Positions 1 through 64,000 of a DNA stretch of 64,000 nucleotides are shown piece after piece. The notes beneath the pieces were generated by a model. That model saw only the letters and a list, made by a program, of their open reading frames with translations, had not been told where the DNA came from and ran no database searches. The first letter of the stretch is position 1. Each line of letters begins with the position of its first letter. The stretch spans positions 62,001 to 126,000 of the forward strand of contig DATGLP010000023.1 of the NCBI GenBank assembly GCA_035294085.1. The letters are read 5' to 3'. Position numbers and translations under genes: made by a program. Source of the stretch: Acidimicrobiales bacterium. GTDB lineage: Bacteria; Actinomycetota; Acidimicrobiia; Acidimicrobiales; Bog-793.

Positions 1-188
1 TTCTGCCACGGCTCGTTCGCGACGACGAGCAGGACGCGGTCGAGGCGCAGGTCGTGGCGAGCGTTCACCGCGGCCACGAGGTGGCCGACGTGGATGGGGT
101 CGAAGGTGCCCCCGAAGATGCCGAGGCGGGCGATGCCCGGGTGCGCCCTCGGCTCGCGGCGTCTCTCGGAATGCGTCGCTCGCGCCAC
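1..188 (-). CDS. nadD: Nicotinate-nucleotide adenylyltransferase, N-terminal part (runs off left edge)
   Basis: Adenylyl transfer to nicotinate mononucleotide in NAD synthesis. The visible N-terminus contains [15 protein letters not shown], the nucleotidyltransferase signature with the HxGH motif. The frame has an in-frame TAG (minus strand) a few codons upstream, so the GTG at 188 is the earliest possible start; it gives about 19 residues before GGTFDP, slightly long, and no ATG lies in between. The rest of the gene is outside the window. In many actinobacteria nadD follows proA; here five genes sit between them. It is divergent from the DAHP synthase gene. Confidence 0.85.
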
Positions 189-275
189 TGCGGCAGACTA
201 GGCGACCGGTCGCAGCCGGCAGCGCCCACAGGCCCGTGCCCACCGCAGCCGCGGTAGGGCGCCTAGGCTTGCTGC

Positions 276-1670
276 ATGGCGACGACGCACCCCGAGTCCC
301 ACGGGCGCGCCCGACCCGACGGCCGTCCGGCGGCGGCCTGGACGCCGCAGGCCTGGCGCGAGCGCCCGGCCGTGCAGCTGCCCGAGTGGCCCGACGCCGA
401 CGCCCTCGAGGCGGCGCGGCGCGAGCTCGCCGCGCTCCCGCCGCTCGTGTTCGCCGGCGAGGCGCGGCGCCTCAAGCGGGCGCTCGGCGCGGTCGTGAAC
501 GGCCGCGCCTTCCTCCTGCAGGCCGGGGACTGCGCCGAGTCGTTCAACGACCTGAGCGCCGACTCGATCCGCGACAAGCTGAAGGTCATCTTGCAGATGG
601 CCGTCGTCCTCACCTACGGGGCCGGCGTGCCGGTCGTCAAGCTCGGCCGCATCGCCGGTCAGTTCGCGAAGCCGCGCTCGTCACCGGTGGAGCGGGTCGG
701 CAACGTCGAGATGCCGGCGTTCCGCGGCCACATCGTGAACGACGACGCGCCCATCCCCGCGGCGCGCGTCCCCGACCCCTGGCGCATGGTCACCGCCTAC
801 CACCACGCCGCGTCGACGCTCAACCTCCTGCGCGCCTTCACGAAGGGCGGCTTCGCCGATCTCTCGCAGGTGCACGCCTGGAACCAGGAGTTCGTCGCGA
901 CGAGCGCCGAGGGCCGCCGCTACGAGGCGATCGCCGAGGAGATCGACCGGGCGCTCGCCTTCATGGCCGCGTGCGGGGTCGACCTCTCGCACGAGGCCCC
1001 GATCCAGCAGGTGGACCTCTACACGAGCCACGAGGCGCTCCTCCTCGACTACGAGGAGGCGCTGACGCGCGTCGACTCGCTCACCGGCGACTACTACGAC
1101 TGCTCGGCGCACATGCTCTGGATCGGCGAGCGCACCCGTCAGCTCGACGGCGCGCACGTCACCTTCCTCGCCGGCGTGCGGAATCCCGTCGGCGTCAAGC
1201 TCGGGCCCGCGGCCACCCCCGAGGAGGTGCTCGCCCTCTGCGAGGCGCTGAACCCCGAGCGCGAGCCGGGCCGGCTGACGCTCATCACGCGCCTCGGCGT
1301 CGACAAGGTGACCACGCTCCTGCCGCCGCTCGTGCGCGCCGTGGCGGACGCCGGGCACCCGGTCGTGTGGGCCTGCGACCCGATGCACGGCAACACCTTC
1401 ACCTCCGAGGGAGGTCGCAAGACGCGCCACTTCGACGACGTGCTCGGCGAGATCCGCGGCTTCTTCTCGGTCCATCGCGCCGAGGGGACCTGGCCGGGTG
1501 GGGTGCACGTCGAGCTCACCGGCGACGACGTCACCGAGTGCCTCGGGGGCGTGGAGGACATCCTCGAGGAGCACCTCCCGCTGCGCTACACGACCACCTG
1601 CGATCCCCGCCTCAACGCCCGCCAGTCGATCGACCTGGCGTTCCGAGTCGCCGAGCTGCTCCGGAGCTGA
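276..1670 (+). CDS. aroG: Class II 3-deoxy-D-arabino-heptulosonate 7-phosphate synthase
   Basis: First enzyme of the shikimate pathway: condenses phosphoenolpyruvate and erythrose 4-phosphate. 464 residues, the usual length for the plant/actinobacterial class II type. Residues 82-90 are QAGDCAESF, followed by KLGRIAGQFAKPRS, both hallmark class II segments; CDPMHGNTF near the C-terminus carries metal and substrate ligands. The ATG at 276 is the only sensible start, with a possible -10 box TAGGCT just upstream and no strong Shine-Dalgarno. Its TGA overlaps the ATG of the next gene by one base, so the two may be co-transcribed although their functions look unrelated. Confidence 0.93.
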   Translation: MATTHPESHGRARPDGRPAAAWTPQAWRERPAVQLPEWPDADALEAARRELAALPPLVFAGEARRLKRALGAVVNGRAFLLQAGDCAESFNDLSADSIRDKLKVILQMAVVLTYGAGVPVVKLGRIAGQFAKPRSSPVERVGNVEMPAFRGHIVNDDAPIPAARVPDPWRMVTAYHHAASTLNLLRAFTKGGFADLSQVHAWNQEFVATSAEGRRYEAIAEEIDRALAFMAACGVDLSHEAPIQQVDLYTSHEALLLDYEEALTRVDSLTGDYYDCSAHMLWIGERTRQLDGAHVTFLAGVRNPVGVKLGPAATPEEVLALCEALNPEREPGRLTLITRLGVDKVTTLLPPLVRAVADAGHPVVWACDPMHGNTFTSEGGRKTRHFDDVLGEIRGFFSVHRAEGTWPGGVHVELTGDDVTECLGGVEDILEEHLPLRYTTTCDPRLNARQSIDLAFRVAELLRS

Positions 1671-3688
1671 TGCGGCGCCCCTGCTGGCGCTCGAGGGCGC
1701 CGTCCCTCCTCGCGCCCGGGCTGCTCGCGCTCGCCTGCGCGGCGCTCGCCGCGCCGCGACCGGCCGCGGCCGCCGCGCCGACGACGTCCGAGGCGAGCGG
1801 CCCGGCGGGCTCGACGACCACGACGACGCCGCCGGCGCAATCGTCGTGCTTCCCGCCGACCCTGCCCACGACGACCACCACGACGAGCACCACCACGACG
1901 AGCACCACCACGACGAGCACGAGCACGACGAGCACCACCACGACGAGCACGAGCACGTCGACGACGAGCACCACGACGCCCTCGAGCACGACGAGCACCA
2001 CCACGACGAGCACGACGACGCCCTCGAGCACGACGAGCACCACCACGACGACCACGACGACGCCGCCGGTCCCGCCGCCGCCGCAGCTCGGCTACTACCT
2101 GCTCGAGTCGAACGGCGCGATCAGGGCATTCGGCGGCGCCGGCTACTACGGGGCGAAGCCAGGCGCCCCGCGGCGCGACGAGGTCGTCGCGGGCGCGGCG
2201 ACGCCCGACGGCGGCGGCTACTGGGTCGTCACCGCCCGCGGCAACGTCGAGAACTTCGGCGACGCGCTCTTCCTCGGGTCCCCGGTCCACCGCCGCCTCC
2301 CCCGGCCGATCGTGGCGATGGCGCCCACCCCCGACGGCGGCGGCTACTGGCTCGCCACGGCGAACGGGGGGGTGCTCAACTTCGGCGACGCGCCCTTCTG
2401 CGGCTCAGCGGTGCACGACCACCTCCGGCGGCCGGTCGTCGCCATCGCGCCGACCCCCGACGGCGGCGGCTACTGGCTCGCCACGGCGAACGGGGTCGTC
2501 CGCTGCTTCGGCGACGCCGGCTGCTTCGGCTCGCTCTCCCACCCGCGCCGGCCGGTCGTCGCCATCGCGCCGACACCCGACGGACGGGGCTACTGGCTCG
2601 CCACGGCGGACGGGGGCGTGCACAACTTCGGCGACGCCGGCTTCTTCGGCTCGGCGGTGCACGTGCGCAAGCCCCGACCGATCGTCGCGATGGCAGCCAC
2701 CCCCGACGGCGGCGGCTACCTCCTCGCCGGCTCGAGCGGCCGCGTCTACAACTTCGGGGACGCCCGCTTCGCGGGCTCGCTCGCCCACGCGCCGCCGCGC
2801 CGGCCGACGCACGTCGTCGACCTCGTCACGACGCTGGCGGTGCCCGCTGCCGAGGTCGTCGCGCTGCCCCACCACGTCTTCGGCTACGACGTGTCGAACT
2901 TCCAGTGCGCCCGGCGTGACTCGCACGCCGCGTCGACCTCGCTGCCGAGGACCTCCAAGCTCACGATCATCGAGGTCGCCGGCTGGCTCGACAACGCGGA
3001 CAACCCCTGCCTCGCCGCCGAGGCGGCCTGGGCGACGCGCGCGGCGGGGGCGGACGGCGCGCCCTACGAGCTCTACCTGTTCGTCAACGCCCCCGACCGC
3101 AGCGCCGAGGCGGCGCGGCTCGGTGCGAGCGGCCCGCACGGCACGTGCGCCAACCTGGCGAAGGCGCGCGCCGCGTGCATCGCCTACAACTACGGCTACA
3201 ACGGCGCCCGCCAGGCCTTCGTCTACGCGGCGTCCCAGAAGGTCCACTCCCTCCTGTGGTGGCTCGACGTGGAGGGCGCCCAGCTGTCGCCCGACGCGTA
3301 CTCGAACTTCGCCGCTGGCCAGTACTGGTCGGCCTCGCCGGCGCTCAACGACGAGACGATCCAGGGCGCGATCGACGGCCTGCGCGCGGATGGCGTGCGC
3401 GTCGGGATCTACTCGACGAGCGTGCAGTACGCGCAGATCGCCGGCGACTTCGTGCCGGCCGGCGCCCGCGTCCCGCTGTGGGTCGCGGGCGTCGTGTGGA
3501 CCCGACCGCCGTTCACCGAGGCCGGTCTCGCGCCGACCTCCGCCCTCGCACCCTGGTGCGCGGGGACCGCCCGCTACCTCGGGACCAGGCGCTCCGACCT
3601 GTTCGCCGGCGGCGTGCCCTGGATCCTGCAGGAGACGCCGGGGACGCTCCCCTCCCCCTACGGACTCGACCCGGACTACACCTGCTGA
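1670..3688 (+). CDS. Secreted protein: Thr/Ser linker, six propeller-like repeats, lysozyme-like C-terminal domain
   Basis: 672 residues. An N-terminal signal peptide (Arg-rich start, hydrophobic core, AAAAA near residue 37) is followed by a low-complexity Thr/Ser tract (about 51-134), six repeats of the type TPDGGGYWLATANGGV plus FGDAxFxGS (about 141-374), and a C-terminal domain (about 401-672). That domain starts FGYDVSNFQC and has WWLDVEGA and GIYSTSVQYAQI, resembling the TIM-barrel of GH25 lysozymes and DUF1906-type hydrolases; D and E of the LDVE segment could be catalytic. The longer frame running back to 236 is an artefact of the high GC content; the ATG at 1670 gives the signal peptide. 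Function is inferred: cell-wall binding or degradation outside the cell. Confidence 0.75.
   Translation: MRRPCWRSRAPSLLAPGLLALACAALAAPRPAAAAAPTTSEASGPAGSTTTTTPPAQSSCFPPTLPTTTTTTSTTTTSTTTTSTSTTSTTTTSTSTSTTSTTTPSSTTSTTTTSTTTPSSTTSTTTTTTTTPPVPPPPQLGYYLLESNGAIRAFGGAGYYGAKPGAPRRDEVVAGAATPDGGGYWVVTARGNVENFGDALFLGSPVHRRLPRPIVAMAPTPDGGGYWLATANGGVLNFGDAPFCGSAVHDHLRRPVVAIAPTPDGGGYWLATANGVVRCFGDAGCFGSLSHPRRPVVAIAPTPDGRGYWLATADGGVHNFGDAGFFGSAVHVRKPRPIVAMAATPDGGGYLLAGSSGRVYNFGDARFAGSLAHAPPRRPTHVVDLVTTLAVPAAEVVALPHHVFGYDVSNFQCARRDSHAASTSLPRTSKLTIIEVAGWLDNADNPCLAAEAAWATRAAGADGAPYELYLFVNAPDRSAEAARLGASGPHGTCANLAKARAACIAYNYGYNGARQAFVYAASQKVHSLLWWLDVEGAQLSPDAYSNFAAGQYWSASPALNDETIQGAIDGLRADGVRVGIYSTSVQYAQIAGDFVPAGARVPLWVAGVVWTRPPFTEAGLAPTSALAPWCAGTARYLGTRRSDLFAGGVPWILQETPGTLPSPYGLDPDYTC
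1867..2066 (+). repeat. Low-complexity Thr/Ser-coding tandem repeats
   Basis: Units of acgacgagcacc and close variants repeat many times inside the secreted protein gene and encode the Thr/Ser linker. Two longer subunits ending in a PSSTT segment are also repeated. Length changes by slippage are likely between strains. Confidence 0.9.
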
Positions 3689-4413
3689 GCCGGGGCGGCC
3701 GGCGCCGCCTCGAGCTGCACCCACTCCGGCGTCGAGGCACGCAGACCCTCCCCCTCGAGCAGGTGGGCCGCGTCGGCGTAGCGCACGAGGCGCCACCGCC
3801 CCCCGGTGTGGTGCCACTCGGTGATCGAGGTGTGCTCGGGGTGCAGGCGCACCGCGGCGCCGTGGTCGGGGAGCGAGAGGAAACGGATGAGCGAGGCGTC
3901 GATCACGCCGCCGTGCGCGGCGACGACGACGAGCTCGCCGGGGTGGGCCGCAGCGATCCGCCGCAGGGCATCGGCGGCGCGGTCGAGGAAGCCGGCCCAG
4001 CTCTCGCCCCCGGGCGACAGCGGGAGCTCCGGGTCGTCGCCCGGCAGCGACCGCCGCCGGTAGCGGGCCTCGAACTGCGCCCAGGTGAGGCCGTCGGCCT
4101 CGCCGGGATGGCGCTCGCACAGCGAGCAGGTGCGCACCGGCGTGCCGAGGCCGAGGGCGTCCGACAGGATCTCGGCGGTCATGACCGCACGCGGCAGCAC
4201 GCTCGTGTAGAGCGCGCTCGCCGTCGCGAACTCGCCCGTGCGCCGCAGCCGCCGGGCGAGCGCCTCGGCCTGGCGCACGCCGCGTTCGGTCAGCCCGCGG
4301 CAGCCCCGGTGGCCGCCGACGACCTCCTCCACGTTGCAGTGCGCCTCGCCGTGGCGCACGATCGCGAGGCGCGTGCCGGCCGCCACCTCGCCAGCTCCGG
4401 CGAACGCTCCCAC
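3676..4413 (-). CDS. Histidine phosphatase family protein
   Basis: 245 residues of the phosphoglycerate mutase/histidine phosphatase superfamily. RHGEAHCN at residues 20-27 supplies the phosphorylated His; the E in the RPGEADG-like segment and the late VVAAHGGVI provide the acid and second His. Substrate cannot be told from sequence; MSMEG-type broad phosphatases and cobalamin or alpha-ribazole phosphatases look similar. Start is GTG at 4413. It overlaps the 3' end of the convergent secreted-protein gene by 13 bases. Confidence 0.8.
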   Translation of the reverse strand: MGAFAGAGEVAAGTRLAIVRHGEAHCNVEEVVGGHRGCRGLTERGVRQAEALARRLRRTGEFATASALYTSVLPRAVMTAEILSDALGLGTPVRTCSLCERHPGEADGLTWAQFEARYRRRSLPGDDPELPLSPGGESWAGFLDRAADALRRIAAAHPGELVVVAAHGGVIDASLIRFLSLPDHGAAVRLHPEHTSITEWHHTGGRWRLVRYADAAHLLEGEGLRASTPEWVQLEAAPAAPAQQV

Positions 4414-4456
4414 GCACCGACGATACCGGTCCGGCGCGTCGGCGCACTCCCGAGCC

Positions 4457-5830
4457 CTACGTGAGCGCGGCGACGGCGGCCTGCAGCTGGCGCAGGTTGC
4501 GGCACTCGAAGAGCGCGTCGCAGTGCTGGGCGTAGCGCGCGATGACCGAGTCGCCGCTGCCCCAGTAGGCGCGGGGCTCGGGGTTGAGCCAGACGACCCG
4601 GCGCGCCCGCCGCCGGATGTCGGCGAGCAGGTCGTCGCGGGGCGGGTGGTAGTTGCTGCGGGCGTCGCCCGCGACGATGACCGTCGTCCGCCCGCTCAGC
4701 GCGCCGCGCGCGTAGCGCTCGTGGAAGACGGCGAGCGCGCGCCCGTAGTCGGAGTGGCCCTCGGGACCGCACGCGTCCGCCTCGAGCGCGAGCGTGGCGA
4801 GGGCCTCGCCGATCGAGCCGGCCCGCCGGAAGACGCGCGTCACCTCGTCGAGCCCGTCGACGAAGACGAAGGTGCGCACGCCCGAGAACTGCGACGCGAG
4901 GGCGTAGAGGAGCTGGAGCGTGAAGCGGGCAAAGGCGGCGACCGACCCGGACACGTCGGCCAGGACGACGATCTCGGGCCGCGCGACGCGCGGCGGCCGG
5001 TGGCGCACGTCGACGGGCACGCCGCCGGTGGAGAGCGAGCGGCGGATCGTGGCCCGGTAGTCGAGTGGCCCGAGGCGAGCGTGGCGTCGGCGCCGCGCCA
5101 GGCGGGCCGCGAGCGCCCGCGCCAGGGGCGCGACCGCCCGGCGCATGGCAGCGAGCTCCTGCGCGCTCGCGTGCGCGAAGTCGACGTCCGCGAGCAGGGG
5201 ACGGCGCAGCTCCCGGGCGAGCGCGGCGCCGCCGCGCTCGGCGACGAGCGCGCGCCGGACCTCGTCCTCGACGAGGCGGCGCAGCGTCGCGGCGCGGCGC
5301 CGGAGCTCCTCGACCCGCAGGCGCGCCCCGAGCGACCCGAGGTCCGCCTCGAGGCGGGCGAGGGCGTCGTCGAGCCTCCCGGCCGCTCGCAGGAAGGCGA
5401 GCGCCCCGTCGAGGTCGAGGACGCGAAGCGCCCGGTCGACGTAGTAGGAGGGACCGACGGGCCGTCCCGGCTCGAGGCCCGCGAGCGCCACGGCGAGGCG
5501 CGCCAGGGCGGCGAGCTCGGCCGCCTCCCCGCTCGCGAGGGCGCGTCGGACCGCCGGCGCGAGGTCCTCCGCCCCCCCGCCGGGCGCGGCGCACGCCAGG
5601 CGTCGACCGGCGTCGGGCGCGGGAGAGAAGTAGGCGTCGAAGGCGCGCTCGAAGGCGGCCAGGTGCTCGGCCGACTTGACGAGGGTGGCTGCGAGCGCGC
5701 CGCGCAGCTCGGCGCGACGCGCGAGCCGGACGTGGCGCAGGCTCGCCGCCGCGTCGATCGCCTCGGTCAGCGACACCGGCACGCCGAGGGCACGCAGCTC
5801 CTCGACGAAGCCGAGGAGGACCTCGAGCAC
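4457..5830 (-). CDS. VWA domain-containing protein, CoxE/YehP type
   Basis: 457 residues. The C-terminal half is a von Willebrand A domain with an intact MIDAS motif DVSGS at 292-296 and a later T/D segment. The N-terminal half is helical and charged. Such proteins pair with MoxR AAA+ ATPases to assemble or activate metal-containing or membrane complexes. The GTG at 5830 overlaps the TAG of the upstream moxR gene by one base, fixing the start and implying translational coupling. The client complex is not encoded nearby. Confidence 0.8.
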   Translation of the reverse strand: MLEVLLGFVEELRALGVPVSLTEAIDAAASLRHVRLARRAELRGALAATLVKSAEHLAAFERAFDAYFSPAPDAGRRLACAAPGGGAEDLAPAVRRALASGEAAELAALARLAVALAGLEPGRPVGPSYYVDRALRVLDLDGALAFLRAAGRLDDALARLEADLGSLGARLRVEELRRRAATLRRLVEDEVRRALVAERGGAALARELRRPLLADVDFAHASAQELAAMRRAVAPLARALAARLARRRRHARLGPLDYRATIRRSLSTGGVPVDVRHRPPRVARPEIVVLADVSGSVAAFARFTLQLLYALASQFSGVRTFVFVDGLDEVTRVFRRAGSIGEALATLALEADACGPEGHSDYGRALAVFHERYARGALSGRTTVIVAGDARSNYHPPRDDLLADIRRRARRVVWLNPEPRAYWGSGDSVIARYAQHCDALFECRNLRQLQAAVAALT

Positions 5831-6741
5831 TACCAGCCCGTGGAGGCGAGCTCCTTCTCTGCCGCCTCGATGTCGGACTCGTACTTGAGGAGCAGGTTGA
5901 GCGTCGCCCGCGTCGTCGGCGCGTCGGCGTGGTCGGCCCCGAGCAGGACGAGGGCGCGCGCCCAGTCGAGCGTCTCGGAGATGGACGGGTGCTTGCGCAG
6001 ATCGAGGGCGCGCAGGGACGCCACGAGGCGGGCCACCTCGTCGGCGAGGTGCTCGGCGATGCCGGGCACCTTGGCGAGCACGATCGCCCGCTCGCGGGCG
6101 ACCGACGGGTAGTCGAGGTGCAGGTACAGGCAGCGGCGCTTCAAGGCCTCCGACAGCTCGCGCGTGTCGTTCGAGGTGAGGAAGACGAGGGGGACCTGCC
6201 GGGCGCGCACGGTCCCGAGCTCGGGGATCGAGACCTGCAGCTCGGACAGCGCCTCGAGCAGGAGCGCCTCCGTCTCGACCTCGACCCGGTCGACCTCGTC
6301 GACGAGGAGGACCACCGGCTCGCTCGAGCGGATCGCCTCGAGCACCGGGCGCGCCAGGAGGAACTCCTCGGCGAAGATGTCCTCCTCGAGCTCGCTCCAG
6401 TCCGAGGGCCCGGTGCCCCCGGCCTGCGTGGCCACCTGGATCCGCAGCAGCTGCTTGCGGTAGTTCCACTCGTAGAGGACCTTCGCCTCGTCGAGGCCCT
6501 CGTAGCACTGCAGCCGCACGAGGCGCACGCCGAGGGCGCTGGCGGCCGCCTTGGCGAGCTCGGTCTTGCCGGTCCCAGCCGGTCCCTCGACGAGCACGGG
6601 CTTGCCGAGGCGGCCGGCGAGGTAGACGACCATCGCCGTCGACGGCTCGGCGAGGTAGCCGACGCGAGCGAGGGCCTCGGTGGCCGCCTCGACCGAGCGA
6701 AAGCCGGGCGCCGGCGCGAGCCGCTCGGCGCCGCCCGTCAC
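5830..6741 (-). CDS. MoxR-family AAA+ ATPase
   Basis: 303 residues. Walker A GPAGTGKT at 53-60, Walker B VVLLVDEVD at about 143-150, and a sensor-1 region FLTSNDTRELSEALKRRC give a complete AAA+ module of the MoxR class. Works as a chaperone with the VWA protein encoded immediately downstream. The GTG at 6741 overlaps the TGA of proA (GTGA), so proB-proA-moxR-VWA are read without gaps. Confidence 0.87.
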   Translation of the reverse strand: MTGGAERLAPAPGFRSVEAATEALARVGYLAEPSTAMVVYLAGRLGKPVLVEGPAGTGKTELAKAAASALGVRLVRLQCYEGLDEAKVLYEWNYRKQLLRIQVATQAGGTGPSDWSELEEDIFAEEFLLARPVLEAIRSSEPVVLLVDEVDRVEVETEALLLEALSELQVSIPELGTVRARQVPLVFLTSNDTRELSEALKRRCLYLHLDYPSVARERAIVLAKVPGIAEHLADEVARLVASLRALDLRKHPSISETLDWARALVLLGADHADAPTTRATLNLLLKYESDIEAAEKELASTGW

Positions 6742-7985
6742 GCGCGCACCTGGCCGTCGCCCTCGATCACGTACTTCACCGACGTCAGCTCGCGCAGCCC
6801 CATCGGTCCCCGGGCGTGGAGCTTCTGGGTCGAGATCCCGATCTCCGCGCCGAGCCCGAGCTCGCCGCCGTCGACGAAGCGGGTCGAGGCGTTGACGAGG
6901 ACCGCCGCGGCGTCGACCTCGGCCACGAAGCGCGCCGCCGCGCCGTAGTCGCTCGTCACGATCGCCTCGGAGTGGCCGCTCGAGTAGCGCGCGATGTGGG
7001 CGATCGCCTCGTCGAGGTCGTCCACGACGCCGACGGCGAGCTTGAGGCCGAGGAACTCCGTGGCGAAGTCCTCCTCGCTGGCGGCCCCGATGGCCGGCAG
7101 GACGGCGCGGGCCGCCTGGTTGCCGACGAGCTCGACCCCCCGCAGCGACCGGGCGACGCGCGGGAGGAACTGCGGCGCGACGGCGCGGTGGACGAGGAGG
7201 GTCTCCATCGCGTTGCACACGCTCGGCCGCTGCAGCTTGGCGTTGACGACGATGCGCTCGGCCATCGCGAGGTCCGCGCTGGCGTCGACGTAGACGTGGC
7301 AGTTCCCGTCGCCGTCGATGACGTAGGGGACGGTCGCGCGCTCGGTGACGAGCCCGACGAGCGAGGGGCCGCCCCGAGGCACGAGACAGTCGATGACGCC
7401 ACGCAGGCGCACGAACTCCTCGACCGTCTCGTGCCGGACGTCCTCGACGAGGACGACGGCGTCCGGCGGCAGGCCGGCCTTCTCGATCCCGGCCCGCAGT
7501 GCGGCCGTGATCGCCTGGTTCGACTCGAGCGCCCCGGCGGAGCCGCGCAGGAAGGCCGCGTTGCCCGCCTTGAGGCACAGCCCGGCCGCGTCGGACGTCA
7601 CGTTCGGTCGGTTCTCGTAGACGACGCCGACGACGCCGAGGGGGACGCGCACTCGTCGCACCCGAAGGCCGTTCGGCCGCACCCACCCGTCGACGACCTC
7701 GCCGACCGGGTCGGCGAGGCGCACGAGGGCCCGCAGCCCCGCTGCCATCGAGGCCAGGCGGTCCTCGGTGAGTCGCAGGCGATCGACGACGGTCGGGCCG
7801 GCGCCCTCGGCGGTCGCCCTGGCGACGTCGCGGGCGTTCGCCGCGAGGATCTCGGTGCCTCGAGCCTCGAGCGCCTCTGCGGCGAGCCCGAGCGCCTCGT
7901 CCTTGGCGGCGCTCGAGGCCGTGGCGAGGACGCGCGCCGCGGCCTTCGCCCGCTCGCCGAGCTTCAGCAGCGGAGTCGTGGCCAT
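6738..7985 (-). CDS. proA: Gamma-glutamyl phosphate reductase
   Basis: 415 residues. Converts gamma-glutamyl phosphate to glutamate semialdehyde in proline synthesis, NADPH dependent. Aldehyde-dehydrogenase fold with catalytic Cys257 in RPSVCNAMETL; GVIDCLVPRGG and VYENRPNVT are ProA signatures. The ATG at 7985 gives MATTPLLKLGERAK, the expected N-terminus. It lies just after proB, with the ends eight bases apart. Confidence 0.95.
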   Translation of the reverse strand: MATTPLLKLGERAKAAARVLATASSAAKDEALGLAAEALEARGTEILAANARDVARATAEGAGPTVVDRLRLTEDRLASMAAGLRALVRLADPVGEVVDGWVRPNGLRVRRVRVPLGVVGVVYENRPNVTSDAAGLCLKAGNAAFLRGSAGALESNQAITAALRAGIEKAGLPPDAVVLVEDVRHETVEEFVRLRGVIDCLVPRGGPSLVGLVTERATVPYVIDGDGNCHVYVDASADLAMAERIVVNAKLQRPSVCNAMETLLVHRAVAPQFLPRVARSLRGVELVGNQAARAVLPAIGAASEEDFATEFLGLKLAVGVVDDLDEAIAHIARYSSGHSEAIVTSDYGAAARFVAEVDAAAVLVNASTRFVDGGELGLGAEIGISTQKLHARGPMGLRELTSVKYVIEGDGQVRA

Positions 7986-7993
7986 GCCCCAGG

Positions 7994-9130
7994 CTAGCCG
8001 ACGCCGAGGTGGCGGCCCGGCGGGGCGGCGCCGTCCTGGTCGACGAGGACGACGAGGTCGTCGCGGTGCACGAGCTCGCCCGCCAGCTCGTCGGCGAGCT
8101 CGGCGGTGCGGCGCCCGAGCCACTCCGCGGCGCGCTCGGCGGGCAGGCGTGCGATCCCCTTGGCGAACACCTCGCCGTCGGGACCGACGATCTCCACCGC
8201 GTCCTCGGCGTCGAAGCGGCCCTCCACGGCGGTAGCGCCCGCCGGCAGGAGCGAGGCCTCGCGCTCGACGAGGGCGCGGCGCGCGCCTGCGTCGACGACG
8301 ACGCGCCCGGCGGGCGGCCGGGCGAAGGCGATCCAGAGCTTGCGCGCCGGCAGCCGCCGCCTCGCGGGCAGGACGACCGTCCCGACGCCGGGCGCCGACG
8401 CGATGGCGTCCTCGAGGACGCGCGCGCGACCCGCCGCGGCGATGACGGTGCGCACGCCCGACCACGAGGCGATGCGCGCCGCGGCGAGCTTCGAGGCCAT
8501 CCCGCCGCGGGCCCCCGGGCTCCCCGGCCCGCCCGCCGCAGCGAGGAGCTCCTCGTCGAAGGCGGTCACCTCCTCGACGAGCGAGGCGTCGGCGACGAGG
8601 CGCGGGTCGGCGTCGAAGAGGCCGGCGGTGTCGGTGAGCAGGACGAGGAGCTCGGCAGCGACGAGGTTGGCGAGGAGGGCCGCGAGCCGGTCGTTGTCGC
8701 CGAAGCGGATCTCGTCGTCCGCGACGACGTCGTTCTCGTTGACGACCGGCACGACGCCGAGCTCGAGGAGGCGCCGGATCGTGGCCCTCGCCTTCAGGTA
8801 CTGGCTGCGCTCCCCGAAGTCGTGGGGGGCGAGCAGCACCTGCCCGCAGGCCAGGCCGTGCGCCGCGAGCGCGTCGTCGTAGACGCGCATCAGCCGGTGC
8901 TGGCCGACCGCCGAGAGGGCCTGCAGCGTGAGCGCGTCCTGCGGCCGGCCGCCCGGCGGCTGCAGGGTGGCGACGCCGGCGCTCACGGCGCCGGAGGTGA
9001 CGACCACGACCTCGTGGCCCGCGGCGCGCGCCGCGGCCACCTGCGCGCAGAGCCTGCCCACCGCCTCGGCGTCGACGGCGCCGCTGGCAGACGTGACCGA
9101 CGACGTCCCGATCTTGGCGACGACGATCAT
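7994..9130 (-). CDS. proB: Glutamate 5-kinase
   Basis: 378 residues, the full-length form with an amino-acid kinase domain (MIVVAKIGTSSVT at the N-terminus, VVNENDVVADDEIRFGDND in the middle, GGMASKLAAARIA for ATP/phosphate) followed by a C-terminal PUA domain from about residue 275. Phosphorylates glutamate as the first, proline-inhibited step of proline synthesis. Placed between obgE and proA, the usual actinobacterial order. Confidence 0.95.
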   Translation of the reverse strand: MIVVAKIGTSSVTSASGAVDAEAVGRLCAQVAAARAAGHEVVVVTSGAVSAGVATLQPPGGRPQDALTLQALSAVGQHRLMRVYDDALAAHGLACGQVLLAPHDFGERSQYLKARATIRRLLELGVVPVVNENDVVADDEIRFGDNDRLAALLANLVAAELLVLLTDTAGLFDADPRLVADASLVEEVTAFDEELLAAAGGPGSPGARGGMASKLAAARIASWSGVRTVIAAAGRARVLEDAIASAPGVGTVVLPARRRLPARKLWIAFARPPAGRVVVDAGARRALVEREASLLPAGATAVEGRFDAEDAVEIVGPDGEVFAKGIARLPAERAAEWLGRRTAELADELAGELVHRDDLVVLVDQDGAAPPGRHLGVG

Positions 9131-9161
9131 CGCCCAGCTGCCGAGCCCGCCGAGCGACGCC

Positions 9162-10436
<1,275 letters not shown>

Positions 10437-10497
10437 GCCGCCCTCGGCACGGCGGGCCGGGGGCGCCGGCGCGCGAGGCGCCCGGCGGCGCGCGGCC

Positions 10498-10755
10498 TCA
10501 GGCGTCGCCGGGCAGGACGTCGACGAGGCGCCGCCCGCGGCGCGCGCCGAAGCGCACGGTGCCGTCGGCCGTCGCGAAGAGCGTGTCGTCGCCGCCGCGC
10601 CCGACGTTGGTCCCCGGATGGAAGCGCGTCCCGCGCTGACGGACGAGGATCGAGCCGGCGCGCACGAACGTGCCGTCGGAGGCCTTGACGCCGAGGCGCT
10701 GCGCGGCCGAGTCCCGACCGTTCCTGGTCGAGCCGCCACCTTTCGTCTTCGACAC
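10498..10755 (-). CDS. rpmA: 50S ribosomal protein bL27
   Basis: 85 residues, starting (GTG) [16 protein letters not shown], so the mature N-terminus that reaches the peptidyl-transferase centre is made without the cleavable extension seen in Firmicutes. [20 protein letters not shown] and [17 protein letters not shown] are diagnostic. Follows rplU by 12 bases. Confidence 0.97.
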
Positions 10756-10767
10756 CTGCCTGCCTCC

Positions 10768-11109
10768 CTAGGTCTGCGGGGCTCGAGACGGCGAGAGGCC
10801 GCCGCCCTCGATCCCGGTGATCTCGACTCGGTGGTAGCGCTGGCGGTGGCCGAAGCGGCGCCGCGCGCGCGCCTTCGGCTTGTAGACGAAGCCGCGCACC
10901 TTCGGACCGGCCACCTCGCCGACGACTCGACCGGTCACGACGACCTGCTCGAGCGCGGCCGGCCGGGCGACGACGGTCTCGCCGTCGACGACGAGCACCG
11001 GCCGCAGCCGCACCTCGTCACCGATGCCGGCCTCGAGGCGCTCCACCGCGACCGTGGCGCCTACCTCGACGCGCTCCTGCTTGCCGCCCGTGGCGATCAC
11101 CGCGTACAT
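10768..11109 (-). CDS. rplU: 50S ribosomal protein bL21
   Basis: 113 residues: [17 protein letters not shown] at the start and [14 protein letters not shown] towards the end are typical of bL21; the tail ([12 protein letters not shown]) is slightly longer than usual. First gene of rplU-rpmA-obgE. No clear Shine-Dalgarno is seen and a -10-like box lies only nine bases upstream, so a leaderless or near-leaderless mRNA is possible. Confidence 0.96.
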
Positions 11110-11118
11110 AGGGCTCTG

Positions 11119-11124
11119 AGATTA
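11119..11124 (-). promoter_or_regulatory. Possible -10 box for rplU-rpmA-obgE
   Basis: On the minus strand GCTAATCT contains TAATCT nine bases before the rplU ATG. It lies in the 50-base gap between rng and rplU. No convincing -35 is visible at 17 bases, so this rests on the -10 alone. Confidence 0.35.
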
Positions 11125-11159
11125 GCAAGCGCCCCGGCCAGGCCGTTCCGGGGAGGCCG

Positions 11160-12818
11160 CTAGGCATCCTCCTCCTCGCGAAAGACGATCCCCCGCCCCT
11201 TGCACATCGGGCACGTCTCCGACAGCGCCTCGACGAGCCCCTCGCCGACGCGCTTCCTCGTCATCTCGACCAGGCCGAGCTCGGAGATGTCGAAGACCTG
11301 GGTCGGCGTCTTGTCCCGCGCCAGCGCGGCGCGCAGCGTGGCCATCACGGCCTGGCGGTTCGCCTTCAGCTCCATGTCGATGAAGTCGATGACGATGATC
11401 CCGCCGATGTCGCGCAGCCGAAGCTGGCGGGCGATCTCCTCGGCGGCCTCGAGGTTGTTCGCGAACACGGTCTCCTCGAGGTTCGAGGAGCCGACGTTCT
11501 TGCCCGTGTTGACGTCGATCACCGTGAGCGCCTCGGTCCGCTCGATGATGATCGAGCCGCCCGAGGGCAGCCACACCTTGCGGTCGAGCGCCTTGTGCAG
11601 CTGCTCGTGCACGTGGTGGCGCTCGAAGAGCGGGAGGCCCTCGGCGGCCGCGTCGTAGTACTCGACGCGCTCCGCGAGCGCCGGGTCGATGTCGGCCACG
11701 TAGGCGCGCACGAGCTCGTAGAGCTCGGCGTCGTCGATGACGACGCCCCGGTAGTCCTCGGTGAGCTCCTCTCGGATGACCCGCAGCGCGAGGTGCGGCT
11801 CGGAGTACAAGAGGGCGGGCGCGGGCAGGCGCCGCGCCTTGTCGTCGATCTCGCGCCACTTCTCGAGGAGCTGCTCGACGTCGCGGCGCAGCGCCTCGGC
11901 GCTCACCCCCTCCGCGGCCGTGCGCACGATGATCCCGTGGCCCGGCGGCCGGATCTCGTCGAGGATCTTGCGCAGCCGCTTGCGCTCGCTGTCGTCGAGG
12001 CGCTTGGAGATGCCCGACGCGTCCGAGTTCGGCACGAGGACGACGAAGCGGCCCGGGAGCGACACCTCCTCGGTGAGGCGCGCCCCCTTCAGCCCGATCG
12101 GGTTCTTCGTCACCTGGCAGACGATGGTCTGGCCCGGGCGCAGCAGGTGCTCGATGCGAGTCGCCCCCGGGTCCCGCTCCACCTCGTCGGAGCGGTCGGT
12201 CTGGACGTCGCCCCAGTAGAGCACGGCGTTCTTCGGCGTCCCGATGTCGACGAACGCCGCCTCCATGCCCGGCAGCACGTTCTTCACGCGGCCGCGGTAG
12301 ATGTTGCCGTCGATCTGGTTGGCGTCGTCGAGCGCCCGGGCCACGTGGTGCTCGATGAGCGAGCGCCCCTCGAGCACGGCGATCTGGGTCACGTGCGGGC
12401 GGACGTGCACGCACATGAGGTAGCGACCGACGGGTCGTCCCCGCCGCTCGCGGGCGCGCCGGCGCCGCGTCGAGGCCGGCCGCGACGTGGCGACCTCCGC
12501 GTGCACCGGTGGCGTCGCTACTGTCGCACCCGTCGGCGGGGGCGCGGCGGCGGGCGACGGCCGGCTCGCCCCGCCACGGCCGCGGCCGCCGCGTCGGCGC
12601 CGGCGCGTCTTCGACGGCTGCTCGGCCGGCGGCGCGGGCAGGCGCGGGACCGGCGCTGGCCTGGTGTCGCCGATCTTCGGCTTCGCCAGGGGGACGGTCG
12701 GGACCGGGCGCGCGAGGCCGTCAGGCGCAGCGCCTGCGCCGTTCGCCCCGGTCGGGGCCGCCGGCGCGGGCGGCGGCCCGGGCTGGCCAGCAACCTGGCC
12801 GCTCGTGTGTTCGGACAT
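11160..12818 (-). CDS. rng: Ribonuclease E/G family protein
   Basis: 552 residues. Endoribonuclease for rRNA maturation and mRNA decay. An N-terminal Ala/Pro/Arg-rich extension (about 1-135) precedes the S1-like and catalytic core (YLMCVHVRPHVTQIAVLEG, GNIYRGRVKNVLPGMEAAFVDIG). The metal-binding region is present (GGSIIIERTEALTVIDVNTG and GGIIVIDFIDM), and the Zn-link CPMC sits near the C-terminus at Cys536 and Cys539. The ATG at 12818 is preceded by a purine-rich GAGGAAGGGG; a longer frame to 13040 lacks support. A strong hairpin lies immediately upstream. Confidence 0.9.
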   Translation of the reverse strand: MSEHTSGQVAGQPGPPPAPAAPTGANGAGAAPDGLARPVPTVPLAKPKIGDTRPAPVPRLPAPPAEQPSKTRRRRRGGRGRGGASRPSPAAAPPPTGATVATPPVHAEVATSRPASTRRRRARERRGRPVGRYLMCVHVRPHVTQIAVLEGRSLIEHHVARALDDANQIDGNIYRGRVKNVLPGMEAAFVDIGTPKNAVLYWGDVQTDRSDEVERDPGATRIEHLLRPGQTIVCQVTKNPIGLKGARLTEEVSLPGRFVVLVPNSDASGISKRLDDSERKRLRKILDEIRPPGHGIIVRTAAEGVSAEALRRDVEQLLEKWREIDDKARRLPAPALLYSEPHLALRVIREELTEDYRGVVIDDAELYELVRAYVADIDPALAERVEYYDAAAEGLPLFERHHVHEQLHKALDRKVWLPSGGSIIIERTEALTVIDVNTGKNVGSSNLEETVFANNLEAAEEIARQLRLRDIGGIIVIDFIDMELKANRQAVMATLRAALARDKTPTQVFDISELGLVEMTRKRVGEGLVEALSETCPMCKGRGIVFREEEDA

Positions 12819-13148
12819 CGAGAGAGCCCCTTCCTCGGCGCCCTCTGGCAGAGGGCGCGAAGCGCACCGTGCGCGGGGCGCGAGCACGCGGTGTCGCGGC
12901 GCTCCCGGGAACGGTGCGGCTGGACACGGCTGAGCCGCCGGCACCCTGGCCGCGAGCGCGGCGCTCCGGCTCCGGTGCGTGGGCGGCGCGCGCTGCGATC
13001 CAGGATCGAAGGACCGCGGCGCGCCGGCTGACTGGCGCAAGGCCGGTCGAGGCGTCGCCCCGACCTGGCCGCAACGTGATCATCCTGGAACGAGTCTACT
13101 CGCTCGAGCCCACGCGGCCCCCCGCCGCGCTTTGCAGTCTCGTGACAG
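12819..13148. other. 330-base gap between mrdA and rng
   Basis: No gene is supported here. On the rng side it holds an 8-bp hairpin at 12838-12858, just upstream of the ribosome-binding region. A minus-strand TAGACT (around 13093-13098) could be a -10 box for rng. In many actinobacteria rodA lies between mrdA and rng; no trace of it is present. Confidence 0.6.
12838..12858 (-). promoter_or_regulatory. Hairpin in the rng leader
   Basis: Perfect 8-bp inverted repeat GCGCCCTC / GAGGGCGC with a 5-base loop, ending 20 bases before the rng ATG and partly flanking its purine-rich ribosome-binding stretch. RNase E in enterobacteria cleaves structures in its own leader to control its level; the same idea here is inference. 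Confidence 0.5.
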
Positions 13149-15305
13149 CTAGGGGGCCAGCCGCAGCGGCGCCACGCCGTGGCTCACGAGGTAGTCGAAC
13201 ACCTTGCGCACGACGGGGGCGGCGGCCGACGCACCGTAGCCGGCCTGGTCGATCTGGACGGCGACGACGTAGCGGGGCGGAGCGTTGCGCGGGCCGCCGA
13301 AGCCGACGAACCACGACGTCGGCTGGACCGACGGGCTCGCCGAGGCCGTCCCGGTCTTGCCGGCGACGTTCCAGCGCGCGAAGTCGAAGCCCTGGAAGGC
13401 GCCGTAGGCGGTCCCGGTCGGGCTCTGCACGGCGCCCTCGAACCCGTGCAGCATCGCGTCGTAGTCGCTCGCCGAGGCGAACCGGACGTGGCCCTCCACG
13501 ACCGGCCGGATGCGCCGCAGGAGCTTCCCGCTCGGCGAGACGATCGCCGCGGCGAGCTCGGGGCGCCAGCGCGTGCCACCGTTCGCGAAGGTGGCGTAGG
13601 CGTCGGCCAGCTCGAGCGGCGTGATCTCGGTGAAGCCCTGGCCGAAGGCCATCTCGACGTTGTCGGCCGGGTAGTAGGTGTCCGGGTACACGGCGGGCGC
13701 CTCGCGGTGCAAGATCTTGCGGAGCGCGGGGCTGTCCACCTGCCCGTTGTTCACCCCCGGCAGGTCGACCCCGCTCGGCGTGCCGAAGCCGTAGCGGGCG
13801 GCCATGTCCTGGATCGGGGTGATGCCGAAGCGGCTGGCCTGCTGCCAGAACATCCAGCCGAGGTTGTAGAAGAAGTCGTCGCTCGACTCGGCGAGCGCCG
13901 AGGTGATGTTGACCTCCCCGAGCACCTCGCCGCCGGCGTCGTGCAGCGTGAGGTTCCCGAGGGTGAACGACCCCGTGTCGTCGTAGTAGTAGGAGGGCGA
14001 GATGAGCCCGTCGTCGAGCGCCGCGGTGGCGGTCGCGAGCTTGAAGGTCGAGCCGGGAGGCTGCGGGCTCTGCACCGCGTAGTTGTTGAGCGGGTAGCCG
14101 AGCTCGTGGGTGAGCGCGGCGTAGGCGCTCTCGGAGATCCCGTTCACCCACTCGTTGTTGTCGTAGGAGGGGTAGGAGGCCATCGCGAGGACCGCCCCGG
14201 TACGGGCGTCGAGGACGACGCCCGCGCCGGAGGGCGCGGGGGCGCCGCCCGGCGTCGTGAGGCCCTGCCGGACAGCGAGGATCTCCTGCTCGAGGGCGCT
14301 CGAGAGCGCCTGCTCGAGGCCGAGGTCGAGGTTGAGCACGACGTCGTCGCCCGGGCGCGGCGGGACGTGGCCGACCGTCCGCACGACGTTGCCCGCCGGA
14401 TCCACCGCCACCTCGTCCACCCCGGGACGCCCGCGCAGGGCGAGCTCGTACTCGGCCTCGAGCCCGGTCTGGCCCACCTGGTCGTTCTCGGTGTAGCCGA
14501 GCTTCGCGTAGCCGTTGAGCTCGGCGGGGGTGATGACGCTCGCGGCGACGTCGGCGCGCGTGTAGCCGAGCTTCGCGTAGCCGTTGAGCTCGGCGGGGGT
14601 GATCGCGCCGACGTAGCCGATCACCTGCGCGGCGAGGTCCCGGTAGGGGTAGGAGCGCTCGTAGAGGGGCGAGGCGGTCACCCCCGGGAACTGCGACCGG
14701 TGCTCCGCGATCACCGCCACGGTCTGAGCGGAGACGTTCGTCGCGATCGGCACGGGGACGAACGGACTGAGGTTGTCCAGCCCGCGCTGGGCGGCCTCGA
14801 GGCGCTGGCGGATGAACGAGGCCGAGACGCCCAGGAGCGCGGCGACCCGGGGGACCACCTCGGGGTGCACGGCGAGGGTCTGCGGGTCCACGGTCACCGC
14901 CTCGGTGGAGACGTCGCGTGCCAGCACCTGCCCGCCGCGAGCCAGGATCTCGCCGCGGGGCGGCGCGACCGGCACGTCGCGCGTCGTCGTGGCCTCCGCG
15001 AGGCTGAAGTAGCGCGGGCCGTCGATCACCTGCAGCGTCCACAGGCGCACCACGAGCGCGGCGAACAGGGCCGTCACCGCGAGCGCGACGAGCGACAGCC
15101 GCAGGCCGAAGCGCGCTCGGACCTCCTCGCCGGTCCCGGGCGCACGAGCCGGCTCGAGGGGCGCGAGCGGGCTGAGCGCCGCGACCGGGTCTCGCTCGCG
15201 CCGGAGCAGCCGGCTCCGCCCGGGCAGCGGCAGGCGCGCCGCTCGCTGGCGGCGGCGCAGGCGTCGCGCCGCCCGCCGCGGCGCCCAGCGCCCCCGCGAC
15301 CTCAT
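13149..15305 (-). CDS. mrdA: Penicillin-binding protein 2 (elongasome transpeptidase)
   Basis: 718 residues. An Arg-rich cytoplasmic N-terminus, one membrane anchor at about 67-90, a dimerisation/pedestal region, then a transpeptidase domain. Catalytic Ser419 is in STFK (Lys422), the second motif is SSD, and KTGTA starts at Lys650. Cross-links peptidoglycan for cell elongation together with MreBCD encoded just upstream. The ATG at 15305 overlaps the mreD TGA (ATGA). A 44-base direct repeat, 69 bases apart, adds a duplicated 23-residue unit in the pedestal region. Confidence 0.93.
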   Translation of the reverse strand: MRSRGRWAPRRAARRLRRRQRAARLPLPGRSRLLRRERDPVAALSPLAPLEPARAPGTGEEVRARFGLRLSLVALAVTALFAALVVRLWTLQVIDGPRYFSLAEATTTRDVPVAPPRGEILARGGQVLARDVSTEAVTVDPQTLAVHPEVVPRVAALLGVSASFIRQRLEAAQRGLDNLSPFVPVPIATNVSAQTVAVIAEHRSQFPGVTASPLYERSYPYRDLAAQVIGYVGAITPAELNGYAKLGYTRADVAASVITPAELNGYAKLGYTENDQVGQTGLEAEYELALRGRPGVDEVAVDPAGNVVRTVGHVPPRPGDDVVLNLDLGLEQALSSALEQEILAVRQGLTTPGGAPAPSGAGVVLDARTGAVLAMASYPSYDNNEWVNGISESAYAALTHELGYPLNNYAVQSPQPPGSTFKLATATAALDDGLISPSYYYDDTGSFTLGNLTLHDAGGEVLGEVNITSALAESSDDFFYNLGWMFWQQASRFGITPIQDMAARYGFGTPSGVDLPGVNNGQVDSPALRKILHREAPAVYPDTYYPADNVEMAFGQGFTEITPLELADAYATFANGGTRWRPELAAAIVSPSGKLLRRIRPVVEGHVRFASASDYDAMLHGFEGAVQSPTGTAYGAFQGFDFARWNVAGKTGTASASPSVQPTSWFVGFGGPRNAPPRYVVAVQIDQAGYGASAAAPVVRKVFDYLVSHGVAPLRLAP
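14491..14603 (-). repeat. Tandem 69-base duplication inside mrdA
   Basis: An identical 44-base stretch occurs at 14491-14534 and 14560-14603, a period of 69 bases (23 codons), so the frame is kept. It encodes ITPAELNGYAKLGYT twice. The identity of the two copies at DNA level suggests a recent event. Confidence 0.9.
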
Positions 15306-15844
15306 CCCGCCGCGCTCCCCCCGCTCGGCACGCCGAAGGGGACGCGACGCGCGCTCACGCCGGCGAAGCTCCAGCGCACGAGCGCGAGGGCGGGGAGCGA
15401 GAGGAGCGCCCCGCCGACGGTGACCACCACGAGCGCGGCCGCGAGGTCTGGCCCCAGCATGCCGCGCTGGCCGAGCAGCGCGCCGACCACGGCGTAGGCG
15501 AGCGTGCCGGCGGCCCCGGCCGCGGCGCAGACCGCCGCCGCGAGGCCCCGCGAGGCTCCCTGGAGCGGCGACGTGCGCACCATGCCCACGGCGAAGCCGA
15601 CGAGCACGTCGGCGAGCGCCGACAGGCCGAAGGGCAGGTTGACGAGGAGGTCGGCGCCGACCCCGGCGAGGAAGCCGACGACCGCGCCGCGTCGCGGCCC
15701 CCCGAGCAGGCCGCCGGCGGCAGCGAGCACGACCATGCCGTCGGGGTGCGCGCCGAGCACGACGACCTGGTCGAGGAGGCCCGCCTGGACGACGACGGCC
15801 GCAACCAGGACGAGGGCGAGGCGGGCCCAGTTCTGCGCGGTCAC
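15302..15844 (-). CDS. mreD: Rod shape-determining protein MreD
   Basis: 180 residues, almost entirely hydrophobic with about five membrane segments; the sequence GLLGGPRRGAVVGFLAGVGADLL matches the conserved glycine-rich MreD region in character. Membrane partner of MreC and PBP2 in the elongation complex. Assignment leans on position between mreC and mrdA, since MreD is poorly conserved. GTG start. Confidence 0.8.
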   Translation of the reverse strand: MTAQNWARLALVLVAAVVVQAGLLDQVVVLGAHPDGMVVLAAAGGLLGGPRRGAVVGFLAGVGADLLVNLPFGLSALADVLVGFAVGMVRTSPLQGASRGLAAAVCAAAGAAGTLAYAVVGALLGQRGMLGPDLAAALVVVTVGGALLSLPALALVRWSFAGVSARRVPFGVPSGGSAAG

Positions 15845-15869
15845 CGGCGCCTCGCCGGCTGCGGCGCGT

Positions 15870-16715
15870 TCACGCCGGCTGGAGCCACTGGAGCACGGAC
15901 ACGTACTCGAGGTTGTCGAGGTTGACCAGGGGCCGGACGCTGACCGCCTGCGTCACCCCGCCCGCCGCGGCCCGGACGGAGGAGACGACGCCCACGGGGA
16001 TGCCGGCCGGGTAGGCGCCGAGGTCGTAGCCGCTCGTGACGAGACGGTCGCCGACGGCGGCGGACGCGTTGGTCCCGTCGCTACTGAGCGAGAGCGCGCG
16101 CCCGAGCCCGGTGCCGTTCGCGATGAACAGCGCGTTCGTCCGCACGTCCCGGACGGCGACCGAAGCGCTCGAGTCGCTCACGAGCAGCACCGTCGACGTC
16201 GACGACGACGCCGAGGTGACCGTCCCGACGAGGCCGCCATCCGCGACGACCGGCATGCCCTTGCCGACACCCGACGAGGTGCCGACGTCGAGCTCGACGG
16301 TGGCCTGGAAGTTCGAGGTCGGCGCCGAGATCACCTGCGCCGGAACCGTCGAGATGCCCGGGTTGAGGAACGGGAGGTGGGAGAGCGCGAGGAGCCGGGA
16401 CTCGGCGCGCGCCGCAGCGGCGCGCGACGCGAGCGCGAGCTGCGCTGCACCGAGCTCGCGCCGCAGCTGGGCGTTCTGCGCCGCGAGCTGCCCGTAGTGG
16501 ATCGCGCCCGAGAAGGCGTCGCCCACGGGGTGCAGCACGAAGGCGATGGCGCGCTGGAAGGGCGCCAGGGCGTCGCGCACGCCGTTGCGCACGTGGCCGA
16601 TGCCGCGGCTCGCCTCCCCGTGGTAGTCGAGGGTGATCGCCGTGATCGACGCGAGCACGAGCATGAGCAGCGTGATGCGCTGGCTCGAGTAGCGGGGCGC
16701 AGCCACGGGAGCCAC
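15870..16715 (-). CDS. mreC: Rod shape-determining protein MreC
   Basis: 281 residues. One N-terminal membrane segment (about 13-30), a coiled coil (about 65-105), then the beta-rich extracytoplasmic MreC domain with GVGKGMPVVADGGLVGTV. Scaffold that links MreB to PBP2. Start is GTG at 16715, with another GTG at 16706 equally possible. Lies nine bases after mreB. Confidence 0.9.
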   Translation of the reverse strand: MAPVAAPRYSSQRITLLMLVLASITAITLDYHGEASRGIGHVRNGVRDALAPFQRAIAFVLHPVGDAFSGAIHYGQLAAQNAQLRRELGAAQLALASRAAAARAESRLLALSHLPFLNPGISTVPAQVISAPTSNFQATVELDVGTSSGVGKGMPVVADGGLVGTVTSASSSTSTVLLVSDSSASVAVRDVRTNALFIANGTGLGRALSLSSDGTNASAAVGDRLVTSGYDLGAYPAGIPVGVVSSVRAAAGGVTQAVSVRPLVNLDNLEYVSVLQWLQPA

Positions 16716-16724
16716 GCGCCCCGT

Positions 16725-17753
16725 TCAGTGGCCGGAGGAGACCAGCACCTGGCGAAGTGCCTCGAACTCCTCCAGGCACATCCCGCTGCCGAGCGCGACG
16801 CAGTTCAGCGGATCGGGCGCGACGACGATCGGCATCGAGGTCTCGGCCTGCAGGCGCACGTCGAGCCCGTGCAGGAGGGCGCCGCCGCCGGTCAGCACGA
16901 TGCCCTGCGTCATGATGTCGGCCGCGAGCTCGGGCGGCGTCTTGTCGAGCGTGACCTTCACCGCGTCGATGATCGCTGCGAGCGGCTCCTCGATCGCCTT
17001 GCGCACGTCCTTGGTCGAGACGATCACCGTCTTCGGCAGCCCGCTCACGAGGTCGCGCCCGCGGATCTCGGCGTGCAGCTCCTCCTCGAGCTCGCACGCC
17101 GAGCCCAGCGCCATCTTGATCTCCTCGGCGGTACGGTCGCCGAGGGCGAGGCTGTACTCCTTCTTCACGAAGGAGATGATGGCCTCGTCGAGCTCGTCGC
17201 CGCCGATGCGGATCGACTGGCTCGTGACGATGCCCCCGAGCGAGATCACCGCCACCTCGGTCGTGCCGCCACCGATGTCGACGACCATGTTGCCGGTCGG
17301 CTCGTGGATCGGCAGCCCCGCGCCGATCGCCGCCGCCATCGGCTCCTCGATGATGTAGGCCTTGCGCGCCCCGGCGTACTCCGCCGCCTCCTGGACCGCG
17401 CGCTTCTCGACGCCCGTGATCCCCGAGGGGACGCAGATCACCATGCGCGGCTTGGAGAACCGCCGAGGGTGGACCCTGCGGATGAAGTACCGCAGCATCA
17501 TCTCGCAGATCTCGAAGTCGGCGATGACGCCGTCCTTGAGCGGCCGGATCGCCTGGATGTTGCTCGGCGTGCGACCGATCATCCGCTTCGCCTCCGCACC
17601 GACCGCGAGCGGATGGCCGTCCTTGACGTTGATGGCCACGACCGAGGGCTCGTTGAGGACGATCCCCTTGCCACGCACGTAGACGAGGGTGTTCGCCGTG
17701 CCGAGGTCGACCGCCATGTCGCGCCCGACGAAACCGATGGAACTCTCGCGCAT
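16725..17753 (-). CDS. mreB: Rod shape-determining protein MreB (actin homologue)
   Basis: 342 residues. DLGTANTLVYVRGKGI is the phosphate-1 loop, VVDIGGGTTEVAVISLGG phosphate 2, and GIVLTGGGALLHGLD the adenosine loop, so nucleotide binding is intact. Forms membrane-associated filaments that guide cell-wall elongation. First gene of mreB-mreC-mreD-mrdA. Its presence implies rod-shaped growth by lateral insertion, unlike the polar growers of the class Actinomycetes. Confidence 0.96.
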   Translation of the reverse strand: MRESSIGFVGRDMAVDLGTANTLVYVRGKGIVLNEPSVVAINVKDGHPLAVGAEAKRMIGRTPSNIQAIRPLKDGVIADFEICEMMLRYFIRRVHPRRFSKPRMVICVPSGITGVEKRAVQEAAEYAGARKAYIIEEPMAAAIGAGLPIHEPTGNMVVDIGGGTTEVAVISLGGIVTSQSIRIGGDELDEAIISFVKKEYSLALGDRTAEEIKMALGSACELEEELHAEIRGRDLVSGLPKTVIVSTKDVRKAIEEPLAAIIDAVKVTLDKTPPELAADIMTQGIVLTGGGALLHGLDVRLQAETSMPIVVAPDPLNCVALGSGMCLEEFEALRQVLVSSGH

Positions 17754-17869
17754 CGTTGCAGCTCCAGGCTTGCCGTTGACCGTGCAAGGTTACGGGAACC
17801 CGTTCCCCCGAACAAGGCGCCCGCCCGGACGCCGGCGCCACCGACGGCGACGCCCGCCGGCCGGCGAAC

Positions 17870-18280
17870 CTAGGCGAGGCCGGGGAAGAACAGCGCGATC
17901 TCGCGGGCCGCGGACTCCGGACCGTCCGACCCGTGGACGAGGTTCTCTGCAATGTTCGTCGCGAAATCCCCCCGGATCGTCCCCGGCGGCGCCTCGACCG
18001 GATCGGTGGGGCCCATCAGCGTCCGCACGATGCGCCAGGTGTCCTCCGGGCCCTCGACGACCATGACGAAGACGGGCGACCGGCAGATGAACGCGACGAG
18101 GTCGTCGAAGAACGGCCGCCCCCGGTGCTCGGCGTAGTGCGCCTCGGCGACGTCGCGCTCGATCGTGCGCAGGTCCCCGGCCACGAGCCGGAGCCCCTTG
18201 CGCTCGAGGCGTCCGATGATGGCGCCGACGAGGCCTCGCTCCACGGCGTCAGGCTTCACGATCACGAGGGTCCGGTTCAT
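17870..18280 (-). CDS. ndk: Nucleoside diphosphate kinase
   Basis: 136 residues. Transfers phosphate between nucleoside di- and triphosphates through His116 in NLVHGSDGPE. TLVIVKPDAVERGLVG is the family N-terminus. The ATG at 18280 overlaps the folC TGA (ATGA), implying coupled translation. Confidence 0.96.
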   Translation of the reverse strand: MNRTLVIVKPDAVERGLVGAIIGRLERKGLRLVAGDLRTIERDVAEAHYAEHRGRPFFDDLVAFICRSPVFVMVVEGPEDTWRIVRTLMGPTDPVEAPPGTIRGDFATNIAENLVHGSDGPESAAREIALFFPGLA

Positions 18281-19642
18281 CGCCGGTGCGACGCTAGTCG
18301 GCGGCTCGCCCCCCGCGCCGACCCGACCACGTAGAGCGATCCCGTGACGAGCACGAGGTCGTCGACGCTCGCCCGCCCGACGGCCTCCTCGAGGCCCTGG
18401 TCGACGCTCTCGGCGACCGTGGCGGGCACCTCGAGGCGCCGAGCGGCCTCGGCGACGAGCTCGGGGGCGATGGCGCGGGGGGACGACGGGGCGCAGGCCA
18501 CCACGTGCCGCAGGCGCTCGGTGCCGATCGCCTCGAGGAGCGCGCCCGGCTCCCGCCCGCGCAGGCAGCCCACGAGCGCCACGATCCCGTCGGGCGCGGC
18601 GAAGTCCTCGGCGAGCGCGGCACCGAGCGCGCTCGCGCCGGCCACGTTGTGGGCGCCGTCGAGCACGACGAGCGGTCGGTGCCCGACGACCTCGAGGCGC
18701 CCGGGGACGCGCACCGAGGCCAACCCCTCGCCCACCACGTCGTCGTCGAGGGGGGCACCGAAGAACGCCTCGGCGCACGCGAGCGCCAGGGCGGCGTTCG
18801 CGCCCTGGTGCGAGCCGTGCAGCGGCAGGAAGACGCCGTCGTAGGCTCGTCCGGGGGTACGCAGGTCGAGGAGGCGCCCGCCGACCGCCAGGCGGTTCGC
18901 GCTGCAGTCGAAGTCCACGCCTCGGCGCCACAGCGCCTGCGCCCCGACCGCGCGCGCCTCGGCGGCGAAGATCTCGACGAGGTCAGGGTCCTCCTCCCCG
19001 ACGCAGGCGATCGACCCGGGCTTGATGATGCCGGCCTTCTCGGCCGCGATGTGGGCGCGCGTCGGCCCGAGGATCTCCACGTGGTCGAGCTCGACGTTCG
19101 TGACGGCGGCGACCGCGGCGTCGACGACGTTCGTCGCGTCGAAGCGGCCGCCGAGGCCGACCTCGATGACGGCGGCGTCGACGGCGACGTCGGCGAAGTA
19201 GCGGAAGGCAGCAGCGGTGACGAGCTCGAACCACGTGGGCGGCTCGAGGCCGCGCCGGAGGAGGAAGCGCTCGAGGTCGGCGAGGCACCACAGCAGCTCG
19301 CCGAGCTCCTCGTCGCCGATCGGGACGCCGTCGCGCGCGATGCGCTCGTTCAGCACCTCGAGGTGCGGGCTCGTGTACGTGCCCACGCACAGCCCCTTGG
19401 CGCGCAGCAGCGCCGCCACCATGCGGGTGGTCGAGCCCTTGCCGTTCGTCCCGGTGACGTGCACGGCCGGCGCCGCGTGCTGCGGGTCGCCCATCGCCGA
19501 CAGCAGGGCGGCGACCCGCTCGAGCGTCGGCGCGGCCGCCCGCCCCGCCACGCCACGCTCGATCGCCTCCAGGTTGATGTGGCGATCGAGCCAGGCGAGT
19601 GCCTCGCCGAGCGAGGCGCTGGTGCCGCCGAACGCCCGCCGC

Positions 19643-19656
<14 letters not shown>
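18277..19656 (-). CDS. folC: Folylpolyglutamate synthase / dihydrofolate synthase
   Basis: 459 residues. Mur-ligase-like ATP-grasp of the FolC family; P-loop [10 protein letters not shown] at 67-76, and [10 protein letters not shown] and LDGAHN further on. Adds glutamates to folates. GTG start at 19656, overlapping the clpX stop by 14 bases. valS, often found between clpX and folC in actinobacteria, is absent here. Confidence 0.93.
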
Positions 19657-20914
<1,258 letters not shown>

Positions 20915-20926
20915 CTGCCCCTCCCG

Positions 20927-21559
20927 TCACGCCGCGCCGACGGCGGTCGCCGCGTCGACCACCTCTCTCGTCGTGATGACCTCGTCGATCAAACCGTAGT
21001 CGCGAGCCTCCGCAGCGCTCATGATGAAGTCGCGATCGGTGTCGCGCTGGATGCGCTCGATCGGCTGGCCGGTGTCCGCGGCCAGCATCTCGTTCAGCAT
21101 GTCGCGCATGCGCAGGATCTCACGCGCCTGCAGCTCGATGTCGGTCGCCTGGCCTGCCGCGCCGCCGTAGGGCTGGTGGAGCATGATCCGGGCGTGCGGC
21201 AGGGCGAACCGCTTGCCCTTCGTCCCCGCCGCGAGGAGAACGGCCGCCGCCGAGGCGGCCTGCCCGAAGCAGAAGGTCTGCTTGTCCGGGCGGACGTACT
21301 TCATCGTGTCGTAGATCGCGAAGAGCGCCGTGATCTCGCCGCCGGGCGAGTTGATGTAGATGTTGATGTCCTTCTCCTGGTCCTCGGACTCGAGGAAGAG
21401 CATCTGGGCGCACACGAGGTTCGCGACCGTGTCGTCGATCGGGGTGCCGATGAAGATGATCCGGTCGCGCAGCAGGCGCGAGTACAGGTCGTAGGCCCGC
21501 TCGCCGCGGCTCGAGGACTCGACGACGGTCGGGACGAGGTAGCCGAAGGCCTCCATCAC
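20927..21559 (-). CDS. clpP: ATP-dependent Clp protease proteolytic subunit ClpP
   Basis: 210 residues. Catalytic triad Ser103 (GQAASAAA), His128 (MLHQP) and a late Asp in the RDTDRDF region. No long propeptide. Start is either the GTG at 21559 or the ATG at 21556, both overlapping the tig TGA. Only one clpP copy lies here; many actinobacteria have clpP1-clpP2 in tandem. Confidence 0.95.
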
Positions 21560-22935
21560 TCCTCACCCGAGCCACTCGAGCCGGCACGGACCGTCACGGC
21601 TGCGCCCGGCTGGTCCTCGCCAGCGGCTTCCTCGATGCCGAGCGCGGCCCGGTCCATCGGCCTCCCCTCGTCGTCGACGATGGCGACGTGGTCGACGACC
21701 CAGCGCGCCGCCTTCGCGATCTTGAGCTGCGAGCGTAGCCCCTCCAGCCGCCCCCCCTGCTCGAGGGCGCGCCGCACCTGCGCCGGCGTCTGCCGGGCCT
21801 GCTGCGCGAGGCGGACGATCTCCTCGTCGAGCTCGCCCTCGTCGACCTCGATGCCCTCGGCCGCGGCGACGGCCCGGAGGGCGAGGTCGGCCTTGACCTG
21901 GCGCGCCGCCTGCTCTCGCAGCTCGGCCATGAGGCCGTCGACCGTCTCGCCTCGCGCCGCGAGGTAGGCCTCGAAGGGGACCTTCTGGCGCGCGAGGCGA
22001 TGCGAGAGGTCGTCGAGGAGCTGCTCCGCCTGCGCGTCGACGAGCGAGGCCGGCGGCTCCTCGTCCACGAGCGCGACGAGCGCCTCGATCGCCCGCTCGC
22101 GCAGCTCGAGCGCGGCCGCGGCGCGCCGCACGGAGACGATCCGTTCGGCGAGGTCGCGGCGCAGCTCGGCGAGCGTGTCGAACTCGGAGGCCTCGGCCGC
22201 GAAGGCGTCGTCGGCGACGGGAAGCACCTTCTCCCGCACCTGCTTCACGAGGATGCGCAGGTGGGCGGGGCCGCCCGGGACGTCCTCGGCGTCCAGCTCG
22301 AGCACGTCGCCCACCTTCGCCCCGACGAGGCGGTCGTCGACGCCCGCGACGATGCCCCCCGTGCCGACCTCGTACACGAGGTCGTCCGCGCTCAGCCCCT
22401 CTGCCGGCTCGCCGTCGCGGGTGCCGTGGATGTCGAGCGTCACGAGGTCGCCCGGGCGGGCGGGGCGCTCGACGGCTCGGAGCGTGGCGAACTGCTCGCG
22501 CAGCCGGTCGACCTGGGCGTCGACCTCCTCGTCGCTCGCCTCGGGACGCGTGACCGTGACGACGAGACCGTCGTAGCCAGCGACGGACACCTGCGGGCGG
22601 ACCTCGACCACGGCGTCGAAGGTCAGCGGGCCACCCTCCTCGCCCGCGGTGATGTCGATCTCCGGGCTGGCGATGACGTCGAGCTCGCTCGCCTCCACCG
22701 CGTCCGCGTAGTAGCGGGGCAGGGCGTCGCGCAGCACCTCGGCACGGATCGCCTTCGGGCCGAGCCGGGCCTCGAGCAGGCGACGGGGCACCTTGCCGGG
22801 GCGGAAGCCCGGCACCCGAGCCTCGCGCGTGAGCCGGCGGAGGGTCTCGTCCTCCGCCTGCTTCAGCTCCTCCTCGTCGATCTCGACGGTGAGCTTGACC
22901 TTGTTGCCTTCGAGGACCTGCGCGGAGGACTGCAT
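21556..22935 (-). CDS. tig: Trigger factor
   Basis: 459 residues. N-terminal ribosome-binding domain with [13 protein letters not shown], central FKBP-type peptidyl-prolyl isomerase domain ([19 protein letters not shown]), C-terminal helical chaperone domain. Folds nascent chains at the ribosome exit. First of tig-clpP-clpX with overlapping ends. Confidence 0.94.
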
Positions 22936-22949
22936 ACGGACTCGGCAGT

Positions 22950-24155
22950 CTACCGGCGCGAGCGTCCCTCACTCGACGATGCGAGGAGCAGGGCCCCGAC
23001 GGCGAGGCAGGCGAGCGAGCCAGCGAGGAGGGCGGCTCGCGCCGCGGCGAGCCCGGCCGGCCAGCTCGCGAACGCCTGCCGCGCGACGAGGAGCGGCACG
23101 GTGAAGCCGACGCCACAGATCGCGCCGGCGCCGAGGAGCCGGCGCCCGCCGAGCCCGTCGGGGCGCGGCACCCCGAGCAGGCGGGCCGCGACGACCGTCC
23201 CGAGCGCGACGCCGAGGCCCTTGCCGAGCAGGCGCGCCGCGAGCACCCCGACGAAGATCGATCGCGACCCGCCCGTGAGGCGCAGGTCGCCGAGGGCCAC
23301 GCCCGCGTTCGCGAGGGCGAACGCCGGCAGGACGAGGGCGTTGACGGCCGGCCGGAGGAGGTGCTCGAGCCGCCCGGCGTGCGCGCCACCGGGCGGGATC
23401 GCGACCCCGGCCGCGACGCCCGCCAGGGCGGGCTCGACGCCGGACGCCTCGAGCGCTCCCCAGCAGCACAGCCCGACGAGGAGGTAGGGACCCGGCCGGC
23501 GCACCCCGAGGCGCCGCAGCCCGGCGAGGACGCCGCAGCAGGCGACGGCAGCACCGACGCGCCAGGGCGCGAGACGGCTCGAGTAGCCGAGCACGAGGAC
23601 GGCGAGCGACCCGAGGTCGTCGCTCACCGCGAGGGCGAGGACGAAGAGCCGCAGCGCGCCCGGGACCCGGCGCCCCACGAGCGCGAGCGCGGCGAGGCTG
23701 AACGCGATGTCGGTCGCCATCGGCACGCCGTAGCCCCGCGCCGTCGTCGGCCCGTGGGCGAGCGCGAGGTAGGCGAGGGCGGCCCCGCCCATGCCGCCGA
23801 GCGCGCCCCCGACCGGCAGCAGTCCCGTGCGGGCGTCCCGCAGGTCCCCGTGCACGAGCCCGCGCGACAGCTCGAGCCCGACGACGAGGAAGAACAGCGC
23901 CATCGCCCCGTCGTCGACCCACGCGAGCACCGTGCGTGGCGCCCGGAGCAGCCCGACGCCAGGCCAGGTCGCCTGCGACCACGTCGCGCCGTAGCCGTGG
24001 GCGTCGGCCGTCGCCCAGCTCAACGCGGCGACGGCGGCGAGCGCGAGGAGCAGACCGGCACGCGACTCGTCCCGGAGCACCTCGGCGAGCCACCCCGGCG
24101 ACGGGATCCGCCTGCCGAGGTCAGTCGGCGCAGGCCGGCTCGCGTGTCGGGGCAT
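22950..24155 (-). CDS. nhaA: Na+/H+ antiporter NhaA
   Basis: 401 residues, about 12 membrane segments. The paired Asp of AVSDDLGSLAVLV match the two ion-binding aspartates of NhaA, and PAFALANAGVALGDL and GVPMATDIAFSLA are family signatures. Exchanges Na+ for H+ for pH and salt homeostasis. The ATG at 24155 is preferred over a GTG at 24179. Upstream is tRNA-Pro on the opposite strand. Confidence 0.93.
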   Translation of the reverse strand: MPRHASRPAPTDLGRRIPSPGWLAEVLRDESRAGLLLALAAVAALSWATADAHGYGATWSQATWPGVGLLRAPRTVLAWVDDGAMALFFLVVGLELSRGLVHGDLRDARTGLLPVGGALGGMGGAALAYLALAHGPTTARGYGVPMATDIAFSLAALALVGRRVPGALRLFVLALAVSDDLGSLAVLVLGYSSRLAPWRVGAAVACCGVLAGLRRLGVRRPGPYLLVGLCCWGALEASGVEPALAGVAAGVAIPPGGAHAGRLEHLLRPAVNALVLPAFALANAGVALGDLRLTGGSRSIFVGVLAARLLGKGLGVALGTVVAARLLGVPRPDGLGGRRLLGAGAICGVGFTVPLLVARQAFASWPAGLAAARAALLAGSLACLAVGALLLASSSEGRSRR

Positions 24156-24263
24156 CGCGCGCCCGCGGCTCAGCGGCACGCCTCGGCACCTGCAGGCCGA
24201 TCCTGCCGGAGCGAGGCGCAGCCGTCCGCGGCACGGCGCGCGGTGCCGGTACCGTGGTGCAGA

Positions 24264-24337
24264 CGGGCTGTGGCGCAGCTTGGCAGCGCACCTGCTTTGG
24301 GAGCAGGGGGTCCCGGGTTCAAATCCCGGCAGCCCGA
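24264..24337 (+). tRNA. tRNA-Pro (anticodon TGG)
   Basis: Cloverleaf folds by hand: acceptor arms CGGGCTG/CAGCCCG, anticodon stem CCTGC/GCAGG with loop TTTGGGA and anticodon TGG at 24298-24300, T-arm CCGGG/CCCGG with TTCAAAT, discriminator A at 24337. No CCA is encoded. Confidence 0.95.
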
Positions 24338-24361
24338 CGCCGGCGCCGGCACGCGCGCTGC

Positions 24362-25330
24362 CTACGTCACGAGGCCGAGGGCGAGCGCTGCGGCGCCCGC
24401 GACGCCAGCCCGCTCGCCGAGCTCGGCGACCACGATGTCGACCTTCGCCTCCCCGGCCCCGCGCCGGTGCTCGGCGAAGCGCTCCGGCACCGTGGCGAAC
24501 AGGACGTCGGCGGCACGTACCAGGCCGCCGCCGAGGATGAGGCGACCGGGGTCGAAGATCTCGGCGAGGTTCGACAGGCCGATCGCGAGGTAGCGGGCGA
24601 ACGCCGCCACGACGTCGAGCGCCGCGCCGTCGCCGCGACGCGCCGCGTCGACGACGTCCTCCCCCCGCACCTCGCCGCGTGCCGCGAGCGCCTCGGCGAG
24701 CAACGGGGAGGCGCCTCCGAGGGCCGCCTCGCGTCCCAGGCGGGCGAGCCCGGTACCGGAGGCGAACTGCTCCCAGCAGCCCTGGCCGCCGCAGGCGCAG
24801 CGCGGCCCGTCGAGCTCGACCACCATGTGGCCGATCTCCCCGGCGAAGCCGCGCTCGCCCCGCAGCAGCCGCCCGTTGCCCACGAGCCCGCCGCCGATAC
24901 CGGTGCCGAGCGTCACGACGACCGCGTTCGCGACCGACCGCGCCGCGCCGAACGCGAGCTCCCCGGCGGCTGCGGCGGTCGCGTCGTTCTCCACGACGAC
25001 GCGCATGCGACGGCCGAGCACCGCCTCGACCCGGCGGCGGAGCTCGGCGCCTGCCGCGCTGTTCGCCGCCGCCGGCAGGTTCGGCGCGTCGTGCAGCACG
25101 CCCTCGAGATCGATGAGACCGGGCAGGCCGGCCCCGGCACCGTGGACCTCCGCGGCACGCCCGCCGAGGCGCGCGACGACGAGCGCGACGGCATCCCCGA
25201 TCGCGTCGAAGAGGCTCCCGCCGTCCTTCGGGGACTCGACGCGCTCCTCGACGACGACCTCGCCCGCGTCGTCCACTGCGGCGGCGAGGATCTTCGTGCC
25301 GCCGACGTCGATCCCGAGTGCGAGCGCCAC
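24362..25330 (-). CDS. glcK: ROK-family glucokinase
   Basis: 322 residues. GIDVGGTKILAA (6-17) is the phosphate-binding loop; ENDATAAAAGEL and GTGIGGGLV follow; the zinc motif CACGGQGCWEQ is intact. Phosphorylates glucose with ATP (or polyphosphate in some actinobacterial relatives). The GTG at 25330 was chosen because it gives VALALGIDVGGTK; further upstream the frame has no family similarity. It sits alone between two tRNA genes. Confidence 0.88.
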   Translation of the reverse strand: MALALGIDVGGTKILAAAVDDAGEVVVEERVESPKDGGSLFDAIGDAVALVVARLGGRAAEVHGAGAGLPGLIDLEGVLHDAPNLPAAANSAAGAELRRRVEAVLGRRMRVVVENDATAAAAGELAFGAARSVANAVVVTLGTGIGGGLVGNGRLLRGERGFAGEIGHMVVELDGPRCACGGQGCWEQFASGTGLARLGREAALGGASPLLAEALAARGEVRGEDVVDAARRGDGAALDVVAAFARYLAIGLSNLAEIFDPGRLILGGGLVRAADVLFATVPERFAEHRRGAGEAKVDIVVAELGERAGVAGAAALALGLVT

Positions 25331-25426
25331 AGGAGACGAGACCCTAACAGGCGGACCGGCCTGGACCGCAGCAGGCCGCAGGGCTCGAAGCCGCGGGCGC
25401 GGGCGGTGGGTAGGATCACCCCCGCC

Positions 25427-25497
25427 GCGGGCGTAGCTCAATGGCAGAGCCCCAGCCTTCCAAGCTGGTTATGCGGGTTCGATTCCCGTCGCCCGCT
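25427..25497 (+). tRNA. tRNA-Gly (anticodon TCC)
   Basis: Acceptor arms GCGGGCG/CGCCCGC, D-stem GCTC/GAGC, anticodon stem CCAGC/GCTGG with loop CTTCCAA (anticodon TCC), T-arm CGGGTTCGATTCCCG, discriminator T at 25497. No CCA is encoded. A -10-like TAGGAT lies about 16 bases upstream. Confidence 0.95.
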
Positions 25498-25603
25498 CTC
25501 GGCTCGGCGGCGGCTCCGGACGTAGCACACGGTCCTGTCCGCCACGGCCTGGCGCTTCGCAGAGGTCGATGGAAGGATCAGGTCGGGTGGGAGACTCCCT
25601 CCG

Positions 25604-26451
25604 CTAGGCCATCTCAGTCGAGGATCCTCGAAGGACCAGAGCGCATACGCGGGGCCTGCCGGTGCGAGCGAACGTGAAAACTCGTGCCGCCATCTTCTTG
25701 GCGTTGGCGGGCTCGATGTGAGGAGCGAACGGTTCGCCCTTGGTCGACAGGTGCCAGATGGCGTCTGCGAGCTTGCGGGCGACCTCGACCCGGGCGACCT
25801 TCTTGTTCCGCTGGCGGCCGAGCCGGGCGGCGGTGCGCTGGTAGCGGTCGCGGTAGGCAGCGTGGCGCCCCGCATCGGTGGCCGCCTCGATGAGCACCCA
25901 GCGCAGGTACTCGGGCCCGTTCTTCGACCTCGAGCCGCGGTGGTCCTTGCCGCCTGACTGGTACACCCTCGGGCACAGCCCGCTGTCGCGGACGAGCTTC
26001 CTCGGCGAGGAGAGGCGCTCGATCTCCCCGAGCTCGGCTGCGACGGTGTCGGCGAGCACCCAGCCGAGCCCCGGTGCGGTGATGAGAAGGGGCACGTCGG
26101 GGTGGTCGGCGCCCGAAACCTGAGCTCGGCTTCGACGCCATCGATCGGGCCGTCCAAGGTATCGATGAACAGGCGCGCGCCAGCGAGGTCGGAGGCCCAC
26201 GGCTCGCGCAACGAGTGGCGGGCGAGCAGCTTCCGGCCGGCGGTGCCGACGAGGTCCGACACCGGGCACCGATGGCCGAAGGCGAGCACGGCCGCGTGGA
26301 TGCAGTTCTTGAGCGCCGTGCGGTGCCGGACGAGGTGGAGGCGCCAGCAGGGTAGAGAACCGAAGGTTCCCGCCGGGGGGAGGCCCCGCTTCATGGCATT
26401 CGGTTCGGGCCCTCGAGAGACAGCGGTCGCCGCGCGACACGCCGTGTGCAC
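25604..26451 (-). pseudogene. IS110-family transposase remnant, frameshifted and N-terminally truncated
   Basis: Two frames together give the C-terminal two thirds of an IS110/IS116/IS902 transposase. One frame encodes RRHL-like LHLVRHRTALKNCIHA through FIDTLDGPIDGVEAELR; after a frameshift at about 26110-26130 the other frame continues ADHPDVPLLITAPGLGWVLA, ERLSSPRKLVRDSGLCPRV and RNKKVARVEVARKLADAIW. The transposase_20 region (helix-hairpin-helix and catalytic Ser area) is recognisable, but the N-terminal DEDD (RuvC-like) domain is missing, so it is inactive. It starts about 110 bases from the tRNA-Gly 3' end. Ends of the element were not found. Confidence 0.75.
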
Positions 26452-26530
26452 GGCCGGGACCGAATCGACCGCTTCGATGCCGCCGCGGCGGGCGGCTGCG
26501 ACCTCCGCCGGGCACTGACAGCCACGAGCC

Positions 26531-26983
26531 CTACCGTGGCCTCCATGCCTCGGGGTCGGCGACGAGGCTGCGGAGGTTGCGAGGCAGTCGGCCCTCGGCG
26601 AGCTGCGCGATGGTCACCCCTTCGAGCACGCGGCGCAGGCTCGTCCGCAGGGCGACCCAGAGCAGCTGGAGCGCGCCAACCTCCTCCGTGTACGACGTCG
26701 CTTCCGGTCGAATCCCCCTGATCTCGGCCAGCGGGCCATCGACGATGCGGATCACGTCCGCTGGCGTCACCTCGTCGGGCGGCCGCACGAAGCGGTAGCC
26801 GGGGCTCGGTCCGCGCCGGCTGATGATGATGCCCCGACGCCGGAGGTCGACGAGGATCGCCTCGAGGTAGCTCGCCGGGAGATCCTGGCTACGGGCGAGC
26901 TCGTCAGCGGTCATCGGGCGACCCGCGGCGGCGAGCGCAACCAAGGCCCTCAGCGCGTATTCGGCCTTGGCCGAGACGTACAC
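26531..26983 (-). CDS. Rrf2-family transcriptional regulator
   Basis: 150 residues, one winged helix-turn-helix of the Rrf2 family (YALRALVALAAAGRPMTADELA, then a recognition region and GYRFVRPPDEVTPADVIRIVDGP). The region that holds three Fe-S cysteines in IscR/NsrR has none here, so it is closer to CymR-like members that sense sulphur status through a partner. Divergent from a TauE/SafE exporter gene with a 34-base dyad between them, which makes that gene its likely target. GTG start at 26983. Confidence 0.85.
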   Translation of the reverse strand: MYVSAKAEYALRALVALAAAGRPMTADELARSQDLPASYLEAILVDLRRRGIIISRRGPSPGYRFVRPPDEVTPADVIRIVDGPLAEIRGIRPEATSYTEEVGALQLLWVALRTSLRRVLEGVTIAQLAEGRLPRNLRSLVADPEAWRPR

Positions 26984-27078
26984 GTCGCCATTGTGGCCCG
27001 CCGCCGAGCACGGGCCGGCGCTCCACGCAGCCGAGCGCCCCGGAGCGGCACCGCTCCCCCATGACCGGCTGCTCCGAT

Positions 27079-27112
27079 CTAGTTGATTGATTCGATCGGA
27101 TTACTTGACTAG
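27079..27112. promoter_or_regulatory. Long imperfect dyad between rrf2-like and tauE-like genes (candidate operator)
   Basis: A 34-base element opening CTAG and closing CTAG, centred on GATC, with about 10 of 15 arm positions matching. It is AT-rich compared with its surroundings and ends 11 bases before the exporter's GTG. Rrf2 proteins bind long imperfect dyads. A second, GC-rich inverted repeat GGAGCGG-CA-CCGCTCC lies at 27042-27057. Confidence 0.5.
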
Positions 27113-27123
27113 ACAGACCGACT

Positions 27124-28164
27124 GTGAAGCCTTCGATCGTGCTCGCCAGCGCTGCGGTCGGCCTCCTCGTGGGACTCACCGGCGCAGGCGGCGGGGCGCT
27201 GATGACGCCGATCCTCCTCCTGCTGTTCCGGCTCCGCCCCTCGACGGCGATCTACTCCGACCTCGTCGCGACGTTCCCCATGCGGCTGATCGGCGCGGCC
27301 ACCCATCTCCGGCGTGGACGCGTCAGCATCCCCCTGGTCACGTGGACATCGGTCGGCTCGGTACCCGCCGCCTTCACCGGCGCCCTCGTCCTGCACCTCC
27401 TCGGGAATGGACGGAGCGCCGCGGACATCAGCGAGCACCTGCTCGGCGGGGCGCTCCTCGCCGGCGCAGGGTTGCTCGCCGTGCGCGCCGTGCGCAGTCG
27501 TCACTCGTGCGAAGAGCCGGGGGCGCACCTCCGCGACCTTCGCGTCCGCCCGCTCGCCACGGCCGCGATCGGTGCACTCGGTGGACTGCTCGTGGGGCTG
27601 ACCTCCGTCGGCGCGGGATCGATCATGATGGTGCTGTTCGCCTGCACGTATCCGTCCCTGTCCACCGGTTCGCTCGTCGGCACCGACCTCGCGCAGGCGA
27701 TCCCGCTCGGCGCAGCTGCCGCGCTCGGCGCGCTCGCCTTCGGCCACCTCGACCCGGTCGTGACGGGCTCCGTGCTCACCGGCGGCCTCCCGGGCGCACT
27801 CGCGGGCTCGCTGCTCTCGTCCCGCGTACCGGACCGCTTCGTGCGCCCAGCGGTGACCCTCGCCATCCTCGCCTCCGGGCTGCGGTATGCAGGCGTCGGG
27901 ACCGGAGCGCTCGGCTGGCTGCTGGCGAGCGTCCTCGTCGGGGGCGCCTGCTGGATGGCGTGGCGCGTGGCCGGGAAGCGGTCCACCCCGGACGAACGCG
28001 CGCGAGACGGGACGGTGGCGCGTCGGGCTGCCGAGCCAACGACGGCGGCGAGTGGACCGGACACCGGCCGGGACCGGTCGCGTCCGGGACCTGCTCGGAC
28101 ACGCACGTCACCAGCACGCAGGAAGCCCACCGCGAGCGCACCCGTTCCGTTGCACGATCCGTAG
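27124..28164 (+). CDS. TauE/SafE family sulfite/sulfonate exporter
   Basis: 346 residues with about eight membrane segments. Two homologous halves each start with a glycine-rich GLLVGLTGAGGGALMTP or GLLVGLTSVGAGSIMMV, the signature of the family, which exports sulfite, sulfonates or other organic anions. The last 60 residues or so are charged and Pro/Arg-rich, an unusual cytoplasmic tail that may come from loss of an earlier stop. GTG start; no Shine-Dalgarno is seen. Its divergent Rrf2 neighbour suggests sulphur-responsive control. Confidence 0.82.
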   Translation: MKPSIVLASAAVGLLVGLTGAGGGALMTPILLLLFRLRPSTAIYSDLVATFPMRLIGAATHLRRGRVSIPLVTWTSVGSVPAAFTGALVLHLLGNGRSAADISEHLLGGALLAGAGLLAVRAVRSRHSCEEPGAHLRDLRVRPLATAAIGALGGLLVGLTSVGAGSIMMVLFACTYPSLSTGSLVGTDLAQAIPLGAAAALGALAFGHLDPVVTGSVLTGGLPGALAGSLLSSRVPDRFVRPAVTLAILASGLRYAGVGTGALGWLLASVLVGGACWMAWRVAGKRSTPDERARDGTVARRAAEPTTAASGPDTGRDRSRPGPARTRTSPARRKPTASAPVPLHDP

Positions 28165-29303
28165 GCCTACGGCCCGCACCCGGCTCGACGCTGCTGCGGA
28201 GACCGCCCGCGAGGGGGCGATCGACGCGCACGTGCGCTGCGACCTCGGCGCCGCCGTCTGCAGTCCGGTGCCCAGTCCGACACGACGTGTGGCTGACAGG
28301 CGCTCCTCCGGGCTCCGCAGCAGGAACCTGGTCGGGGGCAGGTTCCTCGCGTGGTGGCCGTCTCGTCGATGCCGAGCTGCACGTCCTTCGATCCCCAGCG
28401 CGCGGCACGGATGTCCCGGCGTCGCCAGTCGAGGATGCTCGCCTCGCTGCGCGCGCGAGAGCCGCGCCGACCGGTGATCGTCACCGGGACGTCGTGGTCG
28501 GCACGCAGGTGCGAGCACCACGGTGCACGCGGACGACGCGGCGTGCTCGTCGACCGGGTGCGCACGCTCGACGAGACCGACGTCGTGCTCGACCGTCCGG
28601 TAGCGGGCAGCGAGCGCCTCGTGCGCACCGCTGGCCCGCCCTCGCTCGGTCAGTCCACCAGGCGGACACCTCCGCCCCCGCGGCCGCGGTCCGCTCCCTC
28701 GGGCTCGGCTCCCACCCCGCCTCGCCGACCGCCTCGCGCCGCAGCGGGGCGAGGCGGTCGTCGCCGCCGAGCCTTCCTGCCGGGCCGAGCGTCAGCACGG
28801 CTCGGTGCGCGTCCCGCGGAGCCATCGCCACCGGCGCCCGGCCGGGCACGGAACGCGAGATCCTCGCCGAGGTGACCGCAGGCGACAGGCCAGTCGAGAG
28901 CGGGGCGTCGCACGCGACGACCCCGCTCCAGCACGTGCGCCTCACCGCCGGCGCGCCGCGGCACGCGCGTCACGGTGCGCTGCCGACTCGCGCCGGAAGC
29001 GCGCGCCGACGAGGTCGAGGTGCGCCTTGCTCACGGGGCGCGACTCGCAGTGCGCACGCGCGCGCCGAGTTCGTGCGCATCTTCCTTGAGGATCCCCGCA
29101 AGGCCGCCGCGCGCAGGCTCGGCGACGGGCCGACGACGCTCGACGGCCGGGTGACGAGCGCTCCGCCACCAGCGGCGCTGCGACCGACGAGCCGACGCCA
29201 CGCGGCCGCCCCCGCCGACGCCGAGTGGCGCCGCCGCGTCCTGGCGCGAGCGCGCCCCGCGGGCGCCCGCCGCGGGCCTGAGGGCCCGATTAGCTTGGCC
29301 CGC
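28165..29303. other. 1.1-kb stretch without an intact gene
   Basis: Several short frames exist on both strands, none with a family signature, a ribosome-binding site and full length together. On the minus strand fragments such as ARYRTVEHDVGLVERAH (about 28500-28620) have coding-like composition, which suggests decayed genes, in keeping with the nearby transposase remnant. I could not name the ancestor. Confidence 0.5.
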
Positions 29304-30557
29304 GTGTTTCGCCCAAGGCACCGACGGCGGCGCTCGCGCTTCGACGAGCACCGCTGGCCACGCCGCCTGCTCGCTCCCGGCGCCGGCCTCGCCCTCGCCG
29401 CCGTCGCCTTCGTGCTCGTCCAGCTGCTGCGCCCCGTTCCGGGCCCGTCCCTGCGACCGGTCGTTCCCGCGCTCGACCGGCTCCCGGGCGCCCTGCCCTC
29501 TCTCGCCACGCCGGCCGGAGCACAGGCGATCGTCGCCGTCCAGGGCCTGGGCGTGCTCGCGGCGGCCGGCACCATGCGGCCGTCGCCGATCGCGAGCGTG
29601 ACGAAGGTGATGGCCGCACTCGTCGTCCTGCGCGACCACCCCCTGCGTCCGGGCGAGCAGGGTCCGCGCCTCACCGTCACGGCGAGCGACGTCACGACCT
29701 ACGAGCGCGAGCAGGCCGCGGGCGACTCCGTCGTCGCCGTCCGGGCGGGAGAGCGCCTGAGCGAGCTCCAGGCCCTCGAGGCCGCCCTCGTCCCCTCCGG
29801 GGACAACATCGTTCGCCTCCTCGCCCGCTGGGACGCCGGCGACACGGGTCGCTTCGTCGCCAAGATGAACGCCCTGGCGCGAGCGCTCGGGCTGCGCCAC
29901 ACGCACTACGCAGGCCCGAGCGGCGTCGACCCGAGATCGGTCTCGACCGCCGCCGACCAGGTCCGCCTCGCCCAGGTGGCGCTGGCGAACCCGGTGTTCG
30001 CCCGCATCGTCTCGCTCCCGCAGGTGAACCTGCCGGTCGCCGGGCTGCAGTACAACGTCGACGGCGACCTCGGGCGGGACGGGATCGTCGGGGTGAAGAC
30101 GGGCTGGGTACCCGCCGGTGGCGCCTCCTTCGTCGTCGCGGCGCGACGCGACAGCGCGGGACACGCCGAGACGATCATCGGCGCGGTGGTGGGCGTCACG
30201 GGAGGCACGCCGCTGCCGAGCGCGCTCGCCGCCGGCAGGGCGCTCGTCGAGACGGCGGCGCGCGCGCTGCGCCGGGAGCGGGTCCTTCCGGCGGGGAAGC
30301 GCATCGCGACGCTCGTCTCGCCCGACGGGTCGCGCGTCGCCGTGGTCACCGACGCGCCGGTCTCGCTCGTCGCCTGGCCCGGAGCGGCCGTCGTGGAGAC
30401 GGTGGACGCACGCCCGCGCCTCGCGCTCCCGGCCCGGGCGGGGGCGCCCATCGGGACCTTGACGGTCCGCCTCGGCTCCGAACGGGCCCGCGTCGGCCTC
30501 GTGGCAGGCGGGCCCCTCGCCGCGCCGTCGCTGTCGTGGCGGTTCTGGCGGCTCTAG
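29304..30557 (+). CDS. D-alanyl-D-alanine carboxypeptidase (peptidase S11 family)
   Basis: 417 residues. A signal anchor at about 28-48 is followed by an S11 domain: SxxK at Ser98-Lys101 (SVTK), second motif P-S165-G-D-N, and K265-T-G in GVKTGWVPAGG. YAGPSGVDPRSVSTAADQ is also typical. Trims the terminal D-Ala of peptidoglycan stem peptides. The second motif reads S-G-D rather than the usual S-x-N. The GTG at 29304 follows a TAGCTT box by few bases; the frame upstream has no family similarity. Confidence 0.82.
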   Translation: MFRPRHRRRRSRFDEHRWPRRLLAPGAGLALAAVAFVLVQLLRPVPGPSLRPVVPALDRLPGALPSLATPAGAQAIVAVQGLGVLAAAGTMRPSPIASVTKVMAALVVLRDHPLRPGEQGPRLTVTASDVTTYEREQAAGDSVVAVRAGERLSELQALEAALVPSGDNIVRLLARWDAGDTGRFVAKMNALARALGLRHTHYAGPSGVDPRSVSTAADQVRLAQVALANPVFARIVSLPQVNLPVAGLQYNVDGDLGRDGIVGVKTGWVPAGGASFVVAARRDSAGHAETIIGAVVGVTGGTPLPSALAAGRALVETAARALRRERVLPAGKRIATLVSPDGSRVAVVTDAPVSLVAWPGAAVVETVDARPRLALPARAGAPIGTLTVRLGSERARVGLVAGGPLAAPSLSWRFWRL

Positions 30558-30575
30558 CCTGAGGGCCGCGCCAGG

Positions 30576-31046
30576 TCAGCTCCGGAGCACGAGCCGCTCG
30601 GAGCGCTGCGCGCCGAGCGCGACGGCGAGGCCGAGGACGCCGACGTCCCGAACGACGAGGTCCGACAGGCCGGCCGTCGCCCACAGCGAGATGACGATCT
30701 CGAGCAGCAGGACCGCCGCCGCGAGCGCCGCGGTGCGCGGCGCGATGCCGGCGACGATGGCGACGGCGAGGACGAGCAGCACCCAGCCGTGGGCGAGGAC
30801 GAGGACCTCGGCGGCACGCGACGCGGGCGAGAGCACGGGAACGTAGCCCGTCCACGCGCGCGGCGCGACGAGCTCGTGGTAGCCGAACCAGGCGAGCACG
30901 AGTCCGAGCAGGATGCGTGCCAGGAGGGGCGCCCACGCCGAGAGGCCGCCCTCGAGCCGGGCGAGGCCGGCGCGCCGGCTGCTCGCGGCCGGACGAGTCG
31001 CGCGTGGCGCCCGTCGGCGGCCCTCGGCGGCGGTCGCGCCCTTCAC
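30576..31046 (-). CDS. DoxX-like integral membrane protein
   Basis: 156 residues, four membrane segments after a charged N-terminus: GLSAWAPLLARILLGLVLAW and FGYHELVAPRAWTGYVP, then VLLVLAVAIVAGIAPRTAAL and VRDVGVLGLAVAL. The pattern fits the DoxX/DoxD-like family, whose biochemical role is mostly unknown. GTG at 31046 overlaps the stop of the upstream gene (GTGA), so the two form a pair. Confidence 0.65.
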   Translation of the reverse strand: MKGATAAEGRRRAPRATRPAASSRRAGLARLEGGLSAWAPLLARILLGLVLAWFGYHELVAPRAWTGYVPVLSPASRAAEVLVLAHGWVLLVLAVAIVAGIAPRTAALAAAVLLLEIVISLWATAGLSDLVVRDVGVLGLAVALGAQRSERLVLRS

Positions 31047-31558
31047 CCGAGGAGGTGGCCGGCGGCGTCGGTGACCACGACCCCGTCGTCGCCGGCCGAG
31101 TAGTCGGCGTCGTTCGAGTCGTCGCCGAGGGTCGTCTCGATGAAGTAGACCCGGTCGCCGAGCGCGAGCGGGGTCGTGCGCGGCGCCTGCCCGAAGCTCG
31201 GCGCCCCGACGCTCAGGAGCTCCCTGCCACCCGAGACGCGCACGCGGAAGGTGAAGCCCGCGATGGCGAGCTTGGTCCGCTCGCTCAGTGGCCCGGGGTA
31301 CACGCGGTACGCGTAGGGCGCGTACGGCGTCGACGACAGGAGCGGGCCGACCTTCGGCGCAGGGCGCGGCCGCGTCGGCCGGTGGGGGGAGGCGACCGGT
31401 CGTGCAGGCGGACGGGCAGACGGCGTGCTCGCAGAGAGGCTGGGCGGCGCGGCGAGACCGCGACCGTAGCCGTGGATCGCGAGCGCGATGGCGACACAGC
31501 CGGCGCCTGCGAGCACGGCGAGCCCGCGCGCCCCGACGTGCTCGCTGCCGATCCTCAT
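31043..31558 (-). CDS. Membrane-anchored secreted protein of unknown function
   Basis: 171 residues. I do not recognise the family. One N-terminal hydrophobic segment (about 10-30) acts as anchor or signal, then a Pro/Ser/Arg-rich linker, then an extracytoplasmic domain of about 100 residues with KLAIAGFTFRVRVSGG and GDRVYFIETTLGDDSNDADYS. The ATG at 31558 is preferred over an upstream ATG at 31609 because AGGAGGA ends seven bases before it. Coupled to the DoxX-like gene. Confidence 0.65.
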   Translation of the reverse strand: MRIGSEHVGARGLAVLAGAGCVAIALAIHGYGRGLAAPPSLSASTPSARPPARPVASPHRPTRPRPAPKVGPLLSSTPYAPYAYRVYPGPLSERTKLAIAGFTFRVRVSGGRELLSVGAPSFGQAPRTTPLALGDRVYFIETTLGDDSNDADYSAGDDGVVVTDAAGHLLG

Positions 31559-31704
31559 TCGCCAGTCCTCCTGCGCGTACTGGGTGGGACGAGCACCCCG
31601 ACGTGCCATCGACCCGCGCCGAGCCTACCGAGGCCAGTAGCCGACGTCGTGGCGGGTCTCGCCGGCGGCGAGGCAGCCCCGCCGAGCGCTGGGCCGGCGG
31701 GCCG

Positions 31705-32061
31705 CTAGTCCCCCCCGGACGCCCGCGACCGGGCTCCGAGCCGGCGCAGGGCGCGCAGCCCGGCGCCGAGCGCCACCGCCTCGCCGGCGAGCGGCGCGCC
31801 CGCGAGCCCGAGGAGCGCCTCGACGCGGTCCGCCCGCAGGCCGGCGACCAGCTCGACGAGGGCGCTCGACGCGGCCTCGGCCTCGTCGCCGACCGGCCCG
31901 ATCCCGAGGCAGGCGAGGCCTGCGGCGAGCCATCCGGGCCCGGCGGAGCGCCTCGCGGTCCCGCCCGTCCGTGCGGCGCCACCGCGCGGGGGCTCCGGGT
32001 GCTCCGGACGTCGTCCTCGCGCGCTCCGTGGCGGCTCGTGCGCCACCGCGTCGGCAATCAC
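31705..32061 (-). CDS. Small protein of unknown function
   Basis: About 118 residues from the GTG at 32061 (another GTG at 32046). No family recognised. The C-terminal 80 residues show strong G/C at third codon positions and an alternation of Ala, Leu and Gly (ALVELVAGLRADRVEALLGL), compatible with amphipathic or membrane helices. The N-terminal third is less convincing. It could be a real gene or the surviving end of one. Confidence 0.4.
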   Translation of the reverse strand: MIADAVAHEPPRSARGRRPEHPEPPRGGAARTGGTARRSAGPGWLAAGLACLGIGPVGDEAEAASSALVELVAGLRADRVEALLGLAGAPLAGEAVALGAGLRALRRLGARSRASGGD

Positions 32062-32225
32062 CGAACCCGTGCTCCAGAAATAAGCCGAGCACCAAGCGGA
32101 CAAGAGCGGAAATGCCCTGACCGAATCCGGAGAGAAGACGTGCGGAGAAGAACGCTCCGACGGCACGTCATCCCACGTAGCTTGCTCGACATCGCATCCG
32201 TAGACTACGCGTACGCTGACACCAT

Positions 32226-32242
32226 TGTCCAAATCTTGGACA
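32226..32242. promoter_or_regulatory. Perfect palindrome TGTCCAA-ATC-TTGGACA
   Basis: Seven-base arms are exact reverse complements around three bases, in an AT-richer gap upstream of the first glycosyltransferase and of the minus-strand unknown gene. Operator-like in size; the protein that would bind it is unknown. Confidence 0.45.
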
Positions 32243-32343
32243 GCTCGCCCGCCCTTCTTCGTCGAACCTGCGTCGGATTCGGCCGGTCTTGCTTCCGGCA
32301 CGGACGGTGGACCGCAGCGGGTTCGACCACGGAGAGTGATCAC

Positions 32344-32370
32344 TCAAGGCGACCGCGGCCCGTGCCGTTA
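32344..32370 (+). promoter_or_regulatory. Sigma-28-like promoter upstream of glycosyltransferase gene
   Basis: TCAA (32344-32347), 15 bases, TGCCGTTA (32363-32370), then GG. Same arrangement as the elements before flgB, flbD and flhA. Its -10 ends 87 bases before the GTG at 32458. Confidence 0.6.
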
Positions 32371-32457
32371 GGCGGGCGTGCGCGCCAGCCCAGCGCCGCC
32401 ACCGTGCTCGGGCGCCACGAGGGCAGCCGAGGGTCCCCGGTCTCGAGGAGCGACCTA

Positions 32458-34197
32458 GTGACGGTCGCGCTCCCCGCGCCGGAGACGGCGATCGCGGCGG
32501 CGCGCTCGGCCGTGTGGCTCGCCGAGGCCGCGCACGCCGGGGAGCCGATGCCCCCGCTGCGCCGGCGGCGCGAGCCCGGACGGCCGCTCAGCGTCACCTA
32601 CCTCATGCCTCGCACGGACGTCGGCGGCGGCGCGCGCGTCCTGCTCGAGCACGCGAACCACCTCAGCGCCCTCGGCCTGTCCGTCACCGTCGTCGCGCAG
32701 GGACCGCCGCCGGACTGGTTCGGGCTGCGGGTCCCCTTCGTCTCCGTCGGCTACGGCGAGCCGCCCGCGGACGCGATCCCGCCCTGCGACCTCATCGTCG
32801 CCGGCTACTGGGACCTCGTCCTGCCGGCGCGACGGCGCGCCATCGCCCCCGTCGTGCACTTCGAGCAGGGCGACTTCCACCTCTACGAGCAGCTGCCGCC
32901 GTCGGTGCGCTCCCTCGTCGGACCGTTCCTGTGGGCCGCGGACGACACGATCGCCGTCGGGCCAGCCGCGCAGGAGGCGCTCGCCGAGCGCTACGAGGTG
33001 CGCGCCGGGCGCGTCGCCAACGCCGTCGACGTCGAGCGCTTCTACCCGGCGCCGCGGCGCCCCGGAGCGACGCCGACGGTCCTGTTCGTCGGCTGGGACG
33101 GCACCGAGTTCAAGGGGATCGCCGACGCCCGCGCCATCGCCGCCGGGCTCGCTCGGTCGCACCCGGCCGCCCGCGTCGTGTGGGTCACCCCCCGGCCGCC
33201 GTGCCACGGCCCGCTCGGCGAGACCGTCGTCGACCCGGACGCCGACCGCCTCGCCCGCCTCTACCGGGAGGCCGACGTCTACGTGTGCGTCTCGCGCTAC
33301 GAGTCCTTCCCGCTCCCACCGCTCGAGGCGATGGCCTCCGGCGCGGCGGTCGTCTCGACCGCCAACGGCGGGATCGCCGCCTTCGGCCGGCACAACGAGA
33401 ACTGCCTCATCGTGCCCGTCGGCGACGTCGCCGGGCTCCTCGAGGCGACGCGCCGCCTCCTCGACGACGAGCCGCTGGCGAACCGCCTGCGCTCGGCCGG
33501 CCTCGCCACCGCACGCGCGCTGTCCTGGCCGGCGATCGCCCGCGAGGTCGCCGGGCGCTACGAGGCGCTCGCCGGCCGCGCCGAGGTCGAGCCGCCCCTC
33601 GGGGAGTTCGACCTCGAGCTCGAGGGCCTGCGCTTCTGCCGCCCGGGCGACGAGGCGCGCCTGCGGGACCGCCTGCGCGCCTGCGCGACGAGCGAGCTCG
33701 CCGTCCCCGTCTCGCAACCCGCGGCCCTCGGGCACCGCGTCGTGCGCTGGCGCGTGATCGCCCGGCGCGACGAGGGGGTGCCGGGCGTGACCCGGGCCTA
33801 CCTCCCCCTGCGCAGCGACGAACCGCTCGGCGACGCCCCCTACCAGCCCGCCCTCGCCGCGCTGCGCGCCGGCCGCCCGCAGCGAGCGCTCGGCGACCTC
33901 CTCGAGCGCTGCCGCGGCGCGCCCCGCGCCGAGGAGGCGGTCCTCGGGCGCTGGATCGTCCTCGCCCTCGTGGGGTGCGGGCAGGTCGCCGAGGCGCTCG
34001 AGACGGCCGGCGCGTTCGCGAGGGACCACCCCGGGCATCCCGACTACCTCTACCTCGCCCTCGCGTGCGCTCGGGCGGGAGGGATCCCCGGTGGGAGCGG
34101 TCTCGCGGCGGCGGTCGCCGCGATCAGGGCGGGCGCGGCCTTCGACGAGTGGTTCGACGACCCCGCCGGCCTGCTGCGCGTCGCGCTCGCCGCCTGA
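32458..34197 (+). CDS. GT4-type glycosyltransferase with C-terminal module of unknown function
   Basis: 579 residues. The GT-B fold has an N-terminal half beginning LSVTYLMPRTDVGGGARVLLEH (about 43 on) and a C-terminal donor-binding half (TVLFVGWDGTEFKG, then YESFPLPPLEAMASGAAVVST with the E-x7-E-like region). From about 375 a second module starts; its core VTRAYLPLRSDEPLGDAPYQ and the TPR-like tail ending DPxxLL recur in the glycosyltransferase at the right edge of the window. The GTG at 32458 has GAGGAG seven bases upstream. A flagellar-type promoter and the adjacent flagellin gene suggest a role in flagellin or envelope glycosylation (inference). Confidence 0.8.
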   Translation: MTVALPAPETAIAAARSAVWLAEAAHAGEPMPPLRRRREPGRPLSVTYLMPRTDVGGGARVLLEHANHLSALGLSVTVVAQGPPPDWFGLRVPFVSVGYGEPPADAIPPCDLIVAGYWDLVLPARRRAIAPVVHFEQGDFHLYEQLPPSVRSLVGPFLWAADDTIAVGPAAQEALAERYEVRAGRVANAVDVERFYPAPRRPGATPTVLFVGWDGTEFKGIADARAIAAGLARSHPAARVVWVTPRPPCHGPLGETVVDPDADRLARLYREADVYVCVSRYESFPLPPLEAMASGAAVVSTANGGIAAFGRHNENCLIVPVGDVAGLLEATRRLLDDEPLANRLRSAGLATARALSWPAIAREVAGRYEALAGRAEVEPPLGEFDLELEGLRFCRPGDEARLRDRLRACATSELAVPVSQPAALGHRVVRWRVIARRDEGVPGVTRAYLPLRSDEPLGDAPYQPALAALRAGRPQRALGDLLERCRGAPRAEEAVLGRWIVLALVGCGQVAEALETAGAFARDHPGHPDYLYLALACARAGGIPGGSGLAAAVAAIRAGAAFDEWFDDPAGLLRVALAA

Positions 34198-34307
34198 GGG
34201 GCGAGCCCGGCGCGAGCCGTCGCCACCACGGCCTCGATCGGCGGCCCCGAGCCGGCGTCGCGTGCCGCTCGAGCGCGCTCGCGCCGGCGCGGTGCCCGGA
34301 CGCGAGG

Positions 34308-34334
34308 GGGGGAGGGGCGCCTCGCCCCTCCCCC
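34308..34334. terminator. Strong hairpin between convergent genes
   Basis: Perfect 11-bp inverted repeat GGGGGAGGGGC / GCCCCTCCCCC with loop GCCTC, in the 162-base gap between the convergent glycosyltransferase and flagellin genes. No T-run follows on either side, as is common for actinobacterial terminators. Confidence 0.7.
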
Positions 34335-34359
34335 GCCCCCCGTGCCCGGGGCGGCTCGC

Positions 34360-35184
34360 TCAGATGAGCTTCAAGGCCAGCTGCGGGAGCTGCTGCACCT
34401 GCGCGAGCACGGCGACGCCGGACTGCTCGAGGATGTTGAGCGACGTGAACTGCGAGGTCGCTGCGGCGATGTTCACGTCGACGAGGTTCGCCCGAGCGGC
34501 CGTGAGGTTCTGCTGGGCGACGGTGACGTTGTTCGCCAGCACCTGGATCTGGTTCTGGGCGGCGCCGACGGAGGCGGCCGAGGAGGCGAGCGAGTCGATC
34601 GCAGCCTGGACCGCCGACATCGCCGCGACGGCGGAGGCGACGCTCGTGATGCTCAGGCTCGTGAGGCCGAGCGAGGCCGCGGTCGTCGTCGGCAGGCCCA
34701 CGGTCACCTGGTCGTTCGCGGAGTCGGTCGGGCCGATCTGGAACGTGAGCGTCCCGTTCGTCCCGTTGAGCAGCTGGATGCCGGCGAACTCCGACGAGTT
34801 CGCGATCTGCGTGAGCTCGTTCGTGAGCGCCGTGAACTCCTGCTGGTCCGCGTTCGACGCGGTCGTCGAGTTGGACGTCGAGGAGTTCGCCGCCTGCGTG
34901 GCGAGCGCGTTCATCTGCTGGAGGATCGCCTCCTGCTGGTTCATCGCGCTCTGCGCCGTCTGGAGCATCGAGACCGCGGTCTGCGCGTTCGAGCTCGCCG
35001 CCTGGTAGCCGTTGATCTCGAACTGCAGGGACTGCGCGATCGAGTACCCAGCCGGGTTGTCCGCCGCGGTCTGGATCTGCAGGCCCGAGCTGAGCTGCGA
35101 CACGACCTGCGAGAGCGCCGCGTCGGTGCTGTTCAGGTTGTTCTCGGCGCCGAGGGCGGCGAGATTGTCGTTGATCGTCAGCAT
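34360..35184 (-). CDS. fliC: Flagellin
   Basis: 274 residues: only the conserved N-terminal (MLTINDNLAALGAENNLNST, then LSSGLQIQTAADNPAGYSIA) and C-terminal (QNQIQVLANNVTVAQQNLTAARANLVDVNIA) D0/D1 helices with a short Ser/Thr-rich middle, so no D2/D3 domains. Many Ser and Thr residues in 95-120 and 140-190 could accept glycans. No Cys. Strong AAGGAGG ribosome-binding site; a sigma-28-like element lies 53 bases upstream. It is on the strand opposite to the operons for the rest of the flagellum. Confidence 0.95.
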   Translation of the reverse strand: MLTINDNLAALGAENNLNSTDAALSQVVSQLSSGLQIQTAADNPAGYSIAQSLQFEINGYQAASSNAQTAVSMLQTAQSAMNQQEAILQQMNALATQAANSSTSNSTTASNADQQEFTALTNELTQIANSSEFAGIQLLNGTNGTLTFQIGPTDSANDQVTVGLPTTTAASLGLTSLSITSVASAVAAMSAVQAAIDSLASSAASVGAAQNQIQVLANNVTVAQQNLTAARANLVDVNIAAATSQFTSLNILEQSGVAVLAQVQQLPQLALKLI

Positions 35185-35195
35185 GTCGTGTGGTC

Positions 35196-35214
35196 CTCCT
35201 TGACGGTGCAGGAG
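35196..35214 (-). promoter_or_regulatory. Hairpin that can mask the fliC ribosome-binding site
   Basis: In the fliC leader CTCCT pairs with AGGAG of the Shine-Dalgarno, leaving a nine-base loop. GGA motifs occur in the Shine-Dalgarno itself and upstream at ATGGAAGG. In Bacillus the hag leader has two CsrA sites, one over the Shine-Dalgarno, controlled by FliW; both proteins are encoded at the end of this island. Confidence 0.5.
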
Positions 35215-35236
35215 CCTTCCATGGCCCCGCGAGTCA

Positions 35237-35263
35237 TTACGGACGTGGCGGCGGCGCCCTTTA
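35237..35263 (-). promoter_or_regulatory. Sigma-28-like promoter of flagellin
   Basis: On the minus strand TAAA (35263-35260), exactly 15 bases, then GTCCGTAA (35244-35237). Matches five of eight positions of GCCGATAA, with a perfect -35. Distance from the end of the -10 box to the fliC ATG is 52 bases. Confidence 0.7.
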
Positions 35264-35268
35264 GCCCC

Positions 35269-35295
35269 TTCACCGCCGCTGCTCGCCGGCCGTTA
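35269..35295 (+). promoter_or_regulatory. Sigma-28-like promoter of the large glycosyltransferase gene (weak -35)
   Basis: GGCCGTTA (35288-35295) with TTCA 15 bases upstream (35269-35272). The -10 is identical to that before flhA, the -35 is off consensus. It points at the GTG at 35305, only nine bases after the -10, so the transcript would be nearly leaderless. Confidence 0.45.
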
Positions 35296-35304
35296 GCACC
35301 CGCC

Positions 35305-38300
35305 GTGACGTCCGAGCCCCCGGGTGCGCGCGCGAGCGGGACGGAGCCGCTCGTCTCGCTGTGCATGATCGTGAAGGACGAGGAGGGCGAGCTCGCACAG
35401 GCCCTCGCCTCGGCGACGGGCCTCGCCGACGAGGTCGTCGTCTACGACACCGGGTCGAGCGACGGGACCGTGGCGCTCGCGCGCCGCCTCGGCGCCAGGG
35501 TCGTCGAGGGCTACTGGGACGACGACTTCTCGCGGGCGCGCAACGCTGCGCTCGGCGAGTGCTCCGGCGAGTGGGTCCTGTGGCTGGACGCCGACGAGAG
35601 CGTGACCGGGGACTTCACGCGCCTACGGGAGCGCCTCGCCGCCGAAGGACGCGTCGACGCCCTCCTCGTGTCGATCGAGTCGCTCGAGGGCGCCGGGCTG
35701 TCCGGCCGGCTCGCCTTCCACGCGACGCGGCTCTTCCGGCGCCGCGCCTGCCGGTGGCTCGGCGCCCTCCACGAGCAGGTGGTCCGCCGCGCCGACGCGC
35801 AGCTCCCGGTGGCCGGCATGGCGAGCGAGGTGCGCATCCTCCACCGCGGCTACACCGCCGCCTCCCAGCTCGACCGGCGCAAGGTCGAGCGGAACCTGAA
35901 GATCGCCCGGCGCGCGCTCGACGAGCAGGGAGGCGACGGCGCCGCTCGGGCGATCGCCCTCGTCAACTACGGTCGGACGCTGTCCGCGAGCACCCGGGCC
36001 GACGAGGCGATCGCGCCGCTCGAGGAGGCGGCGGCGTGCACCGACAACCCCACCATCCGGCGCCAGGCGCTCCAGACCCTCGTGCGAGTCCAGGTCGGGC
36101 TGGGCCGCCTCGACGAGGCGCTCGCGACCGTCGACGAGCTGCGCGACCACTCGACGAGCCAGGTCACCGCGGACGTCCTCGAGGCGCGGGTGCGGCTCGA
36201 GCGCGGCGAGCTCGTCGAGGTGCTCGAGATCACCGACCGGGTGCCCTTCCTCGAGCTCGACGACGACGGGTTCGAGGGAGGGCGGAACCTCGTCGCCTGG
36301 ATGCGGGCGCGCGCGCTGCGCGGCCTGGGGCGCCCGTCCGAGGCGGCCGACGCCCTCCTCGAGGGCATGCGGACGCACGGGATCCTCGACGAGCCGCTCT
36401 CGAGCGTCTGCGACCTGCTCGAGCAGGCGCGCCGCTCGCCGGCCGAGATCGCCGACCACGTCCGACCCGAGTGCGTCGCCGTCGTCGCCGCGGCCGCGAC
36501 CCGCCTCGAGCCGTCCCGAGCCGACGCCGTCCTCAGCGGCCTCGCGCAGCGCTTCCCCGAGCGCGTCGAGGTCCTCGCCGCGGCGAGCGTCGTGGCCGGC
36601 GAGCTCCCCGTCGCGCGCGCCCTGTACTGGTCGGCCCGCCTGCGCGAGCGCGGACTCGCCGACCCGTGCCCGCTCGTGCGCATCGCCGGGCGCGCCGGGA
36701 TCGAGCCGGTGGTGCGACTGCGCGCCGCGGCGGCCGCCTACGGTGCCTTCGCCGAGGAGCGGGTGGTCGCCGCCGCGCGCGCCGCGCTCGGCGACCTCGA
36801 CGCGGCCGGACGCACCGGTGCACTCGAGGACGTCGCCCAGCTCTCGCCGGCGCTCGCGCGGCTCCTCGCGTCGGGCCGCCGGACCGCCGCGCTGCGCCTC
36901 GCCCGGGACGCGAGGCGCGCGCCCGGCTACCTCAGCTGCTCGACCGCCGACGGCGGGGACCTCGTCGCCGACCCGAGCGCGCTCCCCCTCCCCGACGGCG
37001 CCTGCCACCTCGCCGTCGTCCCCGACCTGCTCTGCGGGCTCGGCGACGACGACCTCGACGCGGCGCTCGACGAGCTGCGGCGCGTCCTCGCCGACGGCGC
37101 GCGCCTCGAGGTGCGCGTCCCCAACCTCGAGCACGTGGCGCGCCAGGTCCTCGCCGACGGCGACGTCGAGCGGGCGCTCACCGCCCTCTACGGGCCCGGA
37201 CGCTTCGGGGCGCCCGACGCGCCGGGGCGCAACCGGACGGCGTTCAGCGCCTCGACGCTCGCAGCCCTCCTCGAGGGCGCCGGCTTCACCCTCGAGTCGC
37301 TCGAGGCCGGCGCCGAGCTCGTGGCGCGCGCCCGCCGGGCGGAGCTGCGCGAGCGCCGCTGCGACAGGCCGGCCCCGCTGCTGAGCGTCGCGTTCGTCGC
37401 GAGCGACGGGGACGGTGAGCGCCTCGCGGCGAGCCTGGACTCGCTCGCGAGCGAGCGCGCGGTCGCCTTCGAGCTCCTCGTCCTCGCGAACGGACCATCG
37501 GCCCGGCTGCGCAGCGTGCTCGACGCGGTCGCGCTGGACGTCTCCCGGCTCGAGAGCGAGGCACGCCTCTCCTTCGGGCGGGCGGCGAACCTCCTCGTCC
37601 GGGCCGCGCGCGCCGAGCTCGTCGTCCTCGCCGCCCCGGGTGTCGCCTTCGCGCCCGGGGCACTGGCGGCGCTCGTGCCGGCCTTCGAGGACGGCGACGT
37701 CGCGGGCGGCGCACCGCTCGTCGTCGACGCCGAGGGGGTCGTGCGCGCCACCGGGCTCGAGCTCGGCGCCGATCCCGACCGACCAGTCCTCTCGTGCCGC
37801 CCTCGCGGCGCCCTCGCCCGGCGCGACGCCGAGGCGGTCGTCGCCCCGAGCGACGTCGACGCGCTCGTGCCCGGGTGCCTCGCGCTGCGGCGCTCGGCGC
37901 TGTCGCACGCCGGCGGCTTCGGCGCCCGATACGACGAGCTCGACGCGGTCGTGGACGTCTCCCTTCGCCTGCGCGCGCTCGGCTGGCGGCTGCGCTACGT
38001 CCCGAGCGCCGTCGCGACGGCGCCCGCCCTCCCGACGGAGGTCGACGCGAGCGAGCGGCTCGCCCGGCGGTGGGCCTCGCACCCGCTCCTCCCGCGACAG
38101 GTACGCGCGCCGCTGCGCCGCAGCGAGCTCCTACCCCAGAGCACCCTCGTCGATCGGGTGATGGTGGGCAGCGGCCAGCTGCGCGTGCCGCCGCCCCGCC
38201 CCGGCGGCGTCAACCTCGTCGGCCGCTTCGACGCGTCCGGGGCTGCGAGCGGGCGCGCCCAGCGCCTCGGCGAAGCGCTCGCGTCGCTCGGGGTCGCGAC

Positions 38301-39291
38301 CGCCCGCCTGCACTGCGGGGACGGCGCCGTGCGCCCGGTCGGCGGCGACGAGCCGCTCGCCTACGACACGACGCTGTTCTGCCTCGACCCCGCCGAGCTC
38401 TACGCCTTCCTCGCCGTCGTGGGCCTCGAGTCGCTGCGCGGGCGCTACACGATCGGCACGTGGCACTACCCCTTCGTCGAGCCCGCCGGCGACTGCGCCG
38501 GCCTCGCCCAGATGACGAACGAGCTGTGGGTGCCGAGCGAGTCGGCGCGTCGCGCCCTCGCCGCCGTGAGCGCGAAGCCCGTCCTGCGCATGCCACCGGC
38601 CATCGCCTGCCCCCGCCTTGCCGAACGCCACCGCGACGGCGCGACGTTCGTCGTCTCGGCCGTCGCGCAGCTCGGCACCGGCTCGGCCGGCGAGATCGCC
38701 CGTGCGAACCCGACGGGCGCGATCGAGGCCTTCCGCGCGGCCTTCCGCCGCGGCGAGGACGCCGTCCTCGAGCTGCGCCTCGAGGGCGACAACACGGCGC
38801 GCGCGCTCGACGCCTGCGAGGCGGCCGCGGACGGCGACCCGCGGGTTCGCCTCCTCGCCGAGCCCGAGCCCGCAGGCGCAGCGCTCGAGCGGGGCGACTG
38901 CTTCCTCGGCCTCCAGCGCGCCTCCGCCTTCGAGCACCCGATCGCCGAGGCGATGGCGGCCGGCGTCCCGGTCGTCGCCGTCGCCCACGGCGGGCCGAGC
39001 GAGTACCTGCGGTCGGACAACGCCGAGAAGGTGGCCTTCTCGCTCGCGAGGACGACGAAGGCCCATCTGCCCTACCCGATCGGGGCGCCGTGGGCGGAGC
39101 CCGACGTCGCCGACGCGGCACGTCGTCTCCGCCTCGTCTTCGACGACCCGGCGCGCGCCCGGACCAAGGCGCGGCGCGCGAGGGCCGCGATCGCGAGCCG
39201 CTACGCGCCGCGCGTCGCCCACGGGGCGATCGGCGCCCGGCTCGCGGCGATCGCCGCGGCGCTGCGCGGCGAGGTGCGCGCCGCGGGCTAA
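35305..39291 (+). CDS. Giant multi-domain glycosyltransferase (GT2, TPR, methyltransferase-like, GT2, GT4)
   Basis: 1328 residues. Domains in order: GT2 with SLCMIVKDEEGELAQALAS at the start and DXD in LWLDADES near residue 93 (about 14-200); TPR-like helices (about 210-530); a COG4627-type methyltransferase-like segment (LPLPDGACHLAVVPDLL to ARLEVRVPNLEHVARQVL, about 539-676) without an obvious GxGxG SAM loop; a second GT2-like domain (about 692-909); and a GT4-like domain (about 968-1328) with RASAFEHPIAEAMAAGVPVV. The GTG at 35305 is the earliest start before the GT2 core. Stop TAA forms part of the next promoter. Neighbour of flagellin; a role in building a flagellin glycan is inferred. 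Confidence 0.8.
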   Translation: MTSEPPGARASGTEPLVSLCMIVKDEEGELAQALASATGLADEVVVYDTGSSDGTVALARRLGARVVEGYWDDDFSRARNAALGECSGEWVLWLDADESVTGDFTRLRERLAAEGRVDALLVSIESLEGAGLSGRLAFHATRLFRRRACRWLGALHEQVVRRADAQLPVAGMASEVRILHRGYTAASQLDRRKVERNLKIARRALDEQGGDGAARAIALVNYGRTLSASTRADEAIAPLEEAAACTDNPTIRRQALQTLVRVQVGLGRLDEALATVDELRDHSTSQVTADVLEARVRLERGELVEVLEITDRVPFLELDDDGFEGGRNLVAWMRARALRGLGRPSEAADALLEGMRTHGILDEPLSSVCDLLEQARRSPAEIADHVRPECVAVVAAAATRLEPSRADAVLSGLAQRFPERVEVLAAASVVAGELPVARALYWSARLRERGLADPCPLVRIAGRAGIEPVVRLRAAAAAYGAFAEERVVAAARAALGDLDAAGRTGALEDVAQLSPALARLLASGRRTAALRLARDARRAPGYLSCSTADGGDLVADPSALPLPDGACHLAVVPDLLCGLGDDDLDAALDELRRVLADGARLEVRVPNLEHVARQVLADGDVERALTALYGPGRFGAPDAPGRNRTAFSASTLAALLEGAGFTLESLEAGAELVARARRAELRERRCDRPAPLLSVAFVASDGDGERLAASLDSLASERAVAFELLVLANGPSARLRSVLDAVALDVSRLESEARLSFGRAANLLVRAARAELVVLAAPGVAFAPGALAALVPAFEDGDVAGGAPLVVDAEGVVRATGLELGADPDRPVLSCRPRGALARRDAEAVVAPSDVDALVPGCLALRRSALSHAGGFGARYDELDAVVDVSLRLRALGWRLRYVPSAVATAPALPTEVDASERLARRWASHPLLPRQVRAPLRRSELLPQSTLVDRVMVGSGQLRVPPPRPGGVNLVGRFDASGAASGRAQRLGEALASLGVATARLHCGDGAVRPVGGDEPLAYDTTLFCLDPAELYAFLAVVGLESLRGRYTIGTWHYPFVEPAGDCAGLAQMTNELWVPSESARRALAAVSAKPVLRMPPAIACPRLAERHRDGATFVVSAVAQLGTGSAGEIARANPTGAIEAFRAAFRRGEDAVLELRLEGDNTARALDACEAAADGDPRVRLLAEPEPAGAALERGDCFLGLQRASAFEHPIAEAMAAGVPVVAVAHGGPSEYLRSDNAEKVAFSLARTTKAHLPYPIGAPWAEPDVADAARRLRLVFDDPARARTKARRARAAIASRYAPRVAHGAIGARLAAIAAALRGEVRAAG

Positions 39292-39315
39292 AGCCGGGCC
39301 GCCGAAGCGCCGTTA
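39289..39315 (+). promoter_or_regulatory. Sigma-28-like promoter of the flgB operon
   Basis: TAAA (39289-39292), 15 bases, CGCCGTTA (39308-39315), then GG. The -35 TAAA contains the TAA stop of the preceding glycosyltransferase gene. The -10 ends 84 bases before flgB. Confidence 0.7.
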
Positions 39316-39399
39316 GGTGAGCGGCAACTGGGGGCGCAGGGACTGCGCCCCCGCGGCGGCCACGGACGGCCTCGTCGCTGACACCGTCTGGAGCCGCGC

Positions 39400-39738
39400 A
39401 TGGCCGACGCACTGGAAGCGATCCGGATCCTCAACTTCGCGCTCGACGCGATCGAGCAGCGCCAGCAGGTCATCGCCAACAACGTGGCGAACGAGGCGAC
39501 GCCGGGGTTCACGGCGTCGGTCGTCACCTTCGAGGGCTCCCTCGCGCACGCGCTCGCGACGGGGGGGACCGCGTCGGCGCAGATCCTGCCCGAAGCCCTC
39601 GCGCCCGGGGCGGACGGCAACAACGTCAGCCTCGCCGCGGAGCTCTCGCTCGAGAGCGCGACGAACCTCGAGAACCAGTCGGTCGCGAACTCGATCACGG
39701 GCGAGCTCACGCTGCTCCAGACGGCCATCGAGGGCTAG
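39400..39738 (+). CDS. flgB: Flagellar proximal rod protein FlgB
   Basis: 112 residues. LNFALDAIEQRQQVIANNVANEATPGFTAS is the rod-protein N-terminal signature; the C-terminal helix SITGELTLLQTAIEG closes the coiled-coil. Forms the rod next to the MS ring. First gene of a 12-gene operon to flgE. Confidence 0.9.
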   Translation: MADALEAIRILNFALDAIEQRQQVIANNVANEATPGFTASVVTFEGSLAHALATGGTASAQILPEALAPGADGNNVSLAAELSLESATNLENQSVANSITGELTLLQTAIEG

Positions 39739-39757
39739 GCAGCGGAGGCGCCCAACG

Positions 39758-40162
39758 ATGTCGATGTACCCGTCCATCTCCATCGCCGGCAGCGGTCTCG
39801 TCGTGGACCAGACCTGGCTCGACGTCATCGGCGGCAACGTCGCCAACGCCGACGACGTCGCGACCCCCGGCCGGCCCGTCTACCGCCCCGAGGAGGTCGT
39901 CGCCGAGGCGGTCCCCTCGGCCGACGGGGCAGGCGCCGGCGTCGCCGTCGTCGAGGTCGCCGCCTCGGGCGCGAGCGGGACGGCGACCTACGACCCGTCG
40001 AACCCGCTCGCCGACCGGCGCGGCATGGTCGTCACCCCCGCCGTCTCGATCGGGCACGAGCTCGTCGCTCTCGTCGAGGCGCAGGCGAGCTACGAGGCGA
40101 ACGCCACGGTGCTCCAGCACGCCGACACGGCCTACAAGGCGATCCTCGACATCCACGCGTGA
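39758..40162 (+). CDS. flgC: Flagellar proximal rod protein FlgC
   Basis: 134 residues. Start MSMYPSISIAGSGLVVDQ and DVIGGNVANADDV at the N-terminus, and MVVTPAVSIGHELVALVEAQASYEANATV at the C-terminus, are FlgC-like. The ATG at 39758 is preceded by GGAGG. The stop overlaps the fliE start (GTGA). Confidence 0.9.
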   Translation: MSMYPSISIAGSGLVVDQTWLDVIGGNVANADDVATPGRPVYRPEEVVAEAVPSADGAGAGVAVVEVAASGASGTATYDPSNPLADRRGMVVTPAVSIGHELVALVEAQASYEANATVLQHADTAYKAILDIHA

Positions 40163-40476
40163 CCATGGCCATCCCCCCCATCCCTGCCATCCCCCCGATC
40201 CCCTCGCCGGCCGCCCCGGGCACGCTCGCCGGCGTGCCCGGGGCGGCGACGGGAACGGCCGGCGACTTCGCGAGCGTCCTCGGCCAGGCGATCGACGGGC
40301 TGAACGCGACGGTGCAGAACGCCGACAACCTCGCCCTCGCGGGGGCGACCGGCGCGGCGAACGTCGCGGACGTGACCGTCGCGTCGACCGAGGCGCAGCT
40401 CGCCGTCGACCTCGCCACCCAGCTGCGGGACCGGGCGGTCCAGGCGTTCAACACGATCATGTCGATGAGCACCTGA
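40159..40476 (+). CDS. fliE: Flagellar hook-basal body protein FliE
   Basis: 105 residues; a Pro/Ile-rich start, then DFASVLGQAIDGLNATVQNADNLA and STEAQLAVDLATQLRDRAVQAFNTIMSM, the conserved C-terminal helix pair. Adaptor between the MS ring and rod. Start GTG at 40159, or the ATG two codons later. Confidence 0.88.
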   Translation: MTMAIPPIPAIPPIPSPAAPGTLAGVPGAATGTAGDFASVLGQAIDGLNATVQNADNLALAGATGAANVADVTVASTEAQLAVDLATQLRDRAVQAFNTIMSMST

Positions 40477-40485
40477 GGGGCAGCC

Positions 40486-42081
40486 GTGGCTCTCCGCCCG
40501 CTCGACAACGCCCGCGTCTCGAGCGCGCTCGAGCGCGCCCGGCGCACCTTCGGCGCCTTCACGCCCGGCCAGAAGGCGGTGACCGGTCTCGGGCTCGTCG
40601 GCCTCGTCGTCGCCGGCCTGCTCTTCGCCTCCCGCGCCTCGGCACCGACCTACACGACGCTGTTCGCCAACCTCCAGCCCCAGAGCGCCGGCGCGGTGAC
40701 CCAGAAGCTCACCGCCGACCACGTCCCCTACGAGCTCGCGGACGGCGGGACGACGGTCCTCGTGCCCCAGGCGGACGTCAACCAGGAGCGCATCAGCCTC
40801 GCCGAGGCCGGGCTGCCGTCCGGCGGGACGATCACCTTCCAGACCCTCGCCCAGACCGGGATCACCTCCTCGCAGTTCGTGCAGAACGTCGACTACCAGC
40901 AGGCGCTCGAAGGCCAGCTCGCCGGGACGATCGAGTCGATCCAGGGGGTCCAGGGCGCCCAGGTCTCCCTCGTCATGCCGGACACGACGAGCTTCGTGCT
41001 CGGCAACAGCCAGACGCCGAGCGCCTCGGTGCTCGTCGACCTGGCCGCGGGTGCGAGCCTCACGCCGGGCCAGGTGCAGGCGATCGTGCACCTCGTCGCC
41101 TCGGCCGTGCCCTCGCTCAGCCCCGACAACGTCACCGTCGTCGACAACAGCGGCGACGTGCTGTCGGCGCCGGGCGTCGACAGCTCGGCGAGCGCCGACA
41201 GCCAGCAGACGACCGCCTACGACGACGCGCTCGCCGCCTCGCTCACGGCGCTGCTCACGCGGGTCGTCGGTCCGGGCAACGCGGCCGTCGCCGTCCACGC
41301 GGTGCTCGACTTCAACCAGGTGAGCACGACGACGAACGGCCTCGAGACGGGACCCAACGGCCGGGCGCTCACCGCGACGACGAGCCAGAGCTCGACCCGC
41401 CAGACCTTCAGCGGCTCCGGCGCCCAGGCGGCCGGGGTGCTCGGGTCCACGGCACCGGTGACCCCGAGCGGCCAGTCCGGCCGCTACTCGTCCACCCAGA
41501 GCCAGGTCACGAACGCGGTGGGCCAGGTGGTCACCACCGTGAAGCAGGCGCCGGGACAGGTCGAGCGCACGTCGGTGGCCGTCCTGCTCAACGCCGGTCA
41601 CCTCGGCGCCGCTCGCCTCGGCGCGATCCGCAGCCTCGTGAGCGCGGCCGCCGGCCTCGACCCGCGGCGGGGCGACTCCCTGGTCGTGAGCGCGCTCCCC
41701 TTCTCGCACCCGGCGGCGGTCCAGGCGGGCCGCCAGTCGATCCTCGCCAAGGCGCGCGCCGTCGCACCGAGCGGCGCGCTCGTCCTGCTCATCCTCGTCC
41801 TCTTCGCGCTGGCGCTGCGCTTCGCGCGCCGCAGGCGGCCGCAGTTCGAGGAGATCGACGTCTCCGCCCTCGAGCTCCCGAGCCCGGCCGCGGACGTCGA
41901 CACCCGTGAGCTGCCGGCGACGCCGGCTCCCCAGGCGCTCGCACCCGCGACCGGCACCGTGCCCGCCGACGTCGGCGACTTCATCCGCACGAGCCCCGAC
42001 GAGGTCGCCCAGCTGATGCGCCTGTGGGCCCAGGAGCGGCCCGGCGCGAGCGCGCAGCTCGGCGGCGGAGGTCCGCGATGA
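40486..42081 (+). CDS. fliF: Flagellar MS-ring protein FliF
   Basis: 531 residues. Membrane segments at about 33-50 and 425-445 flank a large periplasmic-side part with TTLFANLQPQSAGAVTQKL and NVDYQQALEGQLAGTIESI ring-building motifs. The cytoplasmic tail ends with a FliG-binding acidic region (DVGDFIRTSPDEVAQLMRLW). Stop overlaps fliG (ATGA). Confidence 0.93.
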   Translation: MALRPLDNARVSSALERARRTFGAFTPGQKAVTGLGLVGLVVAGLLFASRASAPTYTTLFANLQPQSAGAVTQKLTADHVPYELADGGTTVLVPQADVNQERISLAEAGLPSGGTITFQTLAQTGITSSQFVQNVDYQQALEGQLAGTIESIQGVQGAQVSLVMPDTTSFVLGNSQTPSASVLVDLAAGASLTPGQVQAIVHLVASAVPSLSPDNVTVVDNSGDVLSAPGVDSSASADSQQTTAYDDALAASLTALLTRVVGPGNAAVAVHAVLDFNQVSTTTNGLETGPNGRALTATTSQSSTRQTFSGSGAQAAGVLGSTAPVTPSGQSGRYSSTQSQVTNAVGQVVTTVKQAPGQVERTSVAVLLNAGHLGAARLGAIRSLVSAAAGLDPRRGDSLVVSALPFSHPAAVQAGRQSILAKARAVAPSGALVLLILVLFALALRFARRRRPQFEEIDVSALELPSPAADVDTRELPATPAPQALAPATGTVPADVGDFIRTSPDEVAQLMRLWAQERPGASAQLGGGGPR

Positions 42082-43154
42082 GCCAGGTCGCCGGCGACCA
42101 GCGACCCGCCGCGAGCCCTGAGCCGCCGGCGGCGGCGGGCACGGCCCGCCTCGACCAGCTGAGCGGCCGCCAGCGCGTCGCGATCGTCCTCGCCCAGCTG
42201 CCGACGGCGCACTCCGCGGCCATCTTGCGGGCGCTCGGGGACGAGGAGGCGATCGCCCTCACGACCGAGATCGCCTCGCTCCCCCCGCTCGACGAGGCCG
42301 TCGTCGCGCAGGTCGTGCGCGAGTTCGTGCAGCGCCTGCAGGCGACTCGCTCGGTGGGCCAGGGCGGCCTCGACCGGGCGCGCGCGCTGCTCACCGAGCT
42401 CGTCGGCGCCCAGCGAGCCGAGGCGGTCCTCGCCCAGCTGCGCGGCAAGGACGCCGTCGGGCCCCTCGCCTTCCTCTCGCACGCAGACCCCGCGCACGTG
42501 GTCCCGTTCCTCCTCGACGAGCACCCCCAGACGATCGCCGTCGTGCTCGCCCACCTGCCGGCGGCAGACGCCGCCCGGATCCTCAACGCGCTGCCCGCGC
42601 ACTTCCGCAACGAGGTCGTGCTGCGCATCGCGCGCATGGACCGCGTGCCGCCCGAGGCCATCAGCCAGGCGGCAGGCCAGCTGGCGAGCAAGCTGCGCGG
42701 CCTCATCTCCGCCGGCAGCTCGGTGCCCGGGGGCATCCCCTCGCTCGTCGAGATCCTCAACTGCGCCGACGCCTCGACCGAGAAGCAGGTGCTCGGCGAT
42801 CTCGAGGCGCGCGATCCCGAGCTCGCCGAGGCGGTCCGGGCCCGGATGTTCACCTTCGAGGACGTGCTTCGCCTCGACGACCGGACGCTGCAGCTCGTCT
42901 TCCGCTCCGTGACGATCGGCGACCTCGCCCTCGCCGTCAAGGGCGCGGGCGACGACCCGCAGGTGCGCGAGCGGATCCGCTCGAACCTCTCCGAGCGCGC
43001 CGCGGCCGAGCTCGACGAGGAGCTCGAGGTGCTCGGACCGGTGCGCCTGTCGATGGTCGACGCCGCCCAGGCGAGCATCGTGCGCGTCGTGCGCGAGCTC
43101 GAGGCCGACGGCACGATCGTCATCGCCCGGCCGACCGACGAGGTGATCGCGTGA
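42078..43154 (+). CDS. fliG: Flagellar motor switch protein FliG
   Basis: 358 residues. N-terminal FliF-binding domain, middle domain with EHPQTIAVVLAHLP-like DEHPQTIAVVLAHLPAADAA, and a C-terminal torque helix region with the charged DPELAEAVRARMFTFEDVLRLDDRTLQLV. The ATG at 42078 overlaps the fliF stop. Confidence 0.95.
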   Translation: MSQVAGDQRPAASPEPPAAAGTARLDQLSGRQRVAIVLAQLPTAHSAAILRALGDEEAIALTTEIASLPPLDEAVVAQVVREFVQRLQATRSVGQGGLDRARALLTELVGAQRAEAVLAQLRGKDAVGPLAFLSHADPAHVVPFLLDEHPQTIAVVLAHLPAADAARILNALPAHFRNEVVLRIARMDRVPPEAISQAAGQLASKLRGLISAGSSVPGGIPSLVEILNCADASTEKQVLGDLEARDPELAEAVRARMFTFEDVLRLDDRTLQLVFRSVTIGDLALAVKGAGDDPQVRERIRSNLSERAAAELDEELEVLGPVRLSMVDAAQASIVRVVRELEADGTIVIARPTDEVIA

Positions 43155-43726
43155 GGACGGCGTCGGTCATCAAGGCGGGCCCCGCCCTCGACGCCGTGCG
43201 CGCCGGCGAGCTCGAGGCGTTGCCGGCGTCGAGCGCGGACGCCCGCGCGGCCGCCGTGGCCGCCGGCTACGAGGAGGGCCGTCAGCGAGCCGCCGTCGAG
43301 CTCGAGCAGGAGCGCCAGGCGCTGCGCCGGCGGGCCGACGAGGAGCTCCGGCGCGCACTCGGCGCCCTCGAGGCCGCCCACGACGAGCTGGCGGCGCGCT
43401 TTCGCCAGGCGACGCGCGACCTCGAGGACGCCGTCGCGTCGCTCGTCGTCGACATCGCCCGCGCCGTGTTGCGCCGCGAGGTCGCCTGCGGGGCCGACGC
43501 GCTCGCGCGTGCCCTGTCCCTCGCCGGGGATCGGCCCGGCGCCATCGTGCGGCTGAATCCCGCCGACCTGCCGACCGAGGCGTCGGTGCACAGCGGGCTC
43601 GAGCTGCGCGCCGATGCTTCGGTCGCCCCCGGCGGCTTCGAGCTCGAGGTCGGCGAGACGCTCGTCGACGGCCGCATCGAGACGGCGCTCGAGCGCGTCC
43701 GGGCGGTCCTCGAGGGGGCGCGATGA
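43151..43726 (+). CDS. fliH: Flagellar assembly protein FliH
   Basis: 191 residues. A central coiled coil (YEEGRQRAAVELEQERQALR) and a C-terminal domain with DLEDAVASLVVDIARAVLRREV, typical of FliH/HrpE/V-ATPase E-like stators. Regulates the FliI ATPase. Poorly conserved; the call relies also on position between fliG and fliI. GTG start overlapping the fliG stop. Confidence 0.85.
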   Translation: MRTASVIKAGPALDAVRAGELEALPASSADARAAAVAAGYEEGRQRAAVELEQERQALRRRADEELRRALGALEAAHDELAARFRQATRDLEDAVASLVVDIARAVLRREVACGADALARALSLAGDRPGAIVRLNPADLPTEASVHSGLELRADASVAPGGFELEVGETLVDGRIETALERVRAVLEGAR

Positions 43727-45042
43727 GGGCGCTCGTCGAGCGGCGAGGCGCGCTCCTCGCGGCCTGCCAGCCGGTCACCTACGGCCGCATCCGGCGCATG
43801 GTCGGGACCTCGATCGAGGTGGGCGGCCTCGACGCGGCGATCGGCGACTGCTGCCTGCTCCACGGCGCGACCTCGGTGGTCCCCGCCGAGGTCGTCGCCC
43901 TCGGGGAGGGCGCGGTGACCTGCCTCCCGCTCGGCGAGACGCGGGGGCTGCGCGCCGGCGCCCTCGCCGAGGCCACGGGGGGGCCGCTGCTCGCCCCGGT
44001 CGGCGACGGGCTCCTCGGGCGAGTCCTCGACGGGCTCGGACGCCCGATCGACGGCGGCGGAGCCCTCGTCGGCGTCGAGCAGGCCACCATCGACCACCCC
44101 GCCCCGCACCCCCTCCGGCGCCGCGCCGTGAGCGAGCAGCTCGCGCTCGGCGTGCGCGCCATCGACGCGATGCTCCCGTGCGGCAAGGGGCAGCGCCTCG
44201 GCATCTTCGCCGGGTCGGGCGTCGGCAAGTCCTCCCTGCTGTCGATGATCACCCGCAACACCGCAGCCGACGCCGTCGTCGTCGCGCTCGTCGGCGAGCG
44301 GGGGAGGGAGGTCGCCGAGCTCGTCGAGCGCGACCTCGCCAGCGCGCTCGAGCGCGCCGTCGTCGTCGTGGCCACCTCCGACGCCCCCGCGCTCGTGCGA
44401 CTGCGAGCCGCCTTCCTCGCGACGCGCATCGCCGAGTGGTTCCGAGACCGCGGGCGGGACGTGCTGCTGCTCATGGACTCGCTGACGCGCTGCGCGATGG
44501 CGCAGCGCGAGGTCGGCCTCGCCGCCGGCGAGCCCCCGGCGACGAGGGGCTACCCGCCGAGCGTCTTCGGACTGCTCCCCCGCCTCCTCGAGCGCGCCGG
44601 CACCGACGAGCGCGGCTCGATCACCGGTCTGTACACGGTCCTCGTCGAGGGCGACGACATGAACGAGCCGATCGCCGACGCGAGCCGGTCGATCCTCGAC
44701 GGCCACCTCCAGCTCTCGCGCGCCCTCGCCGAGTCCGGGCACTACCCCGCGATCGACGTGCTCGGGTCGGTCTCGCGCGTCGCCCCGGCGATCACCGACC
44801 CCTCCACGCGTGCGGCCGCGCTCGCGATCCGCCGGCTGCTCGCCGCCTACCGCGACGCCAGAGACCTCGTCGAGATCGGCGCGTACGTGCCCGGCACGAA
44901 CCCGCTCGTCGACGCCGCCATCGCCGCCAAGCCCGAGATCGACCGCTTCTGCCGCCAGGGACTCGACGAGGCCTCGACGGCCGCAGAGGCGCGCGAGGGC
45001 CTCGCGCGCCTCGCCGCCTGCTACCCGGAGGCCCTGCCGTGA
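43723..45042 (+). CDS. fliI: Flagellum-specific ATPase FliI
   Basis: 439 residues, F1-beta-like. Walker A at 164-171 (GSGVGKSS), VVVALVGERGREVAELVE, Walker B LLLMDSLTRCAMAQREV, and GYPPSVFGLLPRLLERAG typical of type III ATPases. Energises export at the flagellar gate. ATGA overlap with fliH and GTGA with fliJ. Confidence 0.96.
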   Translation: MRALVERRGALLAACQPVTYGRIRRMVGTSIEVGGLDAAIGDCCLLHGATSVVPAEVVALGEGAVTCLPLGETRGLRAGALAEATGGPLLAPVGDGLLGRVLDGLGRPIDGGGALVGVEQATIDHPAPHPLRRRAVSEQLALGVRAIDAMLPCGKGQRLGIFAGSGVGKSSLLSMITRNTAADAVVVALVGERGREVAELVERDLASALERAVVVVATSDAPALVRLRAAFLATRIAEWFRDRGRDVLLLMDSLTRCAMAQREVGLAAGEPPATRGYPPSVFGLLPRLLERAGTDERGSITGLYTVLVEGDDMNEPIADASRSILDGHLQLSRALAESGHYPAIDVLGSVSRVAPAITDPSTRAAALAIRRLLAAYRDARDLVEIGAYVPGTNPLVDAAIAAKPEIDRFCRQGLDEASTAAEAREGLARLAACYPEALP

Positions 45043-45473
45043 CGGGGCGGCGCTCCCGCCTCGCGACCGTCCTGCGCGTCCGGCGCGTCGAGGAGACGCT
45101 CGCGCGCGCCCGCCTCGCCGGCGCGGCGGGACGCCTCGCGGCGGCCGCCCAGCAGGAGGCCGCCGCCGCTGCCGCCTACCGAGAGCTGCCGACGGAGCTG
45201 CCGCCGATAGGCGCGGCGGCCTTCGCCGCCTTCCGAGCGCGCGCCGCCTCCCTCGGGCGCGCCGCCTACGGCGCGTCGCAGCGCCGCCGCGCGCGCGCCG
45301 ACGAGGTCGACGCGGCGCGCGCCGCGCTGCGGGCAGCCGAATCGAGGGTGGCCGTGCTCGAGCGCCGGGAGGCGGCCGGCCGTGAGGCAGCCCGGCGCCT
45401 GCTCGAGCGAGCCGACGCCGCGGCGGTCGAGGACCTCGCCGCGCACCGCCACGCGAGGAGGCCGTCCCAGTGA
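45039..45473 (+). CDS. fliJ: Flagellar export protein FliJ
   Basis: 144 residues, an Ala/Arg-rich antiparallel coiled coil throughout, beginning RSRLATVLRVRRVEETLARARL. Stalk of the FliI hexamer. Assigned on coiled-coil character and position directly after fliI. Confidence 0.78.
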   Translation: MTGRRSRLATVLRVRRVEETLARARLAGAAGRLAAAAQQEAAAAAAYRELPTELPPIGAAAFAAFRARAASLGRAAYGASQRRRARADEVDAARAALRAAESRVAVLERREAAGREAARRLLERADAAAVEDLAAHRHARRPSQ

Positions 45474-46471
45474 ACGTGCAACCCCTGGGGCTCCTGCCGC
45501 CCGAGGTCGCCGCCATCGAGGCGGTGTTCGCGGCCCTCGCCGGCTCGGCCGCCGGGGGATCCCCGACCGCTCCAACCGACGCGTTCGCGATCCTCCTCGA
45601 CGCGGCGAGCGCGGCGGGATCCCCGGCCTCCGGCCCGCCGAGCGGCCAGGGGGCCGCGACGCCGGGCAGCGCGAGCCCGGTCGTCGCCGAGGCAGAGCGC
45701 TTCCTCGGCGTCCCCTACCGCTGGGGCGGCGACAGCCCGGCGACCGGCTTCGACTGCTCCGGCCTCGTCCAGTACGTGTTCGCGCAGCTCGGCGTGGCGC
45801 TCCCGCGCACCTCCGAGCAGCAGGCGACGGTCGGCCAGGCCGTCCCGAACCTCGCCGCGGCCCAGCCGGGCGACCTCCTCTTCTTCGAACCGGGCGCCAA
45901 CGGCGCGCCGCCGGGCGAGCCGGGCCACGTCGCGATCTACGCGGGCGACGGCGAGATGATCGCCGCGCCGCGAACCGGCGAGGTCGTCCAGCTCCAGCCG
46001 GTGCCATCCGAGCCGGTCGCCATCCGGCGCGTCCCGCTCGGCCCGGCAGCGCCCGGCGCGCCCGTCCAGATGGGGCAGGTCCTCGTACCGGCCGCGGACG
46101 CGCCGCTCGTCACGCAGGCCGCCGCGTCGGCCAAGGTGCCCGCCGCCCTGCTCGCCGCGATCCTCTACGAGGAGTCCCGCTTCGACCCGAGCGCGCGCTC
46201 GAGCGCGGGCGCCGAGGGCATCGCCCAGTTCATGCCGGCGACGGCCGCCGCCCAGGGGATCGACCCGTTCGACCCGGCCCAGGCGATCCCCGCCGCGGCG
46301 AGACTGCTCGCCGGCTACCGCGCCGCCTTCGGCAGCTGGTCGCTCGCCGTCGCCGCCTACGCGGCGGGTGGCGGCGCCGTCGAGCAGGCAGGGGGGATCC
46401 CGAACGACGGCTCGACCCCCGCCTACGTCTCCACCGTCCTCTCCCTCGCGAACCTGGCGGCGGGCAGCTGA
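45470..46471 (+). CDS. Predicted flagellar peptidoglycan hydrolase: NlpC/P60 endopeptidase plus lytic transglycosylase
   Basis: 333 residues. After a low-complexity N-terminus (1-70), an NlpC/P60 domain (about 75-180) has catalytic Cys96 in FDCSGLVQYVF and His153 in GHVAIYAG; a second domain (about 205-333) is a soluble lytic transglycosylase with Glu235 in YEESRFDP, GIAQFMP and AYAAGGGAV. No signal peptide is seen, which suggests export through the flagellar apparatus. Sits between fliJ and fliK, so it probably opens the wall for the rod, the job of FlgJ in proteobacteria. Start overlaps the fliJ stop (ATGA-type). Confidence 0.82.
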   Translation: MNVQPLGLLPPEVAAIEAVFAALAGSAAGGSPTAPTDAFAILLDAASAAGSPASGPPSGQGAATPGSASPVVAEAERFLGVPYRWGGDSPATGFDCSGLVQYVFAQLGVALPRTSEQQATVGQAVPNLAAAQPGDLLFFEPGANGAPPGEPGHVAIYAGDGEMIAAPRTGEVVQLQPVPSEPVAIRRVPLGPAAPGAPVQMGQVLVPAADAPLVTQAAASAKVPAALLAAILYEESRFDPSARSSAGAEGIAQFMPATAAAQGIDPFDPAQAIPAAARLLAGYRAAFGSWSLAVAAYAAGGGAVEQAGGIPNDGSTPAYVSTVLSLANLAAGS

Positions 46472-47682
46472 TGGGTGCGCTCCGGGCCACGCCGCCGGCC
46501 GCTGCGGCCGCTGCCCAGCGGGAGCTGGAGCGCCCCGGCGCGCACGCGCCCCACCCCGCAGGCGCCGGCCACTTCGCGGCCGTGCTCGACGGGGCCGTCC
46601 CCGCGCCCCGGCGCCGCAGCGAGCGCGCCGGTACCAGCGAGGAGGCCGGCCTCCTCGTCGCCCTCGCCGTCGCGGGGGACGCCGGCGCGGCAGCGTCGAG
46701 GGCCTCGGTCGGGGCGGCCGTCGAGCCGGACCGGCCGACCACCGACGGGGCGCGGCCACCTCGCGCCAGCGAGCTGGACCTGCGACGGCTGACCGGTGAC
46801 GCGGGAGCCGCCGCCACGCCGGCGCCGGGCGAGCCGACGGCGAAGCACGCCGACGGCGCCCCGACCGAGTCCCCGGCGCGCCCGGGCGGGGGCCCGGCGG
46901 CGCCCCCGAGCGGCGGCCGGGCGGCGCCCAGCGGTCGAACGCCGCTCGAGCCCGCGTGGCACGAACCCAGACCGCCGACCGCCAGCGCCGCCGCCGCGCG
47001 CGGCGCGAGCCCGCAGCCGCCCGGGGTCCCGGCGCGCGCGCACCCGCTCGCCCCCGCGCCGAGCCAGCGGACGCCCCTTCCCGCCCACCCGGCGAGGAAC
47101 GCGGCCACCCCGGCGCGACCGACCACGGCGCGGGACGCGCCAGGGGTGCGGGCGGGGCGGGCACCCGGCACGCCGAGCGAGCGGCACCGCGCCGGCGCGC
47201 CCGCCTGGCGCCTCCCCGGCGTGCCGCCCCCGGCCCCGGCCCGCACGGACCCGCCGGACGCCGCCGCGCCGCGGCGCGCGCCGAGCGGCGAGGCCCGCTC
47301 CGCGGGGCCCGCCGGTCCCCTCCTCGGCGCTCTCTCCAAGGCGCGCCCGGGAGCGAACGGCACCTTCTCCATCACGGCCTCGCTCGACCCGCCCGAGCTC
47401 GGGCGGATCGAAGCGACCGTCACCGTCCAAGGCGAGCGAGTCGAGATCGCCCTCGCGCCGGTGAGCGACGCCGGCCACGCCGCCCTCGCCGGCGCCCTCG
47501 GCGCGCTCCGGTCGCACCTCGAGTCCCAGGGCTTCGCCGTCGCCAGCCTCTCGCTCGCCGAGCCGCGAGCGCTCGCCGGACGCCGCGACCGGCAGCGCGA
47601 GGCCCCGGTCGGCGCTCGGCGGGACCCGCAGCGCCCCGGGGACGCGAGCGACCGCCCCCACGTTCTCGACCTGGTGCTCTAG
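46471..47682 (+). CDS. fliK: Flagellar hook-length control protein FliK
   Basis: 403 residues. The long Ala/Pro/Arg-rich, probably disordered ruler part is followed by the FliK C-terminal domain (about 300-375) with LDPPELGRIEATVTVQGERV and LRSHLESQGFAVASLSL. Measures hook length and switches export specificity through FlhB. The ATG overlaps the preceding TGA by one base. Confidence 0.85.
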   Translation: MGALRATPPAAAAAAQRELERPGAHAPHPAGAGHFAAVLDGAVPAPRRRSERAGTSEEAGLLVALAVAGDAGAAASRASVGAAVEPDRPTTDGARPPRASELDLRRLTGDAGAAATPAPGEPTAKHADGAPTESPARPGGGPAAPPSGGRAAPSGRTPLEPAWHEPRPPTASAAAARGASPQPPGVPARAHPLAPAPSQRTPLPAHPARNAATPARPTTARDAPGVRAGRAPGTPSERHRAGAPAWRLPGVPPPAPARTDPPDAAAPRRAPSGEARSAGPAGPLLGALSKARPGANGTFSITASLDPPELGRIEATVTVQGERVEIALAPVSDAGHAALAGALGALRSHLESQGFAVASLSLAEPRALAGRRDRQREAPVGARRDPQRPGDASDRPHVLDLVL

Positions 47683-47690
47683 GAGGAACG

Positions 47691-48107
47691 ATGACCACCC
47701 CGATCGACGCGATCACCGCCGTCCCGAGCGCGCCGGCGACGTCCGCCGCGGCGAGCTCGCCGACGAACGCACTGCTCCAGCCGAACGAGTTCCTGACCCT
47801 CTTGATCGACAACCTGAAGTACCAGGACCCGCTCGACCCGACGAACAGCGCCCAGTTCCTCGGCCAGCTCGCCCAGCTGGCGCAGGTCGAGACGCTCCAG
47901 CAGCTGGAGACGACCGACGCGAGCGCTTCCCAGGCCGCCGAGCTCGCGAACGCCACCGCCCTCGTCGGCCGGCAGGTGAGCGGCACGGATGCCGCGGGGC
48001 ACACCGTCCAGGGCGTCGTGAGCGGCGTCAGCGACTCCGCCACCGGCCCGGTGCTCGAGGTCGGGTCCTCGACGCTCGCGCTCGGCGAGGTCGCGACGGT
48101 CTCCTGA
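47691..48107 (+). CDS. flgD: Flagellar hook assembly protein FlgD
   Basis: 138 residues. LLQPNEFLTLLIDNLKYQDP and AQFLGQLAQLAQVETLQQL form the FlgD N-terminal export and cap region; a short C-terminal FlgD Ig/Tudor remnant follows (ALVGRQVSGTDAAGHTVQG). Short compared with 200+ residues in enterobacteria, similar to Gram-positive forms. Good ribosome-binding site AGGAGG. Confidence 0.92.
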   Translation: MTTPIDAITAVPSAPATSAAASSPTNALLQPNEFLTLLIDNLKYQDPLDPTNSAQFLGQLAQLAQVETLQQLETTDASASQAAELANATALVGRQVSGTDAAGHTVQGVVSGVSDSATGPVLEVGSSTLALGEVATVS

Positions 48108-48158
48108 GCGCGCCCTCGAGGACGCAGGAACTGACAGCAGCACGAAGGAGGAACCGAC

Positions 48159-49427
48159 ATGACCGTCCGCTCGCTCGCCGCAGCCGACTCGGGCATCTCG
48201 ACGATGCAGACGATGATCGACACGATCGGCGACAACGTCGCGAACGCCAACACGACCGGCTACAAGGCCACCACCCCCCAGTTCGAGGACGTGCTCACCG
48301 AGCAGCTCCAGCCGGCGAGCGGCGCCTCGGGGGGTCTGTCGAGCACGAACCCCGCGGCCGTCGGCGCGGGCGTCCAGGTGGCTGCGATGAACACCGACTT
48401 CAGCGAGGGCTCGATCGTCCAGACCGGCGTCCCCTCGGACGTCGCCATCCAGGGGAACGGCTTCTTCGTGATCTCGAGCGCCGGCCAGACCTACTACACG
48501 CGCGACGGCGCCTTCCAGCTCGACGTGAACGGCACGCTCGAGACCGCGAGCGGCGCGCAGGTCCTCGGCTGGGCGCCGGGGAAGCCGACGACCGGGCCGA
48601 CCGGGCCGCTCTCCATCCCGGCGGGGCTCACGAGCCCGCCGCAGGAGACGGCGAACGTCACCCTCGCGGGGAACGTCGACGCCGGCGCGGCCTCCCCGGT
48701 GACGGCGACCTCGACGCTCTACGACGCCCAGGGCAACACCGTCCCCCTCACGCTCACCTTCACCCCGACGGGCAGCGCGAACCAGTGGCTCCTGCAGGCA
48801 TCGCTCGCCGGCTCGAACCTGTTCGCTACCGGCGTGGTCCTCACCTTCGACTCGAGCGGCCAGCTCGCCTCGTACTCGGTGGACGGCGGTCCGACGACGC
48901 CGGTCGGGGCGGGTGGCGCGTCGGTCGCGTCGACGAGGGCGCTCCCCGCCGGCTACCAGTGGAACGAGTCGGCGATCAACTTCGTGCTGCCCGCGCCCTC
49001 GTCGCCGGCGGCGCTGACCCAGTTCGCCCAGGGCTCCACGGTCGCGGTCGGCGAGCAGGACGGCTACGGGGCGGGCACCATCGAGTCGTACTCGATCGGC
49101 GCCACCGGGACGATCACCGGTGCCTTCACCAACGGCCAGACCCAGCAGCTCGGCACGATCGCACTCGCGACCTTCACGAACCCCTCCGGCCTCGAGAACA
49201 ACGGGAACCTCGAGTACCAGGAGACCGCGGCCTCCGGCCGACCCCTCGTCGGCACGGCCGGGACCGGCGGGCGGGGCACCCTGCTCGGCGGAGCGCTCGA
49301 GCAGTCGAACGTCCAGCTCGCGAGCCAGCTGACGAGCCTCATCGAGGCGCAGACCGACTACGAGGCCGACACGAAGGTGATCGCGACGACCCAGACCGTC
49401 CTCCAGGCCCTCGTGACGAACGCGTGA
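48159..49427 (+). CDS. flgE: Flagellar hook protein FlgE
   Basis: 422 residues. MIDTIGDNVANANTTGYKAT at the N-terminus, DVAIQGNGFFVISSAGQTYYTRDGAF, and C-terminal ASQLTSLIEAQTDYEADTKVI are hook-protein signatures. Last gene of the flgB operon. It is the only FlgE/F/G family member in the window. Confidence 0.94.
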   Translation: MTVRSLAAADSGISTMQTMIDTIGDNVANANTTGYKATTPQFEDVLTEQLQPASGASGGLSSTNPAAVGAGVQVAAMNTDFSEGSIVQTGVPSDVAIQGNGFFVISSAGQTYYTRDGAFQLDVNGTLETASGAQVLGWAPGKPTTGPTGPLSIPAGLTSPPQETANVTLAGNVDAGAASPVTATSTLYDAQGNTVPLTLTFTPTGSANQWLLQASLAGSNLFATGVVLTFDSSGQLASYSVDGGPTTPVGAGGASVASTRALPAGYQWNESAINFVLPAPSSPAALTQFAQGSTVAVGEQDGYGAGTIESYSIGATGTITGAFTNGQTQQLGTIALATFTNPSGLENNGNLEYQETAASGRPLVGTAGTGGRGTLLGGALEQSNVQLASQLTSLIEAQTDYEADTKVIATTQTVLQALVTNA

Positions 49428-49471
49428 GCAGGCCAGGCACGGCTGGGGGACCCCGTTGCACCTCCACCAGC

Positions 49472-49498
49472 TAAAGCGAGCGGCGCTCGACGTCGTTA
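49472..49498 (+). promoter_or_regulatory. Sigma-28-like promoter of the flbD-flhB operon
   Basis: TAAA (49472-49475), 15 bases, CGTCGTTA (49491-49498), then GG. Lies in the 158-base gap after flgE; the -10 ends 87 bases before flbD. Confidence 0.68.
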
Positions 49499-49548
49499 GG
49501 CAGGCACGGCCGGCGCTCGCTGTGCGCTCGGCCGCCCGAGGAGAGGCG

Positions 49549-49567
49549 CCGGATCGCCCCGATCCGG
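49549..49567 (+). promoter_or_regulatory. Hairpin in the flbD leader
   Basis: Perfect stem CCGGATCG / CGATCCGG with loop CCC, followed by CCGGAGG, the likely ribosome-binding site of flbD. GGA occurs in both stem and Shine-Dalgarno, so it could be another CsrA target (inference). Confidence 0.45.
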
Positions 49568-49585
49568 ACCGGAGGCGCTCAGGGC

Positions 49586-49873
49586 GTGATCGTCGTTACG
49601 AAGCTCGACGGCAAGCGGATGGCGCTCAGCACCGACCGGATCGAGCGCGTCGAGCACAACGACACCTCCGACTCGACGAACATCCACCTCATCGGGGGGT
49701 CCACGCTCATCGTGGCCGACCCGGTCGACGAGGTCGTCGAGCGGATCGGCGAGGCGAAGGCGCGCACGATCGCCCGGGCGTTCCTCCTCGCCGACGAGAT
49801 GGCACGCGAGCGCGACCACCCAGCACGGGCCTCGGCGCTGCGCGTGCTGCACGACGGCGAGGAGGTGCCGTGA
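49586..49873 (+). CDS. flbD: FlbD family flagellar protein
   Basis: 95 residues. MIVVTKLDGKRMALSTDRIERVE and STNIHLIGGSTLIVADPVDEVVERI match the small FlbD/YlzI family found ahead of motA in spirochaetes and Gram-positives. Exact role unclear. GTG start; its stop overlaps motA. Confidence 0.85.
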   Translation: MIVVTKLDGKRMALSTDRIERVEHNDTSDSTNIHLIGGSTLIVADPVDEVVERIGEAKARTIARAFLLADEMARERDHPARASALRVLHDGEEVP

Positions 49874-50643
49874 CCCCCGCCGGCATCGTCCTCGCGCTCG
49901 CCGCGCTCTTCGTCGCGATGGTGATGGGGGGCGGCAAGCCAGCCTCGATCATCGACGTGTCCTCGCTCATCCTCGTCTTCGGCGGGACGATCGGCGCCAC
50001 GCTCGCCGGGATGACGCGCAAGGAGGCACGCCGGCTCCCGCGCGTGCTCGCGGTGGCGATGCGCAGACAGCGCGGCCGCGACCCCGTAGCGTTCACGAAC
50101 CACCTCCTCGAGCTGGCGCGCGAGGCGCGCACCGGCGGGATGAAGGTCATCGAGGCGGAGCTGCCCGAGGCGAAGAGCGACCCGTTCACCCGCACCGGCG
50201 TCGAGCTCATCGCCACGACCTCCGACCCCGAGCGCGTGCGCGCCGTCCTCGAGGCCGAGGTGCTCGGGATGCTCGAGCGCCACCGCGCCGGCTACAAGGC
50301 CTTCCAGGACATGGCCGGCTTCGCGCCGACGATCGGCATCCTCGGGACCGTCGTCGGCCTCGTGCACGTCCTCGGCAGCCTGACCTCGCCCGGCCGCCTC
50401 GGCCCGGCGATCGCAACCGCCTTCACCGCGACCCTGTGGGGCGTGCTGTCGGCGAACATCTTCTGGCTGCCGATCGCCAACAAGCTGAGGCACCTCTCGC
50501 AGAACGAGCAGGCGTACAAGGAGCTCGTCATCGAGGGCCTGCTCGCCGTCCAGGAGGGACTGTCCGGCCCGCAGCTTCGCGACCGGCTCGAGCCCTTCCT
50601 CGCCCCGCACGAGCGCCCCTCCGAGCGCGCGGAGGCGGCGTGA
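49870..50643 (+). CDS. motA: Flagellar motor stator protein MotA
   Basis: 257 residues, four membrane segments. GKPASIIDVSSLILVFGGTIGATLAG at the start and AGFAPTIGILGTVVGLVHVL with the conserved Pro residues of the torque/ion path. The cytoplasmic loop carries charged residues for FliG contact. Ion-conducting stator with MotB. Confidence 0.93.
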   Translation: MTPAGIVLALAALFVAMVMGGGKPASIIDVSSLILVFGGTIGATLAGMTRKEARRLPRVLAVAMRRQRGRDPVAFTNHLLELAREARTGGMKVIEAELPEAKSDPFTRTGVELIATTSDPERVRAVLEAEVLGMLERHRAGYKAFQDMAGFAPTIGILGTVVGLVHVLGSLTSPGRLGPAIATAFTATLWGVLSANIFWLPIANKLRHLSQNEQAYKELVIEGLLAVQEGLSGPQLRDRLEPFLAPHERPSERAEAA

Positions 50644-51368
50644 TGCGACGGACGCCCGAGCCCGGCCACGAGGGCCCCGCCGGCATGGAGCGGTGGCTGC
50701 TCACCTACTCGGACATGATCACGCTGCTCCTCGTGCTCTTCATCGTCCTCTACGCCCTGTCGAGCCTCAACCACGTGAAGTACGCGCAGTTCGAGCGGGG
50801 GGTCGCGACGTCGTTCAACGACGGCCCCGCCCAGCCGTCCTCGGCGCGCACGCGCCCGAGCCCGACCACCGGGCGCGAGGAGGTGCTCGCCGGCGAGGCC
50901 TCGCTGCGGCGCCTCGAGGCGGAGCTGCGCGCCGCGCTGCGGCGCGCCGGGCTGCTCCAGGACACGACGATCTCGATCGGCCCCCTCGGCCTCACGGTGG
51001 GGCTCGTGACCGAGAAGACCTTCTACTCGATCGACTCGGCGTCCCTGTCGACCCTCGGCGACCGCATCGTCGACGTCGCGGCGCACGTGCTCCGCCGCTA
51101 CCGCAACCCGATCAGCGTCGACGGCTACACCGACAACGAGCCGATCCTCGGGGGGCCGTTCCAGACGAACTGGCAGCTGTCCGCCCAGCGCGCGGTGAAC
51201 GTCGTCCAGCGTCTCCAGGCCGACCGAGTCCGGCCGAGCCAGCTGTACGCCGTGGGCTTCGGCCAGTACCACCCGAGCGTGCCGAACAACTCGGCGCGCC
51301 ACCGCGCCGAGAACCGGCGCGTCGACATCGTCGTCTCGCGCCCCGGCCAGAAGGTGACCATCTCGTGA
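50643..51368 (+). CDS. motB: Flagellar motor stator protein MotB
   Basis: 241 residues. One membrane segment after WLLTYSD, with Asp24 as the ion-binding residue; a linker/plug region; then an OmpA-like peptidoglycan-binding domain (SVDGYTDNEPI, NWQLSAQRAVNVVQRL, NRRVDIVV). The sequence around Asp24 (YSDMITLLLVLFIVLY) does not settle H+ versus Na+. Confidence 0.93.
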   Translation: MRRTPEPGHEGPAGMERWLLTYSDMITLLLVLFIVLYALSSLNHVKYAQFERGVATSFNDGPAQPSSARTRPSPTTGREEVLAGEASLRRLEAELRAALRRAGLLQDTTISIGPLGLTVGLVTEKTFYSIDSASLSTLGDRIVDVAAHVLRRYRNPISVDGYTDNEPILGGPFQTNWQLSAQRAVNVVQRLQADRVRPSQLYAVGFGQYHPSVPNNSARHRAENRRVDIVVSRPGQKVTIS

Positions 51369-52237
51369 GCCCGATCCGCTCCCACGACTTCCGCCACGCC
51401 GAGACCATCGACCGCGCCTACCTGCGCACCTTGAACGCGATCTTCGACGCGTTCGCCCGCCACGCCTCGATCGACCTGTCGACCCAGACGCGCCACGCCT
51501 GCGAGCTCGCCTTCGAGTCCCTCGCGGAGCGACCGTGGCGCGACGCCGGCCTCCTCGTCGGCGAGCGGCCCTACGTCGTGACGTTCGGCGCGCACCCGCT
51601 CCCCGGGCAGGGCGCGCTCATCCTGCCCGTCGAGGCGGCGATGCGCATCCTCGAGCTGCGCCTCGGCGGCGGCGACAGCGCCCCCTACGACGGGCACCTC
51701 GAGCCGACCGAGACCGACTACGGCCTGCTCGGCCCCGTCTTCCAGAGCCTGCTCGACGAGCTCGCCCGGTCGATGGCGCGCGCCGTCCCCATCCACGCCA
51801 GGGTGGTCAACCAGGAGAGCAGCCTCCAGTTCGTCCAGTTCGCGAGCCCCGCCGAGATGTGCCTGTGGGCGAGCTTCAGCCTCCACACCGGTGGCGACGA
51901 GCCGGCCGCCTGCCAGGTGTGCCTGCCCTTCCCCGCCGTTCGCCAGCTCGTCGACCTCCTGCGCGAGGCCAGCCGACCCCCCGAGGACACCGGCGGCGAC
52001 GCGATCGCGCAGGCCGTGCTGCGCGTCCCGATCGAGGTCCGCCTCGAGGTCCCCCCCGTCGAGCTCGCGCCCCTCGAGGCTGCCGCCCTCCAGCCGGGAG
52101 ACGTCGTGCCCCTCCACCACCCGAAGGACCGCCCCTTCGACGTGCGCGCCGGCAACGTCCTCGTCGCGCGGGCGCGGCCCGGGCGCGTCGGCTCGAAGGT
52201 CGTCTGCTCGATCGTCGAGGAGGTGAGCCCCGCGTGA
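51365..52237 (+). CDS. fliM: Flagellar motor switch protein FliM, lacking the CheY-binding N-terminus
   Basis: 290 residues. Begins SPIRSHDFRHAETIDRAYLRT, which aligns with the start of the folded middle domain (YDFRRPDKFSKEQLRTL in other species); the roughly 40-residue leader with the EIDALL CheY-binding peptide is absent, and the frame upstream, inside motB, does not encode it. The middle domain and C-terminal SpoA-like domain (VQPGDVVPL-like ALQPGDVVPLHHP) are present. GTG start overlapping the motB stop. Confidence 0.88.
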   Translation: MSPIRSHDFRHAETIDRAYLRTLNAIFDAFARHASIDLSTQTRHACELAFESLAERPWRDAGLLVGERPYVVTFGAHPLPGQGALILPVEAAMRILELRLGGGDSAPYDGHLEPTETDYGLLGPVFQSLLDELARSMARAVPIHARVVNQESSLQFVQFASPAEMCLWASFSLHTGGDEPAACQVCLPFPAVRQLVDLLREASRPPEDTGGDAIAQAVLRVPIEVRLEVPPVELAPLEAAALQPGDVVPLHHPKDRPFDVRAGNVLVARARPGRVGSKVVCSIVEEVSPA

Positions 52238-52545
52238 GCGTTCCGTTCGAGGAGCCGGGGGAGGCCGAGGTCGTGCTCGGCGGCGACGAGGCCTGGGAGC
52301 GCAGGCTGGCGCGCCTGAGCGACGTGCCGCTGCGCATCTCGGTGCAGATCGGCCAGACGAAGCTGCCCATCGCCCAGGTGCTCCAGCTGCGCGAGGGGCA
52401 CGTGATCGAGCTCGACCGCCAGGTCGGCGCGCCGGTCGACGTCGTCGCCAACGAGCACGTCGTCATCGCCCGCGGCGAGGTCGTCGAGGTCGACGACGAG
52501 TACGGGGTGCGGATCACCGAGATCGTCGCCGGAGCGCTCGAGTAG
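52234..52545 (+). CDS. fliN: Flagellar motor switch protein FliN
   Basis: 103 residues, one SpoA domain: LSDVPLRISVQIGQTKLPIAQ, LREGHVIELDRQVGAPVDVVAN and ARGEVVEVDDEYGVRITEIV. Forms the lower C-ring with FliM. GTG start overlapping the fliM stop. Confidence 0.93.
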   Translation: MSVPFEEPGEAEVVLGGDEAWERRLARLSDVPLRISVQIGQTKLPIAQVLQLREGHVIELDRQVGAPVDVVANEHVVIARGEVVEVDDEYGVRITEIVAGALE

Positions 52546-52943
52546 TGGCCACCTTCTCCCTGTTCGTGCGCATGCTCGTGGCGCTCGGCGTCACCCTCGG
52601 TCTCCTCTACGCGGTGGCGCGCGTCGCCCGGGCGGCGCAGGGCCGGGGCCTCGGGCGCCGCCACGAGCGCGCGCGCTCGCCGGCCCGCCGGCCACCGATC
52701 GAGGTCCTCGCCCGGCGCGCCCTGTCGCGCTCGAGCGGCATCTCGATCGTGCGCGTCGGCAGGCGCGTCTTCGTCCTCGCCACGGCCCACGAGCGCGTCG
52801 AGTGCCTCGGCGAGCTCCAGCCGGGCGAGCTCGAGGAACAGCTCGGCCAGAGCCCGCCAGGGACGGCGGGCTCGGAGGATCGCCTCCCCTCAGCATGGGA
52901 CGCTGCCATCTCGACGCTCAGGGAGCTGACCGTCCGGCGCTAG
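52545..52943 (+). CDS. fliO: Flagellar biosynthetic protein FliO
   Basis: 132 residues. One N-terminal membrane segment (about 7-27) and a basic cytoplasmic domain with IEVLARRALSRSSGISIVRVGRRVFVLATA, the FliO/FliZ family core. Helps assemble FliP. GTG start shares one base with the fliN TAG. Confidence 0.85.
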   Translation: MATFSLFVRMLVALGVTLGLLYAVARVARAAQGRGLGRRHERARSPARRPPIEVLARRALSRSSGISIVRVGRRVFVLATAHERVECLGELQPGELEEQLGQSPPGTAGSEDRLPSAWDAAISTLRELTVRR

Positions 52944-53011
52944 CCGGGCGGCGCTCGGAGAAGGCGCCCGATGCCACGACACGACGACGCCTCGCCCGCG
53001 GCGGGTCCCCG

Positions 53012-53695
53012 GTGAGCCCCCTCGCGCTCGCCGGGCCGAGCCCGTCGGTCACGATCGACCTGAGGGGCCTGCACAGCCCCTCGACGTCGATCCTCGTCGT
53101 CGTGGCGCTCACCCTGCTCTCGGTGGCGCCCTCGCTGCTCGTCCTGCTCACCGGGTTCACCCGGATCTTCATCGTGCTCGGCCTGACGCGCAACGCCCTC
53201 GGCCTCCAGTCGATCCCGCCGAACCAGGTGCTGGCGGGGATCGCCCTGTTCCTCTCCCTCTTCGTCATGGCCCCGGTGCTCTCGCAGATCAACCACGACG
53301 CCGTCCAGCCCTACCTGCACGGCAAGGTCGACGCCACGACGGCCATCAAGGCGGCCGAGACGCCACTGAAGTCGTGGATGCTGCGCCAGACGCGTGCGAA
53401 CGAGCTCGCCCTGTTCCGCTCGGCCGCGCACGAGCACGGCTCGCCGGCGTCGCTGCCGATGACGACGGTCGTGCCCGCCTTCGTGCTCTCGGAGGTGGAG
53501 AGCGCCTTCGTCATCGGCTTCGTCGTGTTCATCCCCTTTATGGTGATCGACCTCGTCGTCTCGTCGGTCCTCATGTCGATGGGGATGTTCATGCTGCCCC
53601 CCACCCTCGTCTCGCTCCCCTTCAAGATCCTCCTGTTCGTGCTCGTCGACGGCTGGGCGCTCGTGGTGCACACCTTGCTGTCGAGCTTCCACTGA
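53012..53695 (+). CDS. fliP: Flagellar export gate protein FliP
   Basis: 227 residues, four membrane segments. SVAPSLLVLLTGFTRIFIVLG, RQTRANELALF, PAFVLSEVESAFVIGFVVFIPFMVIDLV and MMLPP-like GMFMLPPTLVSLPFKILLFV are highly conserved FliP blocks. The predicted start (GTG 53012) gives no clear signal peptide, unlike many FliP. Confidence 0.94.
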   Translation: MSPLALAGPSPSVTIDLRGLHSPSTSILVVVALTLLSVAPSLLVLLTGFTRIFIVLGLTRNALGLQSIPPNQVLAGIALFLSLFVMAPVLSQINHDAVQPYLHGKVDATTAIKAAETPLKSWMLRQTRANELALFRSAAHEHGSPASLPMTTVVPAFVLSEVESAFVIGFVVFIPFMVIDLVVSSVLMSMGMFMLPPTLVSLPFKILLFVLVDGWALVVHTLLSSFH

Positions 53696-53967
53696 TGAGC
53701 TCCGCGACGGCCGTCAACCTCCTCGCCCAGGCGATCGTCCTCGTGGTGAAGCTCGCCGGGCCGGTCCTCGTCGCGACGCTCGTCGTCGGCCTCACCATCT
53801 CCCTCGTCCAGGCCGTCACCTCGGTGCAGGAGTTCACCCTCACCTTCCTGCCGAAGCTCGTCGCGGTGGCCGCCATCCTCGCCGTCTCGGGCCACTGGAT
53901 GGTGAGCCAGCTCGTCGACTACACGGACCAGCTCTTCCGCTCGATCCCCGCGCTCCTCGGTTCGTGA
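53695..53967 (+). CDS. fliQ: Flagellar export gate protein FliQ
   Basis: 90 residues, two membrane segments: VVKLAGPVLVATLVVGLTIS, then QAVTSVQEFTLTFLPKLVAV and the second hydrophobic helix. Overlaps both fliP and fliR. Confidence 0.93.
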   Translation: MSSATAVNLLAQAIVLVVKLAGPVLVATLVVGLTISLVQAVTSVQEFTLTFLPKLVAVAAILAVSGHWMVSQLVDYTDQLFRSIPALLGS

Positions 53968-54725
53968 CGCTCAACCTCGACGCCGTCGCGCTCGTCGCCT
54001 TCCTCCTCGCGCTCGTGCGCGCCACCGCCTTCCTCCTCGCCTGCCCACCCTTCGCCGGGAGCGCCATCCCGCTCGCGGCGCGCGCCGCGCTCGCGGGCGG
54101 CCTCGCCCTCGCGGCCGTCGGGCCGGCCTCGCGCTCCCCGCTGCCGGCCAGCACCGCCGGCCTCGTCGGCGCCCTCCTCGTCCAGGTGCTCGTCGGCGCG
54201 GCGATGGGCTTCGTCGTCCAGCTCTTCGTCGGGGCGCTCCGGTCCGCTGGCGTGCTCGTCGACCAGTTCTCCGGGCTCAACCTGCCCCCCGCGCTCGACC
54301 CGCTCGGCCTCGACCAGACGCCGGTCATCGGCCAGTGCTACGAGTGGCTGGCGACGGTCCTCGTCTTCTCCAGCGGCGCCGTCCTCCTCCTCGTCCGGGG
54401 GTTCCTCACGAGCTTCCAGGTGGTCTCGACACGGCTGCCCGGTGCCGACGTCGCGCGCCTGCCCGCGGTGCTCGGCGCCGACCTCGTCGGCTTCTTCGCC
54501 GCGTCCGCCGAGGTGGCGGCGCCGGTCGTCGCCGTGCTCCTCGCCGCACAGCTCCTCCTCGGCCTGCTCGCCAAGGCAGCGCCCCAGACGAACGTCTACG
54601 CGCTCGGCTTCGGCCTCCAGCTCCTCGTCGGCCTGAGCGTCCTCGCCGTCTCGCTCGCCGGCGTGCCGGCGGACCTCACGAACCTCCTCGGACGAGGCCT
54701 CGCCCAGCTCTTCGGAGGCGGCTGA
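53964..54725 (+). CDS. fliR: Flagellar export gate protein FliR
   Basis: 253 residues, about six membrane segments. VRATAFLLACPPFAGSAIPL, QVLVGAAMGFVVQLFVGAL and AKAAPQTNVYALGFGLQLLVGL are FliR signatures. Completes the FliPQR gate. GTG start. Confidence 0.93.
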   Translation: MTLNLDAVALVAFLLALVRATAFLLACPPFAGSAIPLAARAALAGGLALAAVGPASRSPLPASTAGLVGALLVQVLVGAAMGFVVQLFVGALRSAGVLVDQFSGLNLPPALDPLGLDQTPVIGQCYEWLATVLVFSSGAVLLLVRGFLTSFQVVSTRLPGADVARLPAVLGADLVGFFAASAEVAAPVVAVLLAAQLLLGLLAKAAPQTNVYALGFGLQLLVGLSVLAVSLAGVPADLTNLLGRGLAQLFGGG

Positions 54726-55810
54726 TGGCAGCCGGCGAGGTGCGCAGCGAGAGGCCCACGCCCAAGCGCCGGTCGGAGGCCCGGCGCCAGGGGCGCGTCG
54801 CGCGCTCGGCCGAGCTCGCCTCCTGGCTCACGCTGCTCGTCCTCGCCTGGGCGCTGCCGGCCCTCGGCGGCCGCGCCTGGTCCCTCGCGGCGGGGCTCGC
54901 CGCGAGCCTGACCGCGGCGGCCGGAGCTGCGGACCCGGGCCAGGCGCTCGCGCTCCTCGCCCGAGGCCTGTGGACCTTCCTCGCGGCGAGCCTCCCGATC
55001 GTCGCCGCGGTCGCTGCGGCCGGCCTCGCGGCGAACCTGGCGCAGGTCGGCTTCCACCTGTCGCCGGGGGCGCTCGGCTTCCGCCTCGTGCGCGTCAGCC
55101 CGAGCGCGGGGCTGCGGCGGATCGCCTCGAGCGCGGGGCTCTTCGGCCTGGCGCTCGGCGCGGCCCGCCTCGCGCTGCTCGCCGCCGCCGGCTACGCGAC
55201 CGTGCGCCGCCTGGTCGCCGAGCTGCTCGCCCCCGGCACCCTCCCACTCGCCACGACCGTCACGCTCGGGGGGGCCGGCCTGCTCGCACTGGTGCGCGAG
55301 GTCGCGGTCGCCGCCCTCGTCCTCGCCTTCGCCGACTACGCCTTCCAGCGGCACCGCCACCAGGCGTCGCTCAAGATGACCAGGGAGGAGGTGCGGCGCG
55401 AGGCGCGCGAGACGGAGCTCGCCCCCGAGGTGCGACGCGCGCTGCGCCGCCGGCGACGGGGTCTCACGCGCCTGCAGCTGCTCGCCGCGGCGGCGAACGC
55501 CGACGTCGTGGTCGTGAACCCGACCCACTACGCCGCCGCGCTCGCCTACGACCGCACGCGCGACGTCGCCCCCCGCCTCGTCGCCAAGGGCGCCGACGAG
55601 CTCGCGCTCGCCCTCAAGGCCGCGGCCGTCGAGCACGGGGTGGCGGTCGTCGAGGACCGAGGGCTCGCGCGGGCGCTGCACGACGCGTGCGAGGTGGGCG
55701 ACCTCGTCCCCCCGCGGCTGTACGAGGCGGTGGCCCGCCTCCTCGCCTTCGTCTACCGGCTCTCGCCCGCAGCGCGCGCCCTCGTCGAGGTCCACCACCT
55801 CGCCGCCTAG
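54725..55810 (+). CDS. flhB: Flagellar export protein FlhB
   Basis: 361 residues. N-terminal KRRSEARRQGRVARSAE, four membrane segments, and a cytoplasmic domain with the self-cleavage motif Asn265-Pro-Thr-His268 (VVVVNPTHYAAALAY). Controls the switch from hook to filament export with FliK. Last gene of the flbD operon. Confidence 0.95.
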   Translation: MAAGEVRSERPTPKRRSEARRQGRVARSAELASWLTLLVLAWALPALGGRAWSLAAGLAASLTAAAGAADPGQALALLARGLWTFLAASLPIVAAVAAAGLAANLAQVGFHLSPGALGFRLVRVSPSAGLRRIASSAGLFGLALGAARLALLAAAGYATVRRLVAELLAPGTLPLATTVTLGGAGLLALVREVAVAALVLAFADYAFQRHRHQASLKMTREEVRREARETELAPEVRRALRRRRRGLTRLQLLAAAANADVVVVNPTHYAAALAYDRTRDVAPRLVAKGADELALALKAAAVEHGVAVVEDRGLARALHDACEVGDLVPPRLYEAVARLLAFVYRLSPAARALVEVHHLAA

Positions 55811-55821
55811 CGCCGCCGGAC

Positions 55822-55848
55822 TCAACACCGCGGGTGCCGCGGCCGTTA
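55822..55848 (+). promoter_or_regulatory. Sigma-28-like promoter of the flhA operon
   Basis: TCAA (55822-55825), 15 bases, GGCCGTTA (55841-55848), then GC. In the 118-base gap between flhB and flhA; the -10 ends 80 bases before the flhA GTG. Confidence 0.65.
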
Positions 55849-55928
55849 GCACCGTGAGCCAGGACGGCGGTTGAGGTCACGGAGCGACCTTCGAGCGCGG
55901 CGGCGGACGCCGCCGGGAGGCGAGGAGC

Positions 55929-58001
55929 GTGGCCGGGATCGCAGTCGCCCGACGCGGCGCAGCGCCGTCGAACGCGAGGGTGCTCGCGGTGCCGATCGCC
56001 GTCGTCGCCGTCGTCGTGATGCTCGTCATCCCGCTCCCGACGATCCTCCTCGACCTCCTCATCACGGCCAACATCACGGCGTCGCTCCTCGTGCTGCTCA
56101 CCGCGATGCACGTGCGGCGCCCGCTCGAGTTCTCGGTGTTCCCGACGCTGCTGCTCGTGCTCACCGTCTTCCGCCTCGCCCTCAACGTCTCGGCGACGCG
56201 CCTCGTCCTGCTCCACGGCTACGCGGGGGTGGTCATCCAGAGCTTCGGCCACTTCGTCGTCGGCGGCCAGCTGCTCGTCGGCCTCGTGGTCTTCCTCATC
56301 CTCATCGTCATCCAGTTCGTCGTGATCACGAACGGCGCCGGTCGCGTCGCGGAGGTGGCCGCGCGCTTCACCCTGGACGCCATGCCCGGCAAGCAGATGT
56401 CGGTCGACGCCGACCTCGCGTCGGGGCTCATCAACCAGGACCAGGCGCGCGAGCGGCGACGGGAGATCGCCGACGAGGCCGACTTCTACGGGGCGATGGA
56501 CGGCGCCTCGAAGTTCGTGCGCGGCGACGCCGTCGCGGCGATCGTCATCACCGCGGTGAACCTGCTCGGTGGCCTCGCCGTCGGCGTGCTCCAGCACCAC
56601 GACTCGCTGTCGGCGGCCGTGTCGACCTACAGCCTGCTCTCGGTGGGCGACGGCCTCGTCTCGCAGATCCCCGCCCTCCTGCTGTCGCTGTCGACGGGGA
56701 TCATCGTCACCCGGGCAGCCGGCGAGGACGACCTCGCGTCGAACGTCGTCGGTCAGCTCGCGCGCCACCGGCGCGTGGTGCGCACCGCGGCCGTGGTGAT
56801 CGGCCTGCTCGCCCTCGTCCCCGGCCTGCCGACGCTGCCGTTCGCGCTCGTCGGCGTGGCGCTCTACCTCCTCGGCGGCCGCCTCCCGGCGGACCCGACC
56901 CCCGAGCAGCCCGTCCCGGCCGCGGCCCCCGCCCCGGCGTCCGACGACTCGCCGGGCCAGCTCGCCCGGCGCTCCAAGGTGCTGCCCCTCGAGCTCGAGC
57001 TCGGCGTGGAGCTCGTCGCCCTCGCCGATCGCGCCCGTGGCGGCGATCTGCTCGACCGGGTCCAGGCGCTGCGCCGCAACATGGTGGAGGAGATCGGCAT
57101 CGTCATCCCGCCGGTGCACGCGCGGGACAACGACCGACTGGCGCCGAGCGAGTACGCCATCAAGGTCCACGGCGTCGTCGTCGGCACGGGGACGCTGCCA
57201 CGGGGCAAGCTCCTCGCGCTCGGCGCGGGCCTCGGCCTCGTCCCCGGGGAGGAGACGCGCGACCCGGCCTTCGGCGGCCCGGCGAAGTGGATCGGCCCGG
57301 AGGTGCGCCACCGCGCCCTCGCCGCGGGGGCGACGGTCGTCGAGCGCTCGGCGGTCGTCACGACCCACCTCGCCGAGGTCGTGCGCCGCCACGCCGGGAG
57401 CCTGGTGTCGCGCCAGGACGTGCGGGTGCTCCTCGACGCCGTGAAGGCGGACCACCCCGCGGTCCTCGAGGAGCTCACCGCGGCCGGCCTCACCCTCGGC
57501 TCGGTCCAGGGCGTCCTGCGCGGGCTGCTCGACGAGGGCGTGCCGGTGCGGGACCTCGTGCGCATCCTCGAGGCGATCACCGACCAGGCCGCGAGCGCGC
57601 GAGACCCCGACAGCCTGCTCGAGGCGGCGCGCCTCGCGCTCGGGCCCACGATCGCGGCGTCGCTCGCCCGCCGAGGGGTGGTCTCGGCCATCACCCTCGA
57701 GCCCGTCCTCGAGCAGTCCCTCGTCGCCGCGCTGCAGGTCGGCGAGCGCGGGCGGGTCATCGCTCGCCCGGCCGAGGAGCTCGACGCCCTCGTCGCCGAC
57801 ATCGAGCGCCACGTCGGCGCCGCCGAGGGGCGTGGGAAGGAGCCGGTCCTCGTGTGCTCGAGCCGGCTGCGCCCGGCGCTGCGCCGGCTGCTGGCGGCGC
57901 GCCTGCCGCACCTGCCGGTGCTCGGGGCGTCGGAGATCGCGTCGCAGGTGTCCGTCGAGACGATCGGGGTGGTGAGCCGTGCCGAACCTGCTGCGGTTTG
58001 A
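55929..58001 (+). CDS. flhA: Flagellar export protein FlhA
   Basis: 690 residues. About eight membrane segments at 20-320 with the FHIPEP-type block (FVVGGQLLVGLVVFLILIVI, VAARFTLDAMPGKQMSVDAD, ADFYGAMDGASKFVRGDAVA) and a large cytoplasmic export-substrate domain with PPVHARDN and LKADHPAVLEEL-like sequence. GTG start with GGAGG-type upstream purines. Confidence 0.95.
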   Translation: MAGIAVARRGAAPSNARVLAVPIAVVAVVVMLVIPLPTILLDLLITANITASLLVLLTAMHVRRPLEFSVFPTLLLVLTVFRLALNVSATRLVLLHGYAGVVIQSFGHFVVGGQLLVGLVVFLILIVIQFVVITNGAGRVAEVAARFTLDAMPGKQMSVDADLASGLINQDQARERRREIADEADFYGAMDGASKFVRGDAVAAIVITAVNLLGGLAVGVLQHHDSLSAAVSTYSLLSVGDGLVSQIPALLLSLSTGIIVTRAAGEDDLASNVVGQLARHRRVVRTAAVVIGLLALVPGLPTLPFALVGVALYLLGGRLPADPTPEQPVPAAAPAPASDDSPGQLARRSKVLPLELELGVELVALADRARGGDLLDRVQALRRNMVEEIGIVIPPVHARDNDRLAPSEYAIKVHGVVVGTGTLPRGKLLALGAGLGLVPGEETRDPAFGGPAKWIGPEVRHRALAAGATVVERSAVVTTHLAEVVRRHAGSLVSRQDVRVLLDAVKADHPAVLEELTAAGLTLGSVQGVLRGLLDEGVPVRDLVRILEAITDQAASARDPDSLLEAARLALGPTIAASLARRGVVSAITLEPVLEQSLVAALQVGERGRVIARPAEELDALVADIERHVGAAEGRGKEPVLVCSSRLRPALRRLLAARLPHLPVLGASEIASQVSVETIGVVSRAEPAAV

Positions 58002-58947
58002 GGGGCCGACGAAGGAGGCTGCGGCGGCGAAGCTCTTCGCCGCCCTCGGCGAGGGCGCGAGGATCGTGCGCGCCGGCAGGGAGCGCTCCGGCGGCGTGCT
58101 CGGCTTCTTCCAGCGCGAGGTCTTCGTCCTCGAGGCGGAGCCGCCCGCCGAGCGCGCCGGGACGGTCCTCGCGCCGCTCGCCGCGGCCGTCGAGCGCACC
58201 GAGGACACGCTCGCCACGAGCGCCGGCGGCGCCTTCGAGAGCGCCTTCAGCGAGGTCCTCGAGGAGGCCGAGGAGGCGCTGGCGGCGGCCGCGGCCGCAC
58301 CGGCCGGCGAGGCGCGCCGGCCGCTCGAGGCGTTCCGCCGCCTCGGACTCGCCGAGGCGCTCTGCCCGCTCGAGGGCGAGGCCGTCGGCGAGAGCCTCCT
58401 CGCGCGCCTCTCCCGCCTCGAGCGTCCGCCGGAGCTGCCGACCCGGCCCGGATCGGTCGTCGTGGTCGTCGGCGCGCCGGCCGGCGCGCTGCGCCTCGCG
58501 CGCCTCGTGCGCGCGCGCCTCGCGCCCGGCGACGCGCCCGTCCTCACCGTCGCCCCCCGACCGAGGCGCGGCCCCGCCGACGAGGCGATCGCGGACCCGC
58601 TCGACGCGGCGACGGCCGTCGCGGCGCGGCGCATCGCCCGCCAGCCGTGCGTCGTCGCCGTGGCGGCGAGGACGCCCGACCACGACTTCGTGGCCGACGT
58701 CGTCGCCGGGGTCGTGCCCGACGCCTGCTGGGCGGTGCTCCCCGCCTCCTGCGACGAGGCCACGATCGAGGCGCTGGCGGCTGCGACGGGCGGGATCGAC
58801 GCCCTGTCCATCTACGGCCTCGACGAGGCGACCCAGCCGGCGCGCCACGTCGGCGGGGCGCTGCCCCTCGCCTACGTGGAGTTCCACGCCGCCACGCCGC
58901 TCCTGCTCGCCGCGTACCTGGCGGAGCTGGCGGGGGTGGACTGGTGA
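57979..58947 (+). CDS. FlhF-like protein without an intact P-loop
   Basis: 322 residues. The first 55 residues (LLRFEGPTKEAAAAKLFAAL, ARIVRAGRERSGGVLGFF) resemble the N-terminal domain of FlhF. The C-terminal part has the rough size and order of an SRP-type GTPase, but where GPTGVGKTT is expected it reads VVVVGAPAGALRLARLV, so GTP binding is doubtful. The position directly after flhA (23-base overlap) also fits flhF. Could set flagellar number or position by protein contacts only. Confidence 0.65.
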   Translation: MPNLLRFEGPTKEAAAAKLFAALGEGARIVRAGRERSGGVLGFFQREVFVLEAEPPAERAGTVLAPLAAAVERTEDTLATSAGGAFESAFSEVLEEAEEALAAAAAAPAGEARRPLEAFRRLGLAEALCPLEGEAVGESLLARLSRLERPPELPTRPGSVVVVVGAPAGALRLARLVRARLAPGDAPVLTVAPRPRRGPADEAIADPLDAATAVAARRIARQPCVVAVAARTPDHDFVADVVAGVVPDACWAVLPASCDEATIEALAAATGGIDALSIYGLDEATQPARHVGGALPLAYVEFHAATPLLLAAYLAELAGVDW

Positions 58948-59240
58948 CGCGGCGCCAGCTCGTGACCTTCGCCGCGGACGTCGCCCGGCTCGGACCGCTC
59001 GTCGCCCTCGGCTTCGCCGTGGCGGTCAACGTCGAGAACCTCGCCCACGTCCTCGACGCGCAGCTCAGCGTGGCGGCGGCCCTCTGGCGCTTCGCGCTGG
59101 CGCTCGCCCTCGGACTCGGCGCCGTGCGCCTGCTGACGCGCGTCCTCCTCGCCTACGCCCGCCAGGCCGCCGGGCGCGAGGAGGACGGCATGGAGGCAGC
59201 GCGCGGACCCGCCTCCACTCCGCGGCGCGCCGGCCGTTAG
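58944..59240 (+). CDS. Small membrane protein of unknown function
   Basis: 98 residues with two membrane helices (about 15-33 and 45-65) and a charged C-terminal tail. No family recognised. GTG start overlapping the flhF-like stop. Its last codons contain GGCCGTTA. Within the flhA operon, so probably flagellum related. Confidence 0.6.
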   Translation: MTRRQLVTFAADVARLGPLVALGFAVAVNVENLAHVLDAQLSVAAALWRFALALALGLGAVRLLTRVLLAYARQAAGREEDGMEAARGPASTPRRAGR

Positions 59241-59252
59241 GAGGGGGTGGAG

Positions 59253-59756
59253 ATGTCGACGGTGGACCTCGAGGGCGACCTGCTCGACGCGCTCGCGTCG
59301 CTCGTCGGCGCGGCACGCGAGGAGCTCGCGGCGGCCGAGGCGGTCGAGCAGCGAGCCGCGGCGCTGAACGCGCTCGTGGAGCGGTCGAGCCACCGGTACG
59401 TGGGGCGCGCCGCCGAGGAGCTCGCCCGGGCCGTCGACGCGCTGCGGGCCGCGAGCGCGGCGCGCGTGCCGCTCGCCGAGCGCGCCGCGACGCGCCTCGG
59501 CTGCGCCGCCGCAGCCACGCTCGCCGAGCTGGCCGAGGCGAGCCCCTCCCCCTTCGACGCCGAGCTGGCCGACCTGCGCGCGCGCCTCGACGCGACGGCG
59601 CGGCGCGTCGGCGCGCTCGAGGAGGAGAACCGGGCCCTCCTCGGCGAGCGGATCGCGCTCGTCGAGGCGGTCCTCGCCGGGCGCTGCGGCGAGGTCGCCC
59701 CCACCTACGGGCGGCCGCCGGCGTCGCGGCCACGGCTGCTGCGGGGCGTGCTGTGA
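59253..59756 (+). CDS. FlgN-like export chaperone
   Basis: 167 residues, helical and Ala/Glu/Leu-rich; begins with a possible long helix (LEGDLLDALASLVGAAREELAA) and a second coiled coil near 100-150. FlgN proteins, chaperones for FlgK and FlgL, have this character, and flgK and flgL follow directly. Sequence similarity alone is weak. The ATG at 59253 has GGAGGGGG just upstream and is preferred over a GTG at 59247. Confidence 0.6.
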   Translation: MSTVDLEGDLLDALASLVGAAREELAAAEAVEQRAAALNALVERSSHRYVGRAAEELARAVDALRAASAARVPLAERAATRLGCAAAATLAELAEASPSPFDAELADLRARLDATARRVGALEEENRALLGERIALVEAVLAGRCGEVAPTYGRPPASRPRLLRGVL

Positions 59757-61186
59757 GCTTCCTCGGCCTCGACATCGCGGCGAGCGGGATCGCGGCGGAC
59801 CAGGCGGAGCTCGACAACGCTGCGGAGAACCTCGCGAACATCGACACGCCGGGCTACGCGCGCACCTCGGTCGAGCTCTCCCCGCTCGCGCCGGCGAGCA
59901 GCGAGGGGGTGGGCGAGGGCGTCCTCGTCGGCACCGTCGGCCAGCAGACCTCCCCGCTCTACGAGGCAGCGAGCCTCGCCGCGCGCGCCCAGCTGGCCGG
60001 CGCGAACGAGTCGGCCTCGATCGCCTCGACGCTCCAGTCCGCCTTCCCCGAGCCCGGCGGCACGGGCCTGCAGGCGCAGCTCAGCCAGACCTGGACCGAC
60101 CTCGCCAGCCTCGCGACGAACCCCTCGAGCGCCGCCGCGGCGGGCTCGGTCGTCGAGGACCTGCACCAGGTGGCGACGACGCTCAACAGCACCTACGCGG
60201 CGCTCGCCGGCACCGCGACCCAGCTCGCGAGCGACCTCACGGGAGCGGGCGGGCTGCTCGCCCAGGTGAACGACCTGCTCAGCCAGGTGGGCCAGCTGAA
60301 CGTCGCGATCGTCGCCGGCACGAACGGCGGGCTGGACACCAACGCGCTCGTCGACCAGCGCCGCGAGGCGCTCGGCAAGCTGGCCGACCTCGTCGGCGTC
60401 CGCACCGTTGCGAACGCCGACGGCTCGGTGGACGTGCTCGCCGGGGGGATCACCCTCGTCGCCGGGGCGTCGGTCGCCCAGCTGCAGGCGACGGGGTCGC
60501 CGAGCGGCGCCGACCTCGCCGTCGAGACGACCTCGGGCGCGCCGGTGCCGGCGGGCGGGCAGGTCGGGGCGCTGCTCACCGGCGTCGACGAGACGGTCCC
60601 GGGCCTGCTCTCCGGGCTCTCGGGCGTCGCCGACTCCCTCGCCACGGCGCTCAACGCGCTGCAGTCCGCCGGCGTGTCCGCCGACGGGACGCCGGGGCCG
60701 ACCTCGCCGGCCGCGTCCGGCTGGAGCGGGCCGACGCTGCCGCCGATCTTCGTCGACGGCGGCTCGACGACCGCCTACACCACCGGCCCCGCCTCCGCGG
60801 CGTCGATCGCCGTGAGCCCGCAGCTGCTCGCGGACCCGAGCCTGCTCGCGACCGCCTCGGGCAGCGCGACGGCCGGCCAGCCGACGATCGACGCCACCAC
60901 CGCGCAGCAGATGGCGGCCCTCGGCGCCACGGCGGGCGGCCCCGACGACCGCTACGGCGCCCTCGTCGGCGCCGTCGGCACGGCAGCGGCGAGCGCCACC
61001 AGCGCCGCGCAGGCCGCGCAGTCGCTCGCCGACGCGGCGGCGGCCAACCTCTCGAGCGTCGAGGGGGTGTCGACGAACGACGAGACCATCGCGCTGCTCG
61101 AGGCGCAGCAGGCCTACCAGGCGACGGCGCACGCGATCAACGCGATGAGCACGGCGTTCAACGACCTCCTGGCGGTGACGACCTGA
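59753..61186 (+). CDS. flgK: Flagellar hook-associated protein 1 FlgK
   Basis: 477 residues. SFLGLDIAASGIAADQAELDNAAENLANIDTPGYAR-type N-terminus, VDQRREALGKLADLVGV in the middle and ETIALLEAQQAYQATAHAINAMSTAFNDLL at the end match FlgK. Hook-filament junction. GTG start overlapping the upstream stop. Confidence 0.94.
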   Translation: MSFLGLDIAASGIAADQAELDNAAENLANIDTPGYARTSVELSPLAPASSEGVGEGVLVGTVGQQTSPLYEAASLAARAQLAGANESASIASTLQSAFPEPGGTGLQAQLSQTWTDLASLATNPSSAAAAGSVVEDLHQVATTLNSTYAALAGTATQLASDLTGAGGLLAQVNDLLSQVGQLNVAIVAGTNGGLDTNALVDQRREALGKLADLVGVRTVANADGSVDVLAGGITLVAGASVAQLQATGSPSGADLAVETTSGAPVPAGGQVGALLTGVDETVPGLLSGLSGVADSLATALNALQSAGVSADGTPGPTSPAASGWSGPTLPPIFVDGGSTTAYTTGPASAASIAVSPQLLADPSLLATASGSATAGQPTIDATTAQQMAALGATAGGPDDRYGALVGAVGTAAASATSAAQAAQSLADAAAANLSSVEGVSTNDETIALLEAQQAYQATAHAINAMSTAFNDLLAVTT

Positions 61187-62088
61187 TGCGCATCTCGGAC
61201 CTCACCTTGTCGGCGTCCCTCGGGGGGGAGCTCCAGGCCGACCAGCAGGCGCTCGCCGCGCTCGACGGCGAGATCTCCTCGGGTCTCGCCATCCAGCAGC
61301 CCTCCGACGACCCCGTCGGCGCGGTGCAGGTCCTCGCCGACCGGCGCCAGATCGCCCAGCTCGCCGCCTACCAGTCGACGGCGCAGGCGGCGAGCTCCTG
61401 GCTCGGCCTGGCCGGCCAGACCGTCACCGCCGTGCTCGACAGCCTCCAGACGGCGCGCACCGTCGTCCTCCAGGCGCTCTCCAGCGGGTCGCAGACCACC
61501 CAGTCCTACCAGGCCTACGCCGAGCAGCTGTCCGGGACGCTCCAGACGCTCGTCGGGCTCGCCAACACCACCTACGGCGAGACGCCGATCTTCGCCGGCA
61601 CGGCGGGCGTCGCCGCCGCCTACAGCCCCACCGGCGCCTACAACGGGAACTCGACGCCCTTCACCATGCAGGTCGGACCGGGGACCACCGTCGCGGTGTC
61701 GGTGCCCGGGACGTCGCTCTTCGGCGGCGGCCCGACCGGCGTCCAGGACCTGTTCACCACGCTCGGGAACCTCGTCGCCGACCTCTCGAAGGGTCCGGGG
61801 CCGGCGGCGGAGGCGGGGCTCACGAACGACCTCGCCGCGCTCGACGCGAACATCTCCCTCGCCGAGCAGGCCTCGACGACGATCGGCGAGTCGTCGCGCA
61901 TGGTCTCGAGCGCCGAGAGCGCCAACACGGCCGCCTCGACCCAGCTCCAGGGCGCGCTCGGCACCCTCGAGGACGCCAACCTCGGGGTGCTCGGGCCGCA
62001 GTTCCAGGCCGACCTGACCGCCTACCAGGCCGCGCTGGCGGCGGCCTCCCAGACGCTGCCCGAGACGCTGGCCGCGTTCCTCAAGTGA
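61186..62088 (+). CDS. flgL: Flagellar hook-associated protein 3 FlgL
   Basis: 300 residues, flagellin-like ends: EISSGLAIQQPSDDPVGAVQVL at the N-terminus and QLQGALGTLEDANLGVLGPQFQADLTAYQAALAA at the C-terminus. Second junction protein. ATG overlaps the flgK TGA by one base. Confidence 0.93.
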   Translation: MRISDLTLSASLGGELQADQQALAALDGEISSGLAIQQPSDDPVGAVQVLADRRQIAQLAAYQSTAQAASSWLGLAGQTVTAVLDSLQTARTVVLQALSSGSQTTQSYQAYAEQLSGTLQTLVGLANTTYGETPIFAGTAGVAAAYSPTGAYNGNSTPFTMQVGPGTTVAVSVPGTSLFGGGPTGVQDLFTTLGNLVADLSKGPGPAAEAGLTNDLAALDANISLAEQASTTIGESSRMVSSAESANTAASTQLQGALGTLEDANLGVLGPQFQADLTAYQAALAAASQTLPETLAAFLK

Positions 62089-62591
62089 CGAGCGAGGCAG
62101 CCCCCGGGCGTGCACCCGGCGCCCCTACCATGGCGGGCGTGACCGAGCTGCGCACCCTCGAGGCGATGGAGCTCACCTTCCCCGCCGGCATGCCCGGCAT
62201 CCCCGGCGCCCGGCGCTTCGCCCTGCGCCCGCTCGGCGGCGGCGGCCTGAACGTCTTCGGCTGCCTCACGAGCCTCGAGCCGATCCGCCTCGCCGGCGGC
62301 GAGCAGGTGGTCTCCTTCCTCGTCGCCGCGCCGGGGCTGCTGTGGCCCGACTACCGCGTCGAGGTGGACGACGGCACCCAGGCGCTGCTCGAGATCGCCG
62401 CGCCCGACGAGGCCGCTGCCCTCGTGCTCGTCGACCTGCACGAGGACGTCGGCTCCTCGACGGCGAACCTGTTCGCCCCGATCATCGTCAACCGCCGCCT
62501 CGCACTGGCCGCGCAGCTCGTGCCCGCTCGCACCGAGGAGGAGGTCGGCTGGCCGATCGAGGCGCCGATCACCGTGCTCGCCGGACGGTGA
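62085..62591 (+). CDS. fliW: Flagellar assembly factor FliW
   Basis: 168 residues. LTFPAGMPGIPGARRFALRPL and TANLFAPIIVNRRLALAAQLV are FliW signatures. Antagonist of CsrA that also binds flagellin, so that flagellin is translated when it is being exported. GTG at 62085 overlaps flgL; an ATG at 62130 (MAGVTELRTLEAM) would fit the usual family length better. Confidence 0.9.
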   Translation: MTSEAAPGRAPGAPTMAGVTELRTLEAMELTFPAGMPGIPGARRFALRPLGGGGLNVFGCLTSLEPIRLAGGEQVVSFLVAAPGLLWPDYRVEVDDGTQALLEIAAPDEAAALVLVDLHEDVGSSTANLFAPIIVNRRLALAAQLVPARTEEEVGWPIEAPITVLAGR

Positions 62592-62613
62592 GCGCCGTGG
62601 GCGAGGGCGCGCC

Positions 62614-62898
62614 GTGCTGACCGTGACGCGAGCCGTCGGCGAGCGCATCTTCATCGGCGACGACATCGTCGTCGAGGTGCGCGCCGTGCTCGACTCCAAG
62701 CAGGTGCGCATCGCGATCGAGGCGCCCCGCCAGGTGCCGATCCGGCGGGCCGAGATCGTCGACGCCGTCTCGAGGGCGAACCTGCGCTCGCTCGCCGCGA
62801 CGGGCGACGCCGCCGCCCTCGCCGCGGCCCTCGAGCCGGGTGCTCAGCGCAGCTCGGCCTCGAGCAGCGAGAGCGGGTCCTCGAACCACTCCTCGTAG
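62614..62898 (+). CDS. csrA: Carbon storage regulator CsrA, C-terminally extended
   Basis: 94 residues. Residues 1-60 (LTVTRAVGERIFIGDDIVVEVRAVL, QVRIAIEAPRQVPIRRAEI) form the RNA-binding beta dimer. The last 25-30 residues are Ala- then Ser-rich and are longer than usual; the 3' 55 bases overlap the convergent glycosyltransferase. Represses translation at GGA motifs; flagellin is the likely target. GTG start with GGGCGAGGG upstream. Confidence 0.9.
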   Translation: MLTVTRAVGERIFIGDDIVVEVRAVLDSKQVRIAIEAPRQVPIRRAEIVDAVSRANLRSLAATGDAAALAAALEPGAQRSSASSSESGSSNHSS

Positions 62899-64000
62899 CG
62901 GGCGCCGTTCCCGAGCACCCGGAGCGCCTCCGTCGTGCCGAGCACGTCGTGGGGCCGCCTCGCGGCGCGCGCCGCGACGAGCTCGAGGTAGAGGTAGTCC
63001 GGGTGCGCCGGGAAGTCGCGCGCGAAGGCGGCGGCGAGGTCGGCCGCCTCCCCGGCCCGCCCCGAGGCGAGCAGGGCGAGCACCACCCAGCGCCCGAGGA
63101 CCGCCTGCTCGGGCCGGGCAGCCGCCTCGCAGCGCCGGGCCAGGTCGGCGAAGGCGCCCGCGCCGTCGCCCTCGGCGAGCAGGTCGATGGCTGCCTGGTA
63201 GGGGGAGTCGGCGAGCGGGAGCTCGCTGCGCAGCGGCAGGTAGGCGCGGGTCACCCCCGGCGCCCCGGCCTCGTTCGTCGCGACCACCTTCCAGCGAACG
63301 ACCCGCAGGCCGGCCACGGTGGGGCACGACAGGGGCAGGGCGAGCAGCCGGCTGGCGAGGGCGTCGAGGCGGACCTCGAAGCGCTCCTTGTCGCCCTCGC
63401 GGGTGAAGGTGGCGCCCCCCAGGTCGGCGTGCACCGGCGCGGGCGCCTCGAAGCGCTGGGCGGCGGCGACGGCGCGGTAGTGGCGGGCGAGGAGCGCCGC
63501 GGCGCGCCGGGAGCTCGAGCGCCGGGCGCTTCGCGCCGCACCGGCGCCGAGGCGCCGGGCGAGGCGAGCGTCCTCGAGCAGGCGCGCGACGCTCGCGGCG
63601 AGGCGCTCGACGTCGCCGAGCGGGGCGAGGAGACAGTTCGACCCGTCGCGTGCGACGTGGCGGATGCCGGGCGTGTCGGTGACGACGACGGGCGCGCCGC
63701 ACGCCATCGCCTCGAGCACCCCGATGGCGAGCGACTGGTAGTCGCCGGGGGCGAGGACGGCCGCCGCGCGCCGGTAGAGGGAGGGGGCGGCAGCGCCCTC
63801 GAGCGGCACGGCCACGCCCGGCAGCGGGGTGCTCGCCGCGAGGCGCTCGCTCACCGCCCAGACGACGGCGAGGTTCGGGTGCGCGGCGCCGAGGCGGGCG
63901 ACGACCGCGCGCGCGTCGTCGAGGCGGTCCGCGTCGGCCCCGGCGCCCGCCAGGACGACGACGTGCCCGGCCGGCTCCTCGGCGCCTGGATGGAAGCGCT
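62844..64000 (-). CDS. GT4-type glycosyltransferase with the shared C-terminal module (runs off right edge)
   Basis: At least 385 residues visible. The frame is open to the window edge (from RFHPGAEEPAGH), so the start lies outside. The GT-B donor half is clear: SLAIGVLEAMACGAPVVVTDT and GSNCLLAPLGDVE. It is followed by the module seen at 32458-34197: VTRAYLPLRSELPLADSPYQ, LGRWVVLALLASG, FPAHPDYLYLE and WFEDP near the end. Convergent with csrA, overlapping it by 55 bases. Confidence 0.82.
   Translation of the reverse strand, partial: RFHPGAEEPAGHVVVLAGAGADADRLDDARAVVARLGAAHPNLAVVWAVSERLAASTPLPGVAVPLEGAAAPSLYRRAAAVLAPGDYQSLAIGVLEAMACGAPVVVTDTPGIRHVARDGSNCLLAPLGDVERLAASVARLLEDARLARRLGAGAARSARRSSSRRAAALLARHYRAVAAAQRFEAPAPVHADLGGATFTREGDKERFEVRLDALASRLLALPLSCPTVAGLRVVRWKVVATNEAGAPGVTRAYLPLRSELPLADSPYQAAIDLLAEGDGAGAFADLARRCEAAARPEQAVLGRWVVLALLASGRAGEAADLAAAFARDFPAHPDYLYLELVAARAARRPHDVLGTTEALRVLGNGARYEEWFEDPLSLLEAELR

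Follow-up and report, generated by a model that had tools for sequence, protein, structure and literature searches.

Flagellar promoters of the canonical sigma-28 type follow the consensus TAAA-N15-GCCGATAA. The locus described here shares with the FliA/WhiG sigma-28 (group 3) system a two-box promoter, a -10 box starting with GCCG and the control of flagellar genes; likewise, of all NCBIfam models, the one for this family comes closest to its two candidate sigma factors, A and B, which also align with PDB FliA and WhiG chains. On the contrary, the fifth base of the -10 box is here T and the eighth mostly G, the -35 box is mostly TCAA or TAAA with a spacer of 16, sigma A and B fall below the curated cut-off, the region 4.2 helix is changed and FlgM was not found in 11 genomes.

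According to the accessible portions of PMC8325347 and PMC13293333, Actinoplanes missouriensis has several FliA-family sigma factors (FliA1-3), and WhiG-like sigmas control its flagella and pili, thus resembling our case as an actinobacterium with several FliA-type paralogs. Those portions do not show flagellar operons divided according to a single -10 base, and overlap with Jang 2016 and Hashiguchi 2020 is possible. In the Rubrobacter WhiG-RsiG switch (type IV pili), a WhiG-type sigma has been redeployed to surface organelles and c-di-GMP genes (PMC8325347, available text) but, differently from here, with the standard GCCGATAA consensus. No flagellar promoter with a GCCGTTAG box was described among the literature matches listed, nor in the available text of PMC8325347, PMC10733313 and PMC13293333.

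Predicted promoters of the flagellar cluster

The window is the whole stretch of 64,000 nucleotides that was analysed. The first-pass annotation had proposed six sites in it, sharing T[A/C]AA (TTCA at one), a spacer of exactly 15 and a -10 box of the type nGCCGTTA, at the head of units led by a glycosyltransferase, fliC, a giant glycosyltransferase, flgB, flbD and flhA. By direct check of the window, the proposed letters were present at all six coordinates, and the distance from each site to the called start codon downstream (GT579, FliC, GT1308, FlgB, FlbD and FlhA) is 52-87 bp (Table 1). The shared pattern held for five sites, which fit T[AC]AA or TTCA-N16-GYCGTTAG; the fliC site on the minus strand, TCCGTAAT, does not fit GCCGTTA and reached 11.9 bits versus 21-25 for the others, with a matrix built from those five and one further site of contig C23. 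The spacer to GCCG is 16 and not 15, because the n of nGCCGTTA had been counted into the -10 box. At five sites a G comes after the GCCGTTA-type box, giving a -10 of GCCGTTAG, or GTCGTTAG at flbD.

Table 1. Predicted promoter sites, flagellar genes and sigma genes (window positions unless a contig is named)
Feature	Position	Strand	Details
TCAA-N16-GCCGTTAG, predicted promoter of GT579	32344..32371	+	87 bp to start
TAAA-N16-TCCGTAAT, weaker predicted promoter of fliC	35236..35263	-	11.9 bits; 52 bp to start
TTCA-N16-GCCGTTAG, predicted promoter of GT1308, divergent from fliC	35269..35296	+	69 bp to start
TAAA-N16-GCCGTTAG, predicted promoter of flgB	39289..39316	+	84 bp to start
TAAA-N16-GTCGTTAG, predicted promoter of flbD	49472..49499	+	87 bp to start
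TCAA-N16-GCCGTTAG, predicted promoter of flhA	55822..55849	+	79-80 bp to start
TTAA-N16-GTCGTTTG, before fliD	C23:129925, beyond window	-	78 bp before gene
TCAA-N16-GCCGTTAG, before 222-aa methyltransferase-like gene	C23:148123, beyond window		20 bp before gene
GT579, 579-aa glycosyltransferase, group 1 / family-4-type domains	32458..34197	+	PF00534 E 6e-18, PF13439 8.7e-9
fliC, 274 aa	34360..35184	-	PF00669 4.3e-30, PF00700 1.9e-15
GT1308, 1308 aa	35365..39291	+	PF00535 3e-21, PF13692 1.1e-7
flgB-flgC-fliE-fliF-fliG-fliH-fliI-fliJ-...-flgD-flgE	39400..49427	+	gene calls; FlgB rod domain 2e-5
flbD-motA-motB-...-fliM-fliN-fliO-fliP-fliQ-fliR-flhB	49586..55810	+	FlbD PF06289 9.7e-13
flhA-flhF-...-flgN-flgK-flgL-fliW-csrA	55929..62898	+	FHIPEP 3.8e-240
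sigma B	contig C7, 24.5-25.6 kb		clade X
sigma A	contig C11		clade X

The pattern TMAA-N15-NGCCGTTA gave three exact matches in the window versus none in 100 shuffles, and four when the full 2,424,215-bp genome was searched, each of them on C23, versus none with the pattern reversed. Similarly, all five exact matches to TMAA-N16-GYCGTTAG in the 2.42-Mb genome were on this flagellar contig, about 0.09 being expected genome-wide from base composition. The genome-wide scan that the first-pass annotation had suggested was run as this pattern search, the weight matrix being applied to C23, C7 and C11 stretches only. The canonical TAAA-N13..17-GCCGA was not found by pattern search in the window, and the -10 box has T at base 5 in all eight sites of this genome, including those before fliD and the methyltransferase-like gene. 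The restriction of the motif to C23, together with the covariation with sigma type reported below, gives good support to the prediction that the six sites belong to a promoter family of sigma-28-like type with a variant GCCGTTA box, in agreement with the earlier view that this family covers early flagellar operons, flagellin and glycosyltransferases.

An extra GCCGTTAG, lacking a good -35 box, occurs at 59233-59240 just upstream of flgN. The counterpart of GCCGTTAG with base 5 alone swapped is GCCGATAG. Some matches were discarded: the seventh-best matrix match on C23 (28646, 15.4 bits) is internal to a gene called on the opposite strand; a genome scan allowing up to two mismatches was too loose (198 matches vs 85 in the reversed control); the strict pattern matched 39 among 60 relatives, mostly as noise in A+T-rich genomes; and two promoter-like matches in G014/G025 (L185:16141, L187:18581) fall within a coding start. 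Named actinobacterial flhA loci showed few clear sites under a loose pattern.

In the gene cluster, GT1308 combines a GT2-type domain at the N-terminus with a GT-group-1 domain near the C-terminus (Pfam), and its stop codon is overlapped by the -35 box of the flgB site. Gene names in the flgB-flgE run were mostly assigned by eye, and its gene order matches that of G014 and G025. Operons and site architecture are alike in relatives of very different G+C, and the flbD -10 box GTCGTTAG is identical in the window genome, G014, G025 and G017.

Divergent sigma factors and the -10 and -35 letters

A search for the sigma-28/WhiG gene, also advised by the first-pass annotation, retrieved candidates differing from canonical FliA/WhiG. 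No FliA/WhiG sigma above the curated cut-off was found in the window genome, only two divergent copies of a clade designated X; neither its paralog Y nor the canonical sigma was found there. TIGR02479 is the top NCBIfam match for both sigma A (183.4 bits) and sigma B (182.6), just below the cut-off of 189.6; the X sigmas of G014 and G025 score 158-161, and the X member of G010 is above it at 192.0. The top PDB matches of A and B were 6pfv/6pfj, labelled just 'sigma factor', which we take to be Streptomyces WhiG, and FliA chains, with WhiG chain 7lq4 lower. Both proteins match Pfam regions 2 and 4; region 3 had no match at E 0.001, though the alignment spans it.

The X sigmas form a single clade (support 100/99), whose 4.2 recognition helix is altered at positions that do not vary among the 18 canonical rows of the comparison; for example, E218 becomes N (Y keeps E) and H225 becomes E (R in Y). 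Region 2.4, where the earlier annotation had directed the comparison, is mostly common to X, Y and canonical sigmas (RIRGA..D..R..DW). Within X, a sub-clade (G014, G025, G031, G002) has GP for NS in the 4.2 helix, and the first -35 base is G in 16/16 sites taken from its genomes versus 1/38 T-type sites of other X genomes; this comparison drew on two slightly different matrices, with some sites weak or re-phased.

Sigma B and the flagellar cluster are on different contigs in the window genome; the sigma-TetR-MFS order at sigma B is that of the X sigma flanking the flagellar/chemotaxis cluster of G013 and G010. Among 16 flagellated genomes bearing X, eight have X and flhA together on one contig; FlhA was present in 18 of 35 family genomes (G013 and G010 among them). 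FlgM (PF04316) was found in none of 11 genomes searched, canonical-sigma ones included, by a search that a very divergent FlgM could escape and that was positive in 3/14 named control genomes.

Base 5 of the -10 box (T or A) was scored before flhA with a matrix weighting A and T equally. It was T in 14/14 X-bearing family genomes having a site of score at least 10 (15 had flhA upstream sequence, G010 giving no such site) and A in the nine canonical-sigma, no-X genomes with such a site, among 13 examined (Fisher p 1.2e-6, related genomes counted separately; the genomes being related, independent changes are few, about two or three). The class is termed 'canonical and no X', and not canonical alone, because G344, G240, G318 and G108 have other FliA-like paralogs beside the canonical sigma. 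Flagellar-operon sites scoring at least 11 in 20 genomes of other families of the order had A in 20 of 22. Random-window backgrounds for flagellar-site scans may include a real site, and small non-zero background ranks are therefore expected. The GCCGTTA variant, previously seen as a trait of this organism, is indeed used here, but most of the flagellated genomes examined in the GTDB family share it, and it is tied to the divergent sigma clade.

The flhA rows excluded were G004 (T at 7.6, sigma not found), G010 (T at 5.5) and G027 (no upstream); four canonical-sigma genomes scoring below 10 (G240, G274 and G382, A; G108, T); G404 (A; FliA-type sigma not found); G297, G352 and G429, with best sites G[AT]CGTAGT (T), G297 having a divergent sigma outside X; and the sigma-untyped order genomes G334, G390, G247, G049, G116, G406, G314 and G262 plus ten class genomes, where best sites were mostly A, with T in G049 (9.2) and G260 (6.5).

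Operon classes in genomes carrying X and Y

In nine genomes with both X and Y, sites before export/glycosylation operons were 19 T and 0 A, and those before filament/motor/chemotaxis genes 2 T (G017 flbD and one G003 chemoreceptor) and 15 A (p 2.4e-8 for the split, the operon classes having been set after most data were seen). Among the 19 T rows, a 237-aa G013 protein was read as a glycosyltransferase by eye, without a Pfam match, and rfbF of G013 and G024 were named by size and likeness to G010 rfbF; among the 17 others, flgN of G003 and G010 were named by likeness. The Y sigma of G030 was assigned to its type from the bit score alone. Where a gene had more than one site, the second-best was left out, as were sites before sigma genes (before Y: T in G013, G016 and G017; before X: A in G010 and G016, T in G003) and sites, all T, before a GGDEF gene, a 417-aa gene and a 428-aa gene.

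The fliC test alone was prospective: base 5, predicted beforehand from sigma content, was right in 6/6 testable genomes, being A in 5/5 X+Y genomes and T in the single X-only one. The G021 site is weak (10.5), and the best opposite-strand sites at fliC of G021 (8.8) and G033 (7.6) are not T, both low-scoring. Outside the test were G005 (fliC cut by the contig end) and G016 and G027 (no fliC match); G002 (9.5) and G004 (7.8), for which no prediction was made, have T. The X-only G014 and G025 also carry an A-type site (GCCGATAT, GCCGATAA; 14.4, 13.1), second to the T site, on the glycosyltransferase strand about 205-212 bp before GT1308. G000 showed two weak A-type matches before non-flagellar genes.

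Proposed reading and its alternatives

Judging from these sequence comparisons, the T[AC]AA-N16-GYCGTTAG sites are probably promoters read by a clade X sigma, driving the flagellar cluster and the adjacent glycosyltransferases, and we hold this with good confidence. The divergent FliA/WhiG-type X sigma, likeliest sigma B on C7, would recognise this sequence instead of TAAA-N15-GCCGATAA; X would read CGTTAG, and Y and canonical sigma CGATA. In the window genome one X sigma would drive hook-basal body, motor/export gate, flagellin, cap and the adjacent glycosyltransferases, so that filament parts and the probable decorating enzymes would be made together. In X+Y relatives the two sigmas would share the work, X reading the CGTTAG boxes of export and glycosylation operons and of the sigma-Y gene, and Y the CGATAG boxes of filament, motor and chemotaxis genes. 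The comparisons show the sites with their positions, the sigma genes, and how the two vary together over genomes and operons; from these we infer the binding of X and Y to the respective T and A sites, the control of Y by X and the action of the glycosyltransferases on flagellin. Whether the family runs a two-sigma relay, X opening export-gate, glycosylation and sigma-Y genes and Y then filament, motor and chemotaxis genes, with one -10 base discriminating and the window lineage collapsed onto X alone, we regard as evenly balanced.

Canonical sigma-28 tolerates some -10 variation, and the sites could be ordinary sigma-28 promoters under neutral drift, with T at base 5 a family habit readable by any FliA/WhiG sigma and the link to X due to shared ancestry. 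All X-bearing genomes belong to one GTDB family, related genomes being counted many times, most of region 2.4 is common to the three sigma types, and G108 combines a canonical sigma, without X, with two weak T sites, before motA (11.7) and fliM (11.2), with spacers of 15 and 17. We nevertheless consider drift unlikely: T and A sites sort by operon inside single genomes, sigma content allowed the fliC type to be predicted in genomes not seen before, and in G005, a member of the same GTDB family that has a canonical sigma but lacks X, the flhA site is GCCGATAA. Many bacteria have flagellar master regulators of other kinds, and a dedicated transcription factor, not a sigma, might bind the two-box element near an ordinary promoter. 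This is very improbable, given the 16-bp spacing laid out like a -35/-10 pair pointing at the downstream gene, the position of sites mostly within 115 bp of the gene (the scan kept only such hits outside genes) and the covariation of -35 and -10 letters with sigma clades.

It is somewhat doubtful, yet a better candidate than these, that sigma A (C11) is the flagellar reader of the window genome in place of sigma B, or together with it. Sigma A is also of clade X, its G017 relative (L202) is adjoined by GCCGTTAG sites, and C11 has TTAA-N16-GCCGTTAA at 31050, whereas no good site occurs in the C7 stretch surrounding B. The neighbours of sigma A, however, were read by eye as Flp pilin and prepilin peptidase genes, the G017 relative and the G012 X sigma adjoin GGDEF-EAL genes (FlhA not being found in G012), and the sigma-TetR-MFS order of flagellar-flanking X sigmas is found at B.

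With a clade X sigma as the preferred reader, across relatives the change in the flagellar start signal appears to accompany an unusual version of the sigma expected to read it. This pattern suggests that two sigma-28 paralogs make up a flagellar hierarchy, in a group where FlgM was not found in the genomes searched, and flagellin synthesis would be linked at promoter level with sugar-modifying enzymes (glycosyltransferases, RfbF, PseB). Sigma paralogs, recognition helices and single promoter bases would here change together as a natural series, and sigma-28 promoter specificity may therefore be dissected by comparing relatives.

Probable promoter sites and the genes behind them

The letters that the first-pass annotation gave for six candidate promoters (window 32344-55848) were present at all six, and gene calls together with Pfam bore out the downstream genes it named, i.e., GT579 and GT1308 (glycosyltransferases of 579 and 1308 aa flanking fliC), FliC, FlgB, FlbD and FlhA, with 52-87 bp between site and start codon. 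GT579 is a group 1 glycosyltransferase and GT1308 joins a GT2-type to a group-1 domain (Pfam); FlhA showed 53-55% identity to the best eight named relatives among the matches listed, all actinobacterial (Modestobacter, Nocardioides, Blastococcus and others). The shared motif was partly revised: five sites read T[AC]AA or TTCA, 16 bases and G[CT]CGTTAG, the spacer changing from 15 to 16 since a G ends these five, and the fliC site departs from GCCGTTA.

Sites and features by position
Feature	Position	Site	Remark
fliC site	window, minus strand	TAAA-N16-TCCGTAAT	
fliD site	C23	TTAA-N16-GTCGTTTG	eighth matrix match, outside training set; 78 bp before fliD
222-aa protein gene site	C23:148123-148150	perfect	20 bp before gene; about 18 kb beyond flagellar cluster
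Extra site	window 59233-59240	GCCGTTAG	ends 12 bases before flgN start, overlaps stop codon of preceding gene; no good -35 box
577-aa protein	window 62844-64000, on to C23:126577		downstream of fliD, same strand
Sigma A neighbourhood	G000:C11:28656-31076 (L060, L183)		adjoins apparent Flp-type pilin and prepilin peptidase genes (by eye)
flbD, G014 and G025		GCAA-N16-GTCGTTAG	
flgB, G014 and G025		GCAA-N15-TCCGTTAG	
flhA, G014 and G025		GCAA-N16-TTCGTTAT	
fliC, G014 and G025		GAAA-N16-G[AT]CGTAAG	
GT1308, G014 and G025		GAAA-N15-[GT]CCGTTAT	
motA and fliM, G108	L235	ACCGTTAT, GTCGTAAA	T-type
PseB gene (pseudaminic-acid pathway), G008	L361:2937-4038	TCAA-N16-GACGTAAG	upstream; contig shared with flhA
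GGDEF-EAL gene (site upstream), G017	L262:7147-9573	GCCGTTAG	adjoins X sigma gene
GGDEF-EAL gene (site upstream), G012	L263:5541-8027	GCCGTTAG	adjoins X sigma gene

In the window (G+C 75%), TMAA-N15-NGCCGTTA had three exact matches against none in 100 shuffles; a genome-wide pattern search (2,424,215 bp, 31 contigs), a form of the scan proposed earlier, gave four, all on C23, the contig whose positions 62001-126000 make up the window, and none in the reversed control. TMAA-N16-GYCGTTAG matched exactly five times in the whole genome, always on the same strand of C23, about 0.09 matches being expected from base composition, and with at most one mismatch 10 times against one in the control. A weight matrix over C23 returned six matches at 21-25 bits and the next at 15.4, a gap partly due to construction, the matrix having been trained on the same six (five window sites and C23:148123). 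The seventh match lies inside a gene and was discounted. The 222-aa protein matches a methyltransferase family only weakly (PF13489, 1.8e-4, below the Pfam cut-off) and is a candidate flagellin or glycan methyltransferase. Because of its position and its likeness by eye to GT579, the 577-aa protein may be a third glycosyltransferase in the fliD operon.

Divergent sigma factors and the fifth -10 base

No FliA/WhiG protein above the curated cut-off (TIGR02479, 189.6 bits) was found in the window genome. The search for a sigma-28/WhiG gene, suggested by the first-pass annotation, led to sigma A (contig C11, 183.9 bits) and sigma B (C7, 183.1 bits) as best matches, both divergent from the canonical protein, which is present at 249-276 bits in 12 of 14 flagellated genomes of the order's other families. 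In a tree of 58 rows, A, B and comparable family proteins formed one clade, X (100/99); canonical WhiG-like proteins stood outside it, and so did another clade of the family, Y (100/99). FlhA occurs in 18 of the family's 35 genomes. X was detected in 18 of the 22 searched and in all but two of those bearing FlhA (16/18): G005 has a canonical sigma, and in G004 (75% complete) none was found. X shares a contig with flhA in half of these (8/16: G002, G003, G010, G013, G014, G017, G025, G031). A sigma-TetR-MFS order, named by eye, occurs where X flanks the flagellar and chemotaxis genes in G013 and G010, and also at sigma B. FlgM was not found in the 11 genomes searched. On C11, TTAA-N16-GCCGTTAA faces the opposite way, to an apparent ECF sigma gene (by eye).

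Compared with canonical proteins (E. coli FliA numbering), X has in region 4.2 N for E218 and E for H225, two positions that never vary across the 18 canonical rows, as well as A for T/S226; near region 3.0, where canonical rows are less uniform, K96 becomes R, A97 V and E101 R. In the X sub-clade of G014, G025, G031 and G002, GP replaces NS and the first -35 base is G at 16/16 sites taken, against T in 35 and G in 1 of 38 T-type sites of other X genomes, a comparison made with two slightly different matrices and with one G002 site re-phased by hand by one base. This pairing is one evolutionary change, the four genomes being sisters.

The fifth -10 base (T in CGTTAG, A in the canonical-type CGATA) was scored with a matrix weighting A and T equally. 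A site scoring at least 10 preceded flhA in 14 of the 15 X-bearing family genomes whose upstream sequence was available, and it was always T; the miss was G010, whose flhA follows sugar genes headed by TAAA-N16-GCCGTTAG. Genomes with a canonical sigma and no X had such a site in 9/13 cases, always A, same-family G005 included (Fisher p 1.2e-6, uncorrected for relatedness). G002, bearing both sigma types, has T. The family members G014 and G025 have G+C of 44% and 51% over the stretches read; T-type sites were found at the three operons seen in G031, and TCAA-N16-GTCGTTAG before flbD was the top match within 65 kb in G017. The best flhA site in G297, G352 and G429 (L094, L296, L297) was TCAA-N16-G[AT]CGTAGT (scores 6-10), where the same base may have changed independently; G297 (family f23) has no canonical FliA/WhiG sigma and another divergent one (L276).

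Operons in genomes with both sigma clades

In nine X+Y genomes, T was found at 19/19 sites before flhA, flgB, rfbF, pseB and glycosyltransferases, and A at 15/17 before fliC, flbD, chemoreceptors, response regulators and flgN (p 2.4e-8); flbD of G017 and a single chemoreceptor of G003 were the exceptions. Names backed by Pfam or NCBIfam are those of the chemoreceptors, two response regulators, FlbD (G016), FlgN (G013), RfbF (G010) and PseB (G008), the others being named by likeness. It was set beforehand that fliC would be A in X+Y genomes and G005, T in X-only genomes, and that the divergent glycosyltransferase side would be T. Leaving out G005, G016 and G027, fliC was A in 5/5 X+Y genomes (G008, G030, G033, G024 and, weakly, G021) and T in the single X-only genome, G001. 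The glycosyltransferase side was T wherever a site scored at least 11 (G008, G030, G024); the best opposite-strand sites of G033 and G021, scoring only 7.6 and 8.8, were not T.

Sites before the Y gene were T (G013, G016, G017) and those before the X gene A (G010, G016) or T (G003), thus suggesting an X/Y relay with feedback, from sigma-gene sites that are few and in some cases weak. In G017 another GCCGTTAG site precedes the X sigma gene itself. Since G012, in which FlhA was not found, has its GCCGTTAG site before a GGDEF-EAL gene by X, this sigma may have a further role in c-di-GMP control apart from flagella.

A probable clade-specific reading of the promoter

The GCCGTTA-variant, sigma-28-like regulon with glycosyltransferases first proposed is backed by the exact motif confined to C23 and by the covariation of base 5 with X. 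It is probable that a clade-X sigma reads T[AC]AA-N16-GYCGTTAG, running the flagellar cluster and glycosyltransferases in the window lineage, with an X/Y split in relatives. X would bind this motif and drive transcription of the cluster plus its glycosyltransferases, whose target is likewise presumed, and relatives would share out flagellar work between X and Y. These could instead be ordinary sigma-28 promoters, with T a neutral habit of the family. Among 20 genomes of the order's other families, A stands at 20 of 22 flagellar sites scoring at least 11, and both T exceptions, with spacers of 15 and 17, belong to G108, which has a canonical sigma; in G014 and G025 an A-type site lies on the glycosyltransferase strand, about 205-212 bp before GT1308, within the fliC leader. 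Because of these G108 and A-type sites we slightly lowered the weight of the X reading and slightly raised that of drift, which we still regard as unlikely. A second, divergent FliA-like sigma (L281) of G108 is on the same contig as its T-type sites.

It is already reported that WhiG-like sigmas control flagella in actinobacteria (PMC8325347) and that Actinoplanes has three FliA-family sigmas (PMC13293333). Judged against the literature consulted, what appears new is that the shift of one -10 base goes with a sigma clade, together with the split of operons.

Follow-up and report, generated by a model that had tools for sequence, protein, structure and literature searches.

A probable flagellin glycosyltransferase of Acidimicrobiales that appears to have turned from a multi-step into a one-step enzyme while keeping a triple-pseudoenzyme tail

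Introduction

The flagellin glycosyltransferases that we met in the literature have one or two functional parts. In Listeria monocytogenes, GmaR transfers GlcNAc to flagellin; it is encoded by a flagellar gene and consists of an N-terminal GT2 transferase domain, TPR repeats proposed to recognise flagellin, a linker and a MogR-binding antirepressor domain (PMC9638930). FlmG of Caulobacter crescentus, whose interaction with flagellin was detected by two-hybrid analysis, is likewise modular, with an N-terminal TPR region, a C-terminal OGT-type transferase domain and no extra modules (PMC7591256). In type B strains of Clostridioides difficile, separate genes beside fliC encode GT2-family enzymes, one of which joins a GT2 domain to a methyltransferase domain (a named Pfam domain, PF08241) and adds two rhamnoses (PMC5207246).

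Here we analyse a locus of an Acidimicrobiales bacterium in which flagellin adjoins a fusion glycosyltransferase, P0001, of a family in Acidimicrobiia that varies its modules around a constant core. P0001 shares with GmaR a homologous GT2 domain with intact motifs, a TPR array after this domain and a flagellar link, whereas three enzyme-like modules appear to take the place of the linker and MogR-binding domain of GmaR (PMC9638930). It resembles FlmG in combining a TPR region with a glycosyltransferase domain, but its catalytic domain belongs to GT2 (PF00535) and not to the OGT type (GT41). It resembles the C. difficile enzymes in its family and its place beside fliC, but its methyltransferase match lies below the Pfam cut-off and lacks motif I. 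The new element is the tail, in which three enzyme modules appear to have been silenced together and retained. In the open-access literature that we searched, we found nothing relevant on pseudo-glycosyltransferases in flagellin glycosylation, and nothing relevant on flagellar glycosylation in Acidimicrobiia.

Results

Gene order and promoter elements

The source genome is a 2.42 Mb draft in 31 contigs with a completeness of 95.7%, and its closest named relatives are metagenome-assembled genomes labelled Acidimicrobiaceae (Actinomycetota). In the window, that is, the whole stretch of 64,000 nucleotides that we analysed (G+C 75%), the GT4 glycosyltransferase gene P0002 (32458-34197, + strand) is followed by fliC (34360-35184, - strand) and by P0001 (35305-39291, + strand), which starts with GTG and forms a head-to-head pair with fliC. 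P0001 has 1328 aa and was assigned as a fusion flagellin glycosyltransferase from its Pfam matches and full-length homologues. The original prediction had placed fliC between a GT4 glycosyltransferase and a 1328-residue fusion, and we confirmed both this arrangement and the coordinates of all three genes. Downstream of P0001 lie flgB, fliE, fliF, fliG and fliI, named from their translations, several of which served as search queries. The flagellin (274 aa) has D0/D1-type ends and matches PF00669 (4.3e-30), PF00700 (1.9e-15) and NCBIfam flagellin models; as had been predicted, it is short and has a Ser/Thr-rich centre, with 33% Ser+Thr at residues 96-190 vs. 17% and 13% in the two flanks.

The -10-like octamer GCCGTTAG, a candidate sigma-28-type -10 element of this lineage, occurs in five copies in the window (0.51 expected), all on the + strand: before P0002 (32364), before P0001 (35289-35296), before flgB (39309), before flhA (55842) and before the probable flgN (59233). 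A two-part pattern of the type TnAA-N14-17-CCGWTA has four sites in the window (about 0.03 expected), namely before P0002 (32344-32371, + strand, TCAA-N16-GCCGTTAG), fliC (35237-35263, - strand, TAAA-N17-CCGTAA), flgB (39289-39316, + strand, overlapping the 3' end of P0001) and flhA; the pattern was framed on the sites of P0002, fliC and P0001, and those of flgB and flhA are independent of this framing. The element before P0001 ends 8 bases 5' of its GTG, a position that suggests a leaderless transcript. The -35 element of P0001 is weak (TTCA), which makes its promoter less certain than that of P0002. The prediction of flagellar-type promoters for both neighbours of fliC thus holds for the GCCGTTAG element, present before both genes, but less well for the -35 element of P0001. 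In most relatives, no match to the window-derived pattern was found upstream of fliC, and we therefore did not extend the pattern to them.

Association of the core with flagellin

The core of P0001 (GT2 domain and TPR-like array) was compared with the occurrence of flagellin in 35 genomes of the family and in 148 genomes of the order, where the first 520 residues of P0001 served as the query. Within the family, the core was present in 16 of the 16 genomes with a full flagellin match and in 0 of the 17 genomes with no flagellin match, two genomes (G015 and G025) having only weaker or partial flagellin-type matches. The independent marker FlhA was found in 18 of the 35 genomes, which are the 16 genomes with the core plus G015 and G025. 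Within the order, the core was present in 22 of the 35 flagellin-positive genomes vs. 0 of the 113 flagellin-negative genomes (Fisher p ~ 1.5 × 10−17, uncorrected for kinship). The core gene and fliC are transcribed divergently, about 130-930 bases apart, in 14 of the 16 family genomes with the core, and in the remaining two the best core and fliC matches are on separate contigs. Where contigs reach far enough, fliC adjoins the core gene in nearly all loci, in Acidimicrobiia as well as in Cellulomonas, Sanguibacter and Kineococcus.

The original prediction of a flagellin glycosylation locus would have failed had homologues of P0001 occurred mainly in non-flagellated relatives; the opposite was observed, and the co-occurrence and the adjacency to fliC exclude that outcome for this sample. 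Taken together, the adjacency conserved across Actinomycetota, the occurrence in flagellated genomes only and the relation to GmaR give good support to a GmaR-like flagellin glycosylation locus, in which P0001 very probably attaches a sugar to flagellin.

The core of P0001

The core catalytic GT2 domain (residues 15-208; 35347-35928, + strand) is of the GmaR/SunS type by phmmer, structure match and motifs. It matches PF00535 above the cut-off (residues 18-116) and retains the motifs DTGSSDGT, WDDDFSRARN and WLDADE. By phmmer, the best PDB sequence match of P0001 is GmaR (22ao_A, E = 1.9e-21, residues 13-207), followed by SunS-type enzymes; GmaR gave no match outside these residues, an absence from the listing that is not proof that the antirepressor domain is missing. 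The confident AlphaFold2 model of residues 1-530 (pLDDT 93, pTM 0.88) shows a GT-A domain with an extended array of helical repeats. SunS and ThuS (7msp, 7msn, 7msk) are the closest solved fold to the GT2 domain and adjoining helices (Z 24-26; SunS 7msp_A, Z 26.1 over 276 residues), with further matches to other GT-A enzymes and to TPR proteins, including O-GlcNAc transferase; GmaR is not among the structural matches listed for the core, an absence that does not speak for a different fold. SunS and ThuS are peptide S-glycosyltransferases that act on bacteriocin peptides and, unlike P0001, have no tail. With the SunS model TIGR04195, P0001 scores 50.2 bits, below the equivalog cut-off of 350. 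The TPR-like helical array (residues ~209-525; 35929-36879, + strand), supported by the model and by TPR folds among the structural matches, was absent from the domain list of the original prediction; it is probably the flagellin-binding part.

The DXD motif is present in 82 of 85 aligned core domains, and DTGS is also conserved. The three exceptions are the second core copy of L096 and a fragment in L031, both without the aspartates, and a misassigned fragment in L024. In L096 (G076:C191, 7187-12001, + strand), the second copy directly follows the intact one and has FVLWLEAGES where others have DXD; it may itself be a pseudoenzyme.

Motif loss in the tail

The five-module architecture of P0001 occurs in 7 genomes from five genera (G000, G005, G008, G018-G020 and G032), with full-length homologues in G005, G008 (L003), G018, G019, G020 and G032 (L004). 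Two metagenome-assembled genomes of a sister lineage, L005 and L006, have the same five modules plus an N-terminal GT2 module. We compared the catalytic motifs of the three tail modules between these groups. In the methyltransferase-like module (MT, residues 526-690; 36880-37374, + strand), PF08241 scores 19.4-19.5 bits against a cut-off of 21.2, and NVGSGDD/NIGSGDD and VLEH of L005/L006 correspond to RLARDAR and LLCG in P0001; SAM motif I is lost, and P0001 has no recognisable SAM site. In the second GT2-like module (GT2b, residues 691-930; 37375-38094, + strand), which matches PF13641 above the cut-off (residues 697-924), LNNDT/LNSDT and NEDVDLC correspond to LAAPGV and DAVVDVS, with loss of DXD and ED. 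In the GT4-like module (GT4c, residues 945-1320; 38137-39264, + strand), which matches PF13692 above the cut-off (residues 1139-1238), RKNP and SEGFGLTLAEAMA of L005 correspond to RANP and SAFEHPIAEAMA; the phosphate-binding lysine of RK and the first Glu of EX7E are lost and the second Glu is kept. The losses in MT, GT2b and GT4c are found in 7 of the 7 clade genomes, with replacement residues that differ among members, whereas the motifs of L005 and L006 are intact where readable. The intact sister state comes from these two genomes, and that of the GT4 site from L005, since L006 ends inside the GT4 module. The Pfam scores follow the same division: the tail of L005 scores 100 bits (GT2), 39.8 (methyltransferase) and 37.6 (GT4), whereas no clade member attains the methyltransferase cut-off, and most have weak GT2 and GT4 matches or none. 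Misalignment was rejected as the source of the motif loss, as P0001 has no alternative GxG or DXD at the right place and the neighbouring columns align well.

In a tail model of moderate confidence (pLDDT 76, pTM 0.51), GT2b is predicted to keep the GT-A fold (6p61_B, Z 21.1 over 183 residues) and GT4c the GT-B fold (SenB 8rz3_B, Z 24.5 over 311 residues), the structural matches covering these two modules. Structural prediction and inspection of the DXD and SAM sites had been proposed as checks of the original prediction; the former returned intact folds for GT2b and GT4c, and the latter intact motifs in the first GT2 domain only. Of the predicted domains, the two GT2 and one GT4 are above the Pfam cut-offs, and the methyltransferase stays below its own. 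The analysis does not support the further proposal that the fusion could, as a single polypeptide, build a methylated or branched glycan, because three of the four enzyme-like domains have lost their catalytic motifs throughout the clade; by its motifs, only the first domain looks active. Since some glycosyltransferases function without DXD or with an altered EX7E, the word inactive is used here as a deduction from motifs.

History and constraint

The core tree (59 rows) unites the seven genomes in one clade (100/100), which is joined to L005, L006 and L007 at 100/99. The most parsimonious account starts from an active ancestor with five modules and places a single loss of the three sites on the clade stem, after which the descendants kept the tail as they diversified into five genera. 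The tails are open over about 800 codons in 7 of 7 clade genomes. As saturation of dS left most pairwise dN/dS estimates unusable, we turned to a codon model. Within one genus, omega was 0.05 for MT, 0.09 for GT2b and 0.07 for GT4c, vs. 0.03 for GT_N and TPR; across the seven genomes, it was 0.11, 0.17 and 0.15, respectively, vs. 0.05 for GT_N and 0.10 for TPR. These values are rough because synonymous sites are saturated, but they are still far below 1. Identity to P0001 among relatives is 16-45% in the tail vs. 54-65% in the core GT2 domain.

Discussion

From the computed adjacency, co-occurrence, homology, motif states, phylogeny and constraint, we infer an acceptor, a donor, a non-catalytic role for the tail and a role for P0002. 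P0001 would be a cytoplasmic flagellin O-glycosyltransferase whose GT2 domain modifies flagellin before export, moving one sugar, by analogy with GmaR presumably GlcNAc, to central Ser/Thr residues of the flagellin that the adjoining gene encodes, while the TPR-like array holds the acceptor. The tail modules would descend from a working enzyme chain that extended and methylated the first sugar and that still exists in the sister lineage; having lost their catalytic residues and kept reading frame and constraint, they would now be non-catalytic parts, most likely acting in acceptor binding, positioning or stability. We thus read P0001, from its sequence, as a flagellin transferase that once catalysed several steps and now catalyses one, with a triple-pseudoenzyme tail retained, and we give the whole explanation (a GmaR-like one-sugar flagellin O-glycosyltransferase with a retained non-catalytic tail and P0002 as a possible extender) a probability of about 70%. 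More tentatively, and at somewhat less than even odds, the three dead modules may form a conserved platform, derived from the ancestral glycan assembly line, that has acquired another function, for instance in binding flagellin or the attached glycan, in controlling the choice of sites or in coupling modification to export.

Four enzyme-like domains in a single chain could instead form a fully active assembly line, in which the tail extends and methylates the sugar of the core through altered active sites. The canonical motifs of L005 and L006, the predicted preservation of the tail folds and the GT2-methyltransferase protein of C. difficile type B with its two rhamnoses (PMC5207246) would fit such an enzyme, but SAM motif I, DXD, ED, the first Glu of EX7E and the RK lysine are all missing in 7 of 7 clade members and no clade methyltransferase reaches the Pfam cut-off; on this motif loss we reject it for P0001 and consider it unlikely. 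Nor is it probable that the tail is a functionless, decaying remnant on a working transferase and heading for loss: it evolves faster than the core and some relatives lack a tail of this type, but all seven genomes, from five genera, have kept about 800 open residues, with omega values well under 1 and GT-A and GT-B folds that are predicted to be intact.

The core shares its GT2 fold with cell-wall glycosyltransferases such as TarS and RmlT, and P0001 might act on the cell wall or on another secreted protein, with fliC as a neighbour by chance. Chance adjacency was rejected because the core co-occurs with flagellin, and this occurrence in flagellated genomes only, the conserved position beside fliC, a flagellin transferase as the best PDB match and the flagellar-type -10 element before P0001 make another target highly improbable.

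Within the preferred reading of P0001 as a one-sugar flagellin transferase, P0002 (579 aa, PF00534 6e-18, with an extra C-terminal region) may add a further sugar to the flagellin glycan, given its intact EX7E (ESFPLPPLE) and good flagellar-type promoter; of our proposals, this one is the least secure. Homologues of P0002 occur in 10 of the 35 family genomes, of which 9 are flagellated and the tenth is G013 (L138, 47%), a genome that yielded neither flagellin nor FlhA; the enzyme family is therefore not strictly flagellar. The candidacy of P0002 as a dedicated flagellar enzyme is weakened by this homologue and by several flagellated genomes without P0002. A paralogue of P0002 with 44% identity (62847-63998, - strand, continuing past the window; G000:C23:124850-126547) adjoins csrA and fliW, and in its EX7E region, QSLAIGVLEAMA, the first Glu is replaced by Gln.

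Among the relatives, the core (GT2 and TPR) is constant and the surrounding modules vary, some proteins lacking a tail of the P0001 type and others adding an N-terminal GT2 or a C-terminal GT2, GT4 or GT4-GT4, up to 2569 aa (G072). Such module changes are a readable record, in which the surface glycan may lengthen or shorten as domains are added or silenced in one protein, and they would allow sequence-based prediction of whether a species carries simple or complex flagellar glycans; the retained dead modules are also a test case for the roles of pseudo-glycosyltransferases. Because relatives show degenerate flanking modules at other positions, these fusions may generally evolve through decay of the modules that flank an intact core, and by the motifs the module that decays differs between lineages. 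L115-L123, from a different lineage of this family, have a degenerate N-terminal GT2, and most of them keep EX7E in the C-terminal GT4. The 2569-residue protein L127 (G072:C4, 4943-12649, - strand), which adjoins fliC, consists of GT2, core, TPR, GT2, two GT4 and further GT2 modules, and catalytic motifs are also missing from its N-terminal GT2 and its second GT4.
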